A stretch of DNA of 64,000 bases from Candidatus Brocadia sp. (GCA_013360945.1 JABWAQ010000001.1:62001-126000); one strand, 5' to 3'; shown: positions 1-64,000, numbered from the stretch's first letter. The notes: a model not told the origin generated them from the letters alone. Numbers and translations are program-made.

Positions 1-19
1 CTTTTTGGTAGTGATAATA

Positions 20-1201
20 ATGCGTTGGAAACTATATCAAAAATTACTGGCGTCATTGGTCGTCTTTTTAATTGCTATTGTAAGCGGTGCATATGGGAAT
101 GACCGAAAGTTGAAACTTGTTGTTTTCCCTTTTAAAAACAATTGGGATTCAAAATGTTCTATCCAAGGAATTGAAGATATAATGCGGAGCGAATTAATTC
201 GCTCTGGATATTGTACGGTGGCAGAGCAAGAGCGTACCTATGAGTTTATGAAAGAGGCTGTGCTGTACAATTTTATTAAAATTGATGATGTGAATGTAGA
301 AACTGCCTTATCTAAGGCAAATATTGTCGATCTGTTTGCTAAGGTTGATCTGAAGGTCACCATTCGGTCGGCGGAAAGGTTGAAAGCAGATTTTGCAATT
401 AAAGGGACGCTTAATCACTTTGGGGATAAGTTTCGGACAGATATAGAAGTTTTTAATGTAAGGGCAAAGGAAACGTTATGTGCGTTGGTGGGAGAGTGTG
501 AATCAAAGGAGAAAATCCCTGAGATGATAGAGCAGCTTTCGGAACAAATCGTTAATGTTTGTAGAGGTGCAAATGTACAGAAGGAAATTGATCATATACA
601 AAGCGGTTATCAACAAGGAAGCTTAACCTATGAAGAGACGTCTGATAAATTAAAAAGTCTATGTTCCGATATACCAGGGTCGCTTCCAGTTCACTGTGCC
701 CTATTTTCACACTATTTGAGACATCAAAAAATGAGGGATAGTTTGATTGAAGAAGGTGAAGAGATAATAAATTTGTTTAATCCCGATAACGATGAAGATA
801 TCAGGTATGTGTCCTTTTCAGGTATAGATCCTTTTCATGAACTGGCGAATGTTTATAGCGCAATGGGAAGGTTAGATAATGCAATAGAAGTTTATAATCG
901 AGCAATCAAAATATATCCCATGAATCATATAAAGTACTACAAGCAGTTAGGAGCATTATATAAACTTGAAGGTAAAAGTGAATTGGCAATTAATGCTTTT
1001 AAGCAGATATTAAGTTCCAATCCTGCAGATTGTGAGACAAGATTAAACCTTGCCTCTGTGTATGAGGCTAAAGGTGATATATCAAGTGCCATTGAGCAAT
1101 ATCAGTATTGCCTGAAATACACTAAAGATAGAAAAGAAAGCTCGGATGTAAAAGAAATAATTATACGGCTACAATCAAAAAGAGGTATGAAAGAGAAATA
1201 A
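20..1201 (+). CDS. Exported TPR protein with CsgG/LpoB-like N-terminal domain
   Basis: I do not recognise a named gene. A start at the ATG at 20 gives a clean signal peptide (basic n-region, hydrophobic stretch, cleavage near AYG). The frame is open to the left edge through a TTG at 5, so a longer protein is formally possible. After the signal, residues about 30-180 alternate strands and helices with a 'VVFPF...' strand and an 'IKGTLNHFGDKF' segment. This resembles the nucleotide-binding-like fold of CsgG/LpoB/FlgT-type envelope proteins (inference by eye). The C-terminal half carries at least three TPRs (about 270-385). It is probably periplasmic or outer-membrane associated. It lies just upstream of a sigma-54 activator gene; its role in motility is not established. 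Confidence 0.7.
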   Translation: MRWKLYQKLLASLVVFLIAIVSGAYGNDRKLKLVVFPFKNNWDSKCSIQGIEDIMRSELIRSGYCTVAEQERTYEFMKEAVLYNFIKIDDVNVETALSKANIVDLFAKVDLKVTIRSAERLKADFAIKGTLNHFGDKFRTDIEVFNVRAKETLCALVGECESKEKIPEMIEQLSEQIVNVCRGANVQKEIDHIQSGYQQGSLTYEETSDKLKSLCSDIPGSLPVHCALFSHYLRHQKMRDSLIEEGEEIINLFNPDNDEDIRYVSFSGIDPFHELANVYSAMGRLDNAIEVYNRAIKIYPMNHIKYYKQLGALYKLEGKSELAINAFKQILSSNPADCETRLNLASVYEAKGDISSAIEQYQYCLKYTKDRKESSDVKEIIIRLQSKRGMKEK

Positions 1202-1206
1202 ATTTG

Positions 1207-1223
1207 TTGGTATATTGTTTGCC
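1207..1223 (+). promoter_or_regulatory. Sigma-54 -24/-12 promoter-like site
   Basis: TGGTATATTGTTTGC has GG at 1209-1210 and GC at 1221-1222 with the required 10-nt spacing. It lies in the intergenic space, about 140 bp before the NtrC-type regulator at 1363. The predicted start is near 1234. The match is good but not perfect (TGGTAT instead of TGGCAC). Confidence 0.5.
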
Positions 1224-1362
1224 ATTGAATAGTAAAAGTTTTATCAGCTATAAACTGTTGAATTATTCGACTTATTATGGTAACTTTTTGTGTGATTTGT
1301 TTAAAAGTTAAACGTTTTAGAAATATTAGGAAGTTGTTTATGCACAAAAAGGAGGATACTAA

Positions 1363-2772
1363 ATGTCACCGAAGGCAATAATTCTTGTTGTGGACGATGA
1401 GGAAACGATTCGGTTTTCAATAAAAGAGTTTTTGGTGGGACAAAGTTATGAGGTTATTGTTGCGGAAACTTGTGAGCAAGCATTAGAGAAGATAAATGAA
1501 TTCATGCCGGATTTGGTACTATTGGACTTAAAGCTGCCCAACATGGGCGGTATAGAGCTCCTTGAAAAAGTAAAAGCTAAAGAACCTAATGCCTTAATGA
1601 TTGTTATGACGGGGTATGGCAGTGTTGACTCAGCAGTAGAGGCAATGAAGATTGGTGCTTATGACTATTTGGAGAAACCTTTTAAGACCGAATACTTAAA
1701 GTTAGTGATTGAAAAGGCCCTGAGTACACAAGCCCTCAGGAGGGAAGTGCTTGAATTAAGGGCGCAGCAATGGACTTTTGCTGATGAGCCGGGTGGTGTA
1801 ATTATTGGGAATAGTCAGCAGATGAAAGAGGTGTATAGCCTTATCAGACAGGTAGCAAAGAGTCCATCAACAACAGTATTGATACAAGGAGAAAGTGGGA
1901 CAGGAAAGGAGCTGGTTGCTCGGGCTATTCATCATTTAAGCTCACGGAAGAACTGTCGTTTCGTAGATATTAATTGTGCTGCATTGACAGAGAGCCTTCT
2001 TGAAGCGGAATTATTTGGATATGAAAAGGGCTCCTTTACGGGCGCTACTACAACAGGTAAACTGGGTTTATTTGAGGTTGCTGATAAAGGGACCATCTTT
2101 TTGGATGAAATAGGCGAAATGGGTATAACATTACAGGCGAAGCTTTTAAGAATCTTGCAGGAAAGGCAATTTAAGAAAGTGGGTGGGATTAATGATATTA
2201 AAATCGATGTCAGAGTTATTGCATCAACCAACCGAAATTTGGAAGAAGAGGTGGAATCGGGTAATTTCAGAAAAGATCTTTATTATAGGTTGAAGGTGTT
2301 GCCGATCTATGTTCCACCATTGAGGGAAAGAAAAGATGACATTATGCTTTTGGTAAAACATTTTGTACACAAATATAATACTGAATTTAACAAAAATATT
2401 TATCATATACCTCCAGAGACTGAAAGATTATTCTTGGAATACCAATGGCCTGGTAATATTCGTGAGTTGAAAAATGTAATAGAGCGGGCTGTCTTGATTT
2501 CAAATAATGGTACATTACGGCCTGAATTAAGTGTTACCATTGATTCAAGGAAAAAAGTCACGATCAACGATAACGGTATGAATGATACACATGATGGTGG
2601 AGGAAGTAGCGAGGCGTTAAATGTTCGTTCATTGGCGAGTATTGAAAAGCAACATATTCAGAGAGTTCTTAATGAGACTTCTTGGCGAAGAACCGAGGCG
2701 GCTAAGATACTGGGTATAAATAGGACTACTTTATATAATAAGATAAAAGAATACGGCCTTTGCCCTTCATAA
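1363..2772 (+). CDS. NtrC-family sigma-54-dependent response regulator (first copy)
   Basis: The protein activates RNA polymerase-sigma-54 after phosphorylation. The receiver domain (about 5-120) has the acidic pair DD11-12, phospho-acceptor D55 in 'LLDLKLP' and the Lys of 'EKPF'. The AAA+ domain (about 145-375) has the Walker A motif 'GESGTGKE' and the sigma-54-contact loop as GSFTGA rather than GAFTGA. A Fis-type helix-turn-helix follows at the C-terminus ('RTEAAKILGINRTTLYNKI'). The length of 469 aa is normal for the family. A strong ribosome site (AAGGAGG) precedes the ATG. No histidine kinase is adjacent, so its partner may be the kinase at 8852 or one elsewhere. Likely a flagellar FlrC/FlgR/FleQ-like regulator, by context. 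Confidence 0.93.
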   Translation: MSPKAIILVVDDEETIRFSIKEFLVGQSYEVIVAETCEQALEKINEFMPDLVLLDLKLPNMGGIELLEKVKAKEPNALMIVMTGYGSVDSAVEAMKIGAYDYLEKPFKTEYLKLVIEKALSTQALRREVLELRAQQWTFADEPGGVIIGNSQQMKEVYSLIRQVAKSPSTTVLIQGESGTGKELVARAIHHLSSRKNCRFVDINCAALTESLLEAELFGYEKGSFTGATTTGKLGLFEVADKGTIFLDEIGEMGITLQAKLLRILQERQFKKVGGINDIKIDVRVIASTNRNLEEEVESGNFRKDLYYRLKVLPIYVPPLRERKDDIMLLVKHFVHKYNTEFNKNIYHIPPETERLFLEYQWPGNIRELKNVIERAVLISNNGTLRPELSVTIDSRKKVTINDNGMNDTHDGGGSSEALNVRSLASIEKQHIQRVLNETSWRRTEAAKILGINRTTLYNKIKEYGLCPS

Positions 2773-2873
2773 ATCAGATGATTTAACTAACAGTGATTGA
2801 ATGTTCGCAATGAAATCGATGGGAAAATGTGCCTACGTTCATTATTTCTATGTTATGCTTTTAGCGGTGTGAA

Positions 2874-4406
2874 ATGAGCATGAAAAAAAAGATCTTGTTA
2901 GTAGATGACGAAGAGACGCTGCGATGGGCTTTACACGAAGCATTGATGGAAGAAGGTTATAACATAGATAATACTAATGATGGTATTAAGGCCTTGGAGC
3001 ATGCTAGGCAATCCAGTTATGATTTGGTGATTAGTGACTTAAGGATGCCCACAATGGGTGGGTTGCAACTGATTTCTGAGATAAAAAAGATACATCCAGA
3101 CATCAAATCTATTATTATTACTGCTTATGGTTCAATAGAAACCGTAATAGAGGCCATGCACATCGGTGTATCAGATTTTATGACGAAACCGTTTAAAATT
3201 GAACATATAAAAAGTGTTATCCGTAGAGTTTTGGATGATTCTTTAATGTCAACTAATAGTGTCAGCAAAGCGAAGCGTGGCGAAGGGGTTAAAATCGATT
3301 ACAACGATCCATGCAGGCAAACGGAGACGTGTTTTCTCGCAAAGGACACGGCAGAAACTGCAAATCATATAGTTCATGATTTTGTTGAACTAGGGGAGTT
3401 AAAAGCCTTTTTGTTTGGGAGTGTCTCACGTGAGGTGGATGTAAATAATTTAAGTATTATAGTTAAGACAATCTTCCGCTCTATGTTGAAAGCAAGCAAA
3501 TCTTCCGCTTCTTTGTTAAACGACATTAATCAATATCTTTGTAAAAATATTTTACAAAGGTTTCCTGTGGCATTATTTTGTGCCATTTTAGACAAACAAA
3601 GGCAAACTATTTCCTATTCAACATATGGGGAGGAACTAACGAGTCTTCTAAGTCTGCCTAACAAAGAAGTAAAGATGTTGGAAACATCACCTCTTTTCTT
3701 AAATAGTTTTCCTGGGATAATGATCATGGAAAATAAGGTATCTTTTATATCTGGCAGCAAATTGGTTTTGATACGCAGTAGTTCGTTATCGAAAGCTTTG
3801 CGAAAGGAGATAATTACTATTGATAAGTTTAGAGACGTTATATCCAATGAGAGCGTGGTGAGTTGCAAAGACATGGCAAAAGGTATTAATCTTCAACTGA
3901 AAAGACTCGATGAATCAATTGCCGAAGAAAAAGGCAGAGCGGTGATGATTTCAAACCTTGAGTGCGAAACACATCCATCAGCAGAGGAAGTGACATTCCT
4001 TGCAATACCTATCAATAATTACGAAAAAATGATGGAACAATTTGATAGAAAATTATCGACGATTGTAGATGACAATTTTAAGAGACACCAAATTATCACA
4101 TCAATCAATGAGGCTGTTTTAAATGCAGTGTCTTTTGCATATAACAAGAGCAGCGACGGAGAGGTCCTGCTAAAATTTATGAAATTAGGAGATGAAATTA
4201 TTGTAGAAGTTTGCGATCAGGGTTGTGGGTTTAATGTGCAGAATTACATAGGACCGGACGCGATCTCATACAAAGATCTAACAAGAAAGAGCGGTAGAGG
4301 AATATTCCTTATGAAACAATTAATGGACAGGGTGATGATACAGTCTTCCGGCGAGACAGGAACCGCTGTTCATATGGCAAAGCGAGTAACCTGTAATGGA
4401 AATTGA
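2874..4406 (+). CDS. REC + degenerate PP2C-like + HATPase regulator (HsbR-like)
   Basis: Predicted partner-switching regulator. The receiver domain (about 4-122) has phospho-acceptor D55 in 'VISDLRMP'. The middle part (about 150-365) follows the SpoIIE/PP2C pattern but lacks the metal-binding aspartates: no GDxxG, the 'TDG' region reads as serines, and there is no terminal DD. It therefore looks like an inactive phosphatase. The C-terminal HATPase_c (about 375-505) is of the RsbW/SpoIIAB type, with N-box 'NEAVLNA', G1 'DQGCGF' and G2 'GRGIFLMKQLMD'. REC-PP2C-HATPase is the layout of HsbR, which acts on the STAS protein HsbA in Pseudomonas. The gene overlaps the following STAS gene by 11 bp, supporting the pairing. 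An alternative start is the ATG at 2880. Confidence 0.85.
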   Translation: MSMKKKILLVDDEETLRWALHEALMEEGYNIDNTNDGIKALEHARQSSYDLVISDLRMPTMGGLQLISEIKKIHPDIKSIIITAYGSIETVIEAMHIGVSDFMTKPFKIEHIKSVIRRVLDDSLMSTNSVSKAKRGEGVKIDYNDPCRQTETCFLAKDTAETANHIVHDFVELGELKAFLFGSVSREVDVNNLSIIVKTIFRSMLKASKSSASLLNDINQYLCKNILQRFPVALFCAILDKQRQTISYSTYGEELTSLLSLPNKEVKMLETSPLFLNSFPGIMIMENKVSFISGSKLVLIRSSSLSKALRKEIITIDKFRDVISNESVVSCKDMAKGINLQLKRLDESIAEEKGRAVMISNLECETHPSAEEVTFLAIPINNYEKMMEQFDRKLSTIVDDNFKRHQIITSINEAVLNAVSFAYNKSSDGEVLLKFMKLGDEIIVEVCDQGCGFNVQNYIGPDAISYKDLTRKSGRGIFLMKQLMDRVMIQSSGETGTAVHMAKRVTCNGN

Positions 4407-4782
4407 GAGGCAGGAAAAAGAGAAGGCCACAATATTGATACCTAAGGGTGATTTGATTTATAAGGGAATTGATGAACTCGAAACCCTTTTTAAGGAATTG
4501 AGTGATAGTGCCCGTTTTGTCATACTCGACCTTACGCATACCAGGTACCTCTCAGCAAAGACGTTGGGTATAATAGCATTTTATATAAAACCCTTTAGAA
4601 ACAAACAGGGAGGGCTGAAGCTGGTTAATGTGAATGAAAATATAAAAAAGTTGTTGTATGTTACGGATATTATCAAAGTTATTGAAATATTTGATGATGA
4701 AGATGCGGCACTGGCGAGTATCAGTCCACAAGTAGGAAATCTAGAGAAAATGCTCTTATGGTCTAAGGAGGGTTTTGTCTAG
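4396..4782 (+). CDS. STAS-domain anti-sigma-factor antagonist-like protein (HsbA-like)
   Basis: A single STAS domain (about 8-110 of 128 aa) aligns without gaps, by eye, to SpoIIAA around its phosphorylation site. At that site the usual D-S-S-G-L-G is replaced by S-A-K-T-L-G (S53-A54-K55-T56-L57-G58), so the canonical phospho-serine is a lysine; S53 and T56 are nearby candidates. STAS proteins of this family are phosphorylated by RsbW-like kinases and bind anti-sigma factors. In the Pseudomonas HsbRA pathway the target is the FliA anti-sigma factor FlgM. A FliA-type sigma factor is encoded downstream (29572), but no flgM was seen in the window. Translational overlap with the HsbR-like gene indicates co-expression. 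Confidence 0.85.
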   Translation: MEIERQEKEKATILIPKGDLIYKGIDELETLFKELSDSARFVILDLTHTRYLSAKTLGIIAFYIKPFRNKQGGLKLVNVNENIKKLLYVTDIIKVIEIFDDEDAALASISPQVGNLEKMLLWSKEGFV

Positions 4783-5677
4783 GGGTTTTGATTATAGGGT
4801 AAGTACAAGTATGTCTGATTTAATGCCGAAGGTTCAAATACAAATAGATCAACCGCAAACGGTTGAAGAAAAACAAAAACTGAGTGCATCTATGTTGAAC
4901 AGAGCATCTCTGGCGACAATTATTAAAGGATTTCCGTTACGGTGGTCAAATATTTCCAAGGCTGGTTCACTGTTTGTGGAATATGGGCAATACGTGATTT
5001 TACTAATTGTAAGTCTGGTGGTTTTAGGAACAATTTATTTTTTGTTTACGCTCAATAAGCATATGATTGAGAGGGAAAATAAGATTGTTGCTCATATGAT
5101 AGAAGAAAAGGTAAAGGATGCCCTTAAAAAGAATTTGGATTCAGATAAAGATGTTGCAGAAGCTATAAAACAAGGAAATAATGACGTAAACGAGCAAAGT
5201 ACGACAGTCGAAGATAACTCGCAATATATAATAGAAGCAAACAGACTGTACGAAATGGGGTGTTATGAACGTGCCACAACATTTTATGAAAAAGGGCTGG
5301 ACAAGTCAATGTCCTTTTTAAATGCGGATTTTGTAATGTACCGATTGGGGGATAGTTATTTGATGTCTGGAAGATATGAGGAAGCATTAGATGTGTTTCA
5401 GACGTTAAGCAACGATTACATTAACAATCCACATCAATTTAAAAGCCGGTTGAAAATAGGAGAATGCTATGCAGGGATGGGAGAATTTAAAAAAGCACGG
5501 AAAACGCTTTATGCTATCATGGCACAAGAGGGAAAATGTCGCTCTGACGAAGATAAATTAACAGTGGTAGACTCTTATTTTAAAATAGCAGATTATTATA
5601 TGGAAGAGTCTCAACGGCTTCGTAAAGCAGCTACTGGAGAAACCGGCAACTTAGTTCGGTCGTTGGCTTCAAGATAA
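4775..5677 (+). CDS. Membrane-anchored TPR protein
   Basis: No named family recognised. A cytoplasmic N-terminal arm of about 70 residues is followed by one transmembrane helix (about 71-93, 'VILLIVSLVVLGTIYFLF'), a helical linker rich in Lys/Glu, and three or four TPR-like repeats (about 150-285). The reported start is a TTG with AAGGAGG only 3 nt away and overlaps the STAS gene. ATG 4811 is an alternative that keeps the membrane helix. Two further TPR proteins follow in the same direction, suggesting a joint envelope complex. The C-terminus is probably periplasmic. Confidence 0.7.
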   Translation: MSRGFDYRVSTSMSDLMPKVQIQIDQPQTVEEKQKLSASMLNRASLATIIKGFPLRWSNISKAGSLFVEYGQYVILLIVSLVVLGTIYFLFTLNKHMIERENKIVAHMIEEKVKDALKKNLDSDKDVAEAIKQGNNDVNEQSTTVEDNSQYIIEANRLYEMGCYERATTFYEKGLDKSMSFLNADFVMYRLGDSYLMSGRYEEALDVFQTLSNDYINNPHQFKSRLKIGECYAGMGEFKKARKTLYAIMAQEGKCRSDEDKLTVVDSYFKIADYYMEESQRLRKAATGETGNLVRSLASR

Positions 5678-5710
5678 GTTGCTTGAATTTAAAACGGGTT
5701 TGATGAGAGA

Positions 5711-7540
5711 ATGAGAAGAAGATTATTCGTTAAAATGATGCTAATCGCATTTGCTCTCCCTGTGATATTTACTATCCCACCAGCACAAGGGGAGCAAATC
5801 ACAGATATACCAGTTAACTTACACGAAAAACTAAATACTGAAAAGCATAATTTGGAAAAGCTTCAGATGCAATTACAGATACTTGAGACAAAAGGAGACG
5901 AAAAAAAAACTGTTCTGAAAGCAGAGTCACAAGCGAGTGAGCAAGACAATAGTAAACGGGTAAACAAACCATCGATTGTAATTAAACCGAGTGAGAATAT
6001 TAAGCTAACAAAAGAAATGGGTGAGTATGGTGTGCCCATGTATTCAATTGATGCAACCCAAGTAAAGGTATCAGATGTATTACAAGCATTATCTGCAAGT
6101 TTTAGTAAAAGTATTATTGTAGATGATGAAGTAGATCCCGCTTACTTATCTTCTTACGTAAATATTTCAATTCAGAAAAGTCCTTTGCCGGATATATTAG
6201 AGGTGGTTCTCGGGATGCGTGGTTTGGAATTTATTCAAAATGAAGATTCCATATTTGTCACTTCTTTGGCAAATCTTAATGTTGATACGGCCTATGAATA
6301 TTATAGAGATAAGAGTATCCATCTGTATCAAAAGGCACAGATAAAATATCCCAATGACCAGAGGATAGTTAAGGCATATTTCGAGTTGGGGAATTATTAT
6401 TATGAACTAGGTTTTAATTTTCTCGCATTGCAAGAATATCAAATTATTGTGGGAAAATATAGAGGAAGCCCACTAGCGAAAGACGCATTATTTAAAATAG
6501 GCCGTTGTTACGATAATTTAAAGGATCCTGAAAGTGCAAGGCGGGTCTACTTCCAGTTTATGTATAGTTATCCAAAAGATCCATTAGTTGAGGATGCTCT
6601 TTTAGCGATAGGAGATTCCTTGGTGAATCAAGGTCTTTACCATAAAGCAATAGATATCTATGACAGAGTCATTCGCGAGTTTAATGATAAGGACATCGCT
6701 GCTAAAGCTCAACTCAATATGGCAAAAACCTATTTCAAAATGGGAGACTACAGGAATGCAATACAAGGATATTTGAAGGCAAGACAGAATTATTGTTCTG
6801 GTCAATTGAAAGCAGAGATTGAATATCAAATTGGGAGTTGTTTGTATCTGCTAAATGAATATCAGAGTGCTGGAAATGTTTTAGGGAATCTTTTAGTGAA
6901 TGAACAGGAAGGAGAATTTGTCGAGAACGCTAATTTCCTGCTTGGTGATTGTTTTTACAAACAGGACAATTACCTGGGTGCATTTCAAATTTTTAAAAGA
7001 GCAATTGAGACCTATCCAAAGAGCGATAAAGTTTCTTATGGAATCTACTGCATGGGGAAAAGCCTAAATGCTATGTACATGCCAGAATCTGCAACAAAGG
7101 TATTTCGTGCGGGAATACATGCACATCCAGACGACGATTATGCTGGTAAGATGGCATTAGAGATAGGAAGAAGTTATTTTGACCATGGCGATTATTGGCT
7201 AGCATATAATGCATTCGATAGTTTTATAAGGCAGTATCCTAATCATAAACTGGCAGTAGAAGGGATGATTGGGATGGCGGATGCACTATTTCATGATAAA
7301 AAGTATATAGATGCAATAAATAGTTATATCGATTTACTAAGAACTAGTAATGCAGTGGAAATAAAACGATATGCATTTAATAGAATTGGTGAATGCTACA
7401 GGAACATGGGAAAGTTAGAACAGGCAATAAAGGCATATCGAATGGGTTTGAGCAATGACAGAGATGTCATCCAGGCGGCGTGGCCTATAGAGGACCCTGT
7501 GGGTGCGACCACCAGTAATACGCAGCATATGTATCAATAA
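5711..7540 (+). CDS. Exported protein with STN/secretin-N-like domain and many TPRs
   Basis: The N-terminus is a typical signal peptide (RRRLFVK, then a hydrophobic stretch to 'PPAQG'). Next come a charged coiled-coil segment (about 30-90) and a region at about 105-185 with 'VKVSDVLQALSASF' and 'PLPDILEVVLGMRGLEF'. This is the pattern of the short secretin/TonB N-terminal (STN/N0) domain. Residues about 190-590 are about ten TPRs of the YbgF/BamD/outer-membrane scaffold style ('FELGNYYYELG', 'AKDALFKIGRCYDNL'). No secretin barrel follows. It may be a periplasmic scaffold that binds an outer-membrane or motor component; this function is inference. It is the longest of the four exported TPR proteins in this region. 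Confidence 0.75.
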   Translation: MRRRLFVKMMLIAFALPVIFTIPPAQGEQITDIPVNLHEKLNTEKHNLEKLQMQLQILETKGDEKKTVLKAESQASEQDNSKRVNKPSIVIKPSENIKLTKEMGEYGVPMYSIDATQVKVSDVLQALSASFSKSIIVDDEVDPAYLSSYVNISIQKSPLPDILEVVLGMRGLEFIQNEDSIFVTSLANLNVDTAYEYYRDKSIHLYQKAQIKYPNDQRIVKAYFELGNYYYELGFNFLALQEYQIIVGKYRGSPLAKDALFKIGRCYDNLKDPESARRVYFQFMYSYPKDPLVEDALLAIGDSLVNQGLYHKAIDIYDRVIREFNDKDIAAKAQLNMAKTYFKMGDYRNAIQGYLKARQNYCSGQLKAEIEYQIGSCLYLLNEYQSAGNVLGNLLVNEQEGEFVENANFLLGDCFYKQDNYLGAFQIFKRAIETYPKSDKVSYGIYCMGKSLNAMYMPESATKVFRAGIHAHPDDDYAGKMALEIGRSYFDHGDYWLAYNAFDSFIRQYPNHKLAVEGMIGMADALFHDKKYIDAINSYIDLLRTSNAVEIKRYAFNRIGECYRNMGKLEQAIKAYRMGLSNDRDVIQAAWPIEDPVGATTSNTQHMYQ

Positions 7541-7880
7541 CGGAATTAACTTACAAATCAGACATATCGTTTAAAAAACATACCCAAAGAAATTTTACTT
7601 TTTTGCTCCTGTTTTAATTTTCAACTGGTGATTTCAAAGGTGTTGGAAGAATTTATCGTCTAGTCTCCTCCTGATTGACTATTTTACACTAAGCAGTTCG
7701 ATTATAATTGTACTTAATCTGCCTGCCATTACAGAGTTAAGCCTCTTTTAGTCCCACAAATCAGCCATTCAGTTATTTATATGAGAGTAATATCAGTGTT
7801 GTGGCATAATGCTTGCTCAACTTTTTGCTAATAGTATTTTACTCTGAACGTAATAATTCAATAATGGTTATGGTGATTTC
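7541..7880. other. 340-bp intergenic region
   Basis: AT-rich spacer with no convincing ORF or RNA structure. It contains a sigma-54 promoter-like site at its 3' end (7802-7817), which is listed separately. Confidence 0.6.
7802..7817 (+). promoter_or_regulatory. Sigma-54 -24/-12 promoter-like site before TPR/kinase/regulator operon
   Basis: TGGCATAATGCTTGCT has GG at 7803-7804 and GC at 7815-7816 with exact 10-nt spacing. Only the sixth base of TGGCAC and the following G differ from the consensus. The predicted start is near 7828, about 50 bp before the ATG at 7881. It would place the kinase and second NtrC-type regulator under sigma-54 control. Confidence 0.65.
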
Positions 7881-8831
7881 ATGATATTGGAAAAAAGGCT
7901 AATGTGCATTTTGATTGTTTTGGGGTTTATGCCTTCCCTTTTTGGCGATAACGAAAATATTGCTTCTGACAAAATAGATAGCCCGCTTACAACATTAAAA
8001 AAGACACACATGAATACAGAATTATGCAGTGATATTGAAAGACCTTTGTTAAGACCTGTTAAATTTAAAAATGAAGACGGGATCGCAAATGAACAGCAAA
8101 CCTTAGATTTGTCGTCAGGTACTAAATCAGAGCAGAGTATAGAAAATATAGTATCGATTCTTGTGGCTGAAAGGAAGAAGCTTCAAGAATTAGAAAGTGA
8201 GTACAGGAAATTAAAAAAAGACATACGGGAAGAAGACAATTCTAAAGCTAACAAAATTAGCGTAAATAAGGAGATCGAATCGTTATCCACTTTGTCTGGC
8301 AACGAGCACTTACAATCCAATGATGAATCTGCAAAAATTGGCACATCCACTGCAGTAGTAAGGATATATCCATTGAATGACGAGAGGATACAAGATGGCA
8401 GTTCGACTGTTCAACGATACATAACGAAGGGCAATAAAAAAACTGAAGCGAATGTAAGTAATGATATTAATCAGAGGTTGTCGAAGGTAATTGGGAATAT
8501 GAGTTTACTTGATCTTGCAGAGTGTTTTTATAAATTATGCGAGTACGATAATGCATTGCAGACGTATAAATTAATCACGCCCGATGATAATGCTTTAGAT
8601 CAATACATTTGGGCTCAATACCAGATTGCAAATTGCTATAGAAATATGAAAAAGTTTAACGCTGCAGTTAATGAATATCAGCATTTTGTCAATCAATACC
8701 CGGGTAGTAATCTGATCGAACAAGCAAAGTGGTATATGGATGATATTAACTGGTGGAAATCCTGGTACGAGAAGAATACATTGGCTAATAATCAATTGGT
8801 TGCGGCATCAAACAGTCGTGAATCCAAATAG
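7881..8831 (+). CDS. Exported coiled-coil/TPR protein
   Basis: The N-terminal signal peptide (LEKRLMCILIVLGFMPSLFG) is followed by a low-complexity charged region and a short predicted coiled coil (about 90-125). Two TPR-like repeats are visible at the C-terminus (about 210-285, 'LAECFYKLCEYDNALQTY', 'QYQIANCYRNMKKFNAA'). The family is not recognised. It is the first gene after a sigma-54 promoter-like site, only 20 bp before the histidine kinase, so it is probably co-transcribed with the two-component system. Confidence 0.65.
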   Translation: MILEKRLMCILIVLGFMPSLFGDNENIASDKIDSPLTTLKKTHMNTELCSDIERPLLRPVKFKNEDGIANEQQTLDLSSGTKSEQSIENIVSILVAERKKLQELESEYRKLKKDIREEDNSKANKISVNKEIESLSTLSGNEHLQSNDESAKIGTSTAVVRIYPLNDERIQDGSSTVQRYITKGNKKTEANVSNDINQRLSKVIGNMSLLDLAECFYKLCEYDNALQTYKLITPDDNALDQYIWAQYQIANCYRNMKKFNAAVNEYQHFVNQYPGSNLIEQAKWYMDDINWWKSWYEKNTLANNQLVAASNSRESK

Positions 8832-8851
8832 ATAATGAGGATAAGATTAGA

Positions 8852-10174
8852 ATGATGGGAAATACATCTATAAAAGAATTTACAAATAATTGGGATACAG
8901 AGCTTGTCGCAGCCTTTCAGCTATTTAATCAGTATACCCAACGTCTTGAGGAAGCCTATAATCAACTTCAGGGTAGGGTTAAAGAGATTGACAGGGAAAT
9001 GGCATACACAAATGCCCGCTTGAAGGATAAGGTACAGGAACTTGATAGCTTAACAAAATATTTAAACAGTCTCTTAAGTAGCATTCATAGCGGTGTTATT
9101 GCCGTGAATTTAAAAGGTGAAGTATCTACCTTTAATAAAGCAGCCGAAAATATCCTAAAACTAAATACTTCAGATGTGATGGGGAAAAAGGTAGATACTG
9201 TTTTTAAGGACAGTGACGGTAGCACATCGCTATTGCTGCAGGCGCTTGAAAAAGGAAAAAATTGCAGAGATGTGGAACGGAAGATAGAAACAAATCAAGG
9301 AGTGTTAAAATGTGTTGAAAGCAGTGTGTCTTTGATTAGGGACGCAAATGAAAATACGATAGGAGCTGTAGAGGTATTCAGAGATTTATCAGAAATCAGG
9401 GAATTGGAGATGCGTCTGAGAAATGCAGATAAATTAGCTGCCATTGGCACTATGGCAGCATGTGTCGCTCATGAAATTCGTAATCCTCTCAATGGTATAG
9501 AAGGGTTTTCTGCTTTACTTGCGCGTGATTTTGAAGATTCTGATCCACGGAAGAAGTTGGTAAAAAATATAATACAAGGTACAAAAAATTTAAACAAGAC
9601 AGTAACCGAACTTCTGCTCTTTGCCCGTCCCATTAGACTGAGATTAAAGAATGCTAGTATTTCAGAGATATTGGATAAAACACTTTTTTTTGTAATAGAA
9701 GATATGAAAAAAAAAGGCATTAATAATGTCACTATCCGGAAAGAATACCATTTGGGTATGGACGTCATAAGGTGTGACTCTGAAACATTACAACAGGCTT
9801 TTTTAAACCTTTTCTTAAATGCGATTCAATCTATGACGTGTGGGGGTGATCTAACAGTATTTACGCGTATATCAGAGGATGATGAACAAGGAAATATACA
9901 GATTGGAATACGTGATACGGGGATGGGCATCAAAAAAGAAGTCGTTCATAAGATCTTCGACCCATTTTTTACGACGAAACAAGAAGGGACAGGTCTGGGA
10001 TTAGCAATTGTGAATAAGATCATTGAGGCGCACCACGGTAAGATTTTTGTTGAGAGTATGGAAGATAAAGGAACCACGTTTTATATTAATTTGCCAGGGA
10101 ATTTTAATTTCGATATAGATGTCTTCACTGATGTGTATCAAAAAAATGAAATCTTAACACCACAGTTCATATAA
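8852..10174 (+). CDS. PAS-domain histidine kinase (NtrB/FlrB/FlgS-like)
   Basis: Cytoplasmic sensor kinase with no transmembrane helix. An N-terminal coiled coil (about 20-70) precedes a PAS domain (about 70-180) and a HisKA dimerisation helix with phospho-accepting H207 in 'AHEIRNPLNGIEGF'. The HATPase_c domain (about 300-425) has an N-box 'FLNLFLNAIQSM', G1 'DTGMGI', F-box 'FDPFFTTK' and G2 'GTGLGLAIV'. The next gene is an NtrC-type response regulator 73 bp downstream, the order seen for FlrB-FlrC and FlgS-FlgR, which drive sigma-54 flagellar genes. It probably phosphorylates that regulator, and perhaps the orphan regulator at 1363. The second ATG (8855) is an equally possible start. Confidence 0.93.
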   Translation: MMGNTSIKEFTNNWDTELVAAFQLFNQYTQRLEEAYNQLQGRVKEIDREMAYTNARLKDKVQELDSLTKYLNSLLSSIHSGVIAVNLKGEVSTFNKAAENILKLNTSDVMGKKVDTVFKDSDGSTSLLLQALEKGKNCRDVERKIETNQGVLKCVESSVSLIRDANENTIGAVEVFRDLSEIRELEMRLRNADKLAAIGTMAACVAHEIRNPLNGIEGFSALLARDFEDSDPRKKLVKNIIQGTKNLNKTVTELLLFARPIRLRLKNASISEILDKTLFFVIEDMKKKGINNVTIRKEYHLGMDVIRCDSETLQQAFLNLFLNAIQSMTCGGDLTVFTRISEDDEQGNIQIGIRDTGMGIKKEVVHKIFDPFFTTKQEGTGLGLAIVNKIIEAHHGKIFVESMEDKGTTFYINLPGNFNFDIDVFTDVYQKNEILTPQFI

Positions 10175-10247
10175 AGACATGATCTTATTGAGACGGATGG
10201 TTTATCCACAATGTTTATGATTTTGTTACTTTCCAGGGGAATAAAAA

Positions 10248-11642
10248 ATGAGTGTTGAAAAGGTGTTGGTAGTGGATGATGACATGTTAGGGCGTGAATA
10301 TCTTTGTGAAACGTTATCAAGAGGCGGATACGAAGCAGTTTCAGCAAACGATGGACATCAAGCGGTAACAAAGATTAGCAAAGAAGGGTATGATTTGATT
10401 TTTCTGGATATGAAGATGCCAGGCATGTGCGGCATGGAGGTTCTCGAAAAGGTAAAGACTATTTCACCGGAGACTGTTGTGATCCTTATGACGGCTTATG
10501 GGACGATTGAAACCGCAGTAGAGGCTATGAAAAAAGGGGCGTATGATTATATTATAAAACCATTTTCACCAGATCAAATAGAGCTTTTAATCTCAAGGGT
10601 TAATGAACGGCAGAAGTTAATAATGGAGAACAGGTATTGGAGATATAATTCAAATGTTGATGAGAAATTGAATCCTGTTTTTAGCCGAAATTCTAAGATG
10701 TTCCAAATATATGAGCAGATAAAAAGAATTGCGCTGAGCAAGGCAAGTGTTCTTATTCAAGGGGAAAGTGGTACCGGAAAGGAACTCGTTGCACGCGCGA
10801 TTCACTTTCATAGCCAGCGTAGTGGAAAGCCTTTTATTCGGGTTAATTGTGCTGCATTGGCCGAAACACTTTTGGAAAGTGAGCTATTTGGACACGAACG
10901 CGGTGCTTATACCGGCGCCATTTCAAAGCACATGGGGCGTTTTGAATTAGCGAACGAAGGTACTTTGCTGCTGGATGAGATCAGCGAAATATCGCCCAAT
11001 ATTCAGGCCAAATTACTCAGGGTTCTTGAAGAGGAAGAGTTTGAGAGAGTTGGAGGCGAAAAGACCGTAAAGATCGACGTTAGGATTGTGGCAACAACAA
11101 ATAGAAATCTGATGGAAGAAATTCATAACGGCACATTCCGTGAAGATCTTTTCTATCGTCTGAATGTTGTGCCTATATTTTTGCCACCCTTGCGGGAAAG
11201 GCGAGAGGATATCCCTCTGCTCGTGGACTATTATCTCAAAAAATATAGTCTTGAAAATAACGCACTTGTCAAATCTATAGATAAGGAAACCATGAATTAT
11301 CTGTGTCAGTACAATTGGCCAGGAAACGTAAGAGAATTAAAAAATATTGTACAAAGGGCTGTGGTTATGGGATCATCTGAGATACTCCAAATAGAACAAT
11401 TTACCTGCCTTTTTACGTATCAGGATATGAAACGATCCGACAATACATTAGCGGCTGGAAAAGCTATTGAGGAGGTGGAGAGAGATTTGATTTACCATAC
11501 ACTTGAAAAAACAGGTGGGAATAAAACCAGGGCTGCAGAATTGCTTAAGATTACAACAAGGACATTGCGAAATAAACTTAACAAATATGATGCAGAACAT
11601 AAATTTTCCCCCGATCAGGAAACAATTTCCTGCGTGAAATGA
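10248..11642 (+). CDS. NtrC-family sigma-54-dependent response regulator (FlrC/FlgR-like)
   Basis: The receiver domain (about 4-120) has D10-D12, phospho-acceptor D54 and the Lys of 'IKPF'. The AAA+ domain (about 145-375) has Walker A 'GESGTGKE', the sigma-54-contact loop as GAYTGA, and Walker B 'LLLDEI'. The Fis-like helix-turn-helix (about 420-455) contains 'KTRAAELLKITTRTLRNKL'. At 464 aa it is full length. It follows its probable kinase and directly precedes flgB, which has a sigma-54 promoter-like site. It is the best candidate activator for the basal-body genes here. It differs throughout from the regulator at 1363, so the two are older paralogues rather than a recent duplication. Confidence 0.93.
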   Translation: MSVEKVLVVDDDMLGREYLCETLSRGGYEAVSANDGHQAVTKISKEGYDLIFLDMKMPGMCGMEVLEKVKTISPETVVILMTAYGTIETAVEAMKKGAYDYIIKPFSPDQIELLISRVNERQKLIMENRYWRYNSNVDEKLNPVFSRNSKMFQIYEQIKRIALSKASVLIQGESGTGKELVARAIHFHSQRSGKPFIRVNCAALAETLLESELFGHERGAYTGAISKHMGRFELANEGTLLLDEISEISPNIQAKLLRVLEEEEFERVGGEKTVKIDVRIVATTNRNLMEEIHNGTFREDLFYRLNVVPIFLPPLRERREDIPLLVDYYLKKYSLENNALVKSIDKETMNYLCQYNWPGNVRELKNIVQRAVVMGSSEILQIEQFTCLFTYQDMKRSDNTLAAGKAIEEVERDLIYHTLEKTGGNKTRAAELLKITTRTLRNKLNKYDAEHKFSPDQETISCVK

Positions 11643-11746
11643 ATATTTTCCCCGCCAGTTTATGACAATTGCTTTCGTGTATTGCAGTAACAATCAATAC
11701 TAACAATAGTTAGGTAACATCGCCTATCACAGATTATTTGAATATT

Positions 11747-11764
11747 ATGGCATTTGTCTTGCTA
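11747..11764 (+). promoter_or_regulatory. Sigma-54 -24/-12 promoter-like site before flgB
   Basis: TGGCATTTGTCTTGCT has GG at 11749-11750 and GC at 11761-11762 with exact 10-nt spacing. The predicted start (about 11774) lies only about 9 nt before the flgB ATG and would cut into the GGAGG ribosome site (11772-11776). Either the real start is slightly upstream or the match is only partly functional. Confidence 0.55.
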
Positions 11765-11782
11765 TAGTTTTGGAGGATACAT

Positions 11783-12160
11783 ATGATTACAGGTGTGGAT
11801 AAAGGAATTAATTTATTGGAAAAAATGTTAGACGTCTCGGCACTGAAACATAAAGTTATTGCAAACAACATCGCTAATATTAATACTCCTGGTTATAAAA
11901 AAATGGAGGTAAGCTTTGCCGGACAGCTTGAAAAAACGATAAAAGATACATCGGTAAATAAAATTGATAAGATGCAGCCAAAGATTGTTATTTCGAAAGA
12001 CGGTACAGATGGAGCCGTACGGAATGACGGTAATAATGTAGATATGGATAAAGAGGTTGCCTCTTTGATGAAGAATACACTTTCGTATAACATTTATACG
12101 CAATTGTTGGCAAAGAAGATGGAGTTGTTAAAGTCAGCAATAGAGAACTCTAGAGTTTAA
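11783..12160 (+). CDS. flgB: Flagellar proximal rod protein FlgB
   Basis: Component of the proximal rod that connects the MS ring to the drive shaft. It is exported through the flagellar type III apparatus and assembled in the periplasm. The N-terminal rod motif is present ('HKVIANNIANINTPGYKK'), as is the C-terminal helix ('NTLSYNIYTQLLAKKMELL'). The 125 aa length is normal. An excellent ribosome site (GGAGG) precedes the ATG. It is first in flgB-flgC-fliE, with 13 bp to flgC. Confidence 0.97.
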   Translation: MITGVDKGINLLEKMLDVSALKHKVIANNIANINTPGYKKMEVSFAGQLEKTIKDTSVNKIDKMQPKIVISKDGTDGAVRNDGNNVDMDKEVASLMKNTLSYNIYTQLLAKKMELLKSAIENSRV

Positions 12161-12173
12161 AAGGAGCAAATAT

Positions 12174-12617
12174 ATGGGAATGGATAACATGCTTTCAGTA
12201 CTTGATATCAGTAGTTCTGGATTATCTGCCGAACGGATACGCATGAACGTAATCGCTAATAATATTGCTAATGCAAATGCCACCGAGACCTTAGAAGGTG
12301 GGCCATACCGTAAAGAGAATGTGGTATTTTCTTCGGTACTCAACAAAACATTAAAGAATGGTGATGTTAAAGGTGCTGAGAGATTAGGTGGTGTTAAAGT
12401 GCAAGGAATCGTTAAAAGTACAGAACCATTTAATAAGGTATATATTCCTGGACATCCCAAATCAGACGCAAAAGGTTTTGTGGATATGCCTAATGTAAAT
12501 ATCATGATGGAGATGGTAGATCTTGTTACAGCAACAAGGTCATATGAAGCAAACCTTGCCGTAATAAATTCATCTAAAGATATGAACAATCGAGCCTTGT
12601 CGATTATTGGGAAATAG
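12174..12617 (+). CDS. flgC: Flagellar proximal rod protein FlgC
   Basis: Second proximal-rod subunit. The rod-protein N-terminal motif is visible ('GLSAERIRMNVIANNIANAN'), with the 'GPYRKENVVF' segment, the 'YIPGHPKSDAKGFVDMPNVN' signature and the C-terminal heptad helix ('MVDLVTATRSYEANLAV'). At 147 aa it is typical. It sits between flgB and fliE with short gaps (13 and 11 bp), consistent with one transcript. Confidence 0.97.
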   Translation: MGMDNMLSVLDISSSGLSAERIRMNVIANNIANANATETLEGGPYRKENVVFSSVLNKTLKNGDVKGAERLGGVKVQGIVKSTEPFNKVYIPGHPKSDAKGFVDMPNVNIMMEMVDLVTATRSYEANLAVINSSKDMNNRALSIIGK

Positions 12618-12628
12618 GAGATAAATCT

Positions 12629-12931
12629 ATGGATATTTCACCGATTAAAAATAAAGAGACTGGCCCAACAAGTAAGGAGCTTGTTAGTTCAATTGAGGAA
12701 CAAGGGCAAGATTCCTCGTTTAAAAGGACATTGAGTGGCTTTTTTAATGAAGTAAACGACCTTCAGACAAAAGCCAATGCAAGCATTGAAAATCTTGCAA
12801 CCGGAAAAGTTGAAAATGTTCATGAGGTTATGATTGCTATGGCAAAGGCAGAAGTTAGTTTTAAATTTATGATGGAGGCACGCAATAAGCTCGTGGAAAC
12901 TTACAAAGAAGTTATGCGGATGCAGATGTAG
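12629..12931 (+). CDS. fliE: Flagellar hook-basal body protein FliE
   Basis: FliE is the adaptor between the MS ring and the proximal rod and the first exported rod-type substrate. At 100 aa it is a normal length. It contains the conserved stretch 'FNEVNDLQTKANASIENLA' and the C-terminal 'KAEVSFKFMMEARNKLVETY'. In most operons fliF follows directly. Here about 1.2 kb of repeat and decayed transposase sequence intervenes. Confidence 0.96.
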   Translation: MDISPIKNKETGPTSKELVSSIEEQGQDSSFKRTLSGFFNEVNDLQTKANASIENLATGKVENVHEVMIAMAKAEVSFKFMMEARNKLVETYKEVMRMQM

Positions 12932-13149
12932 TATTTGAAATGATTACATATCAAAAAAATCATCTCAGATAAATCCTTTGTTTTCAAGCTTCGTTCTAAT
13001 TGGTTTAAACCCAATTCTAACCGCAATATTTTAATTAGGCCTTCGGCAGCTTTTTTATCGTCATGTAGAGGCAATTCATGAATTGCCTCTACAAGGATTG
13101 AAATTCCTATACATTTAATTAGGACTTCGTCGACTTTGTTTGCAGTCAC
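12901..13149 (-). other. 82-codon minus-strand ORF containing an in-frame palindrome; doubtful gene
   Basis: Starting at a GTG (13147-13149), this frame reads through the 28-bp palindrome at 13065-13092 (giving VEAIHELPL) and ends over the 3' end of fliE on the opposite strand. The central part looks protein-like (charged helix with 'KKAAEGLIKILRLELGLNQL'). It may be a remnant of a small gene or simply translated repeat DNA. I have no functional assignment. Confidence 0.25.
13065..13092. repeat. Perfect 28-bp palindrome (REP-like)
   Basis: GTAGAGGCAATTCA is followed immediately by its exact reverse complement, with no loop. It lies between fliE and the decayed insertion element. Palindromes of this type are scattered in many bacterial genomes as REP-like repeats; other copies were not searched for. 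Confidence 0.85.
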
Positions 13150-13594
13150 ATGTTAGTGTGTTGGTTCACCGGGCAATAGGGACGAATACTTTCCTGCTTT
13201 ATTGTCTTGTGCCACCTTTCTATTTTCCCATTACTTTGAGGATAGAAAGGTGATGTTTTTACATGCGTCATTCCACTTATCCGAATGTACTCCTTGAAAT
13301 CCTTTGCTATGAACTGGGGGCCATTGTCAGAAATGATCCTTGGTTTGACATCAGGATGCTTCTCTTTAGCCCGTTCCAAAATAATTTCCACCTCCGTTTC
13401 TTTCATGGTCTCACGAATTTCCCAAGGTACTATTTGTCTGCTATAACCGTCTAAAACGGCACAGAGATAATAATACGTGCCGCTAATATTCTGGTACGAC
13501 ACGTCTATGTGTCAGTGTTCATTCGGTTTTAAAGGCTGCACAAAACCCGTTCCTTTTTTTTGACGGCCTCCGGTTCCATTTCCGGCTGAAGCAG
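13146..13594 (-). pseudogene. Transposase fragment (rve/DDE integrase core) with nonsense mutation
   Basis: On the minus strand the frame reads G-T-G-F-V-Q-P-L-K-P-N-E-H, then a stop (TGA, at 13512-13514), then H-I-D-V-S-Y. The family has Trp at that position (EHWHID), so TGG has become TGA. The remaining core contains 'RIISDNGPQFIAKDF' (second catalytic Asp) and 'YPQSNGKIERWHKTIKQE' (catalytic Glu). After 'IRPYCP' the homology ends at the left inverted repeat, and the last residues are read from the repeat itself. The upstream limit is approximate. Not functional. Confidence 0.8.
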
Positions 13595-13764
13595 GGCAAT
13601 TGTGAGCGAGAGAGGAGCGATTTAGCTCTTCTCTCGCTCACAATCAAAGAAAGACGAACCGCAGTTCCTCTTATGCCTAAAAAATCCTGAGGTCTGGGGC
13701 AAAGCCCCAGCTTTAGTAGCTTATTTTAAATTTAAAAATTCCAATTCACGGTGAACCAACACAC
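13156..13764. mobile_element. Decayed insertion element bounded by 16-bp inverted repeats
   Basis: The ends are perfect inverted copies of 16 bp: GTGTGTTGGTTCACCG at 13156-13171 and its reverse complement at 13749-13764. Inside is a fragment of an IS3/IS481-type transposase on the minus strand, plus two hairpins (13599-13644 and 13694-13710). The transposase homology stops at the left repeat, so its C-terminus is missing. The bases just outside the repeats are not a clear target duplication. A 13-bp segment, TTGAAATTCCTAT, recurs on both sides (13098-13110 and 13788-13800). The element is inactive and splits fliE from fliF. Confidence 0.65.
13599..13644. repeat. 20-bp stem-loop inside transposase remnant
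   Basis: The left arm 13599-13618 and right arm 13625-13644 are complementary over 20 bp with one mismatch and a 6-nt loop. A second, short GC-rich hairpin follows at 13694-13710 (CTGGGGC/GCCCCAG). Neither is followed by a T-run, so they are not clear terminators. Confidence 0.7.
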
Positions 13765-14044
13765 GCCGTCGCTCTGCAATCGCATCCTTGAAATTCCTAT
13801 GCAATCAAGTTAGAACTTTTTTTCTATTGTAAGATAATTTTTAGTTCTGGTCCGCGGTTCAAATATTTTGTGAGGTAAGGTTGTTAAAATAATGTACAGT
13901 GAAAAGTACATTAGAGTGTAATCATAGACTTCCACTTTCATTAGCTCATATTCGGTATGGAAGTCATTATGTATAATCGAACCATAGCTTTAAATATAGC
14001 AATGAGTTAAGACTATTTTGCCTTGAGTAACTTTGTAATGGTTC

Positions 14045-14061
14045 TTGGTACTAAAATTGCT
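14045..14061 (+). promoter_or_regulatory. Sigma-54 -24/-12 promoter-like site before fliF
   Basis: TGGTACTAAAATTGCT has GG at 14047-14048 and GC at 14059-14060 with exact 10-nt spacing. The predicted start is near 14072, 44 bp before the fliF ATG at 14116. It lies downstream of the insertion remnant, so it would keep fliF and the following genes expressed independently of flgB. Confidence 0.65.
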
Positions 14062-14115
14062 CCATCCTTTATAAACGACAAATTTTACAGTGACTTGAAA
14101 TGGAGACAGGGGACG

Positions 14116-15726
14116 ATGAATTTTGATTTGAAGAAAATGATGGATCAATTTGGGAGTATCTGGAACGGAATCAGCTTCTCGCATAAATTTATTATGATTA
14201 TGATGACCTTGGGATTTATGGGCGGAGTTATTGGAGTAACGCAATGGGCAAGGAAACCTGATTTTGGATTACTGTATGGAGAGCTGAATCCAAAAGAAAG
14301 CGGAGAAATTATAGACTTTATAAAAGAAGAAAATATTCCTTATCAAATTGGCGGGAGTGGATCTACAATCTTGATTCCCACTGAAAAAATATATGAAACA
14401 AGACTGAGGCTTGCAAGTAAAGGACTGCCGCGAGAGGAATCAGGGTATGAGTTGCTTGATAAGGTGGGTTTTGGTACGTCAGATTTTGTACAACGAGTGA
14501 ATTATCGCAGGGCAATTCAGGGAGAGCTTGCTAAAACGATCAGACATTTAGACTACATTGAATGGGCGCAGGTACATGTTGCTATGCCCGAAACCTCTCT
14601 CTTTGTCGAGGACGAAAAACCACCTACTGCATCTGTAATTTTAAAGTTGAAAATGAAGAGTGGTGGAGTGTTAAAACCTGAGCAGGTTGCCAGCATCACA
14701 CATTTGGTAAGTTCAAGCGTTGAGGGGCTTAAACCAGAGAATGTTGCCATTGCCGACACCCGCGGAAACTTGCTTTCTAAAAAGGAATCACCCTCATCGA
14801 ATGCTGGTGTGAGTAACGATCAATTAGAAGTTAAGAAAAAGATCGAAGAATACTTTGTTGCTAAGGCCCAGGATATCCTGGAAAGGATTGTCGGAACTGG
14901 AAAGTCAGTTGTACGTGTAAGTGCCGACCTGGACTTTAAACACATAGACGAAAAGTTAGTCGAGTTTGATCCGGAACGCAGAGTGCCCAAAGTTCAAACT
15001 GTAACGACAAGGGTATCTGGCGGTGCGCCTTTTTCAGGAGGAGGTGTGCCCGGAATGCAGGCCAATCTGAACCTTTCCCAGTCAGGAATTATTCAATCTG
15101 TAGGGTCTTCCGAAGAAGAAGAGACAGCGCAAACACAGTATGAACTGAGTAAGACAGAACGCATTATTGCTGATCATGGAGCAAATTTAAAAAGATTATC
15201 CGTGGCAGTGCTTGTGGATGGTACATATGAAGAGAATAGAACCGAAGACGGAAAAATTCAAAAGATTTATGTTCCCAGAAGTAAAGATGACATGACGCGA
15301 ATTGCAGCACTGGTAAAACAGGCAATCGGAATAGACGAATCCGGCAATCGTAATGATGGTTTTGAGTTACAGAACGTACAATTTTATGAGCCGTCTTATG
15401 AAGCGGAGGAGGCATCTATTAAAAAAGAGCAACAAAAAGAATTTATGTTAAAGATGGCAAAAAATGGGTCACTTGCAATTACTGTTTTAGTTTTCCTCAT
15501 GTTCATGTTGAGAAGCATGAAAAAACTTAAGGCAGTAAAAAAAGTTGAGACACAGAATAATTCCATCCAGATACATACCGCTCAGATGACTGAAGACGAA
15601 GATGATCTAGAAAAAGCTGCTGAAGCAAGCCATTCGGCATTACGTGAGCAGGTTATTAAAAATATAAGAAAAGATCCAAGCATGACTGCAAGTTCATTAA
15701 AAAAATGGCTTACTGGTGATAGATAA
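14116..15726 (+). CDS. fliF: Flagellar MS-ring protein FliF
   Basis: Forms the membrane MS ring on which the basal body and rotor assemble. I chose the ATG at 14116 (536 aa, preceded by AGGGG) rather than the TTG at 14023, because the upstream extension covers a sigma-54 promoter-like site and is not FliF-like. It has an N-terminal transmembrane helix ('FIMIMMTLGFMGGVIGV'), ring-building motifs ('DFGLLYGELNPKESGEI', 'RLRLASKGLP', 'QRVNYRRAIQGELAKTI'), a second transmembrane helix near the C-terminus, and a C-terminal FliG-binding tail. First gene of the long fliF-fliN operon. Confidence 0.96.
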   Translation: MNFDLKKMMDQFGSIWNGISFSHKFIMIMMTLGFMGGVIGVTQWARKPDFGLLYGELNPKESGEIIDFIKEENIPYQIGGSGSTILIPTEKIYETRLRLASKGLPREESGYELLDKVGFGTSDFVQRVNYRRAIQGELAKTIRHLDYIEWAQVHVAMPETSLFVEDEKPPTASVILKLKMKSGGVLKPEQVASITHLVSSSVEGLKPENVAIADTRGNLLSKKESPSSNAGVSNDQLEVKKKIEEYFVAKAQDILERIVGTGKSVVRVSADLDFKHIDEKLVEFDPERRVPKVQTVTTRVSGGAPFSGGGVPGMQANLNLSQSGIIQSVGSSEEEETAQTQYELSKTERIIADHGANLKRLSVAVLVDGTYEENRTEDGKIQKIYVPRSKDDMTRIAALVKQAIGIDESGNRNDGFELQNVQFYEPSYEAEEASIKKEQQKEFMLKMAKNGSLAITVLVFLMFMLRSMKKLKAVKKVETQNNSIQIHTAQMTEDEDDLEKAAEASHSALREQVIKNIRKDPSMTASSLKKWLTGDR

Positions 15727-15735
15727 TTGGGATAA

Positions 15736-16758
15736 ATGAATATGCCACAAGTAACAGGAATACAGAAAGTTGCGATCTTATTATCAACTCTTGACGCCGA
15801 CACTGCGGCGGAAGTGATTAAAGGGTTTAATGACGAGGAAATTGCGGCTATTACAGCCACAATGTCTGATATTGATCGCACTGATAAAGAACTCGTTGAG
15901 AGGGTGCTCAGTGAGTTATCTGACGAACTAAAATCAAATAAAAAGGTTATAAAATACGATAACAATTCCTTCAAAAAACTTCTTGAAAAGGCTATAGGGG
16001 TACAAAAAAGTGAGGAAATTATAACCAGTGTTGAGGAAGGGAGTATGTTTCCTGCACCTTTTTCAGCACTCAAAGAGGTAGGTGATGAAGATGTGATGCG
16101 CATCCTCGTAAGTGAGCACCCCCAAACGATTGCACTGATATTGTCCTATGTTGATTCGCAACGTGCGGCAAAGATCCTTTCGCAATTCTCAACAGAGATT
16201 CAATCGGATATCATTATGAGAATAGCCACGATGGAGCCTCCACCTGCAAAGTTGTTATTGACGGTGAATGAAGTTGTTTTATCAAAGATAAGGAGTGAGG
16301 ACCGGCGTCGAAAAACACCCGCGAAGAAAAAATATAAATTTGCTTCCGAAATAATTGGCAGTATGGAAGGATCGGCTGATAAAAATGTAATTGACCAGAT
16401 GAGCTATAAAAATCCAGAACTTGCAGATGAGATTAAAAAGTTGTTGTTCACCTTTGAGGATATTATTAATGTCCAGGATGAAGCGCTGAGAAAAATCCTC
16501 ACAGAGGTTGACAATAATGTGATTGCACTGGCGCTCAAAACGGCCAATCCAGAAATTGAGAGGAAATTCTTCTGCAACATGTCTAAGCGTGTCGGAGATT
16601 CTGTCAAAGAAGAGAGGGACATGCTGGGGCCGAGACTCTTATCCGAAGTGGAGGCAGCACAACAGCAGATTGTTGAAGCAGTAAAACGACTTGAAGCAAA
16701 AGGGGAATCTGTTCTGAAAAAGAAGGGCGCAAAAGGGAGTGAAGATAAATTTGTATGA
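15736..16758 (+). CDS. fliG: Flagellar rotor/switch protein FliG
   Basis: FliG couples the MS ring to the C ring and interacts with the stator to make torque. At 340 aa it has the usual length. Visible are the N-terminal 'QKVAILLSTLDADTAAEV' segment, the middle-domain EHPQ motif ('SEHPQTIALILSYV') and the C-terminal charged helix ('SKRVGDSVKEERDMLGP') that faces the stator. It follows fliF by 9 bp and its stop overlaps the fliH start (ATGA). Confidence 0.97.
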   Translation: MNMPQVTGIQKVAILLSTLDADTAAEVIKGFNDEEIAAITATMSDIDRTDKELVERVLSELSDELKSNKKVIKYDNNSFKKLLEKAIGVQKSEEIITSVEEGSMFPAPFSALKEVGDEDVMRILVSEHPQTIALILSYVDSQRAAKILSQFSTEIQSDIIMRIATMEPPPAKLLLTVNEVVLSKIRSEDRRRKTPAKKKYKFASEIIGSMEGSADKNVIDQMSYKNPELADEIKKLLFTFEDIINVQDEALRKILTEVDNNVIALALKTANPEIERKFFCNMSKRVGDSVKEERDMLGPRLLSEVEAAQQQIVEAVKRLEAKGESVLKKKGAKGSEDKFV

Positions 16759-17426
16759 AAAATAAAAAGGTATATCTGTCGCCAGACGTTAAAGGTATTT
16801 ATGTTTTACAATCCCTAAAGCATCAAAACAGTCATTCCAAAAAGGATCATGACATAAGACTGGAACCGAAAGAAACAGAAGAGGAAGAAAAAAGAATAAA
16901 AGAGCTTGAATCTGCGAAAGAAGAGGCATACAAAAAAGGAAGGATAGATGCTGAACGCAACTTTACATTGGAAGTAGAAAAACTAAGAAACGAATATGCA
17001 TCGTTACAGGCCATGCTTCAAAATGCAGTCAGGCTTCTAACGGATGAAATTGAAAAAATATGGCAAGAATGTGAATCTGAGATTATAAAACTTATTTTAA
17101 TTATTTCAAGGAAGATAGTAGGATATGAAATTAATCATAATAGTATAAATGTTATAAAACATATGACCAAAGAAGTACTTACCTCCGCAGGTGAGAAAAA
17201 GATTTTTGCTATAAGGCTTTCGCCTGATGATATAAAAAAAATAAATATTCTGGAAGAAATGAAAATGATGGATCAACACATAAAGATAGTGGAAGATGGA
17301 TCAATCATTCCAGGTGGATGTATAGTTGAAACAGATTTTGGAAGCTTAGATAGCCAGATAGAAACACGTTGGGAAGAAATTCAGAAAGCCTTATTAGGTG
17401 ATAAAAATGGGCCAACTGTACATTGA
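16755..17426 (+). CDS. fliH: Flagellar export ATPase regulator FliH
   Basis: FliH binds FliI and FliN and docks the export ATPase at the C ring. At 223 aa it has the charged N-terminal coil ('KRIKELESAKEEAYKKGRID') and the V-ATPase-E-like C-terminal half with 'LILIISRKIVGYEI' and 'EDGSIIPGGCIVETDFGSLD', which are characteristic. The ATGA overlap with fliG and the overlap with fliI support translational coupling. Confidence 0.93.
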   Translation: MKNKKVYLSPDVKGIYVLQSLKHQNSHSKKDHDIRLEPKETEEEEKRIKELESAKEEAYKKGRIDAERNFTLEVEKLRNEYASLQAMLQNAVRLLTDEIEKIWQECESEIIKLILIISRKIVGYEINHNSINVIKHMTKEVLTSAGEKKIFAIRLSPDDIKKINILEEMKMMDQHIKIVEDGSIIPGGCIVETDFGSLDSQIETRWEEIQKALLGDKNGPTVH

Positions 17427-18777
17427 TTTTGAACGCTATCAAAAAAGATTATCTGAAACAGTTCCGATCAGACATGTTGGCAGAGTGACCCATGTTGCAG
17501 GTTTGATAATCGAATCAAATGGTCCATCCGTTCCAATAGGAGATATATGCTATATTTACGTAGATAATGGTTATGCCCCAATTCCAGCAGAAGTAGTGGG
17601 ATTTAGGAGGAAAAAGATACTCCTGATGCCTATTGGTGAATTAGATAGAATTAGTCCGGGAGCTAAAGTTGTCGCGTCAGGTTTCCCTTTGGTGATAAAA
17701 GTGGGAATGAACCTCATGGGGCGAATTATTGGTGGACTTGGTGAACCAATAGACGGGGAGGGGCCAATAAAGGCTGAAGCGTCTCGTTCGATTTATAATT
17801 CTCCGCCGGATCCTTTGAAAAGAAGCAGAATCAAAGAATCCCTGAGAACCGGTGTGCGTGTGTTAGATGGGTTATTTACCTGTGGTAAAGGGCAGCGATT
17901 GGGTATCTTTGCAGGTAGTGGTGTGGGAAAAAGTACGTTGATGGGAATGATCGCAAGAAATTCCGAAGCGGATGTAAACGTAATTGCCCTCATTGGTGAG
18001 CGCGGAAGGGAGGTCCGTGAATTTATTGAAAAAAGTCTCGGTGCGGAAGGGTTAAAAAAGTCTGTGGTGATTTCTGTTACTTCTGATAAACCTGCTTTAT
18101 TGAGAGTAAAAGGGTCATACGTTGCTTCTACCGTTGCAGAGTATTTTCGAGATCAAGGAATGCAGGTAATGTTGCTGGTAGATTCTATTACACGTTTTGC
18201 AAATGCACAGCGAGAAGTAGGCTTGGCAATAGGAGAACCTCCAACATCAAGAGGTTATACGCCTTCTGTTTTTGCCCTGTTGCCGAAACTATTAGAAAGA
18301 TCTGGAACCGACTCAAGAGGGAGTATTACAGGATTATATAATGTGTTGGTGGAGGGTGATGATATGAATGAACCAATTGCTGATGCCGTCAGAGGTATTC
18401 TCGATGGACATATTGTGTTGTCGAGAACGCTGGCCAATCAAAACCGTTTTCCCGCAATTGATATTCTGGAAAGCATTAGCAGGTGTATGGATGATATCGT
18501 TTCATCTGAACATCGGAAAGCAGCATATGAACTGAAAACGGTATATGCCACGTACAAAGAAGCCGAGGACATGATTAATATAGGGGCGTATACAAAGGGG
18601 AGTAACTCTAAAATAGACTTTGCCATATCTATGATTGATCGGATAAGGGATTATCTCAGACAAGATATGGCTGAAGATAGTAAGTTTAATGATACTGCTG
18701 TAAGGCTGATAAATTTATTAGCAAAAAACGAGGAAATGAGGAAGAATGTTATCGTTAAGGCCGAGAAGCACACATAA
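17407..18777 (+). CDS. fliI: Flagellum-specific ATP synthase FliI
   Basis: ATPase of the flagellar type III export apparatus, homologous to F1-beta. The ATG at 17407 is preferred because AGGTG lies 6 nt upstream; a GTG at 17398 in the same frame is possible. Walker A is 'GSGVGKST' (about 170-177), Walker B is 'VMLLVDSITRFA', and the family signature 'GYTPSVFALLPKLLERSG' is present. At 456 aa it is normal length. It overlaps the 3' end of fliH. Confidence 0.97.
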   Translation: MGQLYIDFERYQKRLSETVPIRHVGRVTHVAGLIIESNGPSVPIGDICYIYVDNGYAPIPAEVVGFRRKKILLMPIGELDRISPGAKVVASGFPLVIKVGMNLMGRIIGGLGEPIDGEGPIKAEASRSIYNSPPDPLKRSRIKESLRTGVRVLDGLFTCGKGQRLGIFAGSGVGKSTLMGMIARNSEADVNVIALIGERGREVREFIEKSLGAEGLKKSVVISVTSDKPALLRVKGSYVASTVAEYFRDQGMQVMLLVDSITRFANAQREVGLAIGEPPTSRGYTPSVFALLPKLLERSGTDSRGSITGLYNVLVEGDDMNEPIADAVRGILDGHIVLSRTLANQNRFPAIDILESISRCMDDIVSSEHRKAAYELKTVYATYKEAEDMINIGAYTKGSNSKIDFAISMIDRIRDYLRQDMAEDSKFNDTAVRLINLLAKNEEMRKNVIVKAEKHT

Positions 18778-18788
18778 CTATTTTCATT

Positions 18789-19247
18789 ATGGGGTTCCTA
18801 TTTAAATTTCAAAAATTACTGGATATTGAAAAATGCCGTGAGGAAGACCTCATAAAAGAACTAAAAATCTTTGAGAGACAGTTACACGATGAAAAAAAGT
18901 TGTTAGTATTTTTGCAATCAGTCTTATCACTGCAGCAATCGGAGATGGAAAAAGAATTGTGTATGCAAGCAGAAGCGCGGGTATTTGTTTTGTATGAATC
19001 ATATTTTTCGAAGCTGAATCGTGATATTACTGTACAAAGCTCTAAGGTAAAAGATGTTTCAAAAAAGGCAGATCGTGCAAGGGAAACCCTTTTAACCGTA
19101 TTTACAAAGAGGAAGACGCTTGAGAAATTACGTGAACGTTGTGAAAAAGAATACAAAGCGCTGATATTGCGGGTAGAAAACAAACATTTTGATGAAATTG
19201 CAACGTCGAGATTCTATTACAAACGTAAGAAAGATGATACTCATTAG
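18789..19247 (+). CDS. fliJ: Flagellar export protein FliJ
   Basis: An all-helical coiled-coil protein of 152 aa directly after fliI, with the FliJ N-terminal pattern ('FKFQKLLDIEKCREEDLIKE'). FliJ forms the central stalk-like element in the FliI hexamer and escorts chaperones. The assignment rests on position, size and coiled-coil pattern, because sequence conservation in this family is low. Confidence 0.85.
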   Translation: MGFLFKFQKLLDIEKCREEDLIKELKIFERQLHDEKKLLVFLQSVLSLQQSEMEKELCMQAEARVFVLYESYFSKLNRDITVQSSKVKDVSKKADRARETLLTVFTKRKTLEKLRERCEKEYKALILRVENKHFDEIATSRFYYKRKKDDTH

Positions 19248-19268
19248 TTATTCTTCGAGAGCATAATT

Positions 19269-20021
19269 ATGAAACTCCCGATAAACAAAAAAATCCTGAT
19301 ACTTCCTGGCATAGGAATTGTTGTCTTTGGAATTTCTGTAATGGGCATGCTTTTTATGAGAGGTTCCAAGACACCGCCAGCGGATCAAACGACTCAAGTT
19401 GCATCTCATGCTGTGAAAGATAATGATGATAACAATATAGATCATACTGGTACTTCTACTGCAGGAAATTTAAAAACAATAAAAGATAAGAAAGAAAAAA
19501 TGACAACAAAGTTACCTTCGTTTTATAAACAAAACGCAGCAACAATATTTAAACCTCTTTCTTCAAATGAAATAGCTAATATGCTTAATGAAATGGCGAA
19601 GGAAAAACAGGAGTATATGAAACGGAAAGAATTATTAGATTTTAAAGAAAAAGTTCTTGAGTCAATGCGTGCCGATCTGGAGGCGGAGAGGAAGGATCTC
19701 GATGCTCTCAAACAGGAATTAAACAAGACTCTCGATGCTGTATCTGCGCAAAAGATAGAATTAAATAAAGAAACGATTCTGCTTGATGAAGCGGAATCCA
19801 AAAATATTAAAAAATTGGCATCCGTTTATAGTGGTATGAAACCAGAAAAAGCGGCAATGATTATAAAAGAAATGGATGAGGAAACGGCCGTTAAATTATT
19901 GATGATGATGGATGGTAAAAGTTCTGCTAAAATCTTGGAGTCTGTTGAACTTAATCTTGCGGTTAAGTTAAGTGAAAGGTTAAAGTTATTAAAGAGTGAT
20001 TTTAAAAATGGGAAAAGATAA
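19269..20021 (+). CDS. motE: MotE-like flagellar chaperone (MgtE-N/FliG-like domain)
   Basis: Single-pass membrane protein with an N-terminal transmembrane helix (about 9-30), a linker, a coiled coil (about 110-180) and a C-terminal MgtE-N-like domain ('KPEKAAMIIKEMDEETAVKLL', shortened here). MotE proteins of this layout act as chaperones/partners for the stator protein MotC/MotB family or accessory envelope components. It sits between fliJ and fliL, the usual place. No motAB genes are in the window. Confidence 0.75.
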   Translation: MKLPINKKILILPGIGIVVFGISVMGMLFMRGSKTPPADQTTQVASHAVKDNDDNNIDHTGTSTAGNLKTIKDKKEKMTTKLPSFYKQNAATIFKPLSSNEIANMLNEMAKEKQEYMKRKELLDFKEKVLESMRADLEAERKDLDALKQELNKTLDAVSAQKIELNKETILLDEAESKNIKKLASVYSGMKPEKAAMIIKEMDEETAVKLLMMMDGKSSAKILESVELNLAVKLSERLKLLKSDFKNGKR

Positions 20022-20055
20022 TTAATGATCAGGTAAGAGATAAAGGGAGAAACAT

Positions 20056-20694
20056 ATGACTGCGAACATAGAGAAGAACGAAATAACGAATTCACAAAAA
20101 AACAAGACTGTAGATCATCCAACCAGTAAAAGCAAGGGTAATAAAACTATTATCCTGATGGGGGGAGTAGTTCTGATCTCAGTCGTGTGTGCATTTGTAT
20201 TTGTTTCAAAGGTATATCCGGCTTTAACGGGAAGCCCGCAGCTTAATGCAGTGGAACAAGAACCTGAACACGCAGAAGAAACTGCAGTGGTACAAATAAT
20301 GAAACCGGCTGAAATAGAGAAGGAACCAGTTTCGTCGTCAAAAAAGAAGGATGAAAAAGGAAAAGAGGAAAAAAATGAGGTTGCGGAAGAGTCCATGATT
20401 GTTCCCGTGGATCCGGTTATCGTAAACCTGAGCGATTCTAATGGCAGGAGATATCTTAAGGCAAGAATAAACCTGGAGGCAAGAGACGGGGATGTGAAGA
20501 AAAAGATTGAAAGCAAGTCTGTACAAATAAAAGACCGATTGATTTCTATTCTTTCTTCAAAAACATTGGAAGATATTGAAGGGCTGGAAGGGCAAGAAAA
20601 CCTTCGAAAAGAAATAAAAGATACTGTGGATGTTGTGTTAAAAGAGGGAGAAGGGGTAGTTCAGGTATATTTTACAGAATTTGTAATCCAGTAA
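20056..20694 (+). CDS. fliL: Flagellar basal body-associated protein FliL
   Basis: Inner-membrane protein that surrounds and stabilises the stator units. It has one transmembrane helix (about 30-52, 'IILMGGVVLISVVCAFVFV'), a Lys/Glu-rich linker (about 65-115), then the periplasmic FliL domain ('VDPVIVNLSDSNGRRYLKA', with the C-terminal 'VVQVYFTEFVIQ'). At 212 aa it is slightly longer than average because of the charged linker. It is followed by fliM after 15 bp. Confidence 0.92.
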   Translation: MTANIEKNEITNSQKNKTVDHPTSKSKGNKTIILMGGVVLISVVCAFVFVSKVYPALTGSPQLNAVEQEPEHAEETAVVQIMKPAEIEKEPVSSSKKKDEKGKEEKNEVAEESMIVPVDPVIVNLSDSNGRRYLKARINLEARDGDVKKKIESKSVQIKDRLISILSSKTLEDIEGLEGQENLRKEIKDTVDVVLKEGEGVVQVYFTEFVIQ

Positions 20695-20709
20695 TCGATT
20701 AAAATAGAG

Positions 20710-21675
20710 ATGAATGAGATGTCAAATGCAATACTGACAAACCAGGAAGTAGAAGCGCTGTTGTCTGCAATAGAGAGCGGGCAAGTGCTGGTTGGACAAA
20801 AGATCGAGTCCAAGAAAGAGAAAAAAATTCAGCACTATGATTTCAGACGCCCTGACAAATTTCCGAGAGAACAAAAGCGTCGATTACAAAAGATAAGTGA
20901 GGAGATGGCTAAAACGATCGGAGTTACGCTTTCCCGATTTCTAAGAGCATCGATAAATGTTGAACTTATTGCTATTGAAGAACTCAGTTATGAAGTGTTT
21001 TTGAATTCATTTACAGATGTGGTATGTGCAAATGTTGTGAATCTAAAACCTCTTAATGGGTTTGGTTGCCTGACTGCCGATGTGGGTTTCTGTCTTGCTA
21101 TTGTGGATCGGGGTTTAGGTGGTCCTGGAAGAATACCACAGAAGGTGAGGCCTCTTACATTAATAGAAGAGTCGGTAGTAGGTGTTGCATTGTCAAATAT
21201 TATGGAAGAGATAAAGCTATGCTGGATAAAACTTGTACAACCGGAATGGAAGATCGAAAAAATGGATATGGATATTAAATCATTGCAGATAGCGCCTGCA
21301 ACAGAGCTTATGCTATCCATCAATTTTGCGGTGAGTGGGGATCTGAGTAATGGAACAATTATTTTATGTGTTCCAGTTACGAGTCTTGAAATGATCATGG
21401 GAAAATCAAAAATAGAAAAACTGAAGAGACAAGATGAGATTGCAATTATTGAAGTTGTTATTGGAGAAACAGAATTAACTACTTCTGTGGTTCTGGGAAC
21501 GACTCAATTAATGTTTAATGAACTTATTAATTTGAAAGTCGGAGACGTAATAAAATTGGATAATAAAATTACAGAGGATATATGCATGAATATAGAAGAG
21601 AAAACAAAATATTGTGGTAAACCAGGCGTAATGGGCAAGAAGATGGCTTTTCAGGTATCATCTGTATTTAATTAA
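20710..21675 (+). CDS. fliM: Flagellar motor switch protein FliM
   Basis: C-ring protein that receives CheY-P. The N-terminal CheY-binding peptide is recognisable ('ILTNQEVEALLSAIESG'). The middle domain contains 'RFLRASINVELIAIEELSYE', and the C-terminal SPOA domain resembles FliN ('LGTTQLMFNELINLKVGDVI'). At 321 aa it is normal. A retained CheY-binding motif suggests chemotactic control, although no che genes occur in the window. Confidence 0.95.
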   Translation: MNEMSNAILTNQEVEALLSAIESGQVLVGQKIESKKEKKIQHYDFRRPDKFPREQKRRLQKISEEMAKTIGVTLSRFLRASINVELIAIEELSYEVFLNSFTDVVCANVVNLKPLNGFGCLTADVGFCLAIVDRGLGGPGRIPQKVRPLTLIEESVVGVALSNIMEEIKLCWIKLVQPEWKIEKMDMDIKSLQIAPATELMLSINFAVSGDLSNGTIILCVPVTSLEMIMGKSKIEKLKRQDEIAIIEVVIGETELTTSVVLGTTQLMFNELINLKVGDVIKLDNKITEDICMNIEEKTKYCGKPGVMGKKMAFQVSSVFN

Positions 21676-21702
21676 TCTGTTGATTTGTTAAAGGGGAAAA
21701 AT

Positions 21703-22074
21703 ATGGAGCATGTAAAAGAGTTTGATACAAATGAAAACGCTGAGATCCCGATACAGTCAGTTCAATTTAGTCAGTTGACCCAACCTGGTACAGAAGGTGT
21801 CAAAGACGAAGGTAAGCGTAATTTGGACTTGATTATGGATATTTCGGTACCTGTTTCGGTTGAGTTGGGACACACAAACATGCTTGTGAAAGATATCCTT
21901 ACTTTATCACAAGGATCTATTGTAGAACTGGATAAAATAGCAGGTACACCCGTTGATTTATTCGTTCGCGGAAAACTATTAGCTCAGGGTGAAGTCGTTG
22001 TTGTAGATGAGAACTTTGGCTTGAAGATTACAAATATATGTGGTTCAGAAGAACGGGTTAGAAATCTTGGATAA
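21703..22074 (+). CDS. fliN: Flagellar motor switch protein FliN
   Basis: C-ring base protein. The ATG at 21703 is preceded by AAGGGG; a TTG at 21685 is a weaker alternative. The SPOA domain covers about residues 45-120 ('LDLIMDISVPVSVELG', 'LLAQGEVVVVDENFGLKIT'). At 123 aa it is a plain FliN, not the longer FliY. It ends the fliF operon; a 507-bp gap follows. Confidence 0.95.
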   Translation: MEHVKEFDTNENAEIPIQSVQFSQLTQPGTEGVKDEGKRNLDLIMDISVPVSVELGHTNMLVKDILTLSQGSIVELDKIAGTPVDLFVRGKLLAQGEVVVVDENFGLKITNICGSEERVRNLG

Positions 22075-22581
22075 CCAGCCGAACAACCGATAAACGGTGA
22101 CATAGTCAACAATAGTGCATCATTCCCGCCTTTTTATAAAACACGCAAGTAATTATGGTATTGGATTTCCATTCTTTCTGATCCTAAATATCTCAGCATA
22201 CAAAGTTGTTACTATAACTTATTGTGAAGTGTTTGTAATAAACAGGAAGGCGCATGAAAAGATTGTTTAAAATTCCCACGAATAGTACAAAAAGTCCACG
22301 ATAAATAGTTTCATCCAAATGTCCTTCAATAACAAAAAATTCGAATAATTTCCTGGTAGTTAAACGACGTTCGAATAACTTATCGTATACATACCTTTCA
22401 TAAGATATTAGTCTCCTGAACAGGGCAGTTCGATTATTCCGAAAGAGTGTGAGTAATAGTAAGGCATCTTATTTGCTTTACTGTTAACCATGTTTATTAA
22501 AAATCTCGTGGTCTTTGTTTCGGAAGAATATAAAAGTATCTCTATATTTACTCAATCGATTCAATTATTGGGCCGAATTAA
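22075..22581. other. 507-bp gap between fliN and fliO
   Basis: No sigma-54 or sigma-28 match and no terminator with a T-run was seen here. On the minus strand 22193-22468 is an uninterrupted 91-codon frame lacking a usable start codon (possible remnant; see findings). A promoter for fliO onward should lie here but was not identified. Confidence 0.5.
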
Positions 22582-23067
22582 ATGAGAATGAAGTGGCTTC
22601 TGGTGATTTTACTTTTGTTATTATTTGTTTGTGACAGTGGGTATTGTATAACAGAAATTGTTGAAAAGGGAGAGAATCAAGGGAGTACTACTACAGAATC
22701 AGACAATATCGGTGTTATATCACCTGTTAATTTCCCAAAAATTACCAAATTACTGGAATCAACGGGGATTGTGATTGTTATTATCGTTATTACGGTATTT
22801 TTCTTGAGAAAGAAATTAGGAATTACAACAGGTATAAGTAGAAAAAAGAGGTACGTTCACATTGTAGATACAGTACCTTTAGGATCAAAGAAGTATATTC
22901 ACTTAGTAAAAGTACCTGGGAAAGTGTTGTTGATAGGTGCTACCAATGAACGGATTCAGTTGCTTGCTGAAATAACAGAAAAAGACACGGTCGAGTCTGT
23001 CGAAACAGGATCGAAAAACAGTGAATTTATGAGTATTTTTAAACGTGCTTATACAGAACATACATAA
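22582..23067 (+). CDS. fliO: FliO-like flagellar export protein
   Basis: Small membrane protein just before fliP. It has an N-terminal signal-like segment (RMKWLLVILLLLLFV), a periplasmic stretch, then a transmembrane helix (about 53-73, 'GIVIVIIVITVFFLRKKLG'). A cytoplasmic FliO domain follows ('YVHIVDTVPLGSKKYIHLVK', 'VLLIGATNERIQLLAEI'), the typical strand pattern. At 161 aa it is usual. FliO helps assemble the FliP pore. Confidence 0.85.
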   Translation: MRMKWLLVILLLLLFVCDSGYCITEIVEKGENQGSTTTESDNIGVISPVNFPKITKLLESTGIVIVIIVITVFFLRKKLGITTGISRKKRYVHIVDTVPLGSKKYIHLVKVPGKVLLIGATNERIQLLAEITEKDTVESVETGSKNSEFMSIFKRAYTEHT

Positions 23068-23096
23068 TCTATTCGGTACTGCGTAAAGGTGACGAT

Positions 23097-23861
23097 ATGA
23101 GAAGATGGTTGATAACTTTGATTGTATGTGGAATGACGACTTTATTTTGCTGTATGGGCATTGTTGATGCTGCCGGTGAATCCTCAACGCCATTAAAATT
23201 AACGATGAGTATCGATAATTTAGGAAAGCCTAAAGAGATAGCCAGTACCTTAAAGATTGTACTTTTCTTAACAGTGCTCTCATTATTGCCTGGATTATTA
23301 TTGACTATGACCTCGTTTACGAGAATCATTATTGTACTTTCTTTTGTGAGGAAGGCGCTATCGTTTCAAACACTCCCACCGAACCAGATACTCATTGGCA
23401 TTTCACTCTTTTTGACATTTTTTGTAATGGCACCTGTGTGGAAACAGGTCAATTCTGAGGCGATTCAACCATATATCAAAGAAGAGATTACACAAAATGA
23501 GGCATTGGTAAAAGGCCTTGTGCCGTTTCAAAAATTTATGCTCAAGCAGACACGTGAGAAGGATATTGCTTTGTTTATGAATATTGCAAAAATGGAGAAA
23601 CCAAAGTCGGCGAAAGACGTCCCGATGCATATTATAATCCCAGCCTTTATTACCAGTGAACTCAAGACATCATTCCAGATGGGTTTTCTCCTATTTCTCC
23701 CTTTTCTTGTGATTGATATGGTGGTTGCCTGCGTGTTAACGGCCATGGGGATGGTTATGCTTCCCCCCGCTATGATTTCATTGCCGTTTAAGCTGATTCT
23801 TTTCGTTCTGGTAGATGGCTGGCAATTAATTATTCAATCTTTGATTTCAAGCATAACGTAA
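23097..23861 (+). CDS. fliP: Flagellar export gate protein FliP
   Basis: Core of the FliPQR export gate. It has a cleavable-type signal segment and four transmembrane helices. Family signatures are present: 'SFTRIIIVLSFVRKALSFQT' region (at 'TRIIIVLSFVRKAL'), 'PPNQILIGISLFLTFFVM' and the C-terminal 'MVMLPPAMISLPFKLILFVL'. At 254 aa it is normal. It is 29 bp after fliO and 57 bp before fliQ. Confidence 0.97.
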   Translation: MRRWLITLIVCGMTTLFCCMGIVDAAGESSTPLKLTMSIDNLGKPKEIASTLKIVLFLTVLSLLPGLLLTMTSFTRIIIVLSFVRKALSFQTLPPNQILIGISLFLTFFVMAPVWKQVNSEAIQPYIKEEITQNEALVKGLVPFQKFMLKQTREKDIALFMNIAKMEKPKSAKDVPMHIIIPAFITSELKTSFQMGFLLFLPFLVIDMVVACVLTAMGMVMLPPAMISLPFKLILFVLVDGWQLIIQSLISSIT

Positions 23862-23918
23862 GAATTGTGAATATTGAGTGCCTATTGAACAGATAAAAGA
23901 TTATTCAGGGAGTCAGTT

Positions 23919-24188
23919 ATGACCACAGAAATAGTTACAAACATAGGGAAAGACTTATTGCAAATAACGGTTATCCTTATGGCGCCATTGCTTGTGGTTG
24001 CGATGGTGGTTGGTTTGATTATCGGAGTATTTCAGACAGTAACCAGTATTCATGAGCAGACGATCACTTTTTTACCAAAGATATTTGCTGTCATGGGAGT
24101 GTTTTTGTTGTGTTTGCCATGGATGCTGCGATTGATAACCTCTTATACCGTGAATTTATTAGGAAATCTGACCACCTATTGTCAATAA
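23919..24188 (+). CDS. fliQ: Flagellar export gate protein FliQ
   Basis: An 89-aa protein with two transmembrane helices, 'ILMAPLLVVAMVVGLIIGVF' followed by the conserved 'TSIHEQTITFLPKI'. It is part of the FliPQR gate. It is placed between fliP and fliR, with 4 bp to fliR. Confidence 0.96.
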   Translation: MTTEIVTNIGKDLLQITVILMAPLLVVAMVVGLIIGVFQTVTSIHEQTITFLPKIFAVMGVFLLCLPWMLRLITSYTVNLLGNLTTYCQ

Positions 24189-24192
24189 GTTT

Positions 24193-24975
24193 ATGGAATA
24201 TTTTTTAACTCTTGTGAATGACTTACCATTCTTTATGATTGTCTTTTTCCGTGTGGGGGGGATGCTACTATTTGCACCTGTCTTTGGTAATGTCAATGTC
24301 CCTTTGCAAGTGCGGGTTGCTATTGCTTTGATGTTTGCATTTATTCTCTATCCCAGCGTAGATAAAAGTCAAACCGTATTGCCTTCCGACACTATTCCAT
24401 ATGTCTTTATTATCCTTAAGGAAATTGCGATAGGCGCCGTGGTTGGTTTCGCCGCCTCGATGATATTTTCTGCCTTTACAATGGCTGGCCATTTAATAAG
24501 TAACCAAATGGGACTTGATACTGCTGCGATTGTTGACCCTTCATCTGAGACGGGAGAAGAAGAACAGTCAATATCAGTTTTTTACAACATGATTGCCATG
24601 CTGATCTTCTTTACAATCAACGCACATCATTGGTTTATTAAAACTACTGTCCAGAGTTTCGGGGTGATTCCGCCCGGAAGTTTCAAATATACCGCGGTGA
24701 CACTCTCAAAAATACTCACTATTTTTAAATCGTTTTTTGTGATGGGAATTAAGATAGCAGCGCCTTCGTTAGTGGTCTTGATGTTAACCGTGGTTGTACT
24801 TGGATTGATGACAAAGGTTGCACAAGAAATTAACGTTTTTATTATGGCTTTTCCAATAAAAATGTTAATCGGATTTTTAATACTGATCATAGCGCTACCA
24901 TTTGTAATTAATGCGATGAAATCTTGTTTGATTCCTTTCGAAAAAGGCATGGTATCGCTATTGTCAACTATGTGA
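24193..24975 (+). CDS. fliR: Flagellar export gate protein FliR
   Basis: A 260-aa protein with six predicted transmembrane helices. Recognisable features are 'FFRVGGMLLFAPVFGNVNVP', 'LKEIAIGAVVGFAASMIFSA', 'LISNQMGLDTAAIVDPSS' and the C-terminal 'VFIMAFPIKMLIGFLIL'. FliR is the third component of the export gate and the attachment point for FlhB. It is separate from, not fused to, flhB (10-bp gap). Confidence 0.96.
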   Translation: MEYFLTLVNDLPFFMIVFFRVGGMLLFAPVFGNVNVPLQVRVAIALMFAFILYPSVDKSQTVLPSDTIPYVFIILKEIAIGAVVGFAASMIFSAFTMAGHLISNQMGLDTAAIVDPSSETGEEEQSISVFYNMIAMLIFFTINAHHWFIKTTVQSFGVIPPGSFKYTAVTLSKILTIFKSFFVMGIKIAAPSLVVLMLTVVVLGLMTKVAQEINVFIMAFPIKMLIGFLILIIALPFVINAMKSCLIPFEKGMVSLLSTM

Positions 24976-24985
24976 GGCCAAAAAG

Positions 24986-26065
24986 ATGGCGTTTGGCTCT
25001 GATACTGCAAAAACAGAACAACCTACCGGTAAACGTTTAAGCGAGGCGCGGAACAAGGGGAGTATTGCATTCAGCCCGGACTTGAATAGTGCGGCAAGCT
25101 TATTATTCGGTTTTGTATTATTGTATGCTATAGGTATGAGTGCTTACAACGGCATGTACAAGACAATGAGAGTATCCCTTGGGAATTTGGTCTGTAAAGA
25201 TTTTACACCAGATTCTATTGTGAATATTGCAACATCCCAGGTTTATGAATTGATAAAGATCTTATCTCCTGTTTTTGGCGGGTTAATATTGATCGGATTG
25301 GCCATTTCCTATCTCCAAATAGGTTTTATGTTTAATTCTGGACTAGTGAAACCTAATCTTAGTAAGCTCAATATTATATCAGGTATAAAGAATCTATTTT
25401 CAATGAAATCATTTATAAAGCTGGTATTTTCAGTGTTAAAGCTCCTTGCGGTTGGCGGTGTTGCCTTTTTTTTTATCAAAAAGGAATTCAGCCGTTCAAA
25501 CATAATTGACATCATAGATTTAAGTCTCATTGAAATATGTGGGATGAGTGTAAAGCTAATGTATGGATTGGCTTTGCGTGTATCAGTGGTATTATTAATA
25601 TTAGCCATTTTAGATTTCTTCTACCAAAAATGGCAGTATAAACGCAATTTGCGGATGACTAAAGATGAAGTTAAAGAAGAAAGAAAGCAGTTGGATGGTG
25701 ATCCATTAATCAAGGCAAAGATTCGGTCGGTACAACGCCAGATGGCTATGAAGCGTATGATGTCGTCGATTCCCACAGCAGATGTCGTAGTAACAAATCC
25801 TACCCACTATGCCGTTGCGTTGAAATATGATGCTGCGATGATGAAGGCACCTACAGTAGTTGCGAAAGGTGCAGACCTGATTGCAAAGCGCATTAAAGAA
25901 ATTGCAAAGAAACACAGGATTCCGTTAGTGGAGGATAAATCTCTTGCACAAACACTTTATAAAACGGTGGAAATTGGAAGAGAAATTCCACAAAAGTTAT
26001 ATTATGCCGTCGCGAAGGTTTTGTCCTATGTGTACCAACTGAAGAAAACAAATAAGAAGGCATAA
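24986..26065 (+). CDS. flhB: Flagellar export switch protein FlhB
   Basis: Four transmembrane helices (residues about 35-205) and a cytoplasmic domain with the autocleavage motif NPTH (N271-H274, 'VVVTNPTHYAVALKYD'). The start 'TAKTEQPTGKRLSEARNKGS' and the signature 'DEVKEERKQLDGDP' are typical. FlhB switches export specificity from rod/hook to filament proteins. At 359 aa it is normal. Confidence 0.97.
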   Translation: MAFGSDTAKTEQPTGKRLSEARNKGSIAFSPDLNSAASLLFGFVLLYAIGMSAYNGMYKTMRVSLGNLVCKDFTPDSIVNIATSQVYELIKILSPVFGGLILIGLAISYLQIGFMFNSGLVKPNLSKLNIISGIKNLFSMKSFIKLVFSVLKLLAVGGVAFFFIKKEFSRSNIIDIIDLSLIEICGMSVKLMYGLALRVSVVLLILAILDFFYQKWQYKRNLRMTKDEVKEERKQLDGDPLIKAKIRSVQRQMAMKRMMSSIPTADVVVTNPTHYAVALKYDAAMMKAPTVVAKGADLIAKRIKEIAKKHRIPLVEDKSLAQTLYKTVEIGREIPQKLYYAVAKVLSYVYQLKKTNKKA

Positions 26066-26098
26066 TGTGAAATGAGACTGTGATGAAGAGGATTAAAT

Positions 26099-28183
26099 AT
26101 GACAACTGATACAGGAAATTCAATGACAAAAAGTCCTTTTGGCAAATTATTATCCAAAGGGGAGATTGCATTGATAATTGGAGTGATAGGCATTTTTGTA
26201 GTGCTTATTATACCGATTCCACCTTTTTTACTCGATTTATTTATTACAGCAAACATTTCAGTTACCCTATTATTGTTGTTAGTTACCTTACATGCGAAAG
26301 GGCCACTGGATTTGTCCACGTTCCCTTCTATATTGTTATTTTTAACACTTTTTCGACTCTCTCTCAATGTGGCGTCAACGAGACAGATTTTATTGCAGGG
26401 CTATGGGGGAGAAGTAATTGCCGCATTTGGTGATTTTGTCGTGGGCGGTAATGTTGTTATTGGAATGGTGGTCTTTTTAATAATTATTGTTATTCAATTT
26501 ATTGTTATAACAAAAGGTGCAACGAGAATATCCGAGGTGGCTGCCAGGTTTACACTCGACGCGATGCCTGGAAAGCAAATGAGTATTGACGCCGATTTAA
26601 ATGCCGGCCTTATCACAGAGGAACAAGCCCGAAAACGAAGAGAATTGATTTCCAAAGAGGCTGAATTCCACGGTGCCATGGATGGCGCGAGTAAATTCGT
26701 AAGTGGAGATGCTATTGCAGGCATTGTTATCGTATTAATTAACATCGTGGGTGGAATTATTATGGGCATGCGACAGGGGATGCCCGTATCGGAAGCCTTG
26801 CAGCATTACACTATTTTAACGGTGGGTGATGGGCTTGTATCACAAATTCCATCCTTTATTATCGCTACTGCTTCAGCCGTTATTATAACGAAGACATCTT
26901 CCAGTGAGAATCTAGGTAAAGATATGTCGGGCCAGATGTTCAGTCAGCCCAATGCAGTAGCATTTGCAGCGGGGATTCTTGCGGTGTTTTGTATAATTCC
27001 TGGTCTTCCCAAATTACCCTTCATGTCATTTGCAATATTTTTTGGAATTTTGTTTATTCTCCTCCGGAAATCGGGGAAGAAAATGGCAATCGAGGAAACG
27101 ATGGAAAAAGATGTAAAAAAGAATATGCAAGAACCGCATTCAGAAGAAGGCGTTGAAAAACTACTCCACATAGACCGCATGGGGATTGAGGTGGGATATA
27201 AATTAGTACCTCTTGTTGACCCACACAAGAATGGAGGTATCCTGGAAAGAATTAATGCACTTCGGAGACATATGGCCAGAGATATGGGCATGATTGTACC
27301 CCCGATTCGAGTGAGAGATAACTTGCAGCTGGGTGCGAATCAATACGTAATCAAAATAAGAGGACAGGATATTGCAAAGGGAGAAATAATGCCGGATTGT
27401 TATCTTGCCATAGATTCAGGTGTAACTACCAAAACGGTTGAAGGAGTGAAAACATTCGATCCTGCATATGGATTGCCTGCCCTGTGGGTTACCGGATTAG
27501 TAAAAGAGGAAGCAGAAGCTTCGGGATATACGATTGTTGATCCGGTTTCGGTTATGATTACACACCTTACAGAGATTATAAAAAATCATGCATACGAAAT
27601 CCTCTGCCGTGAAGATGTGCAGAAACTTATTGAAAATCTGAAGAAAGAGTCACCTGCAGTTGTTGAGGAATTGTCACCCAGTGTGATGCCTCTGGGGAGT
27701 GTACAAGAGGTCCTTAAAAATTTATTAAAAGAACAAGTGCCGATTCGTGATATGGCAACCATACTTGAAACGATTGCAGATTATGTTTCAACTACAAAAG
27801 ATACTGAAATAATAACAGAATACGTGAGACAAAGGCTTTCCCGGACAATTTGCCAGAGATACCAGAATGGTGATGGCAAAATAGGAATCGTCTCTTTAGA
27901 TCCTCAATTAGAGCAGACCATTGCAAATTCAATTCATAAAACAGAGAGGGGAAATTTATTGGCTTTGGAGCCAAATATGGCACAAAAGTTAATCGATAAA
28001 TTAGTGGAGGTTGTGAAGGGGTCTTTATCCTCCGGCTATGAAGTGGTTCTTCTTACGTCTTCTAACGTAAGAAGTCATATTCGCCATCTCATAGAAAATG
28101 CATTACCTCAAGTACCAGTATTGTCCTATAAGGAGATATCCTCTGGTGTTAAGATCGATTCATTAGGTATTGTGAAACTATAA
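26099..28183 (+). CDS. flhA: Flagellar export protein FlhA
   Basis: Largest export-gate component. It has eight N-terminal transmembrane helices, the FHIPEP region ('ARFTLDAMPGKQMSIDADLN', then 'GLITEEQARKRR') and a C-terminal cytoplasmic substrate-docking domain (about 350-694). At 694 aa it is full length. No flhF follows; about 160 bp later comes the flhG-like ATPase gene. Confidence 0.97.
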   Translation: MTTDTGNSMTKSPFGKLLSKGEIALIIGVIGIFVVLIIPIPPFLLDLFITANISVTLLLLLVTLHAKGPLDLSTFPSILLFLTLFRLSLNVASTRQILLQGYGGEVIAAFGDFVVGGNVVIGMVVFLIIIVIQFIVITKGATRISEVAARFTLDAMPGKQMSIDADLNAGLITEEQARKRRELISKEAEFHGAMDGASKFVSGDAIAGIVIVLINIVGGIIMGMRQGMPVSEALQHYTILTVGDGLVSQIPSFIIATASAVIITKTSSSENLGKDMSGQMFSQPNAVAFAAGILAVFCIIPGLPKLPFMSFAIFFGILFILLRKSGKKMAIEETMEKDVKKNMQEPHSEEGVEKLLHIDRMGIEVGYKLVPLVDPHKNGGILERINALRRHMARDMGMIVPPIRVRDNLQLGANQYVIKIRGQDIAKGEIMPDCYLAIDSGVTTKTVEGVKTFDPAYGLPALWVTGLVKEEAEASGYTIVDPVSVMITHLTEIIKNHAYEILCREDVQKLIENLKKESPAVVEELSPSVMPLGSVQEVLKNLLKEQVPIRDMATILETIADYVSTTKDTEIITEYVRQRLSRTICQRYQNGDGKIGIVSLDPQLEQTIANSIHKTERGNLLALEPNMAQKLIDKLVEVVKGSLSSGYEVVLLTSSNVRSHIRHLIENALPQVPVLSYKEISSGVKIDSLGIVKL

Positions 28184-28202
28184 GAGTGGTGATTGTTATT
28201 TT

Positions 28203-28307
28203 ATGGAAAGTCTTCGCTTAATTGAACACTGCTTCACTGCGCCTGAAGGATGCTTCATGGTACGTATATTTTCCTCATTAGAGAAACAAGCAGTATCTAA
28301 AGATTGA
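28203..28307 (+). CDS. Possible 34-aa small ORF between flhA and flhG
   Basis: An ATG-started frame of 34 codons with a weak upstream purine stretch (GAGTGGTG). Two cysteines are present ('EHCFTAPEGCF'). There is no recognisable family and no strong coding evidence. It is reported because the 162-bp gap is where flhF would be expected. Confidence 0.15.
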   Translation: MESLRLIEHCFTAPEGCFMVRIFSSLEKQAVSKD

Positions 28308-28345
28308 TTCAGGAAATATAAGACATTGTTGGAGACAGAAATAAA

Positions 28346-29188
28346 ATGGCTGCGGGATTCTCGAAAGTAAGGACAATCGCTGTAACGAGTGGCAAGGGTG
28401 GCGTAGGGAAGACGAACATTGCTACAAATCTGGCGATGATCTTTCGGAAATACAAAAAGAGAGTATTGTTGGTAGACCTCGATTTAGGTCTTGCAAATGT
28501 TGATGTGCTGCTGGGTTTCCATGCAAAGTATACGTTACATGATGTAATCACTGGCTGTAAAGGAGTGAAAGATATTATTATTCAAGGCCCCGATGGATTA
28601 ATGATTGTGCCTGCTAGTTCCGGTATTGAAGAACTTACAAATTTAACTGAAATACAGAAAGAATTGCTTTTCAAGGGGTTTAGTAGATTAGATGAAGAAA
28701 TAGATATCGTTATTGTGGATACAGGCGCCGGAATATCATCGAATGTGTTGAGTTTTGTGCTTGCAGCGAATGAAGTATTGCTCGTAACTACGCCTGAACC
28801 TACTGCGATAACGGACGCGTATGCCATGATCAAAGTCCTTTCGAAAAAAAGGAATAATTTAAACATAAAACTGCTTGTAAATCTATCCGGTAGTCGGGAA
28901 GAGGCAGAGTTGACCGTGAAAAGAATTACATCGGTAACCAGGCAATTTCTGGATGTAAATATCGAATATTTTGGATATTTATTACAAGATCCGAACGTAC
29001 CTATTGCAACCCGACGTCAAAAGTCTTTTGTAAAAGAATATCCCAATACCATTGCGACCAGTTGTCTCACGAATGTAGCATCTTCATTTTTAAAAATGGA
29101 TGATGGAACACAGGCTTTGGGAATCGAAGGCTATTTTAGAAGAATTGCCAATGAACGATACTCTGATCCTCTGAGCCTGAATTCCTGA
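28346..29188 (+). CDS. flhG: MinD/ParA-family ATPase FlhG (YlxH/FleN-like)
   Basis: Deviant Walker A 'TSGKGGVGKTNIATNLA' near the N-terminus, 'VDLDLGLANVDVLLG' with the second Asp, and 'VIVDTGAGIS' as Walker B-like strand. At 280 aa it matches FlhG/FleN, which controls flagellar number and placement, normally together with the GTPase FlhF. The C-terminal amphipathic helix that binds membrane in MinD-type proteins is not obvious. It is close to fliA, as in other bacteria. Confidence 0.92.
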   Translation: MAAGFSKVRTIAVTSGKGGVGKTNIATNLAMIFRKYKKRVLLVDLDLGLANVDVLLGFHAKYTLHDVITGCKGVKDIIIQGPDGLMIVPASSGIEELTNLTEIQKELLFKGFSRLDEEIDIVIVDTGAGISSNVLSFVLAANEVLLVTTPEPTAITDAYAMIKVLSKKRNNLNIKLLVNLSGSREEAELTVKRITSVTRQFLDVNIEYFGYLLQDPNVPIATRRQKSFVKEYPNTIATSCLTNVASSFLKMDDGTQALGIEGYFRRIANERYSDPLSLNS

Positions 29189-29281
29189 ATACGCAATGCC
29201 TGCATAGTGATTATAGGGTGGTTGTGGTCGATAGTGAATATAAATTTATGGATATCATGTCAGTACAACGGGGGTTATTGA

Positions 29282-29548
29282 ATGGAGAACCTGTTAGCTA
29301 GTGCACGCTTGTATCTTATGGTGCTTGTGTTTTTTTCCTCTTGTTTTCTTGGGCTAATGTATGGTGTATCCCTTCCTATGCTCGCTATCAGGAGCGTTGT
29401 AATTGTAAGTATCGTTGGCGTTTTAAGTCATTTATTTATCAAATATATTGTGAGTGTGGCAAAGACTGTTCAGTCTGAAGAACCCGATCAAACGCATTGC
29501 CCCGGTCTTCATGATGTAGATCATGCCATCGATCAAAGCAATAAATAA
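29282..29548 (+). CDS. Small membrane protein between flhG and fliA
   Basis: An 88-aa protein with two hydrophobic segments (about 8-28 and 33-58, 'VVIVSIVGVLSHLFIKYIV') and a short acidic, His-containing tail. It is preceded by a good purine stretch (ACGGGGG) and followed by the sigma factor gene after 23 bp. The family is unknown to me. Its position suggests co-expression with the flagellar regulators. Confidence 0.7.
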   Translation: MENLLASARLYLMVLVFFSSCFLGLMYGVSLPMLAIRSVVIVSIVGVLSHLFIKYIVSVAKTVQSEEPDQTHCPGLHDVDHAIDQSNK

Positions 29549-29571
29549 GATTTCTATAAAGGAAAAAGAAA

Positions 29572-30336
29572 ATGGGTACGATAAATAAAGTAAAGGTGAA
29601 TTATGCAAGGGAAAATACGACGAAGCGTGATAAATTAATTATGGATAACCTTTTGCTGGTAAAGTATGTGGTAGGTAAAATTATGGTGTATTTACCTTCT
29701 TTTGTAGACAAGGAAGACCTTATAGAATATGGCATCCTGGGTTTGATAGAGGCAGCAGAAAAGTTTGATGAAAAGAGTAATACAAAGTTTGGGACATATG
29801 CTATTTCTCGTATCCGCGGTGCTATATTAGATTACATGAGATCTCAGGACTGGTTACCGCGTTCCATGCGAGATAAGGCAACATTAGTTCGAGACACGTG
29901 CAGTTCTCTGGAACAAAAGCTAAACAGACCTCCACGCCCGGAAGAGATCGCAGCAGTACTGAAAATGAATCCGGCAGATTGGGATAAATTATTGACGGAC
30001 ATCAGCTTGGGCATGTTCATTTCTCTGGAAGATTTCTATCAAAAATCAGAAAATACTTCAGAAGGGAATAGACGTCAGGAAATCAGCGACCCTAAGCTCC
30101 ACGACCCTCTGGCCGATTTAGTGACAAAGGAAGAACGGTCTCTGCTGGCAAAAGCTATTACGGAACTGCCCAAAAAAGAGAGGCTGGTAATCACATTATA
30201 TTATTACGAGGATCTGATGTTAAGGGAAATCAGCGGATTAATGGGTATCTCAGAATCAAGGATATCTCAACTTCATCATAGTGCTTTGTTCTTACTTCGG
30301 GCCAAGATGAGTAAAGTTACGATGAATACATGTTAA
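29572..30336 (+). CDS. fliA: RNA polymerase sigma factor FliA/WhiG (sigma-28)
   Basis: Directs transcription of late flagellar genes such as flagellin. Region 2 is 'LVKYVVGKIMVYLPSFVDKE' with 'LGLIEAAEKFDEKSNTKFGT' and 'YAISRIRGAILDYMRSQDWL', the FliA/WhiG signature. Region 4 is a helix-turn-helix 'LREISGLMGISESRISQLHH'. At 254 aa it is full length. A matching sigma-28 promoter lies before the flagellin at 40964-41890. No anti-sigma factor flgM was recognised nearby. Confidence 0.95.
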   Translation: MGTINKVKVNYARENTTKRDKLIMDNLLLVKYVVGKIMVYLPSFVDKEDLIEYGILGLIEAAEKFDEKSNTKFGTYAISRIRGAILDYMRSQDWLPRSMRDKATLVRDTCSSLEQKLNRPPRPEEIAAVLKMNPADWDKLLTDISLGMFISLEDFYQKSENTSEGNRRQEISDPKLHDPLADLVTKEERSLLAKAITELPKKERLVITLYYYEDLMLREISGLMGISESRISQLHHSALFLLRAKMSKVTMNTC

Positions 30337-30365
30337 TACTGCAGTACCTTTGAACAGGTGGGTAA

Positions 30366-30584
30366 ATGTTGGATAATATCGAACGTATACAAGAAGATAT
30401 GCCCTTTAGATGTGTTTCGGTGAAACATGTCGTAAACGAGAGAAAGCAAGATGGAGCATATAATTTCGATAAAAAAAGAAGGGTGGAAAGGGTGAAAAAA
30501 CCCCCAGGGAGACTCGATATACACGCTGACCGAGAAATAATTGTTGACTCGCAAGGAACAGAATGGAAAGCGCAGGATAAATAA
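30366..30584 (+). CDS. Small charged hypothetical protein downstream of fliA
   Basis: A 72-aa, Lys/Arg- and Asp/Glu-rich protein, 29 bp after fliA, with AGGTGGG before the ATG. No transmembrane helix or signal. There is no recognised domain; size and position recall small flagellar regulators, but it does not look like FlgM (no C-terminal anti-sigma helix pattern). Confidence 0.5.
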   Translation: MLDNIERIQEDMPFRCVSVKHVVNERKQDGAYNFDKKRRVERVKKPPGRLDIHADREIIVDSQGTEWKAQDK

Positions 30585-30638
30585 TCTGCCGATGAAAAGC
30601 AATATGGGAATATAATTGATGTTGAAATATAGATAAAA

Positions 30639-31619
30639 ATGAATGAAACAGATGATTATATTCCAATATTAGTGGATACGATTCGGATTGATACAACCGT
30701 AGGGTGTGATCTCTATTTACAAAATCATATAGATGGAAAAGTTAATTATATATTGTATTGTAGCGGATCGAACGCTGTTAAATCGGACAAAATTGAAGAG
30801 TTATTAAGGAACAACATAAATAGATTATTTATACGCAAGAAAGAACAAAAAAAATATCTAAGATATGTTGAATCTTCCTTAAAGCACATTATTAATGATG
30901 GTCAAATAAATAATAAAGAGAAAGCCCAGTTAATATATAATGTCGCTAAAAATATTATGGTTGATATTTTTGAGGATCCACGTTCAGGTGAGCAAGTAGA
31001 ACGCTCTAAGGGATGGATATTAAATACTGTTGATTTTATTTTGAAGAGTAAATTTGCATTACCGAAAATGATGAGCATGATTTCATATGATTATTATACT
31101 TACACACATTCGGTGAATGTGGCGGTATTGGGACTGTATTTCTCAAAACATCTAGGTTTTAAATACGATGAAATGAGTGTCTTTGGGACTGGATTGTTGT
31201 TACACGATATAGGTAAAACCCAGATTGAGTCTGAGATAATTAATAAAAGAGAAAAGTTAGATCAAAAAGAGTTTACAAGGATTAAGATGCACGTAGAATT
31301 AGGAGTTGATATATTGATGGAGGTGGGCGGTATTGATAGCATATCTTTTTTGCCTGTTATGCAACATCATGAAAAATGTAACGGAAAAGGTTATCCAAAA
31401 GGATTAAAGGATAGTGAGATCCATAAATATGGCAAAATAGCAAGTATTATTGATGTATATGATGCCTTGACGACCAGAAGATCTTATGCCGATGCCAGAA
31501 AGCCGTTTTTGGCATTGAAAATTATGAGAGATGAGATGGAAGGGAGTTTCGACGCAAAATTCTTCAGGGAATTTGTATTCTTCCTTGGTTCACGGGGTGA
31601 AAACAAAAATTCTAACTAA
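30639..31619 (+). CDS. HD-GYP domain c-di-GMP phosphodiesterase
   Basis: Predicted to degrade cyclic di-GMP. An N-terminal domain (about 5-120) is shared with the next gene ('CDLYLQNHIDGKVNYILYC'). The HD-GYP domain (about 125-320) keeps the metal ligands: H157, H189-D190, H218, H243-H244 and D272, plus 'GKGYPKGL' for the GYP motif and the full 'DVYDALTTRRSY' segment. At 326 aa, cytoplasmic. Cyclic di-GMP usually opposes motility, which fits a place next to fliA. Confidence 0.92.
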   Translation: MNETDDYIPILVDTIRIDTTVGCDLYLQNHIDGKVNYILYCSGSNAVKSDKIEELLRNNINRLFIRKKEQKKYLRYVESSLKHIINDGQINNKEKAQLIYNVAKNIMVDIFEDPRSGEQVERSKGWILNTVDFILKSKFALPKMMSMISYDYYTYTHSVNVAVLGLYFSKHLGFKYDEMSVFGTGLLLHDIGKTQIESEIINKREKLDQKEFTRIKMHVELGVDILMEVGGIDSISFLPVMQHHEKCNGKGYPKGLKDSEIHKYGKIASIIDVYDALTTRRSYADARKPFLALKIMRDEMEGSFDAKFFREFVFFLGSRGENKNSN

Positions 31620-31783
31620 TCGTAAATCTTTTTCCCTGGTATCAGAAAAATTTACATACCAGATACCGATTGTTTAATAATCTAACTCTCCCGTATATTA
31701 TCAGATCCGTTTTGTATGATTATAACTTATTATGATGTCAATAGATAAGATTAGATTTGTTAAGAATTTTCTTGGAAACTAAT

Positions 31784-31800
31784 TTGGCACATATGTTGCG
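31784..31800 (+). promoter_or_regulatory. Sigma-54 -24/-12 promoter-like site before GAF-HD-GYP gene
   Basis: TGGCACATATGTTGCG has GG at 31786-31787 and GC at 31798-31799 with exact 10-nt spacing. It is the best match to TGGCAC-N5-TTGC in the window. The predicted start is near 31811, 47 bp before the ATG at 31858. Confidence 0.75.
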
Positions 31801-31857
31801 AATAATTCTATTTAAAGAACAATAAATTAATCTTATTCTTATGGTAAGGGCAAATAT

Positions 31858-33546
31858 ATGACGACAAGTACGTTGAACACATCAGTTCAGGAAGATATGC
31901 AAACTGTTCAGGATACATTACACGATATCAAATGTCTCTCCAAACTATACCATATGCTGTATCATCCCTGTAGAGCAGATACACTATGGAATGATTCCTA
32001 TGATAGTTGTAAGGAACTAAATTTGAGAGAAGTTAGGCATGCCTTAATCTCAGTGCTTGATATGGAAAAGTTATTTCCGCTCGTTAATAATCTCACAGTT
32101 TGTGGAACCGGGAGTTTGTCAGGAATTGTTGCGTTAGTTGTTGGAGATGAAATACAGTTGAAGGCTTCAATTGGCTTACCAAACTATAATACAAATAGCA
32201 CGACATTCAAAGTCGGTGATGGTGTAATCGGTTGGGTAGTAAAACATGGGGAGGCAATAGTTACCAATGATATCGAAAAGGACGAACGTTTTAATAAACA
32301 ACAATGTATGTGGTATGGTGGAAAGACAATACTCTGTGTCCCCATAAAAGTACAAGGCAGAGTTATCGGTGTTATAAGTGTTAATAACAAAAAGTTGGGA
32401 GAAACTTATAACAATGATGATATGCGATTTTTGGAGACGATTGCGGCCTATACCTCTATTGCCATAAGAGATTCAGACTTGTATAAGAGGTTAAATAAAT
32501 CTAGTAAACTGGAGCAACTTACATCCGCCTATCATGATAACAATAAATATTTACCTGTGACGTTGAGGAGTATAAAGACAGGCGCCTTTGCGGAATGTGA
32601 TTTGTATTTACAAACAATAGTAAATCGTGAAATTAAATACTTATTGTATTGTAAGGGTAATAATTTATTTGATGATGAACGGAAACAATCATTTGTTAAG
32701 AAAAATATCAGTAAAATCTATATCGCAAAAAATGGCAATGCACAATACCTGCGATACATGGAAGCGAATCTAGAACAGATTGCTATTGATGAAATGACTG
32801 CGGTTCACGAAAGGATTCGGATTGTTTACGATGTTGCAGTAAACCTGCTGGCGGATACGTTGAAAGGTTCCAATATTTTTGTTAATGTTGAGAGGGCAAA
32901 GGATTGGATAACAGTTATACTGGACTTTATGCTGCGGAACAAAGAAGTCTGTTCACAGTTTATGAAAGTATTAACTTATGACGGGAATGTCTTTAGCCAT
33001 TCTGTAAATACGGCGGTAATTGGGTTGCTATTTGGACATTATCTGGGCATTTCTGCGGGCGATCTTTTGGTTTTAGGTACCGGTTTATTGCTTCATGATA
33101 TCGGTAAGATAAGAATAGATCCTTATACGGTAAAAAAAGATTTTGAAACGTTAACAAAGGAAGAAAAAGAGCTACTGCGAAAACACGCAGACCTGGGATT
33201 TATTCTTTTGTCTAGCAGTGGCAATTTGGCCAAAGAAGCATGTCTGATTGCTAAACAACATCACGAGCAATATGGTGGGAAAGGATACCCCGAAGGCTTG
33301 AAAGGGGATGAAATCCATTATTATAGTCGTATAACCCGCATACTGGACGAGTTTGAAATGCGAATGTCAAAAACTACACCAAATAATGGAAGCCCTGCAT
33401 TCCAGGTGTTACAGTTCATGGTGAAAGGAATGAATGAAAATTTTGATAAAGAGATTTTAAAGAAGTTTATTGATTTTATGCATGTTAGTGACATTAAAGT
33501 ATCTGTTAAAATCCAGCATAACAATGTTGTCGAATTTGTGAGGTGA
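31858..33546 (+). CDS. GAF + HD-GYP protein, paralogue of the preceding gene
   Basis: N-terminal GAF domain (about 65-215, 'FKVGDGVIGWVVKHGEAI', 'CVPIKVQGRVIGVISVNN'), then the same linker domain as the 326-aa protein ('CDLYLQTIVNREIKYLLYC'), then HD-GYP (about 360-545). The ligands H-S-V-N, 'LLLHDIGK', 'QHHEQYGGKGYPEG' and the Asp of 'ILDEFE' are kept. The usual DxYDAL...RxY segment is degraded to 'RILDEFEMRMSKT', so activity or specificity may differ. It has a strong sigma-54 promoter-like site. GAF may bind a small molecule and gate the output. Confidence 0.9.
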   Translation: MTTSTLNTSVQEDMQTVQDTLHDIKCLSKLYHMLYHPCRADTLWNDSYDSCKELNLREVRHALISVLDMEKLFPLVNNLTVCGTGSLSGIVALVVGDEIQLKASIGLPNYNTNSTTFKVGDGVIGWVVKHGEAIVTNDIEKDERFNKQQCMWYGGKTILCVPIKVQGRVIGVISVNNKKLGETYNNDDMRFLETIAAYTSIAIRDSDLYKRLNKSSKLEQLTSAYHDNNKYLPVTLRSIKTGAFAECDLYLQTIVNREIKYLLYCKGNNLFDDERKQSFVKKNISKIYIAKNGNAQYLRYMEANLEQIAIDEMTAVHERIRIVYDVAVNLLADTLKGSNIFVNVERAKDWITVILDFMLRNKEVCSQFMKVLTYDGNVFSHSVNTAVIGLLFGHYLGISAGDLLVLGTGLLLHDIGKIRIDPYTVKKDFETLTKEEKELLRKHADLGFILLSSSGNLAKEACLIAKQHHEQYGGKGYPEGLKGDEIHYYSRITRILDEFEMRMSKTTPNNGSPAFQVLQFMVKGMNENFDKEILKKFIDFMHVSDIKVSVKIQHNNVVEFVR

Positions 33547-33602
33547 AATATTAAAGAATAACAGCAGGCGCCCAGGTTATTCCTTAAATTCTCCCTTATA
33601 AA

Positions 33603-33684
33603 CCTCTTTGGAATCTCTGGTTTGCAAAGAGGTATGAACTTGTAGTATCGGCAATTGTGAGCGGTGGATGTATAAAACCACCGC
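33603..33684. repeat. Two short inverted repeats upstream of flagellin 1
   Basis: CCTCTTTG (33603-33610) pairs with CAAAGAGG (33625-33632), and GCGGTGG (33661-33667) pairs with CCACCGC (33678-33684). They lie between the GAF-HD-GYP stop and fliC1. They may be a read-through terminator or an operator; no T-run follows. No sigma-28 or sigma-54 match was found in this 240-bp gap. Confidence 0.4.
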
Positions 33685-33786
33685 AGACATTTGTATGCAG
33701 GAGGATGCCTTACGCTACGGCTTATTTACTTGGTAATTAAATAGAATGACATTATTTAAATAAATTGTCAGCAAGGAGGTTTACGT

Positions 33787-34713
33787 ATGAGCACAAGAAT
33801 AAACACTAATATTGGGGCGTTAAATGCCCTGCGGTCATTGAACGACGTCACTTCACGAATGTCGGTTGCACAATTGCGGCTGGCTACAGGCAAGAGGATC
33901 AACACTGCCGCGGATGATGCCGCTGGGTACTCTATTGCCAAAAAGTTTAATGTCCGTGCAGAAGGCATTGGTCAGGCATTAAACAATATCGGATCGGCCA
34001 AAAATCTGGTATCAGTTGCAGAGGGACATTTGAATAACATCGTTGATATCCTCACTCAGATGAAGACGAAGGCTACCCAGGCAGCCGACGACTCACTTGG
34101 CACATCAGAGCGTTCCGCTGTTAAAGCGGAACTTACCGCATTGGCCACACAAATCAATCTTGAAGTCACACAGGCCACATGGAATTCCAAATCGATATTT
34201 AGCGGTACCGGTTCGAGTAATGCCACCGCTGGTGACGTGCTATTTAGATTCCAGATTGGTGCTGGAAACAGTTCTACAAACGATATATTACAATTTAACC
34301 TCTTGAAGACAGCAAATGTCAGCCTTGAGAGTGGTAATACAGGGTTTAGAACTACACAGTTAAGGCTTGATGCCAGCGGGGGTACACGTCTCAGCGGCAA
34401 TACCCTTGCGGGTTCATTGGTAGGTTCATCTGCCTCTGCCCATGTATTAATGGGTAGGATAGATAGTGCTATTGCCGATGTATCAGAGGCATTAAGCTAT
34501 ATCGGTTCTGTAATAAACAGGTTGACCTATCAGGAAACAAGTTTGACAGCGGCAAAGACGAACACTGAGGCAGCCAGGAGCAGAATTGAGGATGCAGATA
34601 TGGCATATGAGCAATTGGAGTCAACGAAACTGCAGATATTACAGCAGACGGCCAGCGCAATGCTCGCACAGGCAAATACGGGACCTCAGTCCTTACTCAC
34701 GCTATTTAAATAA
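33787..34713 (+). CDS. fliC: Flagellin (copy 1)
   Basis: Major filament protein. At 308 aa it is a short flagellin with conserved N-terminal (about 1-140) and C-terminal (about 220-308) coiled-coil domains and only a small variable centre rich in Ser, Thr and Gly, which are possible glycosylation sites. Markers are 'INTNIGALNALRSLND', 'LRLATGKRINTAADDAAGY' and 'EDADMAYEQLESTKLQILQ'. A strong ribosome site (AAGGAGG) precedes the ATG. The copy on the minus strand at 40964-41890 is about 90 % identical in protein by eye. No sigma-28 site was seen before this copy. Confidence 0.96.
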   Translation: MSTRINTNIGALNALRSLNDVTSRMSVAQLRLATGKRINTAADDAAGYSIAKKFNVRAEGIGQALNNIGSAKNLVSVAEGHLNNIVDILTQMKTKATQAADDSLGTSERSAVKAELTALATQINLEVTQATWNSKSIFSGTGSSNATAGDVLFRFQIGAGNSSTNDILQFNLLKTANVSLESGNTGFRTTQLRLDASGGTRLSGNTLAGSLVGSSASAHVLMGRIDSAIADVSEALSYIGSVINRLTYQETSLTAAKTNTEAARSRIEDADMAYEQLESTKLQILQQTASAMLAQANTGPQSLLTLFK

Positions 34714-34952
34714 GTACCATTTGCTCCTGTAAATAAAATGAATCTCTCATCGTCTCATTCAATAAAGGTGGGATTTTTGGGAGATTTGTTTTTGTTCAGA
34801 ATCGTTATATGACTCAAGCCATTTGTTGCAAGTGATATTGCAGTATGATAATCGTTACCTAGAGTCTCTATATTGGAAATTCGTAACCCTTTCCGATATT
34901 TTTAAACCCTGTCAGAATATTTGAGATAAAAAATGAAACCCCGGCTAATCAT

Positions 34953-36155
34953 ATGATCCAATTATCTGCCTGTCTTATTGTCAAAAATGAGGCTGACCTT
35001 CTTCCGCGCTGTCTGGAGAGTATCCGCGCTTTCGTGGATGAAATTATTGTTGTGGACACAGGCTCAACTGATAACACTGTGGAAATGGCGCGAAACTATG
35101 GCGCACAGGTGCATTTCTTTTCGTGGATAGAAGACTTTTCAGCCGCCCGCAACAAATCGCTAAGTTACGTCCGTGGTGAATGGATCCTTTACATTGATGC
35201 TGATGAGGCCATTGACACTGTTAATGCCGCCAAGATCCGTCAGATAATTAACAGAAAGGACATTACGGCCGTTACCGTACGTCAGTGTATTCCTCAGCCG
35301 GTCGGCAACATTGCAACTGCCTTCTACAGTGAATATTGTCGTATATTTCGCTTTCATCCAGACATACGCTTCGAGGGGAAAATACACGAACAGATTCTGC
35401 CAGCCATCGAACGACTGGGCGGCCGTGTGTTACGAACAGACATCGTATTTCATCACTGGGCATATGCCGCCAATGGAGAAAAAAAACGGCGCCGAGCGGA
35501 GCGAAACCTACGTTATCTATTAGCCGAATTAGAGAGGGTTCAGGATGACCCCTTTTTATACTTTAACCTAGGTCTGACTTACCGCGAGCTTGGACAACAG
35601 GATGCTGCGATTCGCTCATTTCATCATGCACTTGACAGGGATGATGGCCGTATTAAACGAGAACTTATAGGACTGTGCCATTTAAACCTGGCTAAAATTT
35701 ATCTGGAATCTGGAAACGGTACAAAAGCTGCGCATCATTCGCAGATGTATGCCGCTTTCGATCCGACCAATCCTTTATCTGCTTATATGTTGGCAACCCT
35801 GGCAGTAGCTAACGAACAGTTTAACAAGGCAATCTTCTATCTCGAGACTGCAATACGAATTGCTAAAGGTGGGGCATTTTTCCATCCAAGTGTAGAATTG
35901 AATTTGGCCCAGATTTTTTTGGAGCTTGGCAGTTGCCATAGTGCAGTGGGTGATTTGGTACGTGCGGAACAGGACTTTGCCCGAGCCATAGAGTACAACT
36001 CTTCAATTGCATTGCCTTATCTGCTACGGGGAAATTGTCGCTTTATGCTTGGGGACAAAGCTGGAGCTAAAGAGATGTTTGGGCGTGCTTTGACCATCGA
36101 CTCCTCACTAAGAGACGCTAAAGATGGGCTCGCGTTGTGTTCTAGTCATGAATAA
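34953..36155 (+). CDS. GT2 glycosyltransferase fused to TPRs (between the flagellin genes)
   Basis: The N-terminal GT-A fold (about 1-210) begins 'QLSACLIVKNEADLLPRCLE' with 'IVVDTGSTDNT' and the metal-binding DxD region 'YIDADEAID'. The C-terminal half (about 215-395) is four to five TPRs ('FLYFNLGLTYRELGQQDAAI', 'SVELNLAQIFLELGSC'). This is the SunS-like GT2/TPR class that modifies peptides or proteins. It is related to the three tandem genes at 42081-47179. Its position next to flagellin suggests flagellin glycosylation (inference). The next gene starts 2 bp after its stop. Confidence 0.85.
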   Translation: MIQLSACLIVKNEADLLPRCLESIRAFVDEIIVVDTGSTDNTVEMARNYGAQVHFFSWIEDFSAARNKSLSYVRGEWILYIDADEAIDTVNAAKIRQIINRKDITAVTVRQCIPQPVGNIATAFYSEYCRIFRFHPDIRFEGKIHEQILPAIERLGGRVLRTDIVFHHWAYAANGEKKRRRAERNLRYLLAELERVQDDPFLYFNLGLTYRELGQQDAAIRSFHHALDRDDGRIKRELIGLCHLNLAKIYLESGNGTKAAHHSQMYAAFDPTNPLSAYMLATLAVANEQFNKAIFYLETAIRIAKGGAFFHPSVELNLAQIFLELGSCHSAVGDLVRAEQDFARAIEYNSSIALPYLLRGNCRFMLGDKAGAKEMFGRALTIDSSLRDAKDGLALCSSHE

Positions 36156-36157
36156 AA

Positions 36158-37609
36158 ATGAGAATAAAAGTGTCCATTGACAAATCTCTTCAACAAGGTA
36201 TCGATATGGTTAGGCATGGGATGTTGCATCAGGCCTTGTCACTATTCGAAAAGATTATCAATATCTATCCCAACGAACCTCGTGCACTCTTTAATGCTGC
36301 AGTTGTGCTTGATCTGCTCGGGAAGCGAGACTCTGCATTAATTATGCTGCGCCATAGCATAAAGGCTGATCCAGCTTTCGCTAACCCACATTATTACCTT
36401 GGTAGGTTGCATATGCAGGCTGGACGCTATACTGAAGCCTATCATGCATTTCGTGATACAATTGCCCGCGATGTGGATTTTGCCCCTGCTTATGAGGGGA
36501 TACGGATGGCATCTTCTGCTATGGGTCAATCTGTGAAAGCTGACAAAACAGACATTATTTTCTATACAGGTGGTCATCCATTTCATGGCAGGTCGTTGGA
36601 AGATAGAGGACTTGGGGGGAGCGAGAGTGCACTCATTTATATGGTGCGTGCCCTGGCTGCAAACGGAACTCGGATTCGCGTCTTTTGTAATTGTGACCGA
36701 CCTGGTAATTATGATGGTGTTCACTATGGCAATTTAGTTGACTTCCATATTTACCGTAAACTGTACTCATTACCAATTTTTGTATCGTCACGTTCGATGA
36801 GACCATTTAAGACAGCATTGCAGGCACAGGCAAGCATTTTGTGGATACATGACGCTGTCAATGTTCCATTCTTAGAAGACGAAGACCCAGTCCACTTGCA
36901 CCTTGATCGTATCTTTACCATTAGCAACTGGCAGAAGGACGAATGGTCACGTCATTTTGGTATTCCACATGAACGGTTTTTTCTGACGCGCAACGGGGTG
37001 GATTTGGCAACATTTAAGCCGGCCGAGAAAAGAGACAGGCATCGTCTTATTTATGTAAGTCGTCCCGATCGTGGACTGGACGTGCTGTTGGAACTGTTTC
37101 CACATATCCGGAAGTATGTCCCGGATGCCAGTTTGTATATCTATACGTATCAACTACCCGGCGATAGATTGGATGATCGTATTTATCAACTGATACAACA
37201 ACCCGGAGTGTATATGCGGGGGAGCTTGCCTAAAACATCACTGGCATCAGAGATGGCACTTGCTCGCCTTATGGTTTATCCTAGTACCTGGCGAGAAACA
37301 TCGTGCATTGCTGCTATTGAAGCCCAGGCATGTGGTGTACCGGTCGTTACCAGTACGCTGGCTGCTTTATCTGAAACAGTACACGATGGTGTTAGTGGAT
37401 ACCTCATTCCCGGAGACCCCCGTACAGTTAAGTTTGGACGTCGCTTCATAGAATCCGTAGTGACTCTTATGAACGATGATGAAGTGTGGCAAAAACTAAG
37501 CCAGAGTGCGCGCTACCGTTGTGAGTTGCTATATGATTGGAACGTAATTGCTAAAGAGTGGTTGGGGGAACTGACAAGACTGCTAGACACAAGGAAGCAT
37601 GTTTTGTGA
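36158..37609 (+). CDS. TPR + GT4 (GT-B) glycosyltransferase
   Basis: The reverse arrangement to its neighbour: three TPRs at the N-terminus (about 8-115, 'FNAAVVLDLLGKRDSALIML') followed by a GT-B fold (about 125-480) with 'GLGGSESALIYMVRALA' (nucleotide-sugar domain), 'FTISNWQKDEWSRHFG', 'RNGVDLATFKPAEKRDRHR' and the GT4 signature 'ETSCIAAIEAQACGVPVV'. It shares a transcript with the preceding GT2-TPR gene. It points toward flaG, which is on the opposite strand. Confidence 0.85.
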   Translation: MRIKVSIDKSLQQGIDMVRHGMLHQALSLFEKIINIYPNEPRALFNAAVVLDLLGKRDSALIMLRHSIKADPAFANPHYYLGRLHMQAGRYTEAYHAFRDTIARDVDFAPAYEGIRMASSAMGQSVKADKTDIIFYTGGHPFHGRSLEDRGLGGSESALIYMVRALAANGTRIRVFCNCDRPGNYDGVHYGNLVDFHIYRKLYSLPIFVSSRSMRPFKTALQAQASILWIHDAVNVPFLEDEDPVHLHLDRIFTISNWQKDEWSRHFGIPHERFFLTRNGVDLATFKPAEKRDRHRLIYVSRPDRGLDVLLELFPHIRKYVPDASLYIYTYQLPGDRLDDRIYQLIQQPGVYMRGSLPKTSLASEMALARLMVYPSTWRETSCIAAIEAQACGVPVVTSTLAALSETVHDGVSGYLIPGDPRTVKFGRRFIESVVTLMNDDEVWQKLSQSARYRCELLYDWNVIAKEWLGELTRLLDTRKHVL

Positions 37610-37697
37610 TGTTCAGGTAAGTTAAAGCAAAAAAGGTTAAAATAATTTGTATTTAACTGGCTTGCTTAATTAATGTCTTTTTGTTGTATTTCACAAC

Positions 37698-38009
37698 TCA
37701 ACGTTGGTTGTTTAGATAGTTATTTAATAATTTCAGTCTATCAATGGTTTCTTCAGGGGGTATTTGCCTGATTACCTTATTTGTAATTGAGTCTTTAACC
37801 GTGGTAACGACGATGTGCAAATCCTTTTCTATTAAAAAAGCAACCTTTGTTCCTAAGTTGTAGTGTGTAATAGGTGAAGATGTTTCGTTATACTGATCAT
37901 CATCCTCTTGTGTTTTCGATGGAATAAAGTTCTTTTTTACAAGCTCATCTTTGTTAATGTAATTATGCTCTTTATGGGGATTAACCGCATGAATATTATG
38001 TATTTCCAT
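37698..38009 (-). CDS. flaG: FlaG-like protein
   Basis: A 103-aa protein with the FlaG C-terminal pattern 'LHIVVTTVKDSITNKVIRQI' then 'PPEETIDRL', after a poorly conserved polar N-terminus. FlaG influences filament length in some bacteria. It is the last gene of fliD-fliT-fliS-flaG, ending 88 bp from the converging glycosyltransferase gene. Confidence 0.85.
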   Translation of the reverse strand: MEIHNIHAVNPHKEHNYINKDELVKKNFIPSKTQEDDDQYNETSSPITHYNLGTKVAFLIEKDLHIVVTTVKDSITNKVIRQIPPEETIDRLKLLNNYLNNQR

Positions 38010-38171
38010 ATATCCACTCCTGCGAAATTATACTACTCGGAGTTATCAAAAGAGTTTCCCGCTTATACAAAAAACATAAGTCAAACACACAATAAGAGAA
38101 TGTACTTATTGTATACGAATTTTGTTTATGTAACATTACAAAAAATATAGGCGAACCGGGGGATATTGACT

Positions 38172-38513
38172 TTATAGACTACATGATTGTAACGCTTCTG
38201 GTTGAACGCTGTCCTGTACCTGAATCCATGTGTCTCGCAATTCTTTTAATATTTTTAAAGTAGTGTCAAAGTTACCTCGTTTAACCTCTCGCATGCAGTA
38301 CTCATACAATCTGAACAAGGAATTAGAGATTTCTGCATAATCAAAGTTGAGGGAATCAATTAACTCAACAAGAACAGTACTTGTTTTGGCCTCATCTTTG
38401 CGATTACAAGCTGCAATTCCAGCGTCATAAGCCTTGATCAGTAGTTGAACGGGATTTAACGTCATAATCTCCTGTTCTAAATAGACACTGCTCATTTTTC
38501 TCGTAGCAATCAT
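38172..38513 (-). CDS. fliS: Flagellin export chaperone FliS
   Basis: FliS binds the C-terminus of newly made flagellin and delivers it to FlhA. The 113-aa protein has the family's N-terminal 'YLEQEIMTLNPVQLLIKAYD', followed by the four-helix pattern ('SLFRLYEYCMREVKRGNFDT', 'LKELRDTW'). It lies between flaG and the fliT-like gene. Confidence 0.93.
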   Translation of the reverse strand: MIATRKMSSVYLEQEIMTLNPVQLLIKAYDAGIAACNRKDEAKTSTVLVELIDSLNFDYAEISNSLFRLYEYCMREVKRGNFDTTLKILKELRDTWIQVQDSVQPEALQSCSL

Positions 38514-38561
38514 AAATCTCTGACTCCTTTTTAAAAGTTATAATGAAATATGTACATTTAA

Positions 38562-38996
38562 TTATCCACAAACATCAACTAATGAGGGTATATTATTAAC
38601 GTGTTTTCTCAGATTATTCACAAGATGCTTGCCTTCTTGAATTTTTTCCAGATCGAAGGTAACGTTTTTAATTCGTTGACTAATCAAAGATGTAATTTCA
38701 TCATTAAGGAAGGCAGTGGCATTTGATAGTTGTTGAATTTGTTGGAGTAGTTCACTATTTTGTAATTTCCATTTACTATTATCGGTAAAATCAGGACATT
38801 CTTTAATAGAATGGTAATATTTTACCAATGAATCAATCTTATCTATCAGCAAGCGCCTTTCTTTAATGTTCTCCTCTAAAGAGTTCTCGTAATAACCTTC
38901 CAACAATACCCTTTTGATTTCATGGGTATTATGGAGAAGGGCTTTATGATCTTTTAACAACGTCGTAAATAAGTCTATTATTTTCTCTCGATCCAT
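38562..38996 (-). CDS. FliT/FlgN-like flagellar chaperone (probable)
   Basis: An all-helical 144-aa protein with heptad pattern throughout. It sits between fliD and fliS, where fliT is normally found. FliT is the FliD chaperone; FlgN serves FlgK/FlgL. Sequence conservation in both families is too low to choose by eye. There is no membrane segment or signal peptide. Confidence 0.6.
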   Translation of the reverse strand: MDREKIIDLFTTLLKDHKALLHNTHEIKRVLLEGYYENSLEENIKERRLLIDKIDSLVKYYHSIKECPDFTDNSKWKLQNSELLQQIQQLSNATAFLNDEITSLISQRIKNVTFDLEKIQEGKHLVNNLRKHVNNIPSLVDVCG

Positions 38997-39089
38997 GTTG
39001 AAGAATGTTGATGTTCCAAAATTCTAAAACAAGTATGTAATAAAAGAAATATACTTTCTTTGATTCTGTTTCGATACGATAATATAAAA

Positions 39090-40865
39090 TTAAAACATGG
39101 TGTAGTAAGAGTTTGTGAGAGATGTAATCTGACTACCCTGAAGTACAGCGATGTTTAGTAAGTCTTGCATTTTATACAATTGTTGGCGATATAGATTTTC
39201 TTTAATCGATAAACGGTTTTCCATATTAGCTATACGGGTATCGATATCAGTTATCTGCTTACTGATCACATTCTTTGTCTCATCGATAATTGAACTTCTA
39301 TTAGAAGAGGAACCCTCTACAAAAGGTTTTAAGATGGTTTCAATCTTTTTAGCGACACCATTTGTGGAATTAAATAGATTTTCAACTGTTTTATAATTAG
39401 AGGCAATAGCATTATTAAATTTGGTTGTATCGGATAAACTGGCCTTTAGATTAGTGCTGATAGTAATACCAATTTCATTGAGATAATCAGGATTTCCTGA
39501 CGTAATACCGCTTATCTGTTCAGATAGTTTTTGAAATAATTGGCTTCTTAAGGAAGTGAAGGTTGTATTGCCTGCAAGTGGACCCCTTGTCTTGGTACTT
39601 ATATTTACACTGGATTTATCTTTTATGTATTCTGTTACTGCATTGAATGTATCCAGGAAACCGGTAATTTTGGATTGAATGGAGCTTGTATCCTGCTTAA
39701 CGGTTACGGCTGTATAGGTGTTATCTGTATAGTCTGTGACATTTGTATTTTTGAGGGTATATGTAATTCCATTTATCGTAAAGGTGTTTGTACTTTTGGC
39801 TATCTGGTCTGCTGTAGCAGAGCTGTTTATCGTAAAAAGTGCGTCTGCACCGTTTGTTTGGGTTGCTCCAGACAATTTCAGAGTATTCAATAAATTACCA
39901 CTCACATCCAATAGTGTAATTGAGTCCGTGCTTCCCGTAGCTTTAGATTTAATAATGACTTTATCGAGGGAACTATCATAAAACGCGTTTACATTGGCCG
40001 TGGAACTGTTTATTTTGGAGATAACATTATCTAATGTGTCTGTGTCAGTATTATAGGTAATTGATACGCCATTAATTTTAAAGCTGCCAGTAGCAGTACT
40101 TGTCAGCATTGAATCAAAATTGGCTTTGGACAGAAGCACATCGCTTTGTATGCCAGTGTTGCCGTTGCCTGTATAAGTACCAACCGTTATTTTTGCCTGT
40201 GTTAAAAATGGGTTTGTTCCTGTATCTGATATAACCAAATCCGTTGCTGCGCTCTTTTGTTCAATGGTAAATTTGTCTTCAGTTTTATTATAATATATAT
40301 TTGCATTTGCAGTGACATCGGTGTTGACCGCATCCATGAATGATTGAATCGTGCTATAATTTGATAAGGTGAAGGTTTGTCCATTGATAGTTACAGCTCC
40401 GTCAGGGGTATTTTCGAATCCTGCATCAGCAAAACTCTTTGACACATCAATGATGCCCGTACCAGGTGCTACCTTTGAGGCGCTTTTAGTAGCGGATTTG
40501 GTTATTAACTCTGCGGTGCTCTGTATTGAGGCGCCGGCGGCCAATTGTTTTACACGAATCTGGAATGCCCCAGTAGCCGCATTACTATCAACGGATGCAA
40601 TTACTTTCGTCTCATCGCTGGAACTGGATGTTCTCGAATTATATATAGAACTCGTGGTGGAATTGGATAAATCCCTTGCTGCTGTAAGGAGATCAGAAAG
40701 TTTTGTCTTTAAATCGCTATAAATAGTTAAACTGCTATTGAGACCGGTCTTTTTGGTATTCAGCGATGACAATGGCCTTCGTTCTAGTGCCATGAACTGA
40801 TTAACCAATAAGTTAAAACTTGAGCTTGTATTAAATGCAGTCGTTATGGAAGATGATATGGCCAT
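39090..40865 (-). CDS. fliD: Flagellar filament capping protein FliD (hook-associated protein 2)
   Basis: Forms the distal cap under which flagellin monomers fold. The N-terminal helix has 'SSFNLLVNQFMALERRPL', and the C-terminal one contains 'DIDTRIANMENRLSIKENLY' with 'RQQLYKMQDLL'. The middle is a Thr/Ser/Asn-rich beta domain (about 100-380) as in FliD. At 591 aa it is longer than the enterobacterial protein (about 470 aa) because of an expanded middle domain. It follows the flagellin terminator on the minus strand. Confidence 0.94.
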   Translation of the reverse strand: MAISSSITTAFNTSSSFNLLVNQFMALERRPLSSLNTKKTGLNSSLTIYSDLKTKLSDLLTAARDLSNSTTSSIYNSRTSSSSDETKVIASVDSNAATGAFQIRVKQLAAGASIQSTAELITKSATKSASKVAPGTGIIDVSKSFADAGFENTPDGAVTINGQTFTLSNYSTIQSFMDAVNTDVTANANIYYNKTEDKFTIEQKSAATDLVISDTGTNPFLTQAKITVGTYTGNGNTGIQSDVLLSKANFDSMLTSTATGSFKINGVSITYNTDTDTLDNVISKINSSTANVNAFYDSSLDKVIIKSKATGSTDSITLLDVSGNLLNTLKLSGATQTNGADALFTINSSATADQIAKSTNTFTINGITYTLKNTNVTDYTDNTYTAVTVKQDTSSIQSKITGFLDTFNAVTEYIKDKSSVNISTKTRGPLAGNTTFTSLRSQLFQKLSEQISGITSGNPDYLNEIGITISTNLKASLSDTTKFNNAIASNYKTVENLFNSTNGVAKKIETILKPFVEGSSSNRSSIIDETKNVISKQITDIDTRIANMENRLSIKENLYRQQLYKMQDLLNIAVLQGSQITSLTNSYYTMF

Positions 40866-40910
40866 AGTATAACCCTTACAAGAGTGTATTCTTAAACAAT
40901 ACGTAGTATC

Positions 40911-40950
40911 TCAAAATAAAAACTGGGGATGGGATAAAACCCATCCCCAG
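40911..40950 (-). terminator. Rho-independent terminator after flagellin 2
   Basis: An 11-bp perfect stem (40923-40933 with 40940-40950, loop ATAAAA in + reading), followed on the minus strand by TTTTTATTTT. It lies 13 bp after the stop codon of the minus-strand flagellin. It probably limits read-through into fliD. Confidence 0.9.
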
Positions 40951-40963
40951 CGTAAAGCCCATT

Positions 40964-41890
40964 TTATCTGAAAAGGCTTAGTATGGACTGTGGTCCTGAA
41001 TTTGCTTGTGCAAGCATTGCACTGGCTGTCTGTTGCAAGATCTGCAGTTTTGTTGCATTTAATTGCTCGTATGCCATATCAGCATCCTCAATTCGACTTC
41101 TGGCTGCCTCAGTGTTGGTTTTGGCTACTGTCAGACTTGTTTCCTGATAGCTCAACCTGTTTACTACAGAACCGATATAGCTCAACGCCTCTGATACATC
41201 AGCAATGGCATTATCTATCCTACCCATTAAGTTTTGTGCAGATGCTGATGAGCCTACCAATGAACCTGCAAGGGTGTTACCGCTGAGACGTGTACCACCA
41301 CTGGCATCAAGTCTTAGCTGAGTAGACCGATAACCTGTGTTGCCACTTTCAAGGCTGACGTTTCCTGTCTTCAAGAGGTTAAACTGCAATATATCGTTTG
41401 TAGAACTGTTTCCACCGCCAATCTGGAATTTAAACAACACGTTGCCTGCGGTTGCATTGCTCGAACCTGTACCGCTAAATATCGATTTGGAGTTCCATGT
41501 GGCCTGTGTGACTTCAAGATTAATTTGTGTGGCCAACGCAGCAAGTTCGGCTTTGATGGCGGTACGCTCAGATGTACCAAGCGAATCATCGGCTGCCTGA
41601 GTAGCCTTCGTCTTCATCTGTGTCAGGATATCAACGATATTATTCAAATGGCCTTCTGCAACTGATACCAGATTTTTGGCCGACCCTATGTTGTTTAATG
41701 CCTGACCAAGACCTTCCGCACGCGCATTAAATTTTTTGGCAATGGTATAACCAGCTGCATCGTCACCAGTAGTATTAATCCTCTTGCCAGTAGCCAATCT
41801 TAATTGAGAAATAGACAAACGCCCATTGACATCGGTTAACGACCTTAGGGCATTTAACGCATTAAGATTCGTATTAATTCTTGTACTCAT
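40964..41890 (-). CDS. fliC: Flagellin (copy 2)
   Basis: A 308-aa flagellin, very similar to copy 1 (about 90 % protein identity by eye, with the central region almost unchanged). It has the same conserved termini, e.g. 'LRLATGKRINTTGDDAAGY' and 'EDADMAYEQLNATKLQILQ'. A strong ribosome site (AAGGAGG) precedes the ATG. A sigma-28 promoter match lies about 120-150 bp upstream and a clear terminator follows. With copy 1 it forms an inverted repeat of about 0.9 kb around 6.25 kb. Confidence 0.96.
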   Translation of the reverse strand: MSTRINTNLNALNALRSLTDVNGRLSISQLRLATGKRINTTGDDAAGYTIAKKFNARAEGLGQALNNIGSAKNLVSVAEGHLNNIVDILTQMKTKATQAADDSLGTSERTAIKAELAALATQINLEVTQATWNSKSIFSGTGSSNATAGNVLFKFQIGGGNSSTNDILQFNLLKTGNVSLESGNTGYRSTQLRLDASGGTRLSGNTLAGSLVGSSASAQNLMGRIDNAIADVSEALSYIGSVVNRLSYQETSLTVAKTNTEAARSRIEDADMAYEQLNATKLQILQQTASAMLAQANSGPQSILSLFR

Positions 41891-42014
41891 TTTCTAACCT
41901 CCTTGTTTCAATGTTTTTTCTCATATTCCATAATGAGAAGAAACGAGCTTGTTTAATCTAAAATACACACATATTTAGACTGACTAGCCAAGTCTTTTAT
42001 GGTACCTGATGCAA

Positions 42015-42041
42015 TTATCGGTGGAAGTTTAAATAAGTTTA
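42015..42041 (-). promoter_or_regulatory. Sigma-28 (FliA) promoter before flagellin 2
   Basis: On the minus strand TAAA (42038-42041) and ACCGATAA (42015-42022) are 15 nt apart, matching TAAA-N15-GCCGATAA in all but the first base of the -10 element. The predicted start is about 115 nt upstream of the ATG. The matching sigma factor gene is at 29572. Confidence 0.8.
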
Positions 42042-42080
42042 ATTTTTTTAAATACTATTTTTTAAATTAACTAGCTTTTT

Positions 42081-43847
42081 TTATATGAGTTGCCCATTGA
42101 ACTGTTTTTTTAAGGTCGTGAGGTTTCTTGCTGCCTGATTACAACCGGGATCTAATGTAAGCGCTGTCTGGAATCCAATTATGGCGGATTCTAATTTGCC
42201 TAATCTGGCGTAACAAGTGGCAATATTGGTAATCGCAGTTGTATCAGATGGAGAGGTTTTAAGGTATTTCTCTAATAATTCGATGGCAGTGTCATATTCC
42301 TCTATCTCTATGCAGAGATTTCCAAGGTCGTGATATATACTGTTATTCGAGGGGTTGGATTTTAGCGTCATTTGGATAAAACTAATTGCACTCTCCCTGT
42401 TGCCGTATTTGCATTTAATTCTTTCCATAAGACATTTGAGTCCCAGATGGTCTGGATAAGAAGAAATTATTATCTTTATAGTCTCCTCAGCCTCTTTAAG
42501 TTTATCTGTTTGTATGAGTAAGTTTATTAGAAGAATATATGCATTTATGTTTTTGTTATCTTTCTGGATCAACCATTTAAAAGTATTGATGGCCTCATGG
42601 TGTTTCTTCTGCATAACTTGTATCTTCCCTAGTAAGAGGCGCATCGAATTGTCAGCAATGCCTAGTTTGACAGCAGTATTAGCTATATTTTCAGCCTCGT
42701 CCAGGCGGTTTTGAGAAGTATAGAGTTGAGTAAGGTTTGAGTAATATAGGGACACCTTATTATTGAGCTCCATCGCTTTTTTGTAAGCTATTTCGGCCTC
42801 ATTTTTATGTCCCAGACCCTCATAACATACTCCAATATTGTCATATGCTTTGTGTTCATAATAATAAGAATCTACAATAGACAGATTAAAGGAAGGATTT
42901 TTATTTTCTCTATCCTTCATAATGAGGTATTTTTTAAAATAATGTAAGGCATCATTAAATGCTGCCTTTTTCAACAGTATTTCTCCCATAATGAATAAAA
43001 GGTCAAGCGAATCAGGATTTCCATTAATCGCTTCCTGGCAGATTTCTTCAGCCCTGTTTAGTTGATTTGTATTTATTAAGGCATATACAAGGTCAATGTA
43101 TATTCTTTGTCTTTGGCTTTTGGCGTCAAAGTCTGTTTGTAATACAGACAGTCTTAATCCCTTTTCTCCCAATTCAATAACTTTATCAAAATTGTATTCG
43201 TTTCTGTAGTTTCGAATAAGGTTTGCCATGACAAAAATATTATTAGGGTTTTCTGCAAGCTGCTGTCGTAACAGGTCGCCAGTTCTTTTATATTTTTTTT
43301 GCATTTCGCTATCAGATAAATTGTATCCATAGTGATAGAACCTTATTTCAGAATGAATTGCCCTGCCTTCGAAGATGAGTTGATTATGTACAATTCCCTC
43401 GAAATGGGCTTTTCCCCTGCGAAATACCCTTGTGTAGTAGTGTTTTGATCGACCACCCGGAAGGTCACTATATATTGCAACAAATATAGCATTGTATGAG
43501 TTATCAGTTATTAATTTGTGTAAAAAGGGGATGTCAGTCTGTTCAATAGCCTCATCGGCATCGATTTGCAGAATCCAATCGCATGTTGCATAGTTCAGGG
43601 AGTGATTTCTCGCCTCACTAAAACTATTCTTCCAGGGATGATGGTATACTTTTGCAGCAAAGGATTGTGCAATTTCAATGGTTTTATCTGTCGAACCTGT
43701 ATCCACAATAATGATTTCATCTACAGCGTGTCTGATGCTTTGTAAACACTGGGCAAGAAATTTCTCTTCATTCTTAACGATCATGCATGCAGAGAGTGTG
43801 GGTCTGCCATTATTTGATATAGTTTGTTTGTTCGTAACATTCATCAA
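42081..43847 (-). CDS. GT2 glycosyltransferase with TPRs (tandem copy 1)
   Basis: A 588-aa protein with an N-terminal GT2 domain (about 10-240): 'TLSACMIVKNEEKFLAQCLQ', 'IIVDTGSTDKT' and the metal motif 'LQIDADEAIE'. About eight TPRs follow (about 255-580). It is closely related in sequence and layout to the next gene upstream (43896-45653), and more distantly to 45758-47179 and 34953-36155. It lies directly upstream of the flagellin 2 promoter region, in the same direction. Proposed role: addition of a sugar to flagellin or another surface protein. Confidence 0.85.
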   Translation of the reverse strand: MMNVTNKQTISNNGRPTLSACMIVKNEEKFLAQCLQSIRHAVDEIIIVDTGSTDKTIEIAQSFAAKVYHHPWKNSFSEARNHSLNYATCDWILQIDADEAIEQTDIPFLHKLITDNSYNAIFVAIYSDLPGGRSKHYYTRVFRRGKAHFEGIVHNQLIFEGRAIHSEIRFYHYGYNLSDSEMQKKYKRTGDLLRQQLAENPNNIFVMANLIRNYRNEYNFDKVIELGEKGLRLSVLQTDFDAKSQRQRIYIDLVYALINTNQLNRAEEICQEAINGNPDSLDLLFIMGEILLKKAAFNDALHYFKKYLIMKDRENKNPSFNLSIVDSYYYEHKAYDNIGVCYEGLGHKNEAEIAYKKAMELNNKVSLYYSNLTQLYTSQNRLDEAENIANTAVKLGIADNSMRLLLGKIQVMQKKHHEAINTFKWLIQKDNKNINAYILLINLLIQTDKLKEAEETIKIIISSYPDHLGLKCLMERIKCKYGNRESAISFIQMTLKSNPSNNSIYHDLGNLCIEIEEYDTAIELLEKYLKTSPSDTTAITNIATCYARLGKLESAIIGFQTALTLDPGCNQAARNLTTLKKQFNGQLI

Positions 43848-43895
43848 TTATTCACCGTATTAATTTAAGTTGTATGCCATTTTGTAAAAATAACT

Positions 43896-45653
43896 TCAAC
43901 TCTTATTCTCTAATATTTTTAGAGCCACAAGATTTTGTGAAGCGCAAATACACGCAGGGTCCAATTTAAGCGCCGCCTGGAATCCTGTTATGGCGGCCTC
44001 TAATTTGCCTAATCTGGCGTAACAGGTAGCGATGTTCGTAATGACCATTGCTTCAGCCGGAGATGTTTTAAGGTATCTTTCTAAGAGCTCAATGGCTAGG
44101 GTATATTCCTCCATTTCAATACAGAGGTCTCCAAGGTCGAGATATACATCGTTTTCTGAGGGGCTGGATTTCAGGATATTCTGAATAAATTTAATAACAC
44201 TCTCCCTATTACCCTGCCGGTATTTAATTTTTTCCATGAGACATTTAAGTCTCAGGTTGTCTGGGTAAGAAGAAAGTATTCTTTTTAATGTTTCTTCGGC
44301 ATCTTTAACCTTATTTATTTGTATTAACAAGTTAATCAAATAGACATGTGCAGTTATGTCTTTGTTGTCAATTTGGACGGATTGTTTAAATGCATCAAGA
44401 GCTTCGTGAGGTTTTTTCTTGATGAAATGTATTTTCCCTAGTAATAAATATGTTAAATGGTTAGCAATACCAAGTTTTACAGCAGTATTTGCAACATTTT
44501 CAGCCTCGTCAAAACGTTGTTGAGAAGTGTAGAGTTGAGCAAGGTTTGAGTAATATAATGGTTCTTTTCTATTTAATTCGATAGCATTTTTGTAAGCTAC
44601 CTCAGCCTCATTTATAAGTCCCAATTGTTTATAACATTCACCAATATTATTATACGCGCTGTGTTCATAATAATAAAAATCAGAAGAAAGGATGTTAAAA
44701 GTTGGGGTTTTGTTTTCCTTTTCTTTTAAGATAAGATGCTTTTTAAAATAAATTAGGGCATCACTGAAAGCACTTTGTTTCAACAATATTTCTCCAAGTA
44801 CTAACAAAAGATCAAAGGAATCCGGGTTTTCTTCCAGTGATTCTTTGCAGACTGCTTCAGCTCTTTCTACCTGATCCTTGTTTAATAGGGCATGTGCAAG
44901 ATCAATGGATATTCTTTGCCTTTGGTTTTTTGAAACAAGGTCTGTTTGTGATATAGGTATATGTAACCCCTTTTCTCCCAATTCAATGACTTTATCAAAA
45001 TTATATTCATTTCTGTAATTCCGAATAAGGTTTGCCATGACAAAAATATTGTTCGGATTTTCTGTAAGCTGCTGTCTTAACAGGTCGCCTGTTCTTTTAT
45101 ATTTATTTTTCATTTCATTTTCGGATAAATTATACCCGTAGTGATAGAGCTTTATTTCCGATTGCATTGTCTTTCCTTCGAAGACAAGTTGATTATGTAC
45201 AATCCCTTCAAAATGGGCTTTACCCCTTCGGAATACCCTTTGAAAATAGTGTTTTGCCTGACCACCGGGGAGTTCACTATATATAGCGATAAATACGACA
45301 TCGTATAAGTCAGTATTTATTAATTTGTGTAATAGGGGGATGTCGGCCTGTTCAAGCTTCTCATCTGCATCGATTTGAAGAATCCAATCGCTCGTTGCGT
45401 AATTTAAAGAATGATTTCTTGCTTCACTAAAGCTATTATTCCAGAGATGGTGGTATACCTTAGCGCCAAAAGATTGTGCAATTTCTACGGTCTTATCTGT
45501 CGAGCCTGTATCGACAATAATAATTTCATCCACGGCGTCTTTAATGCTATTTAAGCATTGAGGTAAAAATCTCTCTTCATTTTTAACGATCATACATGCA
45601 GAGAGCGTTGGTCTGCCATTATTTGATATCATCTGAGGACCCGTTATTGACAT
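43896..45653 (-). CDS. GT2 glycosyltransferase with TPRs (tandem copy 2)
   Basis: A 585-aa close paralogue of the following gene: the two align along their whole length, with blocks of identity such as 'NNIFVMANLIRNYRNEYNFD' and 'TNIATCYARLGKLE'. GT2 domain (about 8-235) with 'LQIDADEKLEQ', then about eight TPRs. The arrangement is a recent tandem duplication. Differences are spread over both domains, so acceptor or donor preference may have diverged. Confidence 0.85.
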   Translation of the reverse strand: MSITGPQMISNNGRPTLSACMIVKNEERFLPQCLNSIKDAVDEIIIVDTGSTDKTVEIAQSFGAKVYHHLWNNSFSEARNHSLNYATSDWILQIDADEKLEQADIPLLHKLINTDLYDVVFIAIYSELPGGQAKHYFQRVFRRGKAHFEGIVHNQLVFEGKTMQSEIKLYHYGYNLSENEMKNKYKRTGDLLRQQLTENPNNIFVMANLIRNYRNEYNFDKVIELGEKGLHIPISQTDLVSKNQRQRISIDLAHALLNKDQVERAEAVCKESLEENPDSFDLLLVLGEILLKQSAFSDALIYFKKHLILKEKENKTPTFNILSSDFYYYEHSAYNNIGECYKQLGLINEAEVAYKNAIELNRKEPLYYSNLAQLYTSQQRFDEAENVANTAVKLGIANHLTYLLLGKIHFIKKKPHEALDAFKQSVQIDNKDITAHVYLINLLIQINKVKDAEETLKRILSSYPDNLRLKCLMEKIKYRQGNRESVIKFIQNILKSSPSENDVYLDLGDLCIEMEEYTLAIELLERYLKTSPAEAMVITNIATCYARLGKLEAAITGFQAALKLDPACICASQNLVALKILENKS

Positions 45654-45757
45654 TGTTATGTATCTTATTTGAGACCAAATATTGTTTGTAATAATAAAAA
45701 TATTTAGATCATTTCAATATTAGCTTTGTGTTGTGCCTTACACGCTGATTTATGACG

Positions 45758-47179
45758 TCAGGTCTCCGGACACAACACTCTCTTCCCCATCACAGATATG
45801 TACCCTATAAGGGCTGCCTCCAAATGTCCCAACTTTTCATATGACTGAGCAAGTTTTATCACGGCGCCTCCATCATCCGGATGTATCTTTAAATATTCTT
45901 CAAGATAGGGAATGGCTTTTTCAAAGGCTTCTTGTTGAATGTATAACTCTCCCAATTTTAATAGTACAGCATCATCAGCTATACCTTCTGAAACGGTTCT
46001 TAATAATGTATTAATGGCTTCAGTATAGCGACAAAGGTTAGTATAGCAGGATGTCAGGTTCTTGTAAGCATTAAGGTACCTTGGGTTACACAATATGGCT
46101 TTTTGTAAATGTAATAAGGCTTGTTCCCATTGTCCTAAATTCCCGAAACAATAACCCATTCCATTGTAGGCTGCGTAATCATATCCCAGCGTATCAATCA
46201 TAAGAGAATTCGCATTCATATCATCAAGATATGATTTCCGCAAATACAAGAATTTATTGAAGTAATCAATTGCTTTTCCGTAACAACCCTCTTTTAAATA
46301 GATGCAGGCAAGGGTAAATATAATGTCAATATTATCCGGTGTAATTTCCAACTGTGTTAATTTTGATAGGGCGGTATGGCACAATTCTTTTGCATTTGTG
46401 AAATCTTCGTTGTGGAGGTAGCAATTTGCCGTTTCATAACTAATCATCGCATAATGGTGCAAATTCACATTTGTTTCCGTATGTTTTGAGCAGAGATTAG
46501 GTGAAATTATCGCAAGTGCCTGCATTCCTGCATTTATGCCGTCTTGAAACAAGTCTTGTGTACGATAATTACGTACCAGGTTAAACCATGCAAAGCTATC
46601 AAATTTGTTTTGCTCAATTTGCTTTTTCAACAGGTATGTCGTTCGCTGCCATTTCACTTCCATCTTTTCCTTGTCAAGGTTGTACCCATGATGGTAGAGC
46701 CTTATTTCCGTTGACAACCGGTTTCCTTTAACGATAAGTTGTTCATGAATGATATCCTTGTAGAATCCTTTGTTTCTCCGGAAGATTCGGGTCGTATAAA
46801 ACGTGTGCAGGTTGTCCTTTATGACACTTTGGATACTTACGATAATTCCATTATATCCGTTGCAGTTAATGGCGGATTTTAGTATCGGTATATCTGCCTG
46901 TTCTAATTCTTCATCGGCATCGATCTGGAGTATCCAATCTCCCGATGCATAATTGAGAGAGTGGTTTCTTGCCTCGCTAAAACTGTCATTCCATGGATGA
47001 AGGAATACCTTTGCGCCGAAACTTTTGGCGATTTTTATGGTGTCGTCAGTAGAGCCTGTATCGACAATAATAATTTCGTCGACCACACTTTTGATACTGT
47101 TCAGGCAATTAGTAAGGAGATGTTCTTCATTCTTTACAATCATGCAGGTCGAGATTGTAGGTTTCTGTAAGTTTTTCAT
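45758..47179 (-). CDS. GT2 glycosyltransferase with TPRs (tandem copy 3)
   Basis: A 473-aa protein with the GT2 domain (about 8-235; 'CMIVKNEEHLLTNCLNSIKS', 'IIVDTGSTDDT', 'LQIDADEELEQ') and about six TPRs. It is more diverged and shorter than the two following copies. Its C-terminus ends in a short TPR-capping helix. It belongs to the same SunS-like GT2/TPR class. Confidence 0.83.
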   Translation of the reverse strand: MKNLQKPTISTCMIVKNEEHLLTNCLNSIKSVVDEIIIVDTGSTDDTIKIAKSFGAKVFLHPWNDSFSEARNHSLNYASGDWILQIDADEELEQADIPILKSAINCNGYNGIIVSIQSVIKDNLHTFYTTRIFRRNKGFYKDIIHEQLIVKGNRLSTEIRLYHHGYNLDKEKMEVKWQRTTYLLKKQIEQNKFDSFAWFNLVRNYRTQDLFQDGINAGMQALAIISPNLCSKHTETNVNLHHYAMISYETANCYLHNEDFTNAKELCHTALSKLTQLEITPDNIDIIFTLACIYLKEGCYGKAIDYFNKFLYLRKSYLDDMNANSLMIDTLGYDYAAYNGMGYCFGNLGQWEQALLHLQKAILCNPRYLNAYKNLTSCYTNLCRYTEAINTLLRTVSEGIADDAVLLKLGELYIQQEAFEKAIPYLEEYLKIHPDDGGAVIKLAQSYEKLGHLEAALIGYISVMGKRVLCPET

Positions 47180-47308
47180 TTTATACCGAAAATTTAGACA
47201 GCCTGAGTATCTCTTTAAAGTTTTTTACACGGATAAAGAATGTATAGTCGGCTTTAATCTTTGAAGTTCCCGTCATTTTCTTATCTCTGGTGATTACTTA
47301 AGTCGTGG

Positions 47309-47932
47309 CTACCTGCCTATTCTTTTTTTACCATGTGAGCACACCAGACATAATGGTGTATGGCTCAGTGGGACGCTGAACAGGAAATGGCCGTCTTGTC
47401 TGATTATCCGCGATACCTCCATGAATGCCTTTAGGCTCCCCTGTGTATCTAATTCATCTCCATAACGCCCCAGTCCAACATGTTCAATTACGCACATGCT
47501 GCTTAAAAGCTCAACAGTTGAGTCTTCAAAAGGCAGGTCTGTTATGGATGCATGCATGCAGGTAAGATCGGGCAACGAGATAGATAACGGCCTCACACCA
47601 ACACTGATGGTGGGAACAAACTGAGAAACAATTCCAACAAGCAATGCAGTTGACCCAACATCCACAACACGCCTTGGACAAATTTCAAATATCTTACGGG
47701 CAGTCCAGGTATCCTGATAGAAGTAATATTTGTCGATGGGGGTCTCACTTATACTGTCATTCAAACAAGAGTAAAAGCAGATCCTTTCCTCATGCAATGT
47801 CATACTCAGGTATCGAATCACGTCGTCAAAGTACAATGAAAGCTGAGGATGGTGTAAAAGTGAAGACCTGCTTTCATCCAAATATTCTTGGTATGTTTTC
47901 AATAATTCTGCCAATTCTTGTTTCCTCATCAC
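47309..47932 (-). CDS. DUF268-type methyltransferase-like protein, probably 3'-truncated
   Basis: A 207-aa protein resembling DUF268 proteins, which have a SAM-methyltransferase-like fold: 'HEERICFYSCLNDSISETPI', 'RRVVDVGSTALLVGIVSQFV' as the glycine-poor motif I, and 'SMCVIEHVGLGRYGDELD'. After 'GHFLFSVPLSHTPL' the family normally continues for about 50 residues ('NAHR...'), but here the frame shifts into 'CLVCSHGKKRIGR' and stops. It is probably inactive or altered. Its neighbour upstream is also broken, suggesting this segment is decaying. Confidence 0.55.
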   Translation of the reverse strand: MMRKQELAELLKTYQEYLDESRSSLLHHPQLSLYFDDVIRYLSMTLHEERICFYSCLNDSISETPIDKYYFYQDTWTARKIFEICPRRVVDVGSTALLVGIVSQFVPTISVGVRPLSISLPDLTCMHASITDLPFEDSTVELLSSMCVIEHVGLGRYGDELDTQGSLKAFMEVSRIIRQDGHFLFSVPLSHTPLCLVCSHGKKRIGR

Positions 47933-47986
47933 CCGCTTCCTTCTCAGATTCTACAACGCAAAAAAATTGTAAGTCTGTTACAGTTC

Positions 47987-48881
47987 TTAGCCAGGATTTA
48001 AAATCGGAATGCCCATGGCAGCAAAGGCATGACGAAAGCGACATTCCCATGTGTGATCCCGGCGTGCACGGAGCAAACCAGCCTGCATAATCTCTTCAGC
48101 TTCCTGGAGATGCACCAGATAGTAATGGATCTTTTCTACAAGTTCATCTATATCTCTATAGCAAATAATTTCTTTTCCGATTTCATACACATTTTCAAGT
48201 TCCGGATGGTATTGTGTTAGGTACAGCCCCACTCATAGGGGCCTCGAAATCACGTCCCTTCAAACAGCAGATATCTTTAGAATCGCTGACCGCGGCGAAA
48301 CCGAGGTTAATTCTGCTGCGGTTATAAACTCTTACCATGTCTTCCACTTGAATCTCGCCGGATGGCCAACCGTGACCAAAAGTGTGTACATGTATCCCTT
48401 TATTTTTCAGGCATTCAATAACCTTTGGTCGTTGACCGTAGCACTGACCCAAAAATGAAATATCTATATCGAACGGAACATCCAAAGGACGGTAAATCTC
48501 AGGGTTTGCCCCTTCTGGAAGGTATATTGCGTGAGCAGCAACGGATTCAAACAACTTAACGGCATCCTCCGTACTCGTCCAACATAATGTAAATGCATTG
48601 GCGATATCTGCCGTGCCAGAGAAACCCGTTGGCTCCAGAGTATTGTAAAATTTGGTTTTATCGCCCAGGCTTATATTGAGCGTGGGAATGCCCATCATGC
48701 CGATGGCCCTCACAATTCCAGGGAATACCGTACGACCGGATAGATAACTGAAAAATACGTCAATTGGTTGAACACTATGAGCAGCAGCAACAGCCCGGAA
48801 GAGTTCATTATTCATCCTCTGTTTTGCGCCAAAATCCCATTGAGGGTCGTATGGATTACCATCCCATTTAAAATGCGCCAC
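47987..48881 (-). pseudogene. CgeB-like glycosyltransferase, frameshifted
   Basis: Two minus-strand frames together make one protein. The first (48195-48881) runs from 'AHFKWDGNPYDPQWDFG' to 'KGRDFEAPMSG'. The second (47987-48232) continues with 'GLYLTQYHPELENVYEIGKE' to 'RRDHTWECRFRHAF'. The break is at a run of G/C near 48230, where one base is extra or two are missing. The N-terminus also lacks a good start: coding similarity continues a little upstream of the GTG at 48881, then meets a TGA. The family (GT-B, glycosyltransferase 'CgeB') is about 350 aa when intact. Confidence 0.75.
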
Positions 48882-49117
48882 TTCGCCAATAGATTTTAAG
48901 GCTGGCTGGAGATTGAAATCTTTTCAATTTATGTGCCGAAAAGCGGCAAATATACGTAATCCTTTTCGTGTTTTTGGATATCAGTCGCTATTTATCATTG
49001 TTTATGGGATCAGTATATATGTTTATGCCTTTTTGTGTTATATTCTTCATTGAAAAGGTGAACCTTCATTACGTTTGTTAGTTTTCTAAATCCCTTGGAG
49101 ATGCTACTTTTATCCTT

Positions 49118-49150
49118 ATCATGCAATCAGGTAACACCTGATTGCATGAT
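49118..49150. repeat. Perfect 15-bp stem-loop downstream of the radical SAM gene
   Basis: ATCATGCAATCAGGT (49118-49132) and its exact complement (49136-49150) are separated by 3 nt, 12 bp past the stop codon of the minus-strand radical SAM gene. The stem is ideal for a terminator, but no T-run follows on the minus strand. It may still end transcription or protect the mRNA 3' end. Confidence 0.7.
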
Positions 49151-49162
49151 TTAGGTCACCAT

Positions 49163-50599
49163 CTATCTGTAAGCAGGTCTCATAGAATTTCTAAGATTTT
49201 GCTCTTTTTCATATCGCTCTCTGCTTAGGACGGTTTCTTCATAAGGCCAGCCTGACTTCCCAGAAAGTCCTTTATAAAAATAACTTGTATAATCTAAATT
49301 ATTTTTTAATTTAACGTTATTTATTTCCTTAAGGTTGATCATTTTGTTAAATACAGTACCTTGGTATGGCGTCATAATAGTGGAATCTACACTGTTTTTT
49401 AATGGTCGACCCTTCTCATCCAATCCCTCTACTGGATTTCCTGCAATAAATTGTAACATTTTAGTAGTATGTTCTAAATCAGACTCGTCTTCCCACGGGA
49501 AAATCATCGTAAACGCATCAACTGCAATACCCAATTTATTTGCAATTTTTACAGATTCATAATGTTCCCAGACATATTGTTTCTTTCCATTTCTTTTATT
49601 TATAAGATCAAGTGATTTTTGTGATCCCGTCTCTAGTCCCATTCCAATCCTTCTGCCTCCGCTTGAATGGAAAGGTATCAATAAGCTTTCCTTATATTTA
49701 TTAACAAGGTATGCATGCGTAAATGCTCTCCACGTTGTAAAACCATTCTGTTTTATCAACTGAGATATTTTCTTAACTTGTTCTGGATTCATTAAACCAA
49801 CGTCATCAAAAAACATAACACCATACTTTGAACGTCCAAGTTCAATATGGCATTTTGCAATTTCTTGTAAATCTTTAGATATCATCTCATATGGAAATTT
49901 CCTAAGATTCTCACTACTTGCCTCGCAAAAATTGCAACTAAAAGGACAACCCAAAGCGGTTATAGTATGAAAAGCTTTTACTCCTGCAATTTCAAAATTA
50001 TACTTTTCCATCAATGGAATTGGCCTTGTTGGTGGAGTTGTAATTCCGCTTAGGTTAAAAAATCTATGTGAAAGTATGCTTGATTTATTTTGCCGATTAA
50101 TTGAATTTGTAACAATTTCAAAAATTGGTTTCCAGCCATCTTGTGGAACAATAAAATCAAAAGATGTTTCCGCAGGTAAATTGGCAACTTCATCTAAGTA
50201 ATATCTGGCATGGGAACCGCCTATTACAGTCGTTACATCTGGGAATTCCTGATTAAGTAAGGCAGATAATAAATAAGCATCTTCAGCCTGTGGGGTCATA
50301 ACTGAAAGTGCTATAATGTTGTAGTCAGAAAAAACAGACGAATTGAATGGTTGTTCAATAACCCTTCCTGCGCTTTCTATAAGCAGCATAGTTTGCTGGC
50401 AAAGATCGGAGACTCCATTTTTCCCAGAAAGGCGTTCTTTTCTTTTTAATTCATGCTCAAATAAAATAAGCAGATCAGAAGGAATGCCATGCCGTGCAAG
50501 GTATGATTGGAGGTAGTGAATGCCCAACTGCTGAAAAATAAATTCGTTTTCTAAGAATCTATCTGCAAGTTTAACAAGCAATATTTTTTGATTTTTCAT
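49163..50599 (-). CDS. Radical SAM protein with B12-binding-like N-terminus
   Basis: A 478-aa protein. The N-terminal part (about 1-170) resembles the cobalamin-binding fold ('LLVKLADRFLENEFIFQQLG', 'TTVIGGSHARYYLDEV'), but no clear DxHxxG motif is seen. The radical SAM core (about 205-430) has the iron-sulfur motif C218-x3-C222-x2-C225 ('LGCPFSCNFCEAS'), followed by 'GMGLETGSQKSLDLINKR'. Such enzymes methylate unactivated carbons or modify sugars/lipids. The gene is downstream of a glycosyltransferase/methyltransferase fusion (25-bp gap), so it may modify the same glycan. Specific reaction unknown. Confidence 0.85.
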   Translation of the reverse strand: MKNQKILLVKLADRFLENEFIFQQLGIHYLQSYLARHGIPSDLLILFEHELKRKERLSGKNGVSDLCQQTMLLIESAGRVIEQPFNSSVFSDYNIIALSVMTPQAEDAYLLSALLNQEFPDVTTVIGGSHARYYLDEVANLPAETSFDFIVPQDGWKPIFEIVTNSINRQNKSSILSHRFFNLSGITTPPTRPIPLMEKYNFEIAGVKAFHTITALGCPFSCNFCEASSENLRKFPYEMISKDLQEIAKCHIELGRSKYGVMFFDDVGLMNPEQVKKISQLIKQNGFTTWRAFTHAYLVNKYKESLLIPFHSSGGRRIGMGLETGSQKSLDLINKRNGKKQYVWEHYESVKIANKLGIAVDAFTMIFPWEDESDLEHTTKMLQFIAGNPVEGLDEKGRPLKNSVDSTIMTPYQGTVFNKMINLKEINNVKLKNNLDYTSYFYKGLSGKSGWPYEETVLSRERYEKEQNLRNSMRPAYR

Positions 50600-50624
50600 T
50601 TTTTACCTATTCTAAACAATCTTC

Positions 50625-53576
50625 TTAACGAAAATTGTCATCGAATATTTTTTGTATACGATGTTTAAAGGTATGCTTGGCACATACTTCCTGATAACCA
50701 TTCCCGGCAATAGCCTCTCTTTCTTCATCGTGCTCCAAGTAATATCCGATAAGACTTTCAATACTCCTATCGTTAAAATAGACAAGGTGTTCCCTATCCT
50801 TGAATAAACGGTCATTCATACCGATTTCATTAGTTAAAAGAAAAGACCTGCATCCCAAGGCTTCAAAAACTCGCAGTTGATAACCAGTATTACTTACTCC
50901 CAAGTTCAAAACAATCTTTGTTTCGTTGAATATGCGAACCATATCTTCCATGAATGCTTTTGTCTCGAAGACGTTGAACTTGCTCTTCAATCGATCAATA
51001 AGGATACGCCGATTGGGATAAATGTTGCCTACAAAGGTAACATCATATTTCTTTTTTGTTCCCGGCAAATATCTGTAGATAGTAGGATCTGTAGCCACAG
51101 GTAGAAAACTGCAATGGGTAATTCCCATCTGCTGTAATTTTTGCAGCCCAGCCTGATCAAAATAGTAGACATGATCATACGCATATCCTCCATATTGTAG
51201 ATCATTGTGGGCTTGTTGTATGGTTAAAACATCGTCTGGATACCAAAGTATCGTAGGGCAACTTTGTATTTCTAGAAGTCTGGGATTTATTCCAGAGCCC
51301 TTATATGTAATTACAAGGTCTGCAGACTGTTTAAGCTGTTCCTCTATATGGCCATGATCACGCCTGAAATCAATGTCAATTACCTCATGACCTAACTCGA
51401 CGAGAGCTTTATAAATGAAATTTTCAGTGCCCCACGGATAATTACTGAAACGAGCACCTATAAGAATGATCCGCAGTCTTCTGCGAGAGGATTCGGCTTT
51501 ACGGCTCGCAGTAATAGTAAAATTACCGTTGCAGGTTGATATCCGCTGGGGATGGATACCGTGGTTGCGCAACATTCGCTTCATGGTAGGAATGTCGAAA
51601 CCTGCATAATGAAAGTTTCCACTATAATCCTGACCACCATATATCCGTCTGGCAAACTCCTTTGTAGAGATTTGATTCAAAACGAGGCCATGTGCGAGGG
51701 CACGGACATCGGGACATTGAATCGTAAGAATTCCATCCGGTCTTAATGTACGTGCCCACTCTGCCAAGACCTCTTCTGTCCGTTCACGAGGAAAATGTTC
51801 AACAACGTCATTGGCCAGGATTTCAGAGACCGACTTGTCAGGATATGGAAGATTGGAAACATCCGCTATCTGATCCACGCCCTCCATCTGACGTTGATCG
51901 ATATTGACATACCCTTGTTTTATATCAGTTCCACATCCAAGGTTAAGGTGTAAATTCCCTCTATTTTGTTTAGTAACATCAAGAAAAAGATTTTGTATGT
52001 TTTCTTTAAACTTTGTAATTGAAAAATCTGGAGCAAACGTTCTGACATTTTCGCGCATAGCAAAACGGAGATTGGTGTCAAGTACTATCCGCATCTTTTC
52101 CGCCATATCGTCGATGTCTACATGAACCCCATCAACGAAAATGCCTTGATAGCTCTTTCGTTCGGCAACACGGCACAAGAACCCTGTTTTACCATTGTGT
52201 ACAAATTCATTCATAGGTGGAGCATCAACGGTTATGATGGGCAGTCCGCAGCTTATTGACTCGAAGAAAGTTAGTCCCAATCCTTCCCACTTGGAAGGAA
52301 GAACTGTCACATCAGATTCCTGATACATTCGAACAATTTCTTCACGCGGCACAGTCCCGGAAAGAATTTTAATGTTCTTGCCCTCCTGCACAATGGAGCC
52401 GTGCTGGGTATGAATCAATAACTCTGTATTCGGGTCGTTCAGTTTTTGGAATGCGTCAATGACAAATTGTGTTCCTCGACGGGCATGCAGTCCTCCCCAT
52501 CCGGCAGGATGAAAAAATCTCACCCTCTTATTTCCGGTGTGTTCTTTGGGTTGAAACAGATTCAAATCTATCCCCCACTGAACATACTCAGCGTTGCCCA
52601 TCCCGAGCTTTTTGAATTTTTCGTAGCAGGCTTTTGTGGGGCAAATAATTTTATCGTAAAGACGTCTACACGCAATGGCAAATTGTGGGTCGAACAACTC
52701 CCAAACATAGTATCCAACTATTTTGATTCCACATTGCTTCGCTGCTTCTACCAATCCCAGATCGTATTCTTCGTTAAAAAAAACCAGTTCCAACGCGTTC
52801 TGTGTTACCCAGTTCTTCAAGACTTCGCGAGGTATCTTGTATTCATGATAAGCCGTAAGATTAGGGACATTCCATTCCCCTGTGGTTTGCAACATGGGGT
52901 TGTCAGGTGTCCCACCATTTCTAGCAAAGACAAAGGTGTTGTATTTGTTGTTTAACGCATCTTGAATTGCTTTAGTGACATAGGCTTGTCCTCGTTCATG
53001 CCATAAAGTTACAAATCCAATTTTATGATGGCGAGATGTATTAGGTTGTTCGGACGAAGGAGGTAGTTCTCTCTTTTGTAATTTTTGTTGAACTTTTTTC
53101 AGATTATCCCGAGCTTCTTTATAATTTGCTTCAATTAATAATGCCTTTTCGAAATGTATCTTTGCCTCATTGAGCATGCTATTAGCAAAGTATATAACAC
53201 CTAAATTGTTAAATGCTGATACATCATTGGGGTCTAGTTCTATCACTTTTTTAAGATTGATTACAGCACTGTCATACTGTTTGATTTGGTGATAGAGAAG
53301 GGCTAGATTATAATAAGCGCTAATGAAAGAGGGATCGTTTTCTATGGCTTTTTTATAAGAATCTATGGCTTCCTTATAACGCCCATTTTCCCTATGGGAT
53401 TGTCCTTCGATAAAATATTTCTGAGCTGGTGGTATTGGCATAGTTCGTTGTGTGCCTGAGGCTAATAAGACGATAATAAATAGTATCTGAATGAAAACTG
53501 CCAGAAATTTGGTCTTCCGACATAACCAACGCCTCAATCTTTCGCAATGTTTGTGCCAACAAAACACGGAGAGCAT
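50625..53576 (-). CDS. TPR + GT4 + SAM methyltransferase + CgeB-like glycosyltransferase fusion
   Basis: A 983-aa protein with four modules: TPRs (about 50-170); a GT-B/GT4 glycosyltransferase (about 184-530) with 'ICPTKACYEKFKKLGMG' and 'SKWEGLGLTFFESISCGLP'; a class I SAM methyltransferase (about 541-665) with 'LHLNLGCGTDIKQGYVNID' and 'ANDVVEHFPRER'; and a CgeB-like GT-B domain (about 700-983) with 'YDVTFVGNIYPNRR' and 'GYQLRVFEALGCRSFLLT'. A hydrophobic helix (about 23-40) precedes the TPRs if the ATG at 53576 is used. An internal ATG at 53441 would omit it. A glycan could be extended and methylated by one polypeptide. Confidence 0.85.
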   Translation of the reverse strand: MLSVFCWHKHCERLRRWLCRKTKFLAVFIQILFIIVLLASGTQRTMPIPPAQKYFIEGQSHRENGRYKEAIDSYKKAIENDPSFISAYYNLALLYHQIKQYDSAVINLKKVIELDPNDVSAFNNLGVIYFANSMLNEAKIHFEKALLIEANYKEARDNLKKVQQKLQKRELPPSSEQPNTSRHHKIGFVTLWHERGQAYVTKAIQDALNNKYNTFVFARNGGTPDNPMLQTTGEWNVPNLTAYHEYKIPREVLKNWVTQNALELVFFNEEYDLGLVEAAKQCGIKIVGYYVWELFDPQFAIACRRLYDKIICPTKACYEKFKKLGMGNAEYVQWGIDLNLFQPKEHTGNKRVRFFHPAGWGGLHARRGTQFVIDAFQKLNDPNTELLIHTQHGSIVQEGKNIKILSGTVPREEIVRMYQESDVTVLPSKWEGLGLTFFESISCGLPIITVDAPPMNEFVHNGKTGFLCRVAERKSYQGIFVDGVHVDIDDMAEKMRIVLDTNLRFAMRENVRTFAPDFSITKFKENIQNLFLDVTKQNRGNLHLNLGCGTDIKQGYVNIDQRQMEGVDQIADVSNLPYPDKSVSEILANDVVEHFPRERTEEVLAEWARTLRPDGILTIQCPDVRALAHGLVLNQISTKEFARRIYGGQDYSGNFHYAGFDIPTMKRMLRNHGIHPQRISTCNGNFTITASRKAESSRRRLRIILIGARFSNYPWGTENFIYKALVELGHEVIDIDFRRDHGHIEEQLKQSADLVITYKGSGINPRLLEIQSCPTILWYPDDVLTIQQAHNDLQYGGYAYDHVYYFDQAGLQKLQQMGITHCSFLPVATDPTIYRYLPGTKKKYDVTFVGNIYPNRRILIDRLKSKFNVFETKAFMEDMVRIFNETKIVLNLGVSNTGYQLRVFEALGCRSFLLTNEIGMNDRLFKDREHLVYFNDRSIESLIGYYLEHDEEREAIAGNGYQEVCAKHTFKHRIQKIFDDNFR

Positions 53577-54568
53577 TCCTGCTTTTTTATGACTTCTGCC
53601 AGGTTTTAATGAAACGCACAGTAGTGTTAACCCTGACAGGGGTATTAATCCGGTTTTTTGAAAAATACCTTTGATAGCTCTATTAGAAGCAGAATATCAA
53701 TAGAAAAGCAATTTACACCAACATCAAATTCCGCCGGAGGAGATATATGTTTATGCATATTATCTGCCGCTCCTCTGACGTTTTTAACGCATTAGAACTT
53801 TAAACTATTAATTTTTCGCCCCTACAGGGTTATTTCCAAAAAACCAGAGTGTTGCTGACAGGGTTTAAAATCATGTCAGGGTTGTTGGATTGTTTTGCCA
53901 TGACCCTATGAACTGCTATAAAAAATTAAGAATGCATCCCAAAAAATATGTTTATTGTGCAAGACTTATCGAAAAGATATAGGGTTTATCAGAAAAAATT
54001 CTTTTAAATTGTTGAAATGTTGAACATTTGCAGATTGCAGGGTGTGAAATATTTAAACGCTATATCAAAAAATTGTATATGAAAAAACCCATAACCCTCT
54101 GTTACAGGTTGCAAGAGGGGGTTTGAATACAAAGCTGCTTGATATAGGGCAGGATTGGTTTGATTATAAGTTTAATGCTAAATTTATGTTAAGGAATTTC
54201 AATCCTGTAGGGTGCGTCCTGCGCCCCAAAAACAATGCAGTGTATGGATGGCGCTTAGGACGCACTCTGCGCAATTGGGGTAACAAGAAGGTCGTTGGGT
54301 TTTTGTCATTTAAAACCCAACCTAATTTAATTGTATAGGAATTTTCATTCTATTTATGCGTGTATCAGGGTGGCACGGACAAACTCTGTTTGTCCGTGTT
54401 CATCCCTAACTTGATGATGAGGAATTTCAAAGTTTTTGCCTCCCCCTTGATCCCTCTCACGAGGGGGACAACCGACTGTACCCCGCTGGCGGGGGTAGGG
54501 GGACGAAATTTTGTCGTAAAAGGTGTGCGTATAAGTCGCCGAAGACCTGCTTAAATACAGTAAGCATG
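53577..54568. other. 992-bp repeat-rich intergenic region
   Basis: No ORF with coding character (frames at 54123-54338 and 54360-54554 are made of repeat DNA). Inverted repeats include 54212-54224 with 54251-54265 (GTGCGTCCT/AGGACGCAC), 54374-54384 with 54388-54398 (CACGGACAAAC, 3-nt loop), CCCTC/GAGGG at 54452-54465 and CCCCGC/GCGGGG at 54481-54494. The near-palindrome CCCTGACAGGG occurs at 53631-53641, and related copies at about 53855, 53876 and 34908. It separates two minus-strand transcription units and should hold the promoter for the 983-aa gene. Confidence 0.7.
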
Positions 54569-57500
54569 TCACAAGTAATTTTTCTTTTGCATTCCGGATA
54601 CCTTTTCAAGATTTTGCCGCGCTTCTTTATACTGAGCATCTATCGATAGCGCTTTTTCAAAACAAATTCTCGCGCCATGGTATATATTCTTTTTAAAAAA
54701 TAAAACTCCCAGATTATTATGAATAGATGCGTCGCTGCCGTTCAATTCGATCGCTTTTTTGTAAACATCAATGGCGTTATCCATTTCTCCGCTCATTTGA
54801 TATGCAAGCCCAATACCACACAAAGCAGCCACATCGATAGGATTGGTGTTCAGCGCCTTTAAATAGAGTTCAATGGCCTCGTTAATACTTCCTGATTCCA
54901 GCGCCTGTTGACCCTGAGTGACGAGGTTGGCGTTAGCATCAACCAAACTACCGTGTAATTCAAGCAACTCCTCGTAGTTAATATTTGGCCATTTTTTTTT
55001 AAATTTAGCCCCATTGACGGATAGATTGTTTCGATAATCAACTTTATTTTCAATGAAGGTTTGGCTCCTGTAGTGATGAATGAACACACTTTCATCAACC
55101 ATGATAGCATAACCCTTTTCCCGAACCTTTAAACATAAGTCATCGTCTTCATAATTTCCTGTGCCAAAGGATTCATCTAAACCTCCCACCTCCTCATAAA
55201 GCGATTTTTTCATCAGGATCGCAAAACCGGCAATGCGGTATCGTGGAGTCAGCCGCCCGTTGTATACCCTTTTTATCTTTTGAGCAAAGATATGAAACCC
55301 GTTTTCTTCGGTATAGGGAATATCCCTTACCATCTGTCTGCCACTGATAGAGTTGGTGATGGGTCCCACCATGCCAATATTTTCATTCATTTGGAGACTT
55401 TCCACAAGACTCTCCAGCCAACCATCAGAAACCAGGACGTCATTATTGAGCAACATTATGTAATCTCCACTTGCAACTGAGACACCCTGATTATTACCGG
55501 CTGCAAAACCCTTGTTTTCTTGATTTTCAATAAGTTTGTAGCCAGTTCCAGTATGTTTTGAACATGAATTTGGATATTCTTTAACCAATTTGCGGAGGTA
55601 TGCTGCGGTGCCATCAGTTGATCCATTATTCACAAAAATGATCTCGTGTGGGTAGTTTGTGTGTTGCTGGATTGAACTGACGCACTGTTGAGTGTATTTT
55701 AAGGCATTGTAAGTGAGGATGATTATAGAGACGAGCTTTTGCGGTTTGCAAGCCAACGATCCGGCAGAAATCGTATTGGATATGTGATAACACTGTATTT
55801 TGTTATTTTCAGTAATTATCGTTGAGCCGTCTTCCCTAATAATAATATCCGGTTTAATCTTACCAATCCACTTGCTATGCAATCGCTGAATATTTTCTGA
55901 AACTTTTGAAAAACGTTCCGGGCCGCTTTTTGACTCGTGATGAATTACAACACTCTCAGGCTGGTAAACAAGTTTCCACCCCTTCTCCTGAAGTTTAAAG
56001 CATAAATCGACATCCTCGTATCCATTCCAGTAACCCTCATCAAATCCTCCAACCTCATTGAAAGCGGATTTGCGTATAAGCAAACAGGCTGCAGTAAGTG
56101 TCTGATAGGTTCTTGATTGGTTTGCTTCAGGCAGATTGGCAAGATCATTCATATAAATATGTGTAGCTAATAAAGGGTCGTTTAGACTTTTGTTATCAAC
56201 AATAACGACCCCTGCATGTTGTATAGTCTCATTAGGGAATAAAAGTTTACTTCCTGCCGCTGCCACAGAATCGTCTCTCATGAGAATTTCGAAAAGTGGT
56301 TTCAGCCATCCTTTTTTTGGTTCAGTATCGTTGTTGAGAAAGAGGAGATAGTCTGCAGAAGCTTTTTGTGACCCCTGATTACAAGCTCTGGCAAACCCCA
56401 TATTTTTTTCATTGATGATGATTTTAACATCGTTTTGTATGTGGTTAAGAAATTCTTTTGTGCCGTCTGCTGAGGCATTGTCAACAATAATAACTTCGTA
56501 TAGAGATGGTTTTTCTGGTGAATTTGCAAAAATTGCCTTGAGGCATTTTTCTGTATACTCAAGTTTGTTGAAAACAGGAATTATAATAGAAACAACCGGT
56601 TTCTTTATATCTGCTAAACACGCTCTTTTACTAGTATGGGGAAATTGGATAAATTCAAGGTTAGGGTTAGCTTCTATCGTATAAAGAAGTTTATGCAATG
56701 TGTTCTTATCCCATTTAACTGAAAAACTCTGGAATATCTCATGTGTGGTGAACTGTTTCATCATACGCATAAAATTCTGAAAAAGTATTTGCTGATGCTG
56801 CCCGATATTCCATACAGATGGCATAAGTTCGATAATATAATTTATTGGAAATGGTATGCCACGTTTGTTCATTGCCTCAACTGCAAACTCGCAGCACAGA
56901 TTATTAATCAGTATTTGATACTGATCTTCAGTTGGAATGCCTCCAACGCAAGCACCCATGAAAGGGGCAATATGTTGCCTTGATGTATATTTTCTGAATA
57001 GATACATCTGTTCTTTATCACTGATCTCTATATTATGACTTACCGAAGATGGTGAATAATGAAGTGTACCTAAGACTTTTCGAATGAAATGAAACTTTCC
57101 TTCGTGTGAGATACGGATAAAGAAATCTTGATCGCCGCGAATTATTAACGATTCATCAAAGTACCCGTACTTATCGTGTAGTGACCTTCTCCACATCGGC
57201 TGACTACCAACCTGTGTACAGAAAAGCAATGCTGTTCTAGAAAAAGGTGGCCATTGCCAGTTTCCATTATCCTCGGAAAGATTTTCGGTATCAATAATTT
57301 CGTTATCGACAACTTTTTGTTGATCCGCATGTATAAGTATTATCTCGGGATGTGTATCAAGATAGTTACTAAAAATTTCGAGTGCAGTAGATTTTAAGCG
57401 ATCATCTGTGTTGGCGTTGGTAATATATTCTCCTTTAGCCACCTTAATGCCACGATTCCACGCTTCATAAATGGTTTCGCGCCCTTCGGTATGGAAATAA

Positions 57501-57715
57501 ACAATGTTGTCGTAATATTTTTGGAATTCTTCAACTATAGTACGTTCGTTTTGTTGAGAGCCGCTATCAATAACAATAATCTCCAGCGTACCTGTCTTGT
57601 ATAATGTTTGGTCTATCAGACCTTGCAAGCAACACCTGATAAATCTTTCGGAGTTGTATGTAGATACGATTGCCGAGACCTTAATTTGAGAGTTTTCTTT
57701 AGGTAAGTATAGCAT
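54569..57715 (-). CDS. Triple GT2 glycosyltransferase with C-terminal TPRs
   Basis: A 1048-aa protein with three GT-A domains. The first (about 10-250) has 'VSAIVSTYNSERFIRCCLQG' and 'NANTDDRL'. The second (about 373-610) has 'VSIIIPVFNKLEYTEKCLKA' and 'FLNNDTEP'. The third (about 661-905) has 'VSIIILTYNALKYTQQCVSS' and 'LLNNDVLVSDGW'. Each has the acceptor-side 'ED/DxD'-type region (e.g. 'GNYEDDDLCLKVREKGY'). Three TPRs close the protein (about 925-1035). Long O-antigen-type or protein-glycan polymerases have two or three such modules. It is 9 bp downstream of the 749-aa gene. Confidence 0.87.
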   Translation of the reverse strand: MLYLPKENSQIKVSAIVSTYNSERFIRCCLQGLIDQTLYKTGTLEIIVIDSGSQQNERTIVEEFQKYYDNIVYFHTEGRETIYEAWNRGIKVAKGEYITNANTDDRLKSTALEIFSNYLDTHPEIILIHADQQKVVDNEIIDTENLSEDNGNWQWPPFSRTALLFCTQVGSQPMWRRSLHDKYGYFDESLIIRGDQDFFIRISHEGKFHFIRKVLGTLHYSPSSVSHNIEISDKEQMYLFRKYTSRQHIAPFMGACVGGIPTEDQYQILINNLCCEFAVEAMNKRGIPFPINYIIELMPSVWNIGQHQQILFQNFMRMMKQFTTHEIFQSFSVKWDKNTLHKLLYTIEANPNLEFIQFPHTSKRACLADIKKPVVSIIIPVFNKLEYTEKCLKAIFANSPEKPSLYEVIIVDNASADGTKEFLNHIQNDVKIIINEKNMGFARACNQGSQKASADYLLFLNNDTEPKKGWLKPLFEILMRDDSVAAAGSKLLFPNETIQHAGVVIVDNKSLNDPLLATHIYMNDLANLPEANQSRTYQTLTAACLLIRKSAFNEVGGFDEGYWNGYEDVDLCFKLQEKGWKLVYQPESVVIHHESKSGPERFSKVSENIQRLHSKWIGKIKPDIIIREDGSTIITENNKIQCYHISNTISAGSLACKPQKLVSIIILTYNALKYTQQCVSSIQQHTNYPHEIIFVNNGSTDGTAAYLRKLVKEYPNSCSKHTGTGYKLIENQENKGFAAGNNQGVSVASGDYIMLLNNDVLVSDGWLESLVESLQMNENIGMVGPITNSISGRQMVRDIPYTEENGFHIFAQKIKRVYNGRLTPRYRIAGFAILMKKSLYEEVGGLDESFGTGNYEDDDLCLKVREKGYAIMVDESVFIHHYRSQTFIENKVDYRNNLSVNGAKFKKKWPNINYEELLELHGSLVDANANLVTQGQQALESGSINEAIELYLKALNTNPIDVAALCGIGLAYQMSGEMDNAIDVYKKAIELNGSDASIHNNLGVLFFKKNIYHGARICFEKALSIDAQYKEARQNLEKVSGMQKKNYL

Positions 57716-57724
57716 TGGATACTT

Positions 57725-59974
57725 TTATTTCAACTTTACGCAAATTCTCTGTAATAGCTTTAGTGCATCTTCATGGTTAGGGCGTAAAGTTAATTCTTTC
57801 TCTAGGGCAAATAATGCATCATTTATCCTGTCAAGTTGAAATAAACACATTGCTTTTGAATATTGAATACCGGAAATCCAGTAATCGAGAACGGTTAATG
57901 AATCAAATATGGTTAATGCTTCTTCATATCTTTTTTCATAAAATAAATTGTCGCCTTGTTGATAGAACTTCAGAAGCCACGATGTCCATAATTGAATCCT
58001 CTTGCCCATGTAATTTAAATGGTCAGTATCAGGTTGTTCATTCCGTGCAAGGCAAATATATTTCATTGCGGTAAATGGGTCACTAAAGTCCTCTAAAAAA
58101 ACGCCTGCTATATAGAGGGCAAGACCACCCAGTGCACGGTAACGCAATGATTTCAAATGTTGAGGAACCGCGGTTTCTTTGAAAAATCGCTCCAATACCT
58201 CTTTCTTTGTATTATATATATCATGCCATGTATCAGGTTTGCTTACATCAGATCCAACATACTGCCTGTGCTTTGATATGATGCCAGGGATATATGAAAT
58301 CTGAGTTCTAATTCCAAGTCGCACCCAAATTGCAAAATCTTTACACCTGGCAGGCAACCAAGTGTTCTTAAATAGGTCAGCCTGATCAAGTGCTGATCTT
58401 CTAAAGAATGCTGACTGCATAGGGATAGTATCCTCTACACATAAAACACGCTCATAGTTGTATGAGATAGGACCGGGCATTGCTTTTTTTAGTATTCTCC
58501 CTTGATCATCGATCACATAATATTCACCATAAATGGCACCAATGCCGGGATGTCTTGAAAAGTGCTGTACAGTCCACTGAACGGCGTTAAGCAATAATTC
58601 ATCGCTACAATTACATATGCCAATAATATCTCCTGTGCATTTCCGAATGGCTTCGCTCAATTTCTCTCCACCATCCGAACTGGGTGCCAAAACCCATTTA
58701 ATTCGGTTGCCATAACGTTCGAGGAGTTCCACTGTCTCCTTCGCAGATCCACTGTCTTGTACAATACATTCGATATTTGGATAGTTCTGTAAAAGTACGC
58801 TTTCTACACAATTTTTAATGTAATGTAAACCATCTTGACGGGTTGTGATAATTATAGAAACTACTGGATGTTCAAGCGTATGGATATTGAGACCTGAAGT
58901 TTGTTCTTTTTCCTCCGATGAGACCTTGTTTGTTCGTGATTGGTTATCCCATCTTGCTTGTAGTATTATCTTCTCATTCAGTTGATCGGCAGCAAGTCCC
59001 CAGTTATCATCATTGAATATGATCGGGCGTTTGTCTTTGGACATTTTGGTTGCCAGCATACGTAATTCTTCATCCGTCAACCTTCGAATATTATCGTGTT
59101 TCAGTCTATTCTCTAGCTTATCAGCTTCTTCAGGAATAAAACCAGAAGTATGTTCGATATGGTAAATACGCATAGGTTCACGGAGAATTTCTTCTACTGC
59201 GCCGCTATGATGTGCCATATAGCAAAGGACAGAGTCCAGATGGAAGGAATACATATCAAATTCAGGATATCCGAGAAGACTGTGCCAGTGTTCACGCGCC
59301 ATAAGTTGGAAATCTCCGCTGGCATTTGTATATAGAGGTGTTATACCCACACTATTCACAAAATCAGGATTTACATCAACATCGTGTGGATATGTCTCAA
59401 TATAATTGTCTATTTTTAGATTGTGAATTCCGTATCTATCATAAATACGGATAACATTTTCATTACAAAAAGTCAGTTGTTCATCAATCGAGGCTTCCAA
59501 TGGGATATCTGACGAGACATCGTACCGGTTGACACGATACGATTTCCCTTTCATCATTTTGTTGGAAGCAAGAAAGGCGAAAAGTTCATTGGAGAATAAA
59601 ATATCAATATTCGTAGCAAGTACAAAATGACCATGCGAACGTCGAATCCCAACGTTCTTGCCAATCATTTGGTAAAGTGGTAGACGTTCAGCATGTCTAT
59701 ATCGCCCATGAATTTCTGAAGGAACTTCTATGATACGAACTGTGCAAAAATTGTGTTGTACAGGCCATGATAATGCTTGGGCAAGACCTGGTTTATCTGG
59801 TAATGGATTCCATTCGACAATTATCAATTCTGCTTTCAGTTGATATTTTTCCGATTGTGCAAGTATTCCATTTACAAAAATTTGTATGCGATGCAGAAGA
59901 TTTCCGCCATGGTTGTCATTTCGTGCAGTAACTACTATGCTAATATATGGTTGTGTATTCATACATTCTATCAT
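57725..59974 (-). CDS. Two-module glycosyltransferase with C-terminal TPRs
   Basis: A 749-aa protein. The N-terminal module (about 8-290) is a GT-A-like domain ('ISIVVTARNDNHGGNLLHRI', 'GIRRSHGHFVLATNIDILFS'). The second is a GT2 domain (about 372-600) with 'VVSIIITTRQDGLHYIKNCV' and 'CNCSDELL' in place of a classic DxD. Two or three TPRs follow (about 680-745). The ATG at 59962 ('MNTQPYIS') is an equally likely start. It belongs to the same unit as the triple GT2 gene (9-bp gap). Confidence 0.82.
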   Translation of the reverse strand: MIECMNTQPYISIVVTARNDNHGGNLLHRIQIFVNGILAQSEKYQLKAELIIVEWNPLPDKPGLAQALSWPVQHNFCTVRIIEVPSEIHGRYRHAERLPLYQMIGKNVGIRRSHGHFVLATNIDILFSNELFAFLASNKMMKGKSYRVNRYDVSSDIPLEASIDEQLTFCNENVIRIYDRYGIHNLKIDNYIETYPHDVDVNPDFVNSVGITPLYTNASGDFQLMAREHWHSLLGYPEFDMYSFHLDSVLCYMAHHSGAVEEILREPMRIYHIEHTSGFIPEEADKLENRLKHDNIRRLTDEELRMLATKMSKDKRPIIFNDDNWGLAADQLNEKIILQARWDNQSRTNKVSSEEKEQTSGLNIHTLEHPVVSIIITTRQDGLHYIKNCVESVLLQNYPNIECIVQDSGSAKETVELLERYGNRIKWVLAPSSDGGEKLSEAIRKCTGDIIGICNCSDELLLNAVQWTVQHFSRHPGIGAIYGEYYVIDDQGRILKKAMPGPISYNYERVLCVEDTIPMQSAFFRRSALDQADLFKNTWLPARCKDFAIWVRLGIRTQISYIPGIISKHRQYVGSDVSKPDTWHDIYNTKKEVLERFFKETAVPQHLKSLRYRALGGLALYIAGVFLEDFSDPFTAMKYICLARNEQPDTDHLNYMGKRIQLWTSWLLKFYQQGDNLFYEKRYEEALTIFDSLTVLDYWISGIQYSKAMCLFQLDRINDALFALEKELTLRPNHEDALKLLQRICVKLK

Positions 59975-60065
59975 ATTATTTTAATTATTGATTTATTTGC
60001 AATAATAGTTTGAAGTATTTATGCAGGGGTTTAAGGTTGCTGTTCTCATTATCTCTTTTCGTGGA

Positions 60066-63000
60066 TTATTGTACTATTTTCCTTGTGAGCAATGCATATG
60101 CATGCTCCAATATTTCCATCAGTTCCGTATTACTGTCATTTGATGCTTTTTCCCAAACCATAACAAGCAATGGTAGCGTTGCTGCAGGAAATGTATTGCC
60201 GTGAGTCTTCAAGCATGCTGAGACATCCGCCTCTTGCAGAAGTGTTTTCAGTGTGGTAGCGGCAGCTTGTAATTCTTCGCATGATATGGGAGTTGTGCGT
60301 TTGAGTATCTGCCCTAAATGCTTTCTCATAAGCAATTCATCTGACAGGAAGCCATCCGTTGGTTTTGATATTGTTAAAGAAGAGATTGATTGTATTGCAG
60401 GCGCGTTGTATTTAGGGAATGTGAATGGGCCTGGTTTTTCATTCAAGCTAAACCAGCGCCAATGTGCTTTCAATGTAAATAGTTTATCACCAAGAATATG
60501 ACGTAGTTCAGAGACTCGGGTCTGATCGTTATTAAACTCTGTGTGTAAACTATGATCGGCTGAAAACAGGGAAAGATTGTTTCGGGTAGTGAAATCAAGA
60601 ATAGAAACTGCTTGTTCGACATTGGAATCAACATCCCCTAACCTTAAGCGTGGCCCATCCCAATTATTTCCTTTCCACAGAGAATTCTCACCATAGAGGG
60701 CTGTTGATGCAGGGCTATATCGACTATCGGAGATATCATGGATAATCACCACGTGGTTACGTTTCACAATCAAAGGCAGGATTTTACCAAGGATGCATTC
60801 AGCAACTTCAAAACCATGCGCATCCCAAAATACTAATATCCTTTGAGCGTTACACAGCGCATTTTGATAATCGAAAGTGCGAATATCAGCTTGATAAACC
60901 TTAAGAGGGTCGAACCAATTCTTTGGTACAACCTGCAATATATTTGATAAACTTTCGTTCCATGAAGCCGACTGACAGATGCTAGTAATCTGGCATCTCC
61001 GGGGTTTCAACTGGTTAGCAACTTCGGTGAAAGCACAAGTAGAGTTTCCATATCCACGTCCCAGTTCCAGAATTGTGTCAGGCATATATTCTAAAGCAAA
61101 GGCCATTAATTGTCCCCATTGATGAAGGGGTAGGTCTGCAGAATGGCCAACTGCCTCAGACAATGCCTGTATATGTTTGTAGGACTTTGCCAGTGTTAAA
61201 CGGTGATTCCAGTATGCCTTAGCTGCAAACAATTCATTTGTATGGGCAAGATCGTTTTCGGGTTTATGGATCGCAACTTCCTGGCTTTGCTTAAGACCGA
61301 CTGGTTTATCAGAGCCTATAATAGGGGTTTGTGGTACTTCACCTGAAATTGAAATAGAATTGTTTTGATTTTGAATGATGCATGAATTATTTTGAATGGT
61401 TAGTTCTTCCGACAATACTTTTTCTGTTTGTTTGAACGATCCTTTTTGGTCTTGAGAATGTTTAAACAAATACTGTGACTTGGAATGGAAAGAAGCATCT
61501 ATTTTCACTCCTAAAAGAATCCAGCTTGGATAAATCCAGAATAGTTGGCTTGTATTCGAGGTAATCCAATCCCACTCTTCAGCGATTGCCTCCATTACTC
61601 CACGTGTAGATTCGAACTGGTCGAATATTGGAGGACAAAAGTCATGCCACATAACGATACCACCATCCCTAATTAATTGAAAGGCCTTTCGGGTATCACT
61701 GATAACGATATCCTTTGTGTGCCCACCATCTATTAAGATAGTATCAAAAAAATTATGAGGATAATTGGAAATATCCCATTCTCTGCCATCGCAATAAATT
61801 TGGCAGACTCTATGCCCCAATTTTTTTTCTAAGTAGTATCTACCTATGAATCCAACAGAATCTGTTTGATAATGGTCTTTTTCAGGTAAACCAATTTCTT
61901 TTGCCCATCTTCGAACGGAGGCAGCCTCTTCAGGATAATAGCCATAAGCTGGTTGATTTTTTGAATCCTTTTCACCATGAGGTAGATTGATTGTCCAAAC
62001 CGTAGCATCACATTCCTCGAGACAACAGAGTACTCCTGAACCTTGCCACGTACCAAATTCCAGATGTCTGTGTGGTTGAAAATTTCGGTATACGTATCGC
62101 AATATTGGGAAATCATCGATTTCCATCTTCCATTCGGGCAATGGTTTAATAAGTGAGGCCTTTGGATAATTGATCGGTGTGTTAAATTTCAGTTTCTTAT
62201 GTAAATCCTTAACAGAAACTATGGGAATATTGACGTTGCATCCTTGTCCGAATTTTATTGGTAAATTTTGAGACAACTCAAAATCTTCTAATACCTGTGA
62301 AATTTCTTCATCATTTTTGTTTTGTTTTAAATAATCAGAATAAAGCCTCTTTGCATCTTCTATTTTCCCGGAGATTGTCAGGATTTTTATACAATTCAAT
62401 ATCGTATAGCGGTCATTGGGATTAACTTCAAGGGCTTTTTCAAAATGGTTTACAGCCTTCTCAAAATTTCCTATCTGCCAGTACCACACACCCAGATTAT
62501 TGTATGCACCTGCAGGTGTAGGGTCTATCTCAACTGCCTTTGTAAAAGAACTGAAGCTCCCCTCCATATCACCTTTATTAAATAGATATTCTCCTTTTAA
62601 GTTTTCCCATTTCCCCGTGGGATTTAATTGGGAGTATTTTGCGATACTCTCCTTCTGTAGATCGTTAAGGCTAATTGAAACGTTATCTCTTGTTTTTGTA
62701 AGGTCAAACCAGTTAAATTCAATATCATCCTTGCCAAAATTACGGCTCCAGTTCAAACTGAAATTATTGCCAAACAATGCTTTTGTTTTTTCGTCGTCAT
62801 ACCACTCACACCATGGTGTACGTTCACCATCCGTCATCTTACCAAACTCGGCAAAATTGCGTGCTCCAGATATTTCATAACGTTCCTTGGGGTATGCCAA
62901 CATTACAATCTTGCCGCCAATGCGTAAAAACTGTGTCATGGCATGTGCTTGTTTTTGGGTAAAATCAAATGGAGCATTAATCAGTGAGCCAATACACAGA

Positions 63001-63425
63001 AACACATCAAACATATTCTCAAAATGAAAGTCAAAGAAATCATTGATAAAATAGAAATTTGCTGTGATTCCCTTCAAATGACAGATACGTTTAAGCAACT
63101 TGAGATTGTCTTCCACAATATCAACGAAGGTAACCCGCGCACCATGTTGAGCAAAAAAAATACCATCAATACCTACACCGGGTCCAATATCAGCGATTTC
63201 ACAATTTAAAAACATATCTTTATAGAGTTCCTGATACCAGCCTCTAACATCTGGAACGCTGGTTTGTTCCCTGCATTCATCCCAGAAGGTCAACAGTTTT
63301 TCATCAGACCAGTTTAACATTTCAGATGAAAAAACACGTCCCTGCCGCGTTGACGGTATTTCTTTCCATTTTTCACGCAGTTGCAATGAAAAAAACGGCA
63401 AATTTATATATTTTGTTGTATCCAT
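60066..63425 (-). CDS. Triple SAM-methyltransferase-like protein with TPRs
   Basis: A 1119-aa protein with a class I SAM methyltransferase (about 40-265; 'EIADIGPGVGIDGIFFAQHG'), TPRs (about 272-375; 'GAYNNLGVWYWQIGNFEKAV'), a second methyltransferase-like domain (about 435-650; 'RHLEFGTWQGSGVLCC' and 'FDTILIDGGHTKD', Methyltransf_24/CmcI style) and a third (about 765-960; 'TILELGRGYGNSTCAFTEVA', more degraded). It likely O-methylates sugars or peptides in series. It is 21 bp downstream of the propeller gene and 91 bp upstream of the 749-aa gene, in the same direction. Confidence 0.85.
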   Translation of the reverse strand: MDTTKYINLPFFSLQLREKWKEIPSTRQGRVFSSEMLNWSDEKLLTFWDECREQTSVPDVRGWYQELYKDMFLNCEIADIGPGVGIDGIFFAQHGARVTFVDIVEDNLKLLKRICHLKGITANFYFINDFFDFHFENMFDVFLCIGSLINAPFDFTQKQAHAMTQFLRIGGKIVMLAYPKERYEISGARNFAEFGKMTDGERTPWCEWYDDEKTKALFGNNFSLNWSRNFGKDDIEFNWFDLTKTRDNVSISLNDLQKESIAKYSQLNPTGKWENLKGEYLFNKGDMEGSFSSFTKAVEIDPTPAGAYNNLGVWYWQIGNFEKAVNHFEKALEVNPNDRYTILNCIKILTISGKIEDAKRLYSDYLKQNKNDEEISQVLEDFELSQNLPIKFGQGCNVNIPIVSVKDLHKKLKFNTPINYPKASLIKPLPEWKMEIDDFPILRYVYRNFQPHRHLEFGTWQGSGVLCCLEECDATVWTINLPHGEKDSKNQPAYGYYPEEAASVRRWAKEIGLPEKDHYQTDSVGFIGRYYLEKKLGHRVCQIYCDGREWDISNYPHNFFDTILIDGGHTKDIVISDTRKAFQLIRDGGIVMWHDFCPPIFDQFESTRGVMEAIAEEWDWITSNTSQLFWIYPSWILLGVKIDASFHSKSQYLFKHSQDQKGSFKQTEKVLSEELTIQNNSCIIQNQNNSISISGEVPQTPIIGSDKPVGLKQSQEVAIHKPENDLAHTNELFAAKAYWNHRLTLAKSYKHIQALSEAVGHSADLPLHQWGQLMAFALEYMPDTILELGRGYGNSTCAFTEVANQLKPRRCQITSICQSASWNESLSNILQVVPKNWFDPLKVYQADIRTFDYQNALCNAQRILVFWDAHGFEVAECILGKILPLIVKRNHVVIIHDISDSRYSPASTALYGENSLWKGNNWDGPRLRLGDVDSNVEQAVSILDFTTRNNLSLFSADHSLHTEFNNDQTRVSELRHILGDKLFTLKAHWRWFSLNEKPGPFTFPKYNAPAIQSISSLTISKPTDGFLSDELLMRKHLGQILKRTTPISCEELQAAATTLKTLLQEADVSACLKTHGNTFPAATLPLLVMVWEKASNDSNTELMEILEHAYALLTRKIVQ

Positions 63426-63446
63426 ATTTTCGAAGTTGTCAGTAGT

Positions 63447-64000
63447 CTAAAGATTGCTAGGAAATTCTCCATCACTATGTGATATAAATTGGACAGATGT
63501 ACCATACAACGACATATCCATTTCCCAAAATAATTCATTTTGGCGTATATTCCACATTTGAATTTTGTTGCTGTCACTTAACGAAAATAAGTAGAAATCT
63601 TTATAAATCCATTCACAATCATGTAGCCACTTACTCTCAACAGAAAAACGCCTAATTATTTTACCGTTCCAATCCATTTCTATAAGAACACCTGTACAAC
63701 TGTCACTAAAATAAAATCCATCAAGTTCAGGACGTGTTCTAACACCATGACAACCTACAAATCCAGTGCAGATTTCACGATATTTGCCATCGAAGTCGAA
63801 TAAACCTATTGTTCCATGAATAAGTGACGAAACTAAAAATCCCTTTTCTGTCGGATAGCCACAATTAATATGAGTAAGCTGCAAATCATTAGGAATATAA
63901 TGTTTTCTTAGATCGTCATCCGATAGTAAATTATAATTACGTCCATAAAGTTCCTCCGGCATTCTCAATATTTGTTTTACAACTCCAGTTGTGATTTCAA
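63447..64000 (-). CDS. Propeller-like protein, 5' end outside window
   Basis: The frame is open to the right edge (upstream codons read 'EITTGVVKQILRMPEELYG'), so the N-terminus is missing; the visible part is at least 183 aa. Repeated strands of the type 'GTIGLFDFDGKYREI' and 'GVLIEMDWNGKIIRRFS', with 'HDCEWIYKDFYLFSLSDSNK', look like NHL/WD-type beta-propeller blades. Proteins of this type occur next to glycosylation genes but the function here is unknown. It is first seen in a unit with the triple methyltransferase. Confidence 0.6.
   Translation of the reverse strand, partial: EITTGVVKQILRMPEELYGRNYNLLSDDDLRKHYIPNDLQLTHINCGYPTEKGFLVSSLIHGTIGLFDFDGKYREICTGFVGCHGVRTRPELDGFYFSDSCTGVLIEMDWNGKIIRRFSVESKWLHDCEWIYKDFYLFSLSDSNKIQMWNIRQNELFWEMDMSLYGTSVQFISHSDGEFPSNL

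Follow-up and report, generated by a model that had tools for sequence, protein, structure and literature searches.

A probable flagellin-glycosylation island with TPR-bearing, partly multi-module transferases in a Brocadiaceae planctomycete

A block of genes for TPR-bearing glycosyltransferases (GTs) and methyltransferases adjoins two flagellin genes in the DNA analysed here, which raises the question of the acceptor that these enzymes modify. The stretch of 64,000 nucleotides (the window) corresponds to bases 62001-126000 of a 137,325-bp contig in a genome of 3.85 Mb. Among named organisms, its GT2-TPR genes match anammox planctomycetes most closely, Candidatus Kuenenia hertensis being one of them, and a genome of Candidatus Brocadia was also matched; judged from these matches, the host is therefore a member of the Brocadiaceae (anammox planctomycetes). 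The locus is very likely a flagellin-glycosylation island of this planctomycete, consisting of a GmaR/SunS-type core and of distal enzymes that would extend and O-methylate the glycan. What the data show directly is its gene content and linkage, the conservation of active-site residues, its promoter elements, the action of purifying selection and the fusion and fission of modules.

The left half of the window contains flagellar basal-body and regulatory genes. Flagellin 1, gtA and gtB follow each other on the plus strand, and fliD, flagellin 2, gtC, gtD and gtE, followed by the genes for large proteins, are located on the minus strand (Table 1). Both genes predicted to encode TPR-fused transferases between the flagellins were recovered (gtA, GT2-TPR; gtB, TPR-GT4). 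Nine further TPR-fused units had been counted after flagellin 2. This number had to be lowered to seven, since three of the ten ORFs carry no TPR fusion, namely the decayed genes 47309 and 48195 and the radical-SAM gene 49163. The island extends about 4 kb beyond the window, up to TPR-csrA-fliW-flgL-flgK, and is embedded between flgH-flgK-flgL-fliW-csrA on one flank and flagellin-fliD on the other. From the distal part of the island to the flgI-flgH group all genes lie on a single strand with mostly short gaps. The 1-kb gap upstream of p983 was considered as a missed gene and rejected, as the minus strand shows no long frame there, no ORF of 90 aa was listed and the sequence is partly repeat-derived.

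Table 1. Features of the island and its flanks; positions are counted from the first base of the window unless contig L005, beyond the window, is named.
Feature	Position	Strand	Evidence or remark
Flagellin 1, 308 aa	33787..34713	+	Flagellin_N/C E 1e-28/3e-24; genus orthologues 83-90% identical
gtA, GT2-TPR, GmaR/SunS-like, core	34953..36155	+	GT2 E 6e-21, TPR
gtB, TPR-GT4 (GT-B type), core	36158..37609	+	Glyco_trans_1_4 E 2e-19 and TPR
Small protein after fliD, FliS/FliT-like chaperone by position only	38562..38996	-	Conserved beside fliD
FliD, filament cap	39090..40865	-	FliD_C E 1e-32
Flagellin 2, 308 aa, main candidate acceptor	40964..41890	-	Flagellin profile matches
Sigma-28-type promoter of flagellin 2, TAAAC...CCGATAA	42015..42041	-	Motif, conserved in orthologues
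gtC, GT2-TPR, core	42081..43847	-	GT2 E 2e-25; orthologues 64-77% identical
gtD, GT2-TPR, core	43896..45653	-	GT2/TPR profile matches; AlphaFold model pLDDT 92
gtE, GT2-TPR, core	45758..47179	-	GT2 E 5e-26
Decayed DUF268-type methyltransferase (47309), no TPR	47309..47932	-	C-terminus lost
Decayed GT1_2 glycosyltransferase (48195), no TPR	48008..48974	-	In-frame stop and frameshift
Radical-SAM protein (49163), B12-binding-like N-terminus	49163..50599	-	Radical_SAM E 2e-14; B12-binding below cut-off
p983, real length 938 aa: TPR - GT4 - Methyltransf_11 - GT1_2	50625..53441	-	
Sigma-54-type -24/-12 promoter TGGCACAAACATTGCG	53543..53558	-	Upstream of p983
Non-coding gap	53577..54568		Dispersed repeat (about 54323-54414, some 40 genomic copies) and hairpin repeat (54200-54277)
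p1048: three GT2 - TPR	54569..57715	-	GT2 summed E 2e-81
p749: N-terminal half without family - GT2 - weak TPR	57725..59974	-	
p1119: Methyltransf_25 - TPR - Methyltransf_24 - probable third methyltransferase	60066..63425	-	
Beta-propeller-like protein, 325 aa	63447..64000, runs on past the window	-	Gene next to p1119
Nucleotide-sugar dehydrogenase	451-1764 on L005		TIGR03026, 363 bits (cut-off 190)
Second radical-SAM protein	1774-3039 on L005		
TPR protein	3032-4156 on L005		
csrA, fliW, flgL, flgK, flgI, flgH	After the TPR protein on L005		

The profile matches of the transferases far exceed what chance would give, with E values from 1e-16 to 1e-81 for GT2 and mostly of 1e-9 or lower for TPR. 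Among solved structures, the GT domain of gtD matched GmaR best (PDB 22ao, E 2e-36), followed by SunS (E 4e-28). The residues D95-x-D97 (DxD), H153, H171 and R187 are invariant across 48 GT2-TPR sequences from several phyla. The AlphaFold model of gtD shows a GT-A domain with a long TPR superhelix behind it (pTM 0.84), and a Foldseek search with this model returned SunS and ThuS at the top and the TPR domain of O-GlcNAc transferase next. A GT2 domain of this subfamily with the DxD and active-site residues, together with a C-terminal TPR superhelix, characterizes GmaR/SunS-type GT2-TPR transferases, and both are present here. The scores against the SunS equivalog (TIGR04195) were 86-100 bits, below its curated cut-off of 350.

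GmaR of Listeria, which is described as transferring GlcNAc to flagellin, has the order GT2 - TPR - antirepressor, with an N-terminal GT2 of the same family as here and the TPR behind it, and its role is the glycosylation of flagellin (PMC9638930). However, GmaR is a single enzyme with an antirepressor acting on MogR, whereas four GT2-TPR paralogues (gtA, gtC, gtD, gtE) are found here and no antirepressor is claimed. The peptide S-glycosyltransferases SunS and ThuS share the GT2 subfamily and the fold with these enzymes, but the present genes are flagellin-linked, no bacteriocin gene was seen and an S-linkage is not implied. The domain order TPR-then-GT-B of gtB and p983 corresponds to that of FlmG of Caulobacter, the TPR of which is the flagellin-binding module: flagellins are bound by its isolated TPR domain and not by its isolated GT domain (PMC7591256). 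FlmG differs in transferring pseudaminic acid, whereas the present genome lacks a true NeuB, and p983 carries an additional fused methyltransferase and a second GT module. Binding of flagellin by a TPR is also reported for Maf-1 in work cited in PMC13317340, which likewise describes TPR-bearing GT2 proteins of Clostridium as predicted flagellin transferases.

The large distal proteins had been described as having 983, 1048, 749 and 1119 aa with two or three catalytic modules each. The first of these lengths was replaced by 938 aa with a start at Met46, since this is where the orthologues begin and since the first 45 codons of the longer frame contain a conserved sigma-54 element. Three clear catalytic modules each are present in p983 and p1048 and two clear methyltransferases in p1119, where a putative third methyltransferase has motif I but a match of E 0.097 only. 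In p749 one GT2 is clear, and the N-terminal half is an unproven second module, with a best match of E 0.03 and a single-sequence AlphaFold model (pLDDT 29) that was discarded. The radical-SAM protein 49163 is, from its sequence, a possible C-methyltransferase or sugar-modifying enzyme; at E 1e-10, the sister islands yielded no homologue of it. The genes 47309 and 48195 were rejected as functional genes on account of truncation, stop and frameshift when compared with intact relatives. The DUF268-type methyltransferase is intact in G007, G008, G012 and L140 (252-260 aa), and the GT1_2 gene, which is interrupted here by an in-frame stop close to its N-terminus and by a frameshift around position 48,240, is intact in relatives at about 370 aa. 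A UDP-GlcNAc 2-epimerase gene, present at this spot in several relatives, was not detected in the corresponding stretch.

The original prediction had found no nucleotide-sugar synthesis gene. A nucleotide-sugar dehydrogenase of the UDP-glucose/GDP-mannose-dehydrogenase family is located in the same gene run 450 bp beyond the window, and the apparent lack of a donor gene is therefore an artefact of the window edge; several sugar-nucleotide pathway genes occupy the same slot in relatives. The absence of a Maf-type transferase stood up, as a search with PF01973 (MptE-like) gave no match anywhere in the genome, and transfer by Maf was rejected for this genome. For nonulosonate synthases (NeuB/PseI/LegI) the genome yielded a single match of 31.7 bits, of a kind found in nearly all relatives, whereas true NeuB proteins (> 270 bits) are encoded within the G001 and G009 islands and, in G004, close to the flgL side. 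A nonulosonic-acid donor was rejected here for want of a true NeuB. Since neither a true NeuB nor a Maf match is present, the sugars are probably hexoses or HexNAcs, and one of them is perhaps a uronic acid.

Flagellin 2 is modestly enriched in serine and threonine in its centre (25.6% in residues 141-222, compared with 18.6% in the N-terminal part), and 10 of 21 central Ser/Thr positions are conserved in at least 95% of 23 flagellin sequences. The small protein encoded after fliD gave no significant match in Pfam or NCBIfam. The flagellin-2 orthologues examined carry a matching sigma-28-type element at a nearly constant distance of 151-163 nt upstream. Sigma-54-type sites with at most one mismatch to the consensus were found seven times in the window, compared with 2.06 expected. 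One of them is situated 117 nt upstream of Met46 in p983. Each of the eight genomes compared has such an element ahead of the orthologous TPR-GT4 gene, the distance being 86-117 nt in seven of them and 216 nt in G009. The genes for the flagellins, FliD, FlgL and each of the five core GTs are intact here and under purifying selection, with omega values (NG86) of 0.01-0.26, among them 0.10-0.22 for the core GTs (gtC 0.11-0.22) and 0.01-0.08 for the flagellins; these values are rough, as several dS exceed 1.

Taken as a flagellin-glycosylation island, the locus would work in the cytoplasm, before export. The TPR superhelix of gtA and gtC-gtE, and the TPR of gtB, would recognize flagellin, and the five enzymes would attach the first sugars to Ser/Thr of its short central domain, probably within residues 141-222. 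The proteins p983, p1048, p749 and p1119 would next extend the glycan and O-methylate it. The order of sugars is a prediction, and the methyl groups would be placed on the glycan rather than on the protein. Ordinary nucleotide sugars would serve as donors, one of them probably oxidized to a uronic acid by the dehydrogenase past the window, and no nonulosonic acid is predicted in the glycan. Expression would follow the flagellar hierarchy, with sigma-54 first and sigma-28 afterwards. Under this reading, an intact, selected and promoter-linked island would mean that glycosylated filaments are produced by Brocadiaceae under certain conditions.

A total of 28 relatives, ten of which share the genus, were searched for flagellin and island genes. 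Flagellin was found at > 84% identity in nine of the ten same-genus genomes and in G012, which belongs to another genus, with weaker matches in more distant relatives. The genes gtB and gtC/gtD/gtE occur in exactly these ten close flagellin-positive relatives. Wherever the flanks of flagellin-positive Brocadiaceae were read, gtA-gtE adjoin the flagellins, with gtA beside flagellin 1, and in the more distant G026 GT2-TPR genes are no more than about 3 kb away from a flagellin. In G010, G011 and G013-G017, gtB and gtC-gtE are absent, as are FliD and an above-threshold FlhA. This loss of the core where flagellin, FliD and FlhA are missing favours flagellin as the target of the core enzymes. A flagellin-linked glycosylation and methylation island with TPR-bearing transferases, as originally proposed, is supported.

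One could suppose that gtA-gtE glycosylate flagellin and that p983, p1048, p749 and p1119 build another surface glycan, sharing the location only. The same-genus G010 keeps p1048-type and giant proteins, with intact TPR/GT proteins of 2723 aa and 1549 aa, and retains flgH-flgL-fliW-csrA-TPR, with no detectable flagellin, FliD or FlhA. The genes absent from G010 form one contiguous block in the present genome, and a missing contig could therefore explain their absence; otherwise the giant proteins may serve another acceptor. Finding the block in non-flagellated relatives next to S-layer or polysaccharide genes had been named as a refutation of the original prediction; applied to the core genes, this test spoke for flagellin, and, given the giants of G010, it is not decisive for the distal modules. 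The giants of G010, the two decayed island genes, the modest Ser/Thr enrichment of flagellin and the scarcity of flagella on anammox cells (PMC11104535) are points that weigh against the island reading. Separate targets are also suggested by p749, without a homologue in sister islands at E 1e-10, by p1119, without a full-length homologue in the relatives searched, and by G002, G004 and G008, in which the flgL-side and flagellin-side parts of the island lie at separate places. On the other hand, the part of p1048 with two C-terminal GT2 domains and the TPR was found in nine of the ten same-genus relatives and, in those with a flank that was read, belongs to the flgL/csrA-side island, the TPR-GT4 and GT1_2 genes adjoin gtE in most relatives, and the sigma-54 element at the TPR-GT4 gene is conserved. 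Altogether, separate targets for the distal proteins appear rather unlikely, although this alternative survives better than the others.

The core is conserved, and some 30-55 kb of differing content, hypervariable next to csrA-TPR, lie between the same flanks in G001, G005 and G009. The island of G009 encodes NeuB, a CMP-transferase, a UDP-GlcNAc 2-epimerase, a PIG-L deacetylase, a formyltransferase and a DegT aminotransferase as well as epimerases, a GHMP kinase, a nucleotidyltransferase and a sulfotransferase; G005 and G001 contain other gene sets, and a weak Maf-type (PF01973) domain belongs to that of G001. In G002, G004, G007 and G008, two adjacent genes encode the TPR-GT4 part and the GT1_2 part of p983; the two parts are fused with a methyltransferase region between them here and in G009, and form part of a 1814-aa protein in G001. 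Counterparts of p1048 have 676, 1190, 1526 and 1549 aa, and proteins of 2492 aa and 2723 aa occur in G001 and G010, respectively. Since modules fused in one species are neighbouring genes in another, a shared pathway is supported, and this natural series, fused here and separate in sister species, may show how multi-step protein glycosylation is organized.

The large proteins had been likened to an assembly line in which TPRs hold the acceptor. That the TPRs hold flagellin is suggested by homology, linkage and domain fusion, with FlmG as precedent, and the stepwise action of the fused modules is what we infer. In its full form, the proposal would have the TPR dock flagellin or its export complex, while at least two GT modules and a methyltransferase of the same chain attach sugars one after another and cap them; species would diversify their filament glycans through the fusion, separation and exchange of modules (938 to 2723 aa). 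We put this forward tentatively, as one possibility that is less likely than the island reading as such. A specific docking TPR shared by p983 and p1048 was considered and set aside, as their TPRs are 43% identical to each other and 37-38% identical to a consensus TPR, a small excess; the comparison also gave 52% identity to the p1048 TPR of G009. This excess is only suggestive.

As methylated O-glycans have a precedent in anammox bacteria, on the S-layer of Kuenenia stuttgartiensis, where a six-sugar, multiply methylated O-glycan occupies 13 sites (PMC5088730), and as the island holds several methyltransferases, it might instead make the methylated O-glycan of an S-layer or another envelope glycoprotein. 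A locus of this kind would be kept irrespective of flagella, whereas the core GTs are missing in flagellin-less members of the family (G011, G013-G017); location and promoters are flagellar, and the GT2-TPR family is flagellin-linked across phyla. An S-layer target is accordingly improbable. Flagella are hardly ever seen on anammox cells, and whether their flagellar genes work has been called unclear (PMC11104535). This rarity, the two broken genes here and the broken core frames in G004 and G007 might speak for a decaying remnant, left over in cells without flagella. It is the least probable reading of all, given the intact and selected flagellins, FliD, FlgL and core GTs and the conserved promoters; where the genomes are drafts, sequencing errors may account for the broken frames.

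Flagellin-glycosylation islands are a known kind of locus, and the islands of Clostridium, Geobacillus, Aeromonas and Campylobacter are likewise hypervariable blocks of GT, methyltransferase and sugar-nucleotide genes inside a flagellar cluster; methyltransferases are reported for that of Geobacillus (PMC5109656). However, no Maf match and no nonulosonate synthase are found here, and the multi-module fusions of GTs and methyltransferases are not mentioned for those islands in the text available. Several catalytic modules organized together for glycan assembly are described for enzymes of the Klebsiella O-polysaccharide (PMC11231755); those serve the lipopolysaccharide O-antigen, whereas the present ones show flagellar linkage and TPRs. 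Fused enzymes as large as these, with 938-1119 aa in the present genome and as many as 2723 aa in relatives, are new. So is the host lineage, for which no earlier report was found; a literature search, with most subscription journals outside its range, returned no paper on flagellin glycosylation in anammox bacteria.

As flagellin-linked GT2-TPR proteins occur across many phyla, they provide a simple marker of flagellin glycosylation by routes other than Maf. The GT2-TPR profile was used to fetch 79 loci; in 40 of them a flagellin-like match was found within a flank of at most 10 kb, and a few of these matches may be FlgL or other hook-associated homologues. The background would be roughly a few per cent or less, given one to a few flagellin loci per genome. 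All 12 genomes tested among the remaining loci carry flagellin-family genes elsewhere, by a family model that also detects FlgL.

In the same-genus genome G010 no flagellin, FliD or FlhA was detected. The locus G010:C2:43357-66133 (L135, L142) retains flgH-flgL-fliW-csrA together with a TPR gene, and intact TPR/GT proteins of 2723 and 1549 amino acids are also kept there. In the Kuenenia-like genomes (L010, L011) a sugar-nucleotide cluster adjoins the glycosyltransferase genes gtE and gtD. No flagellin was found inside the fetched flank of these two genes, and flagellin-family genes are present elsewhere in the same genomes. Core reading frames are broken in two draft relatives, namely gtA, fliD and flgK in G004 (L126, L137) and gtC, with seven stops, in G007 (L134), which reflects either sequencing error or decay.

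Within the island, p983 and p1048 are separated by a 1-kb gap in which a dispersed repeat, with about 40 additional copies in the genome, adjoins a hairpin repeat, and this gap is likely a recombination point. The radical-SAM protein, for which no close homologue was found among the sister islands examined, could be a source of unusual methyl groups.

Features located in the window
Feature	Position	Strand	Remark
Sigma-54-type site (predicted)	7802	+	
Sigma-54-type site (predicted)	11748	+	
Sigma-54-type site (predicted)	14046	+	
Sigma-54-type site (predicted)	31785	+	
Radical-SAM protein	49163-50599		B12-binding-like N-terminus
Hairpin repeat	54200-54277		GGTGCGTCC...GGACGCAC
Dispersed repeat	54323-54414		~90 nt

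A second flagellin of 277 amino acids, unrelated (37% identical), is encoded at G000:C39:567-1400 (L007) on a 6.7-kb contig. It may be foreign to the genome, since the assembly is listed with 5.3% contamination.

Three of the additional sigma-54-type sites (7802, 11748 and 31785) are followed, at a distance of roughly 20-75 nt, by ORFs in the flagellar region, the last one preceding a GAF/HD-GYP gene, which is itself located ahead of flagellin 1.
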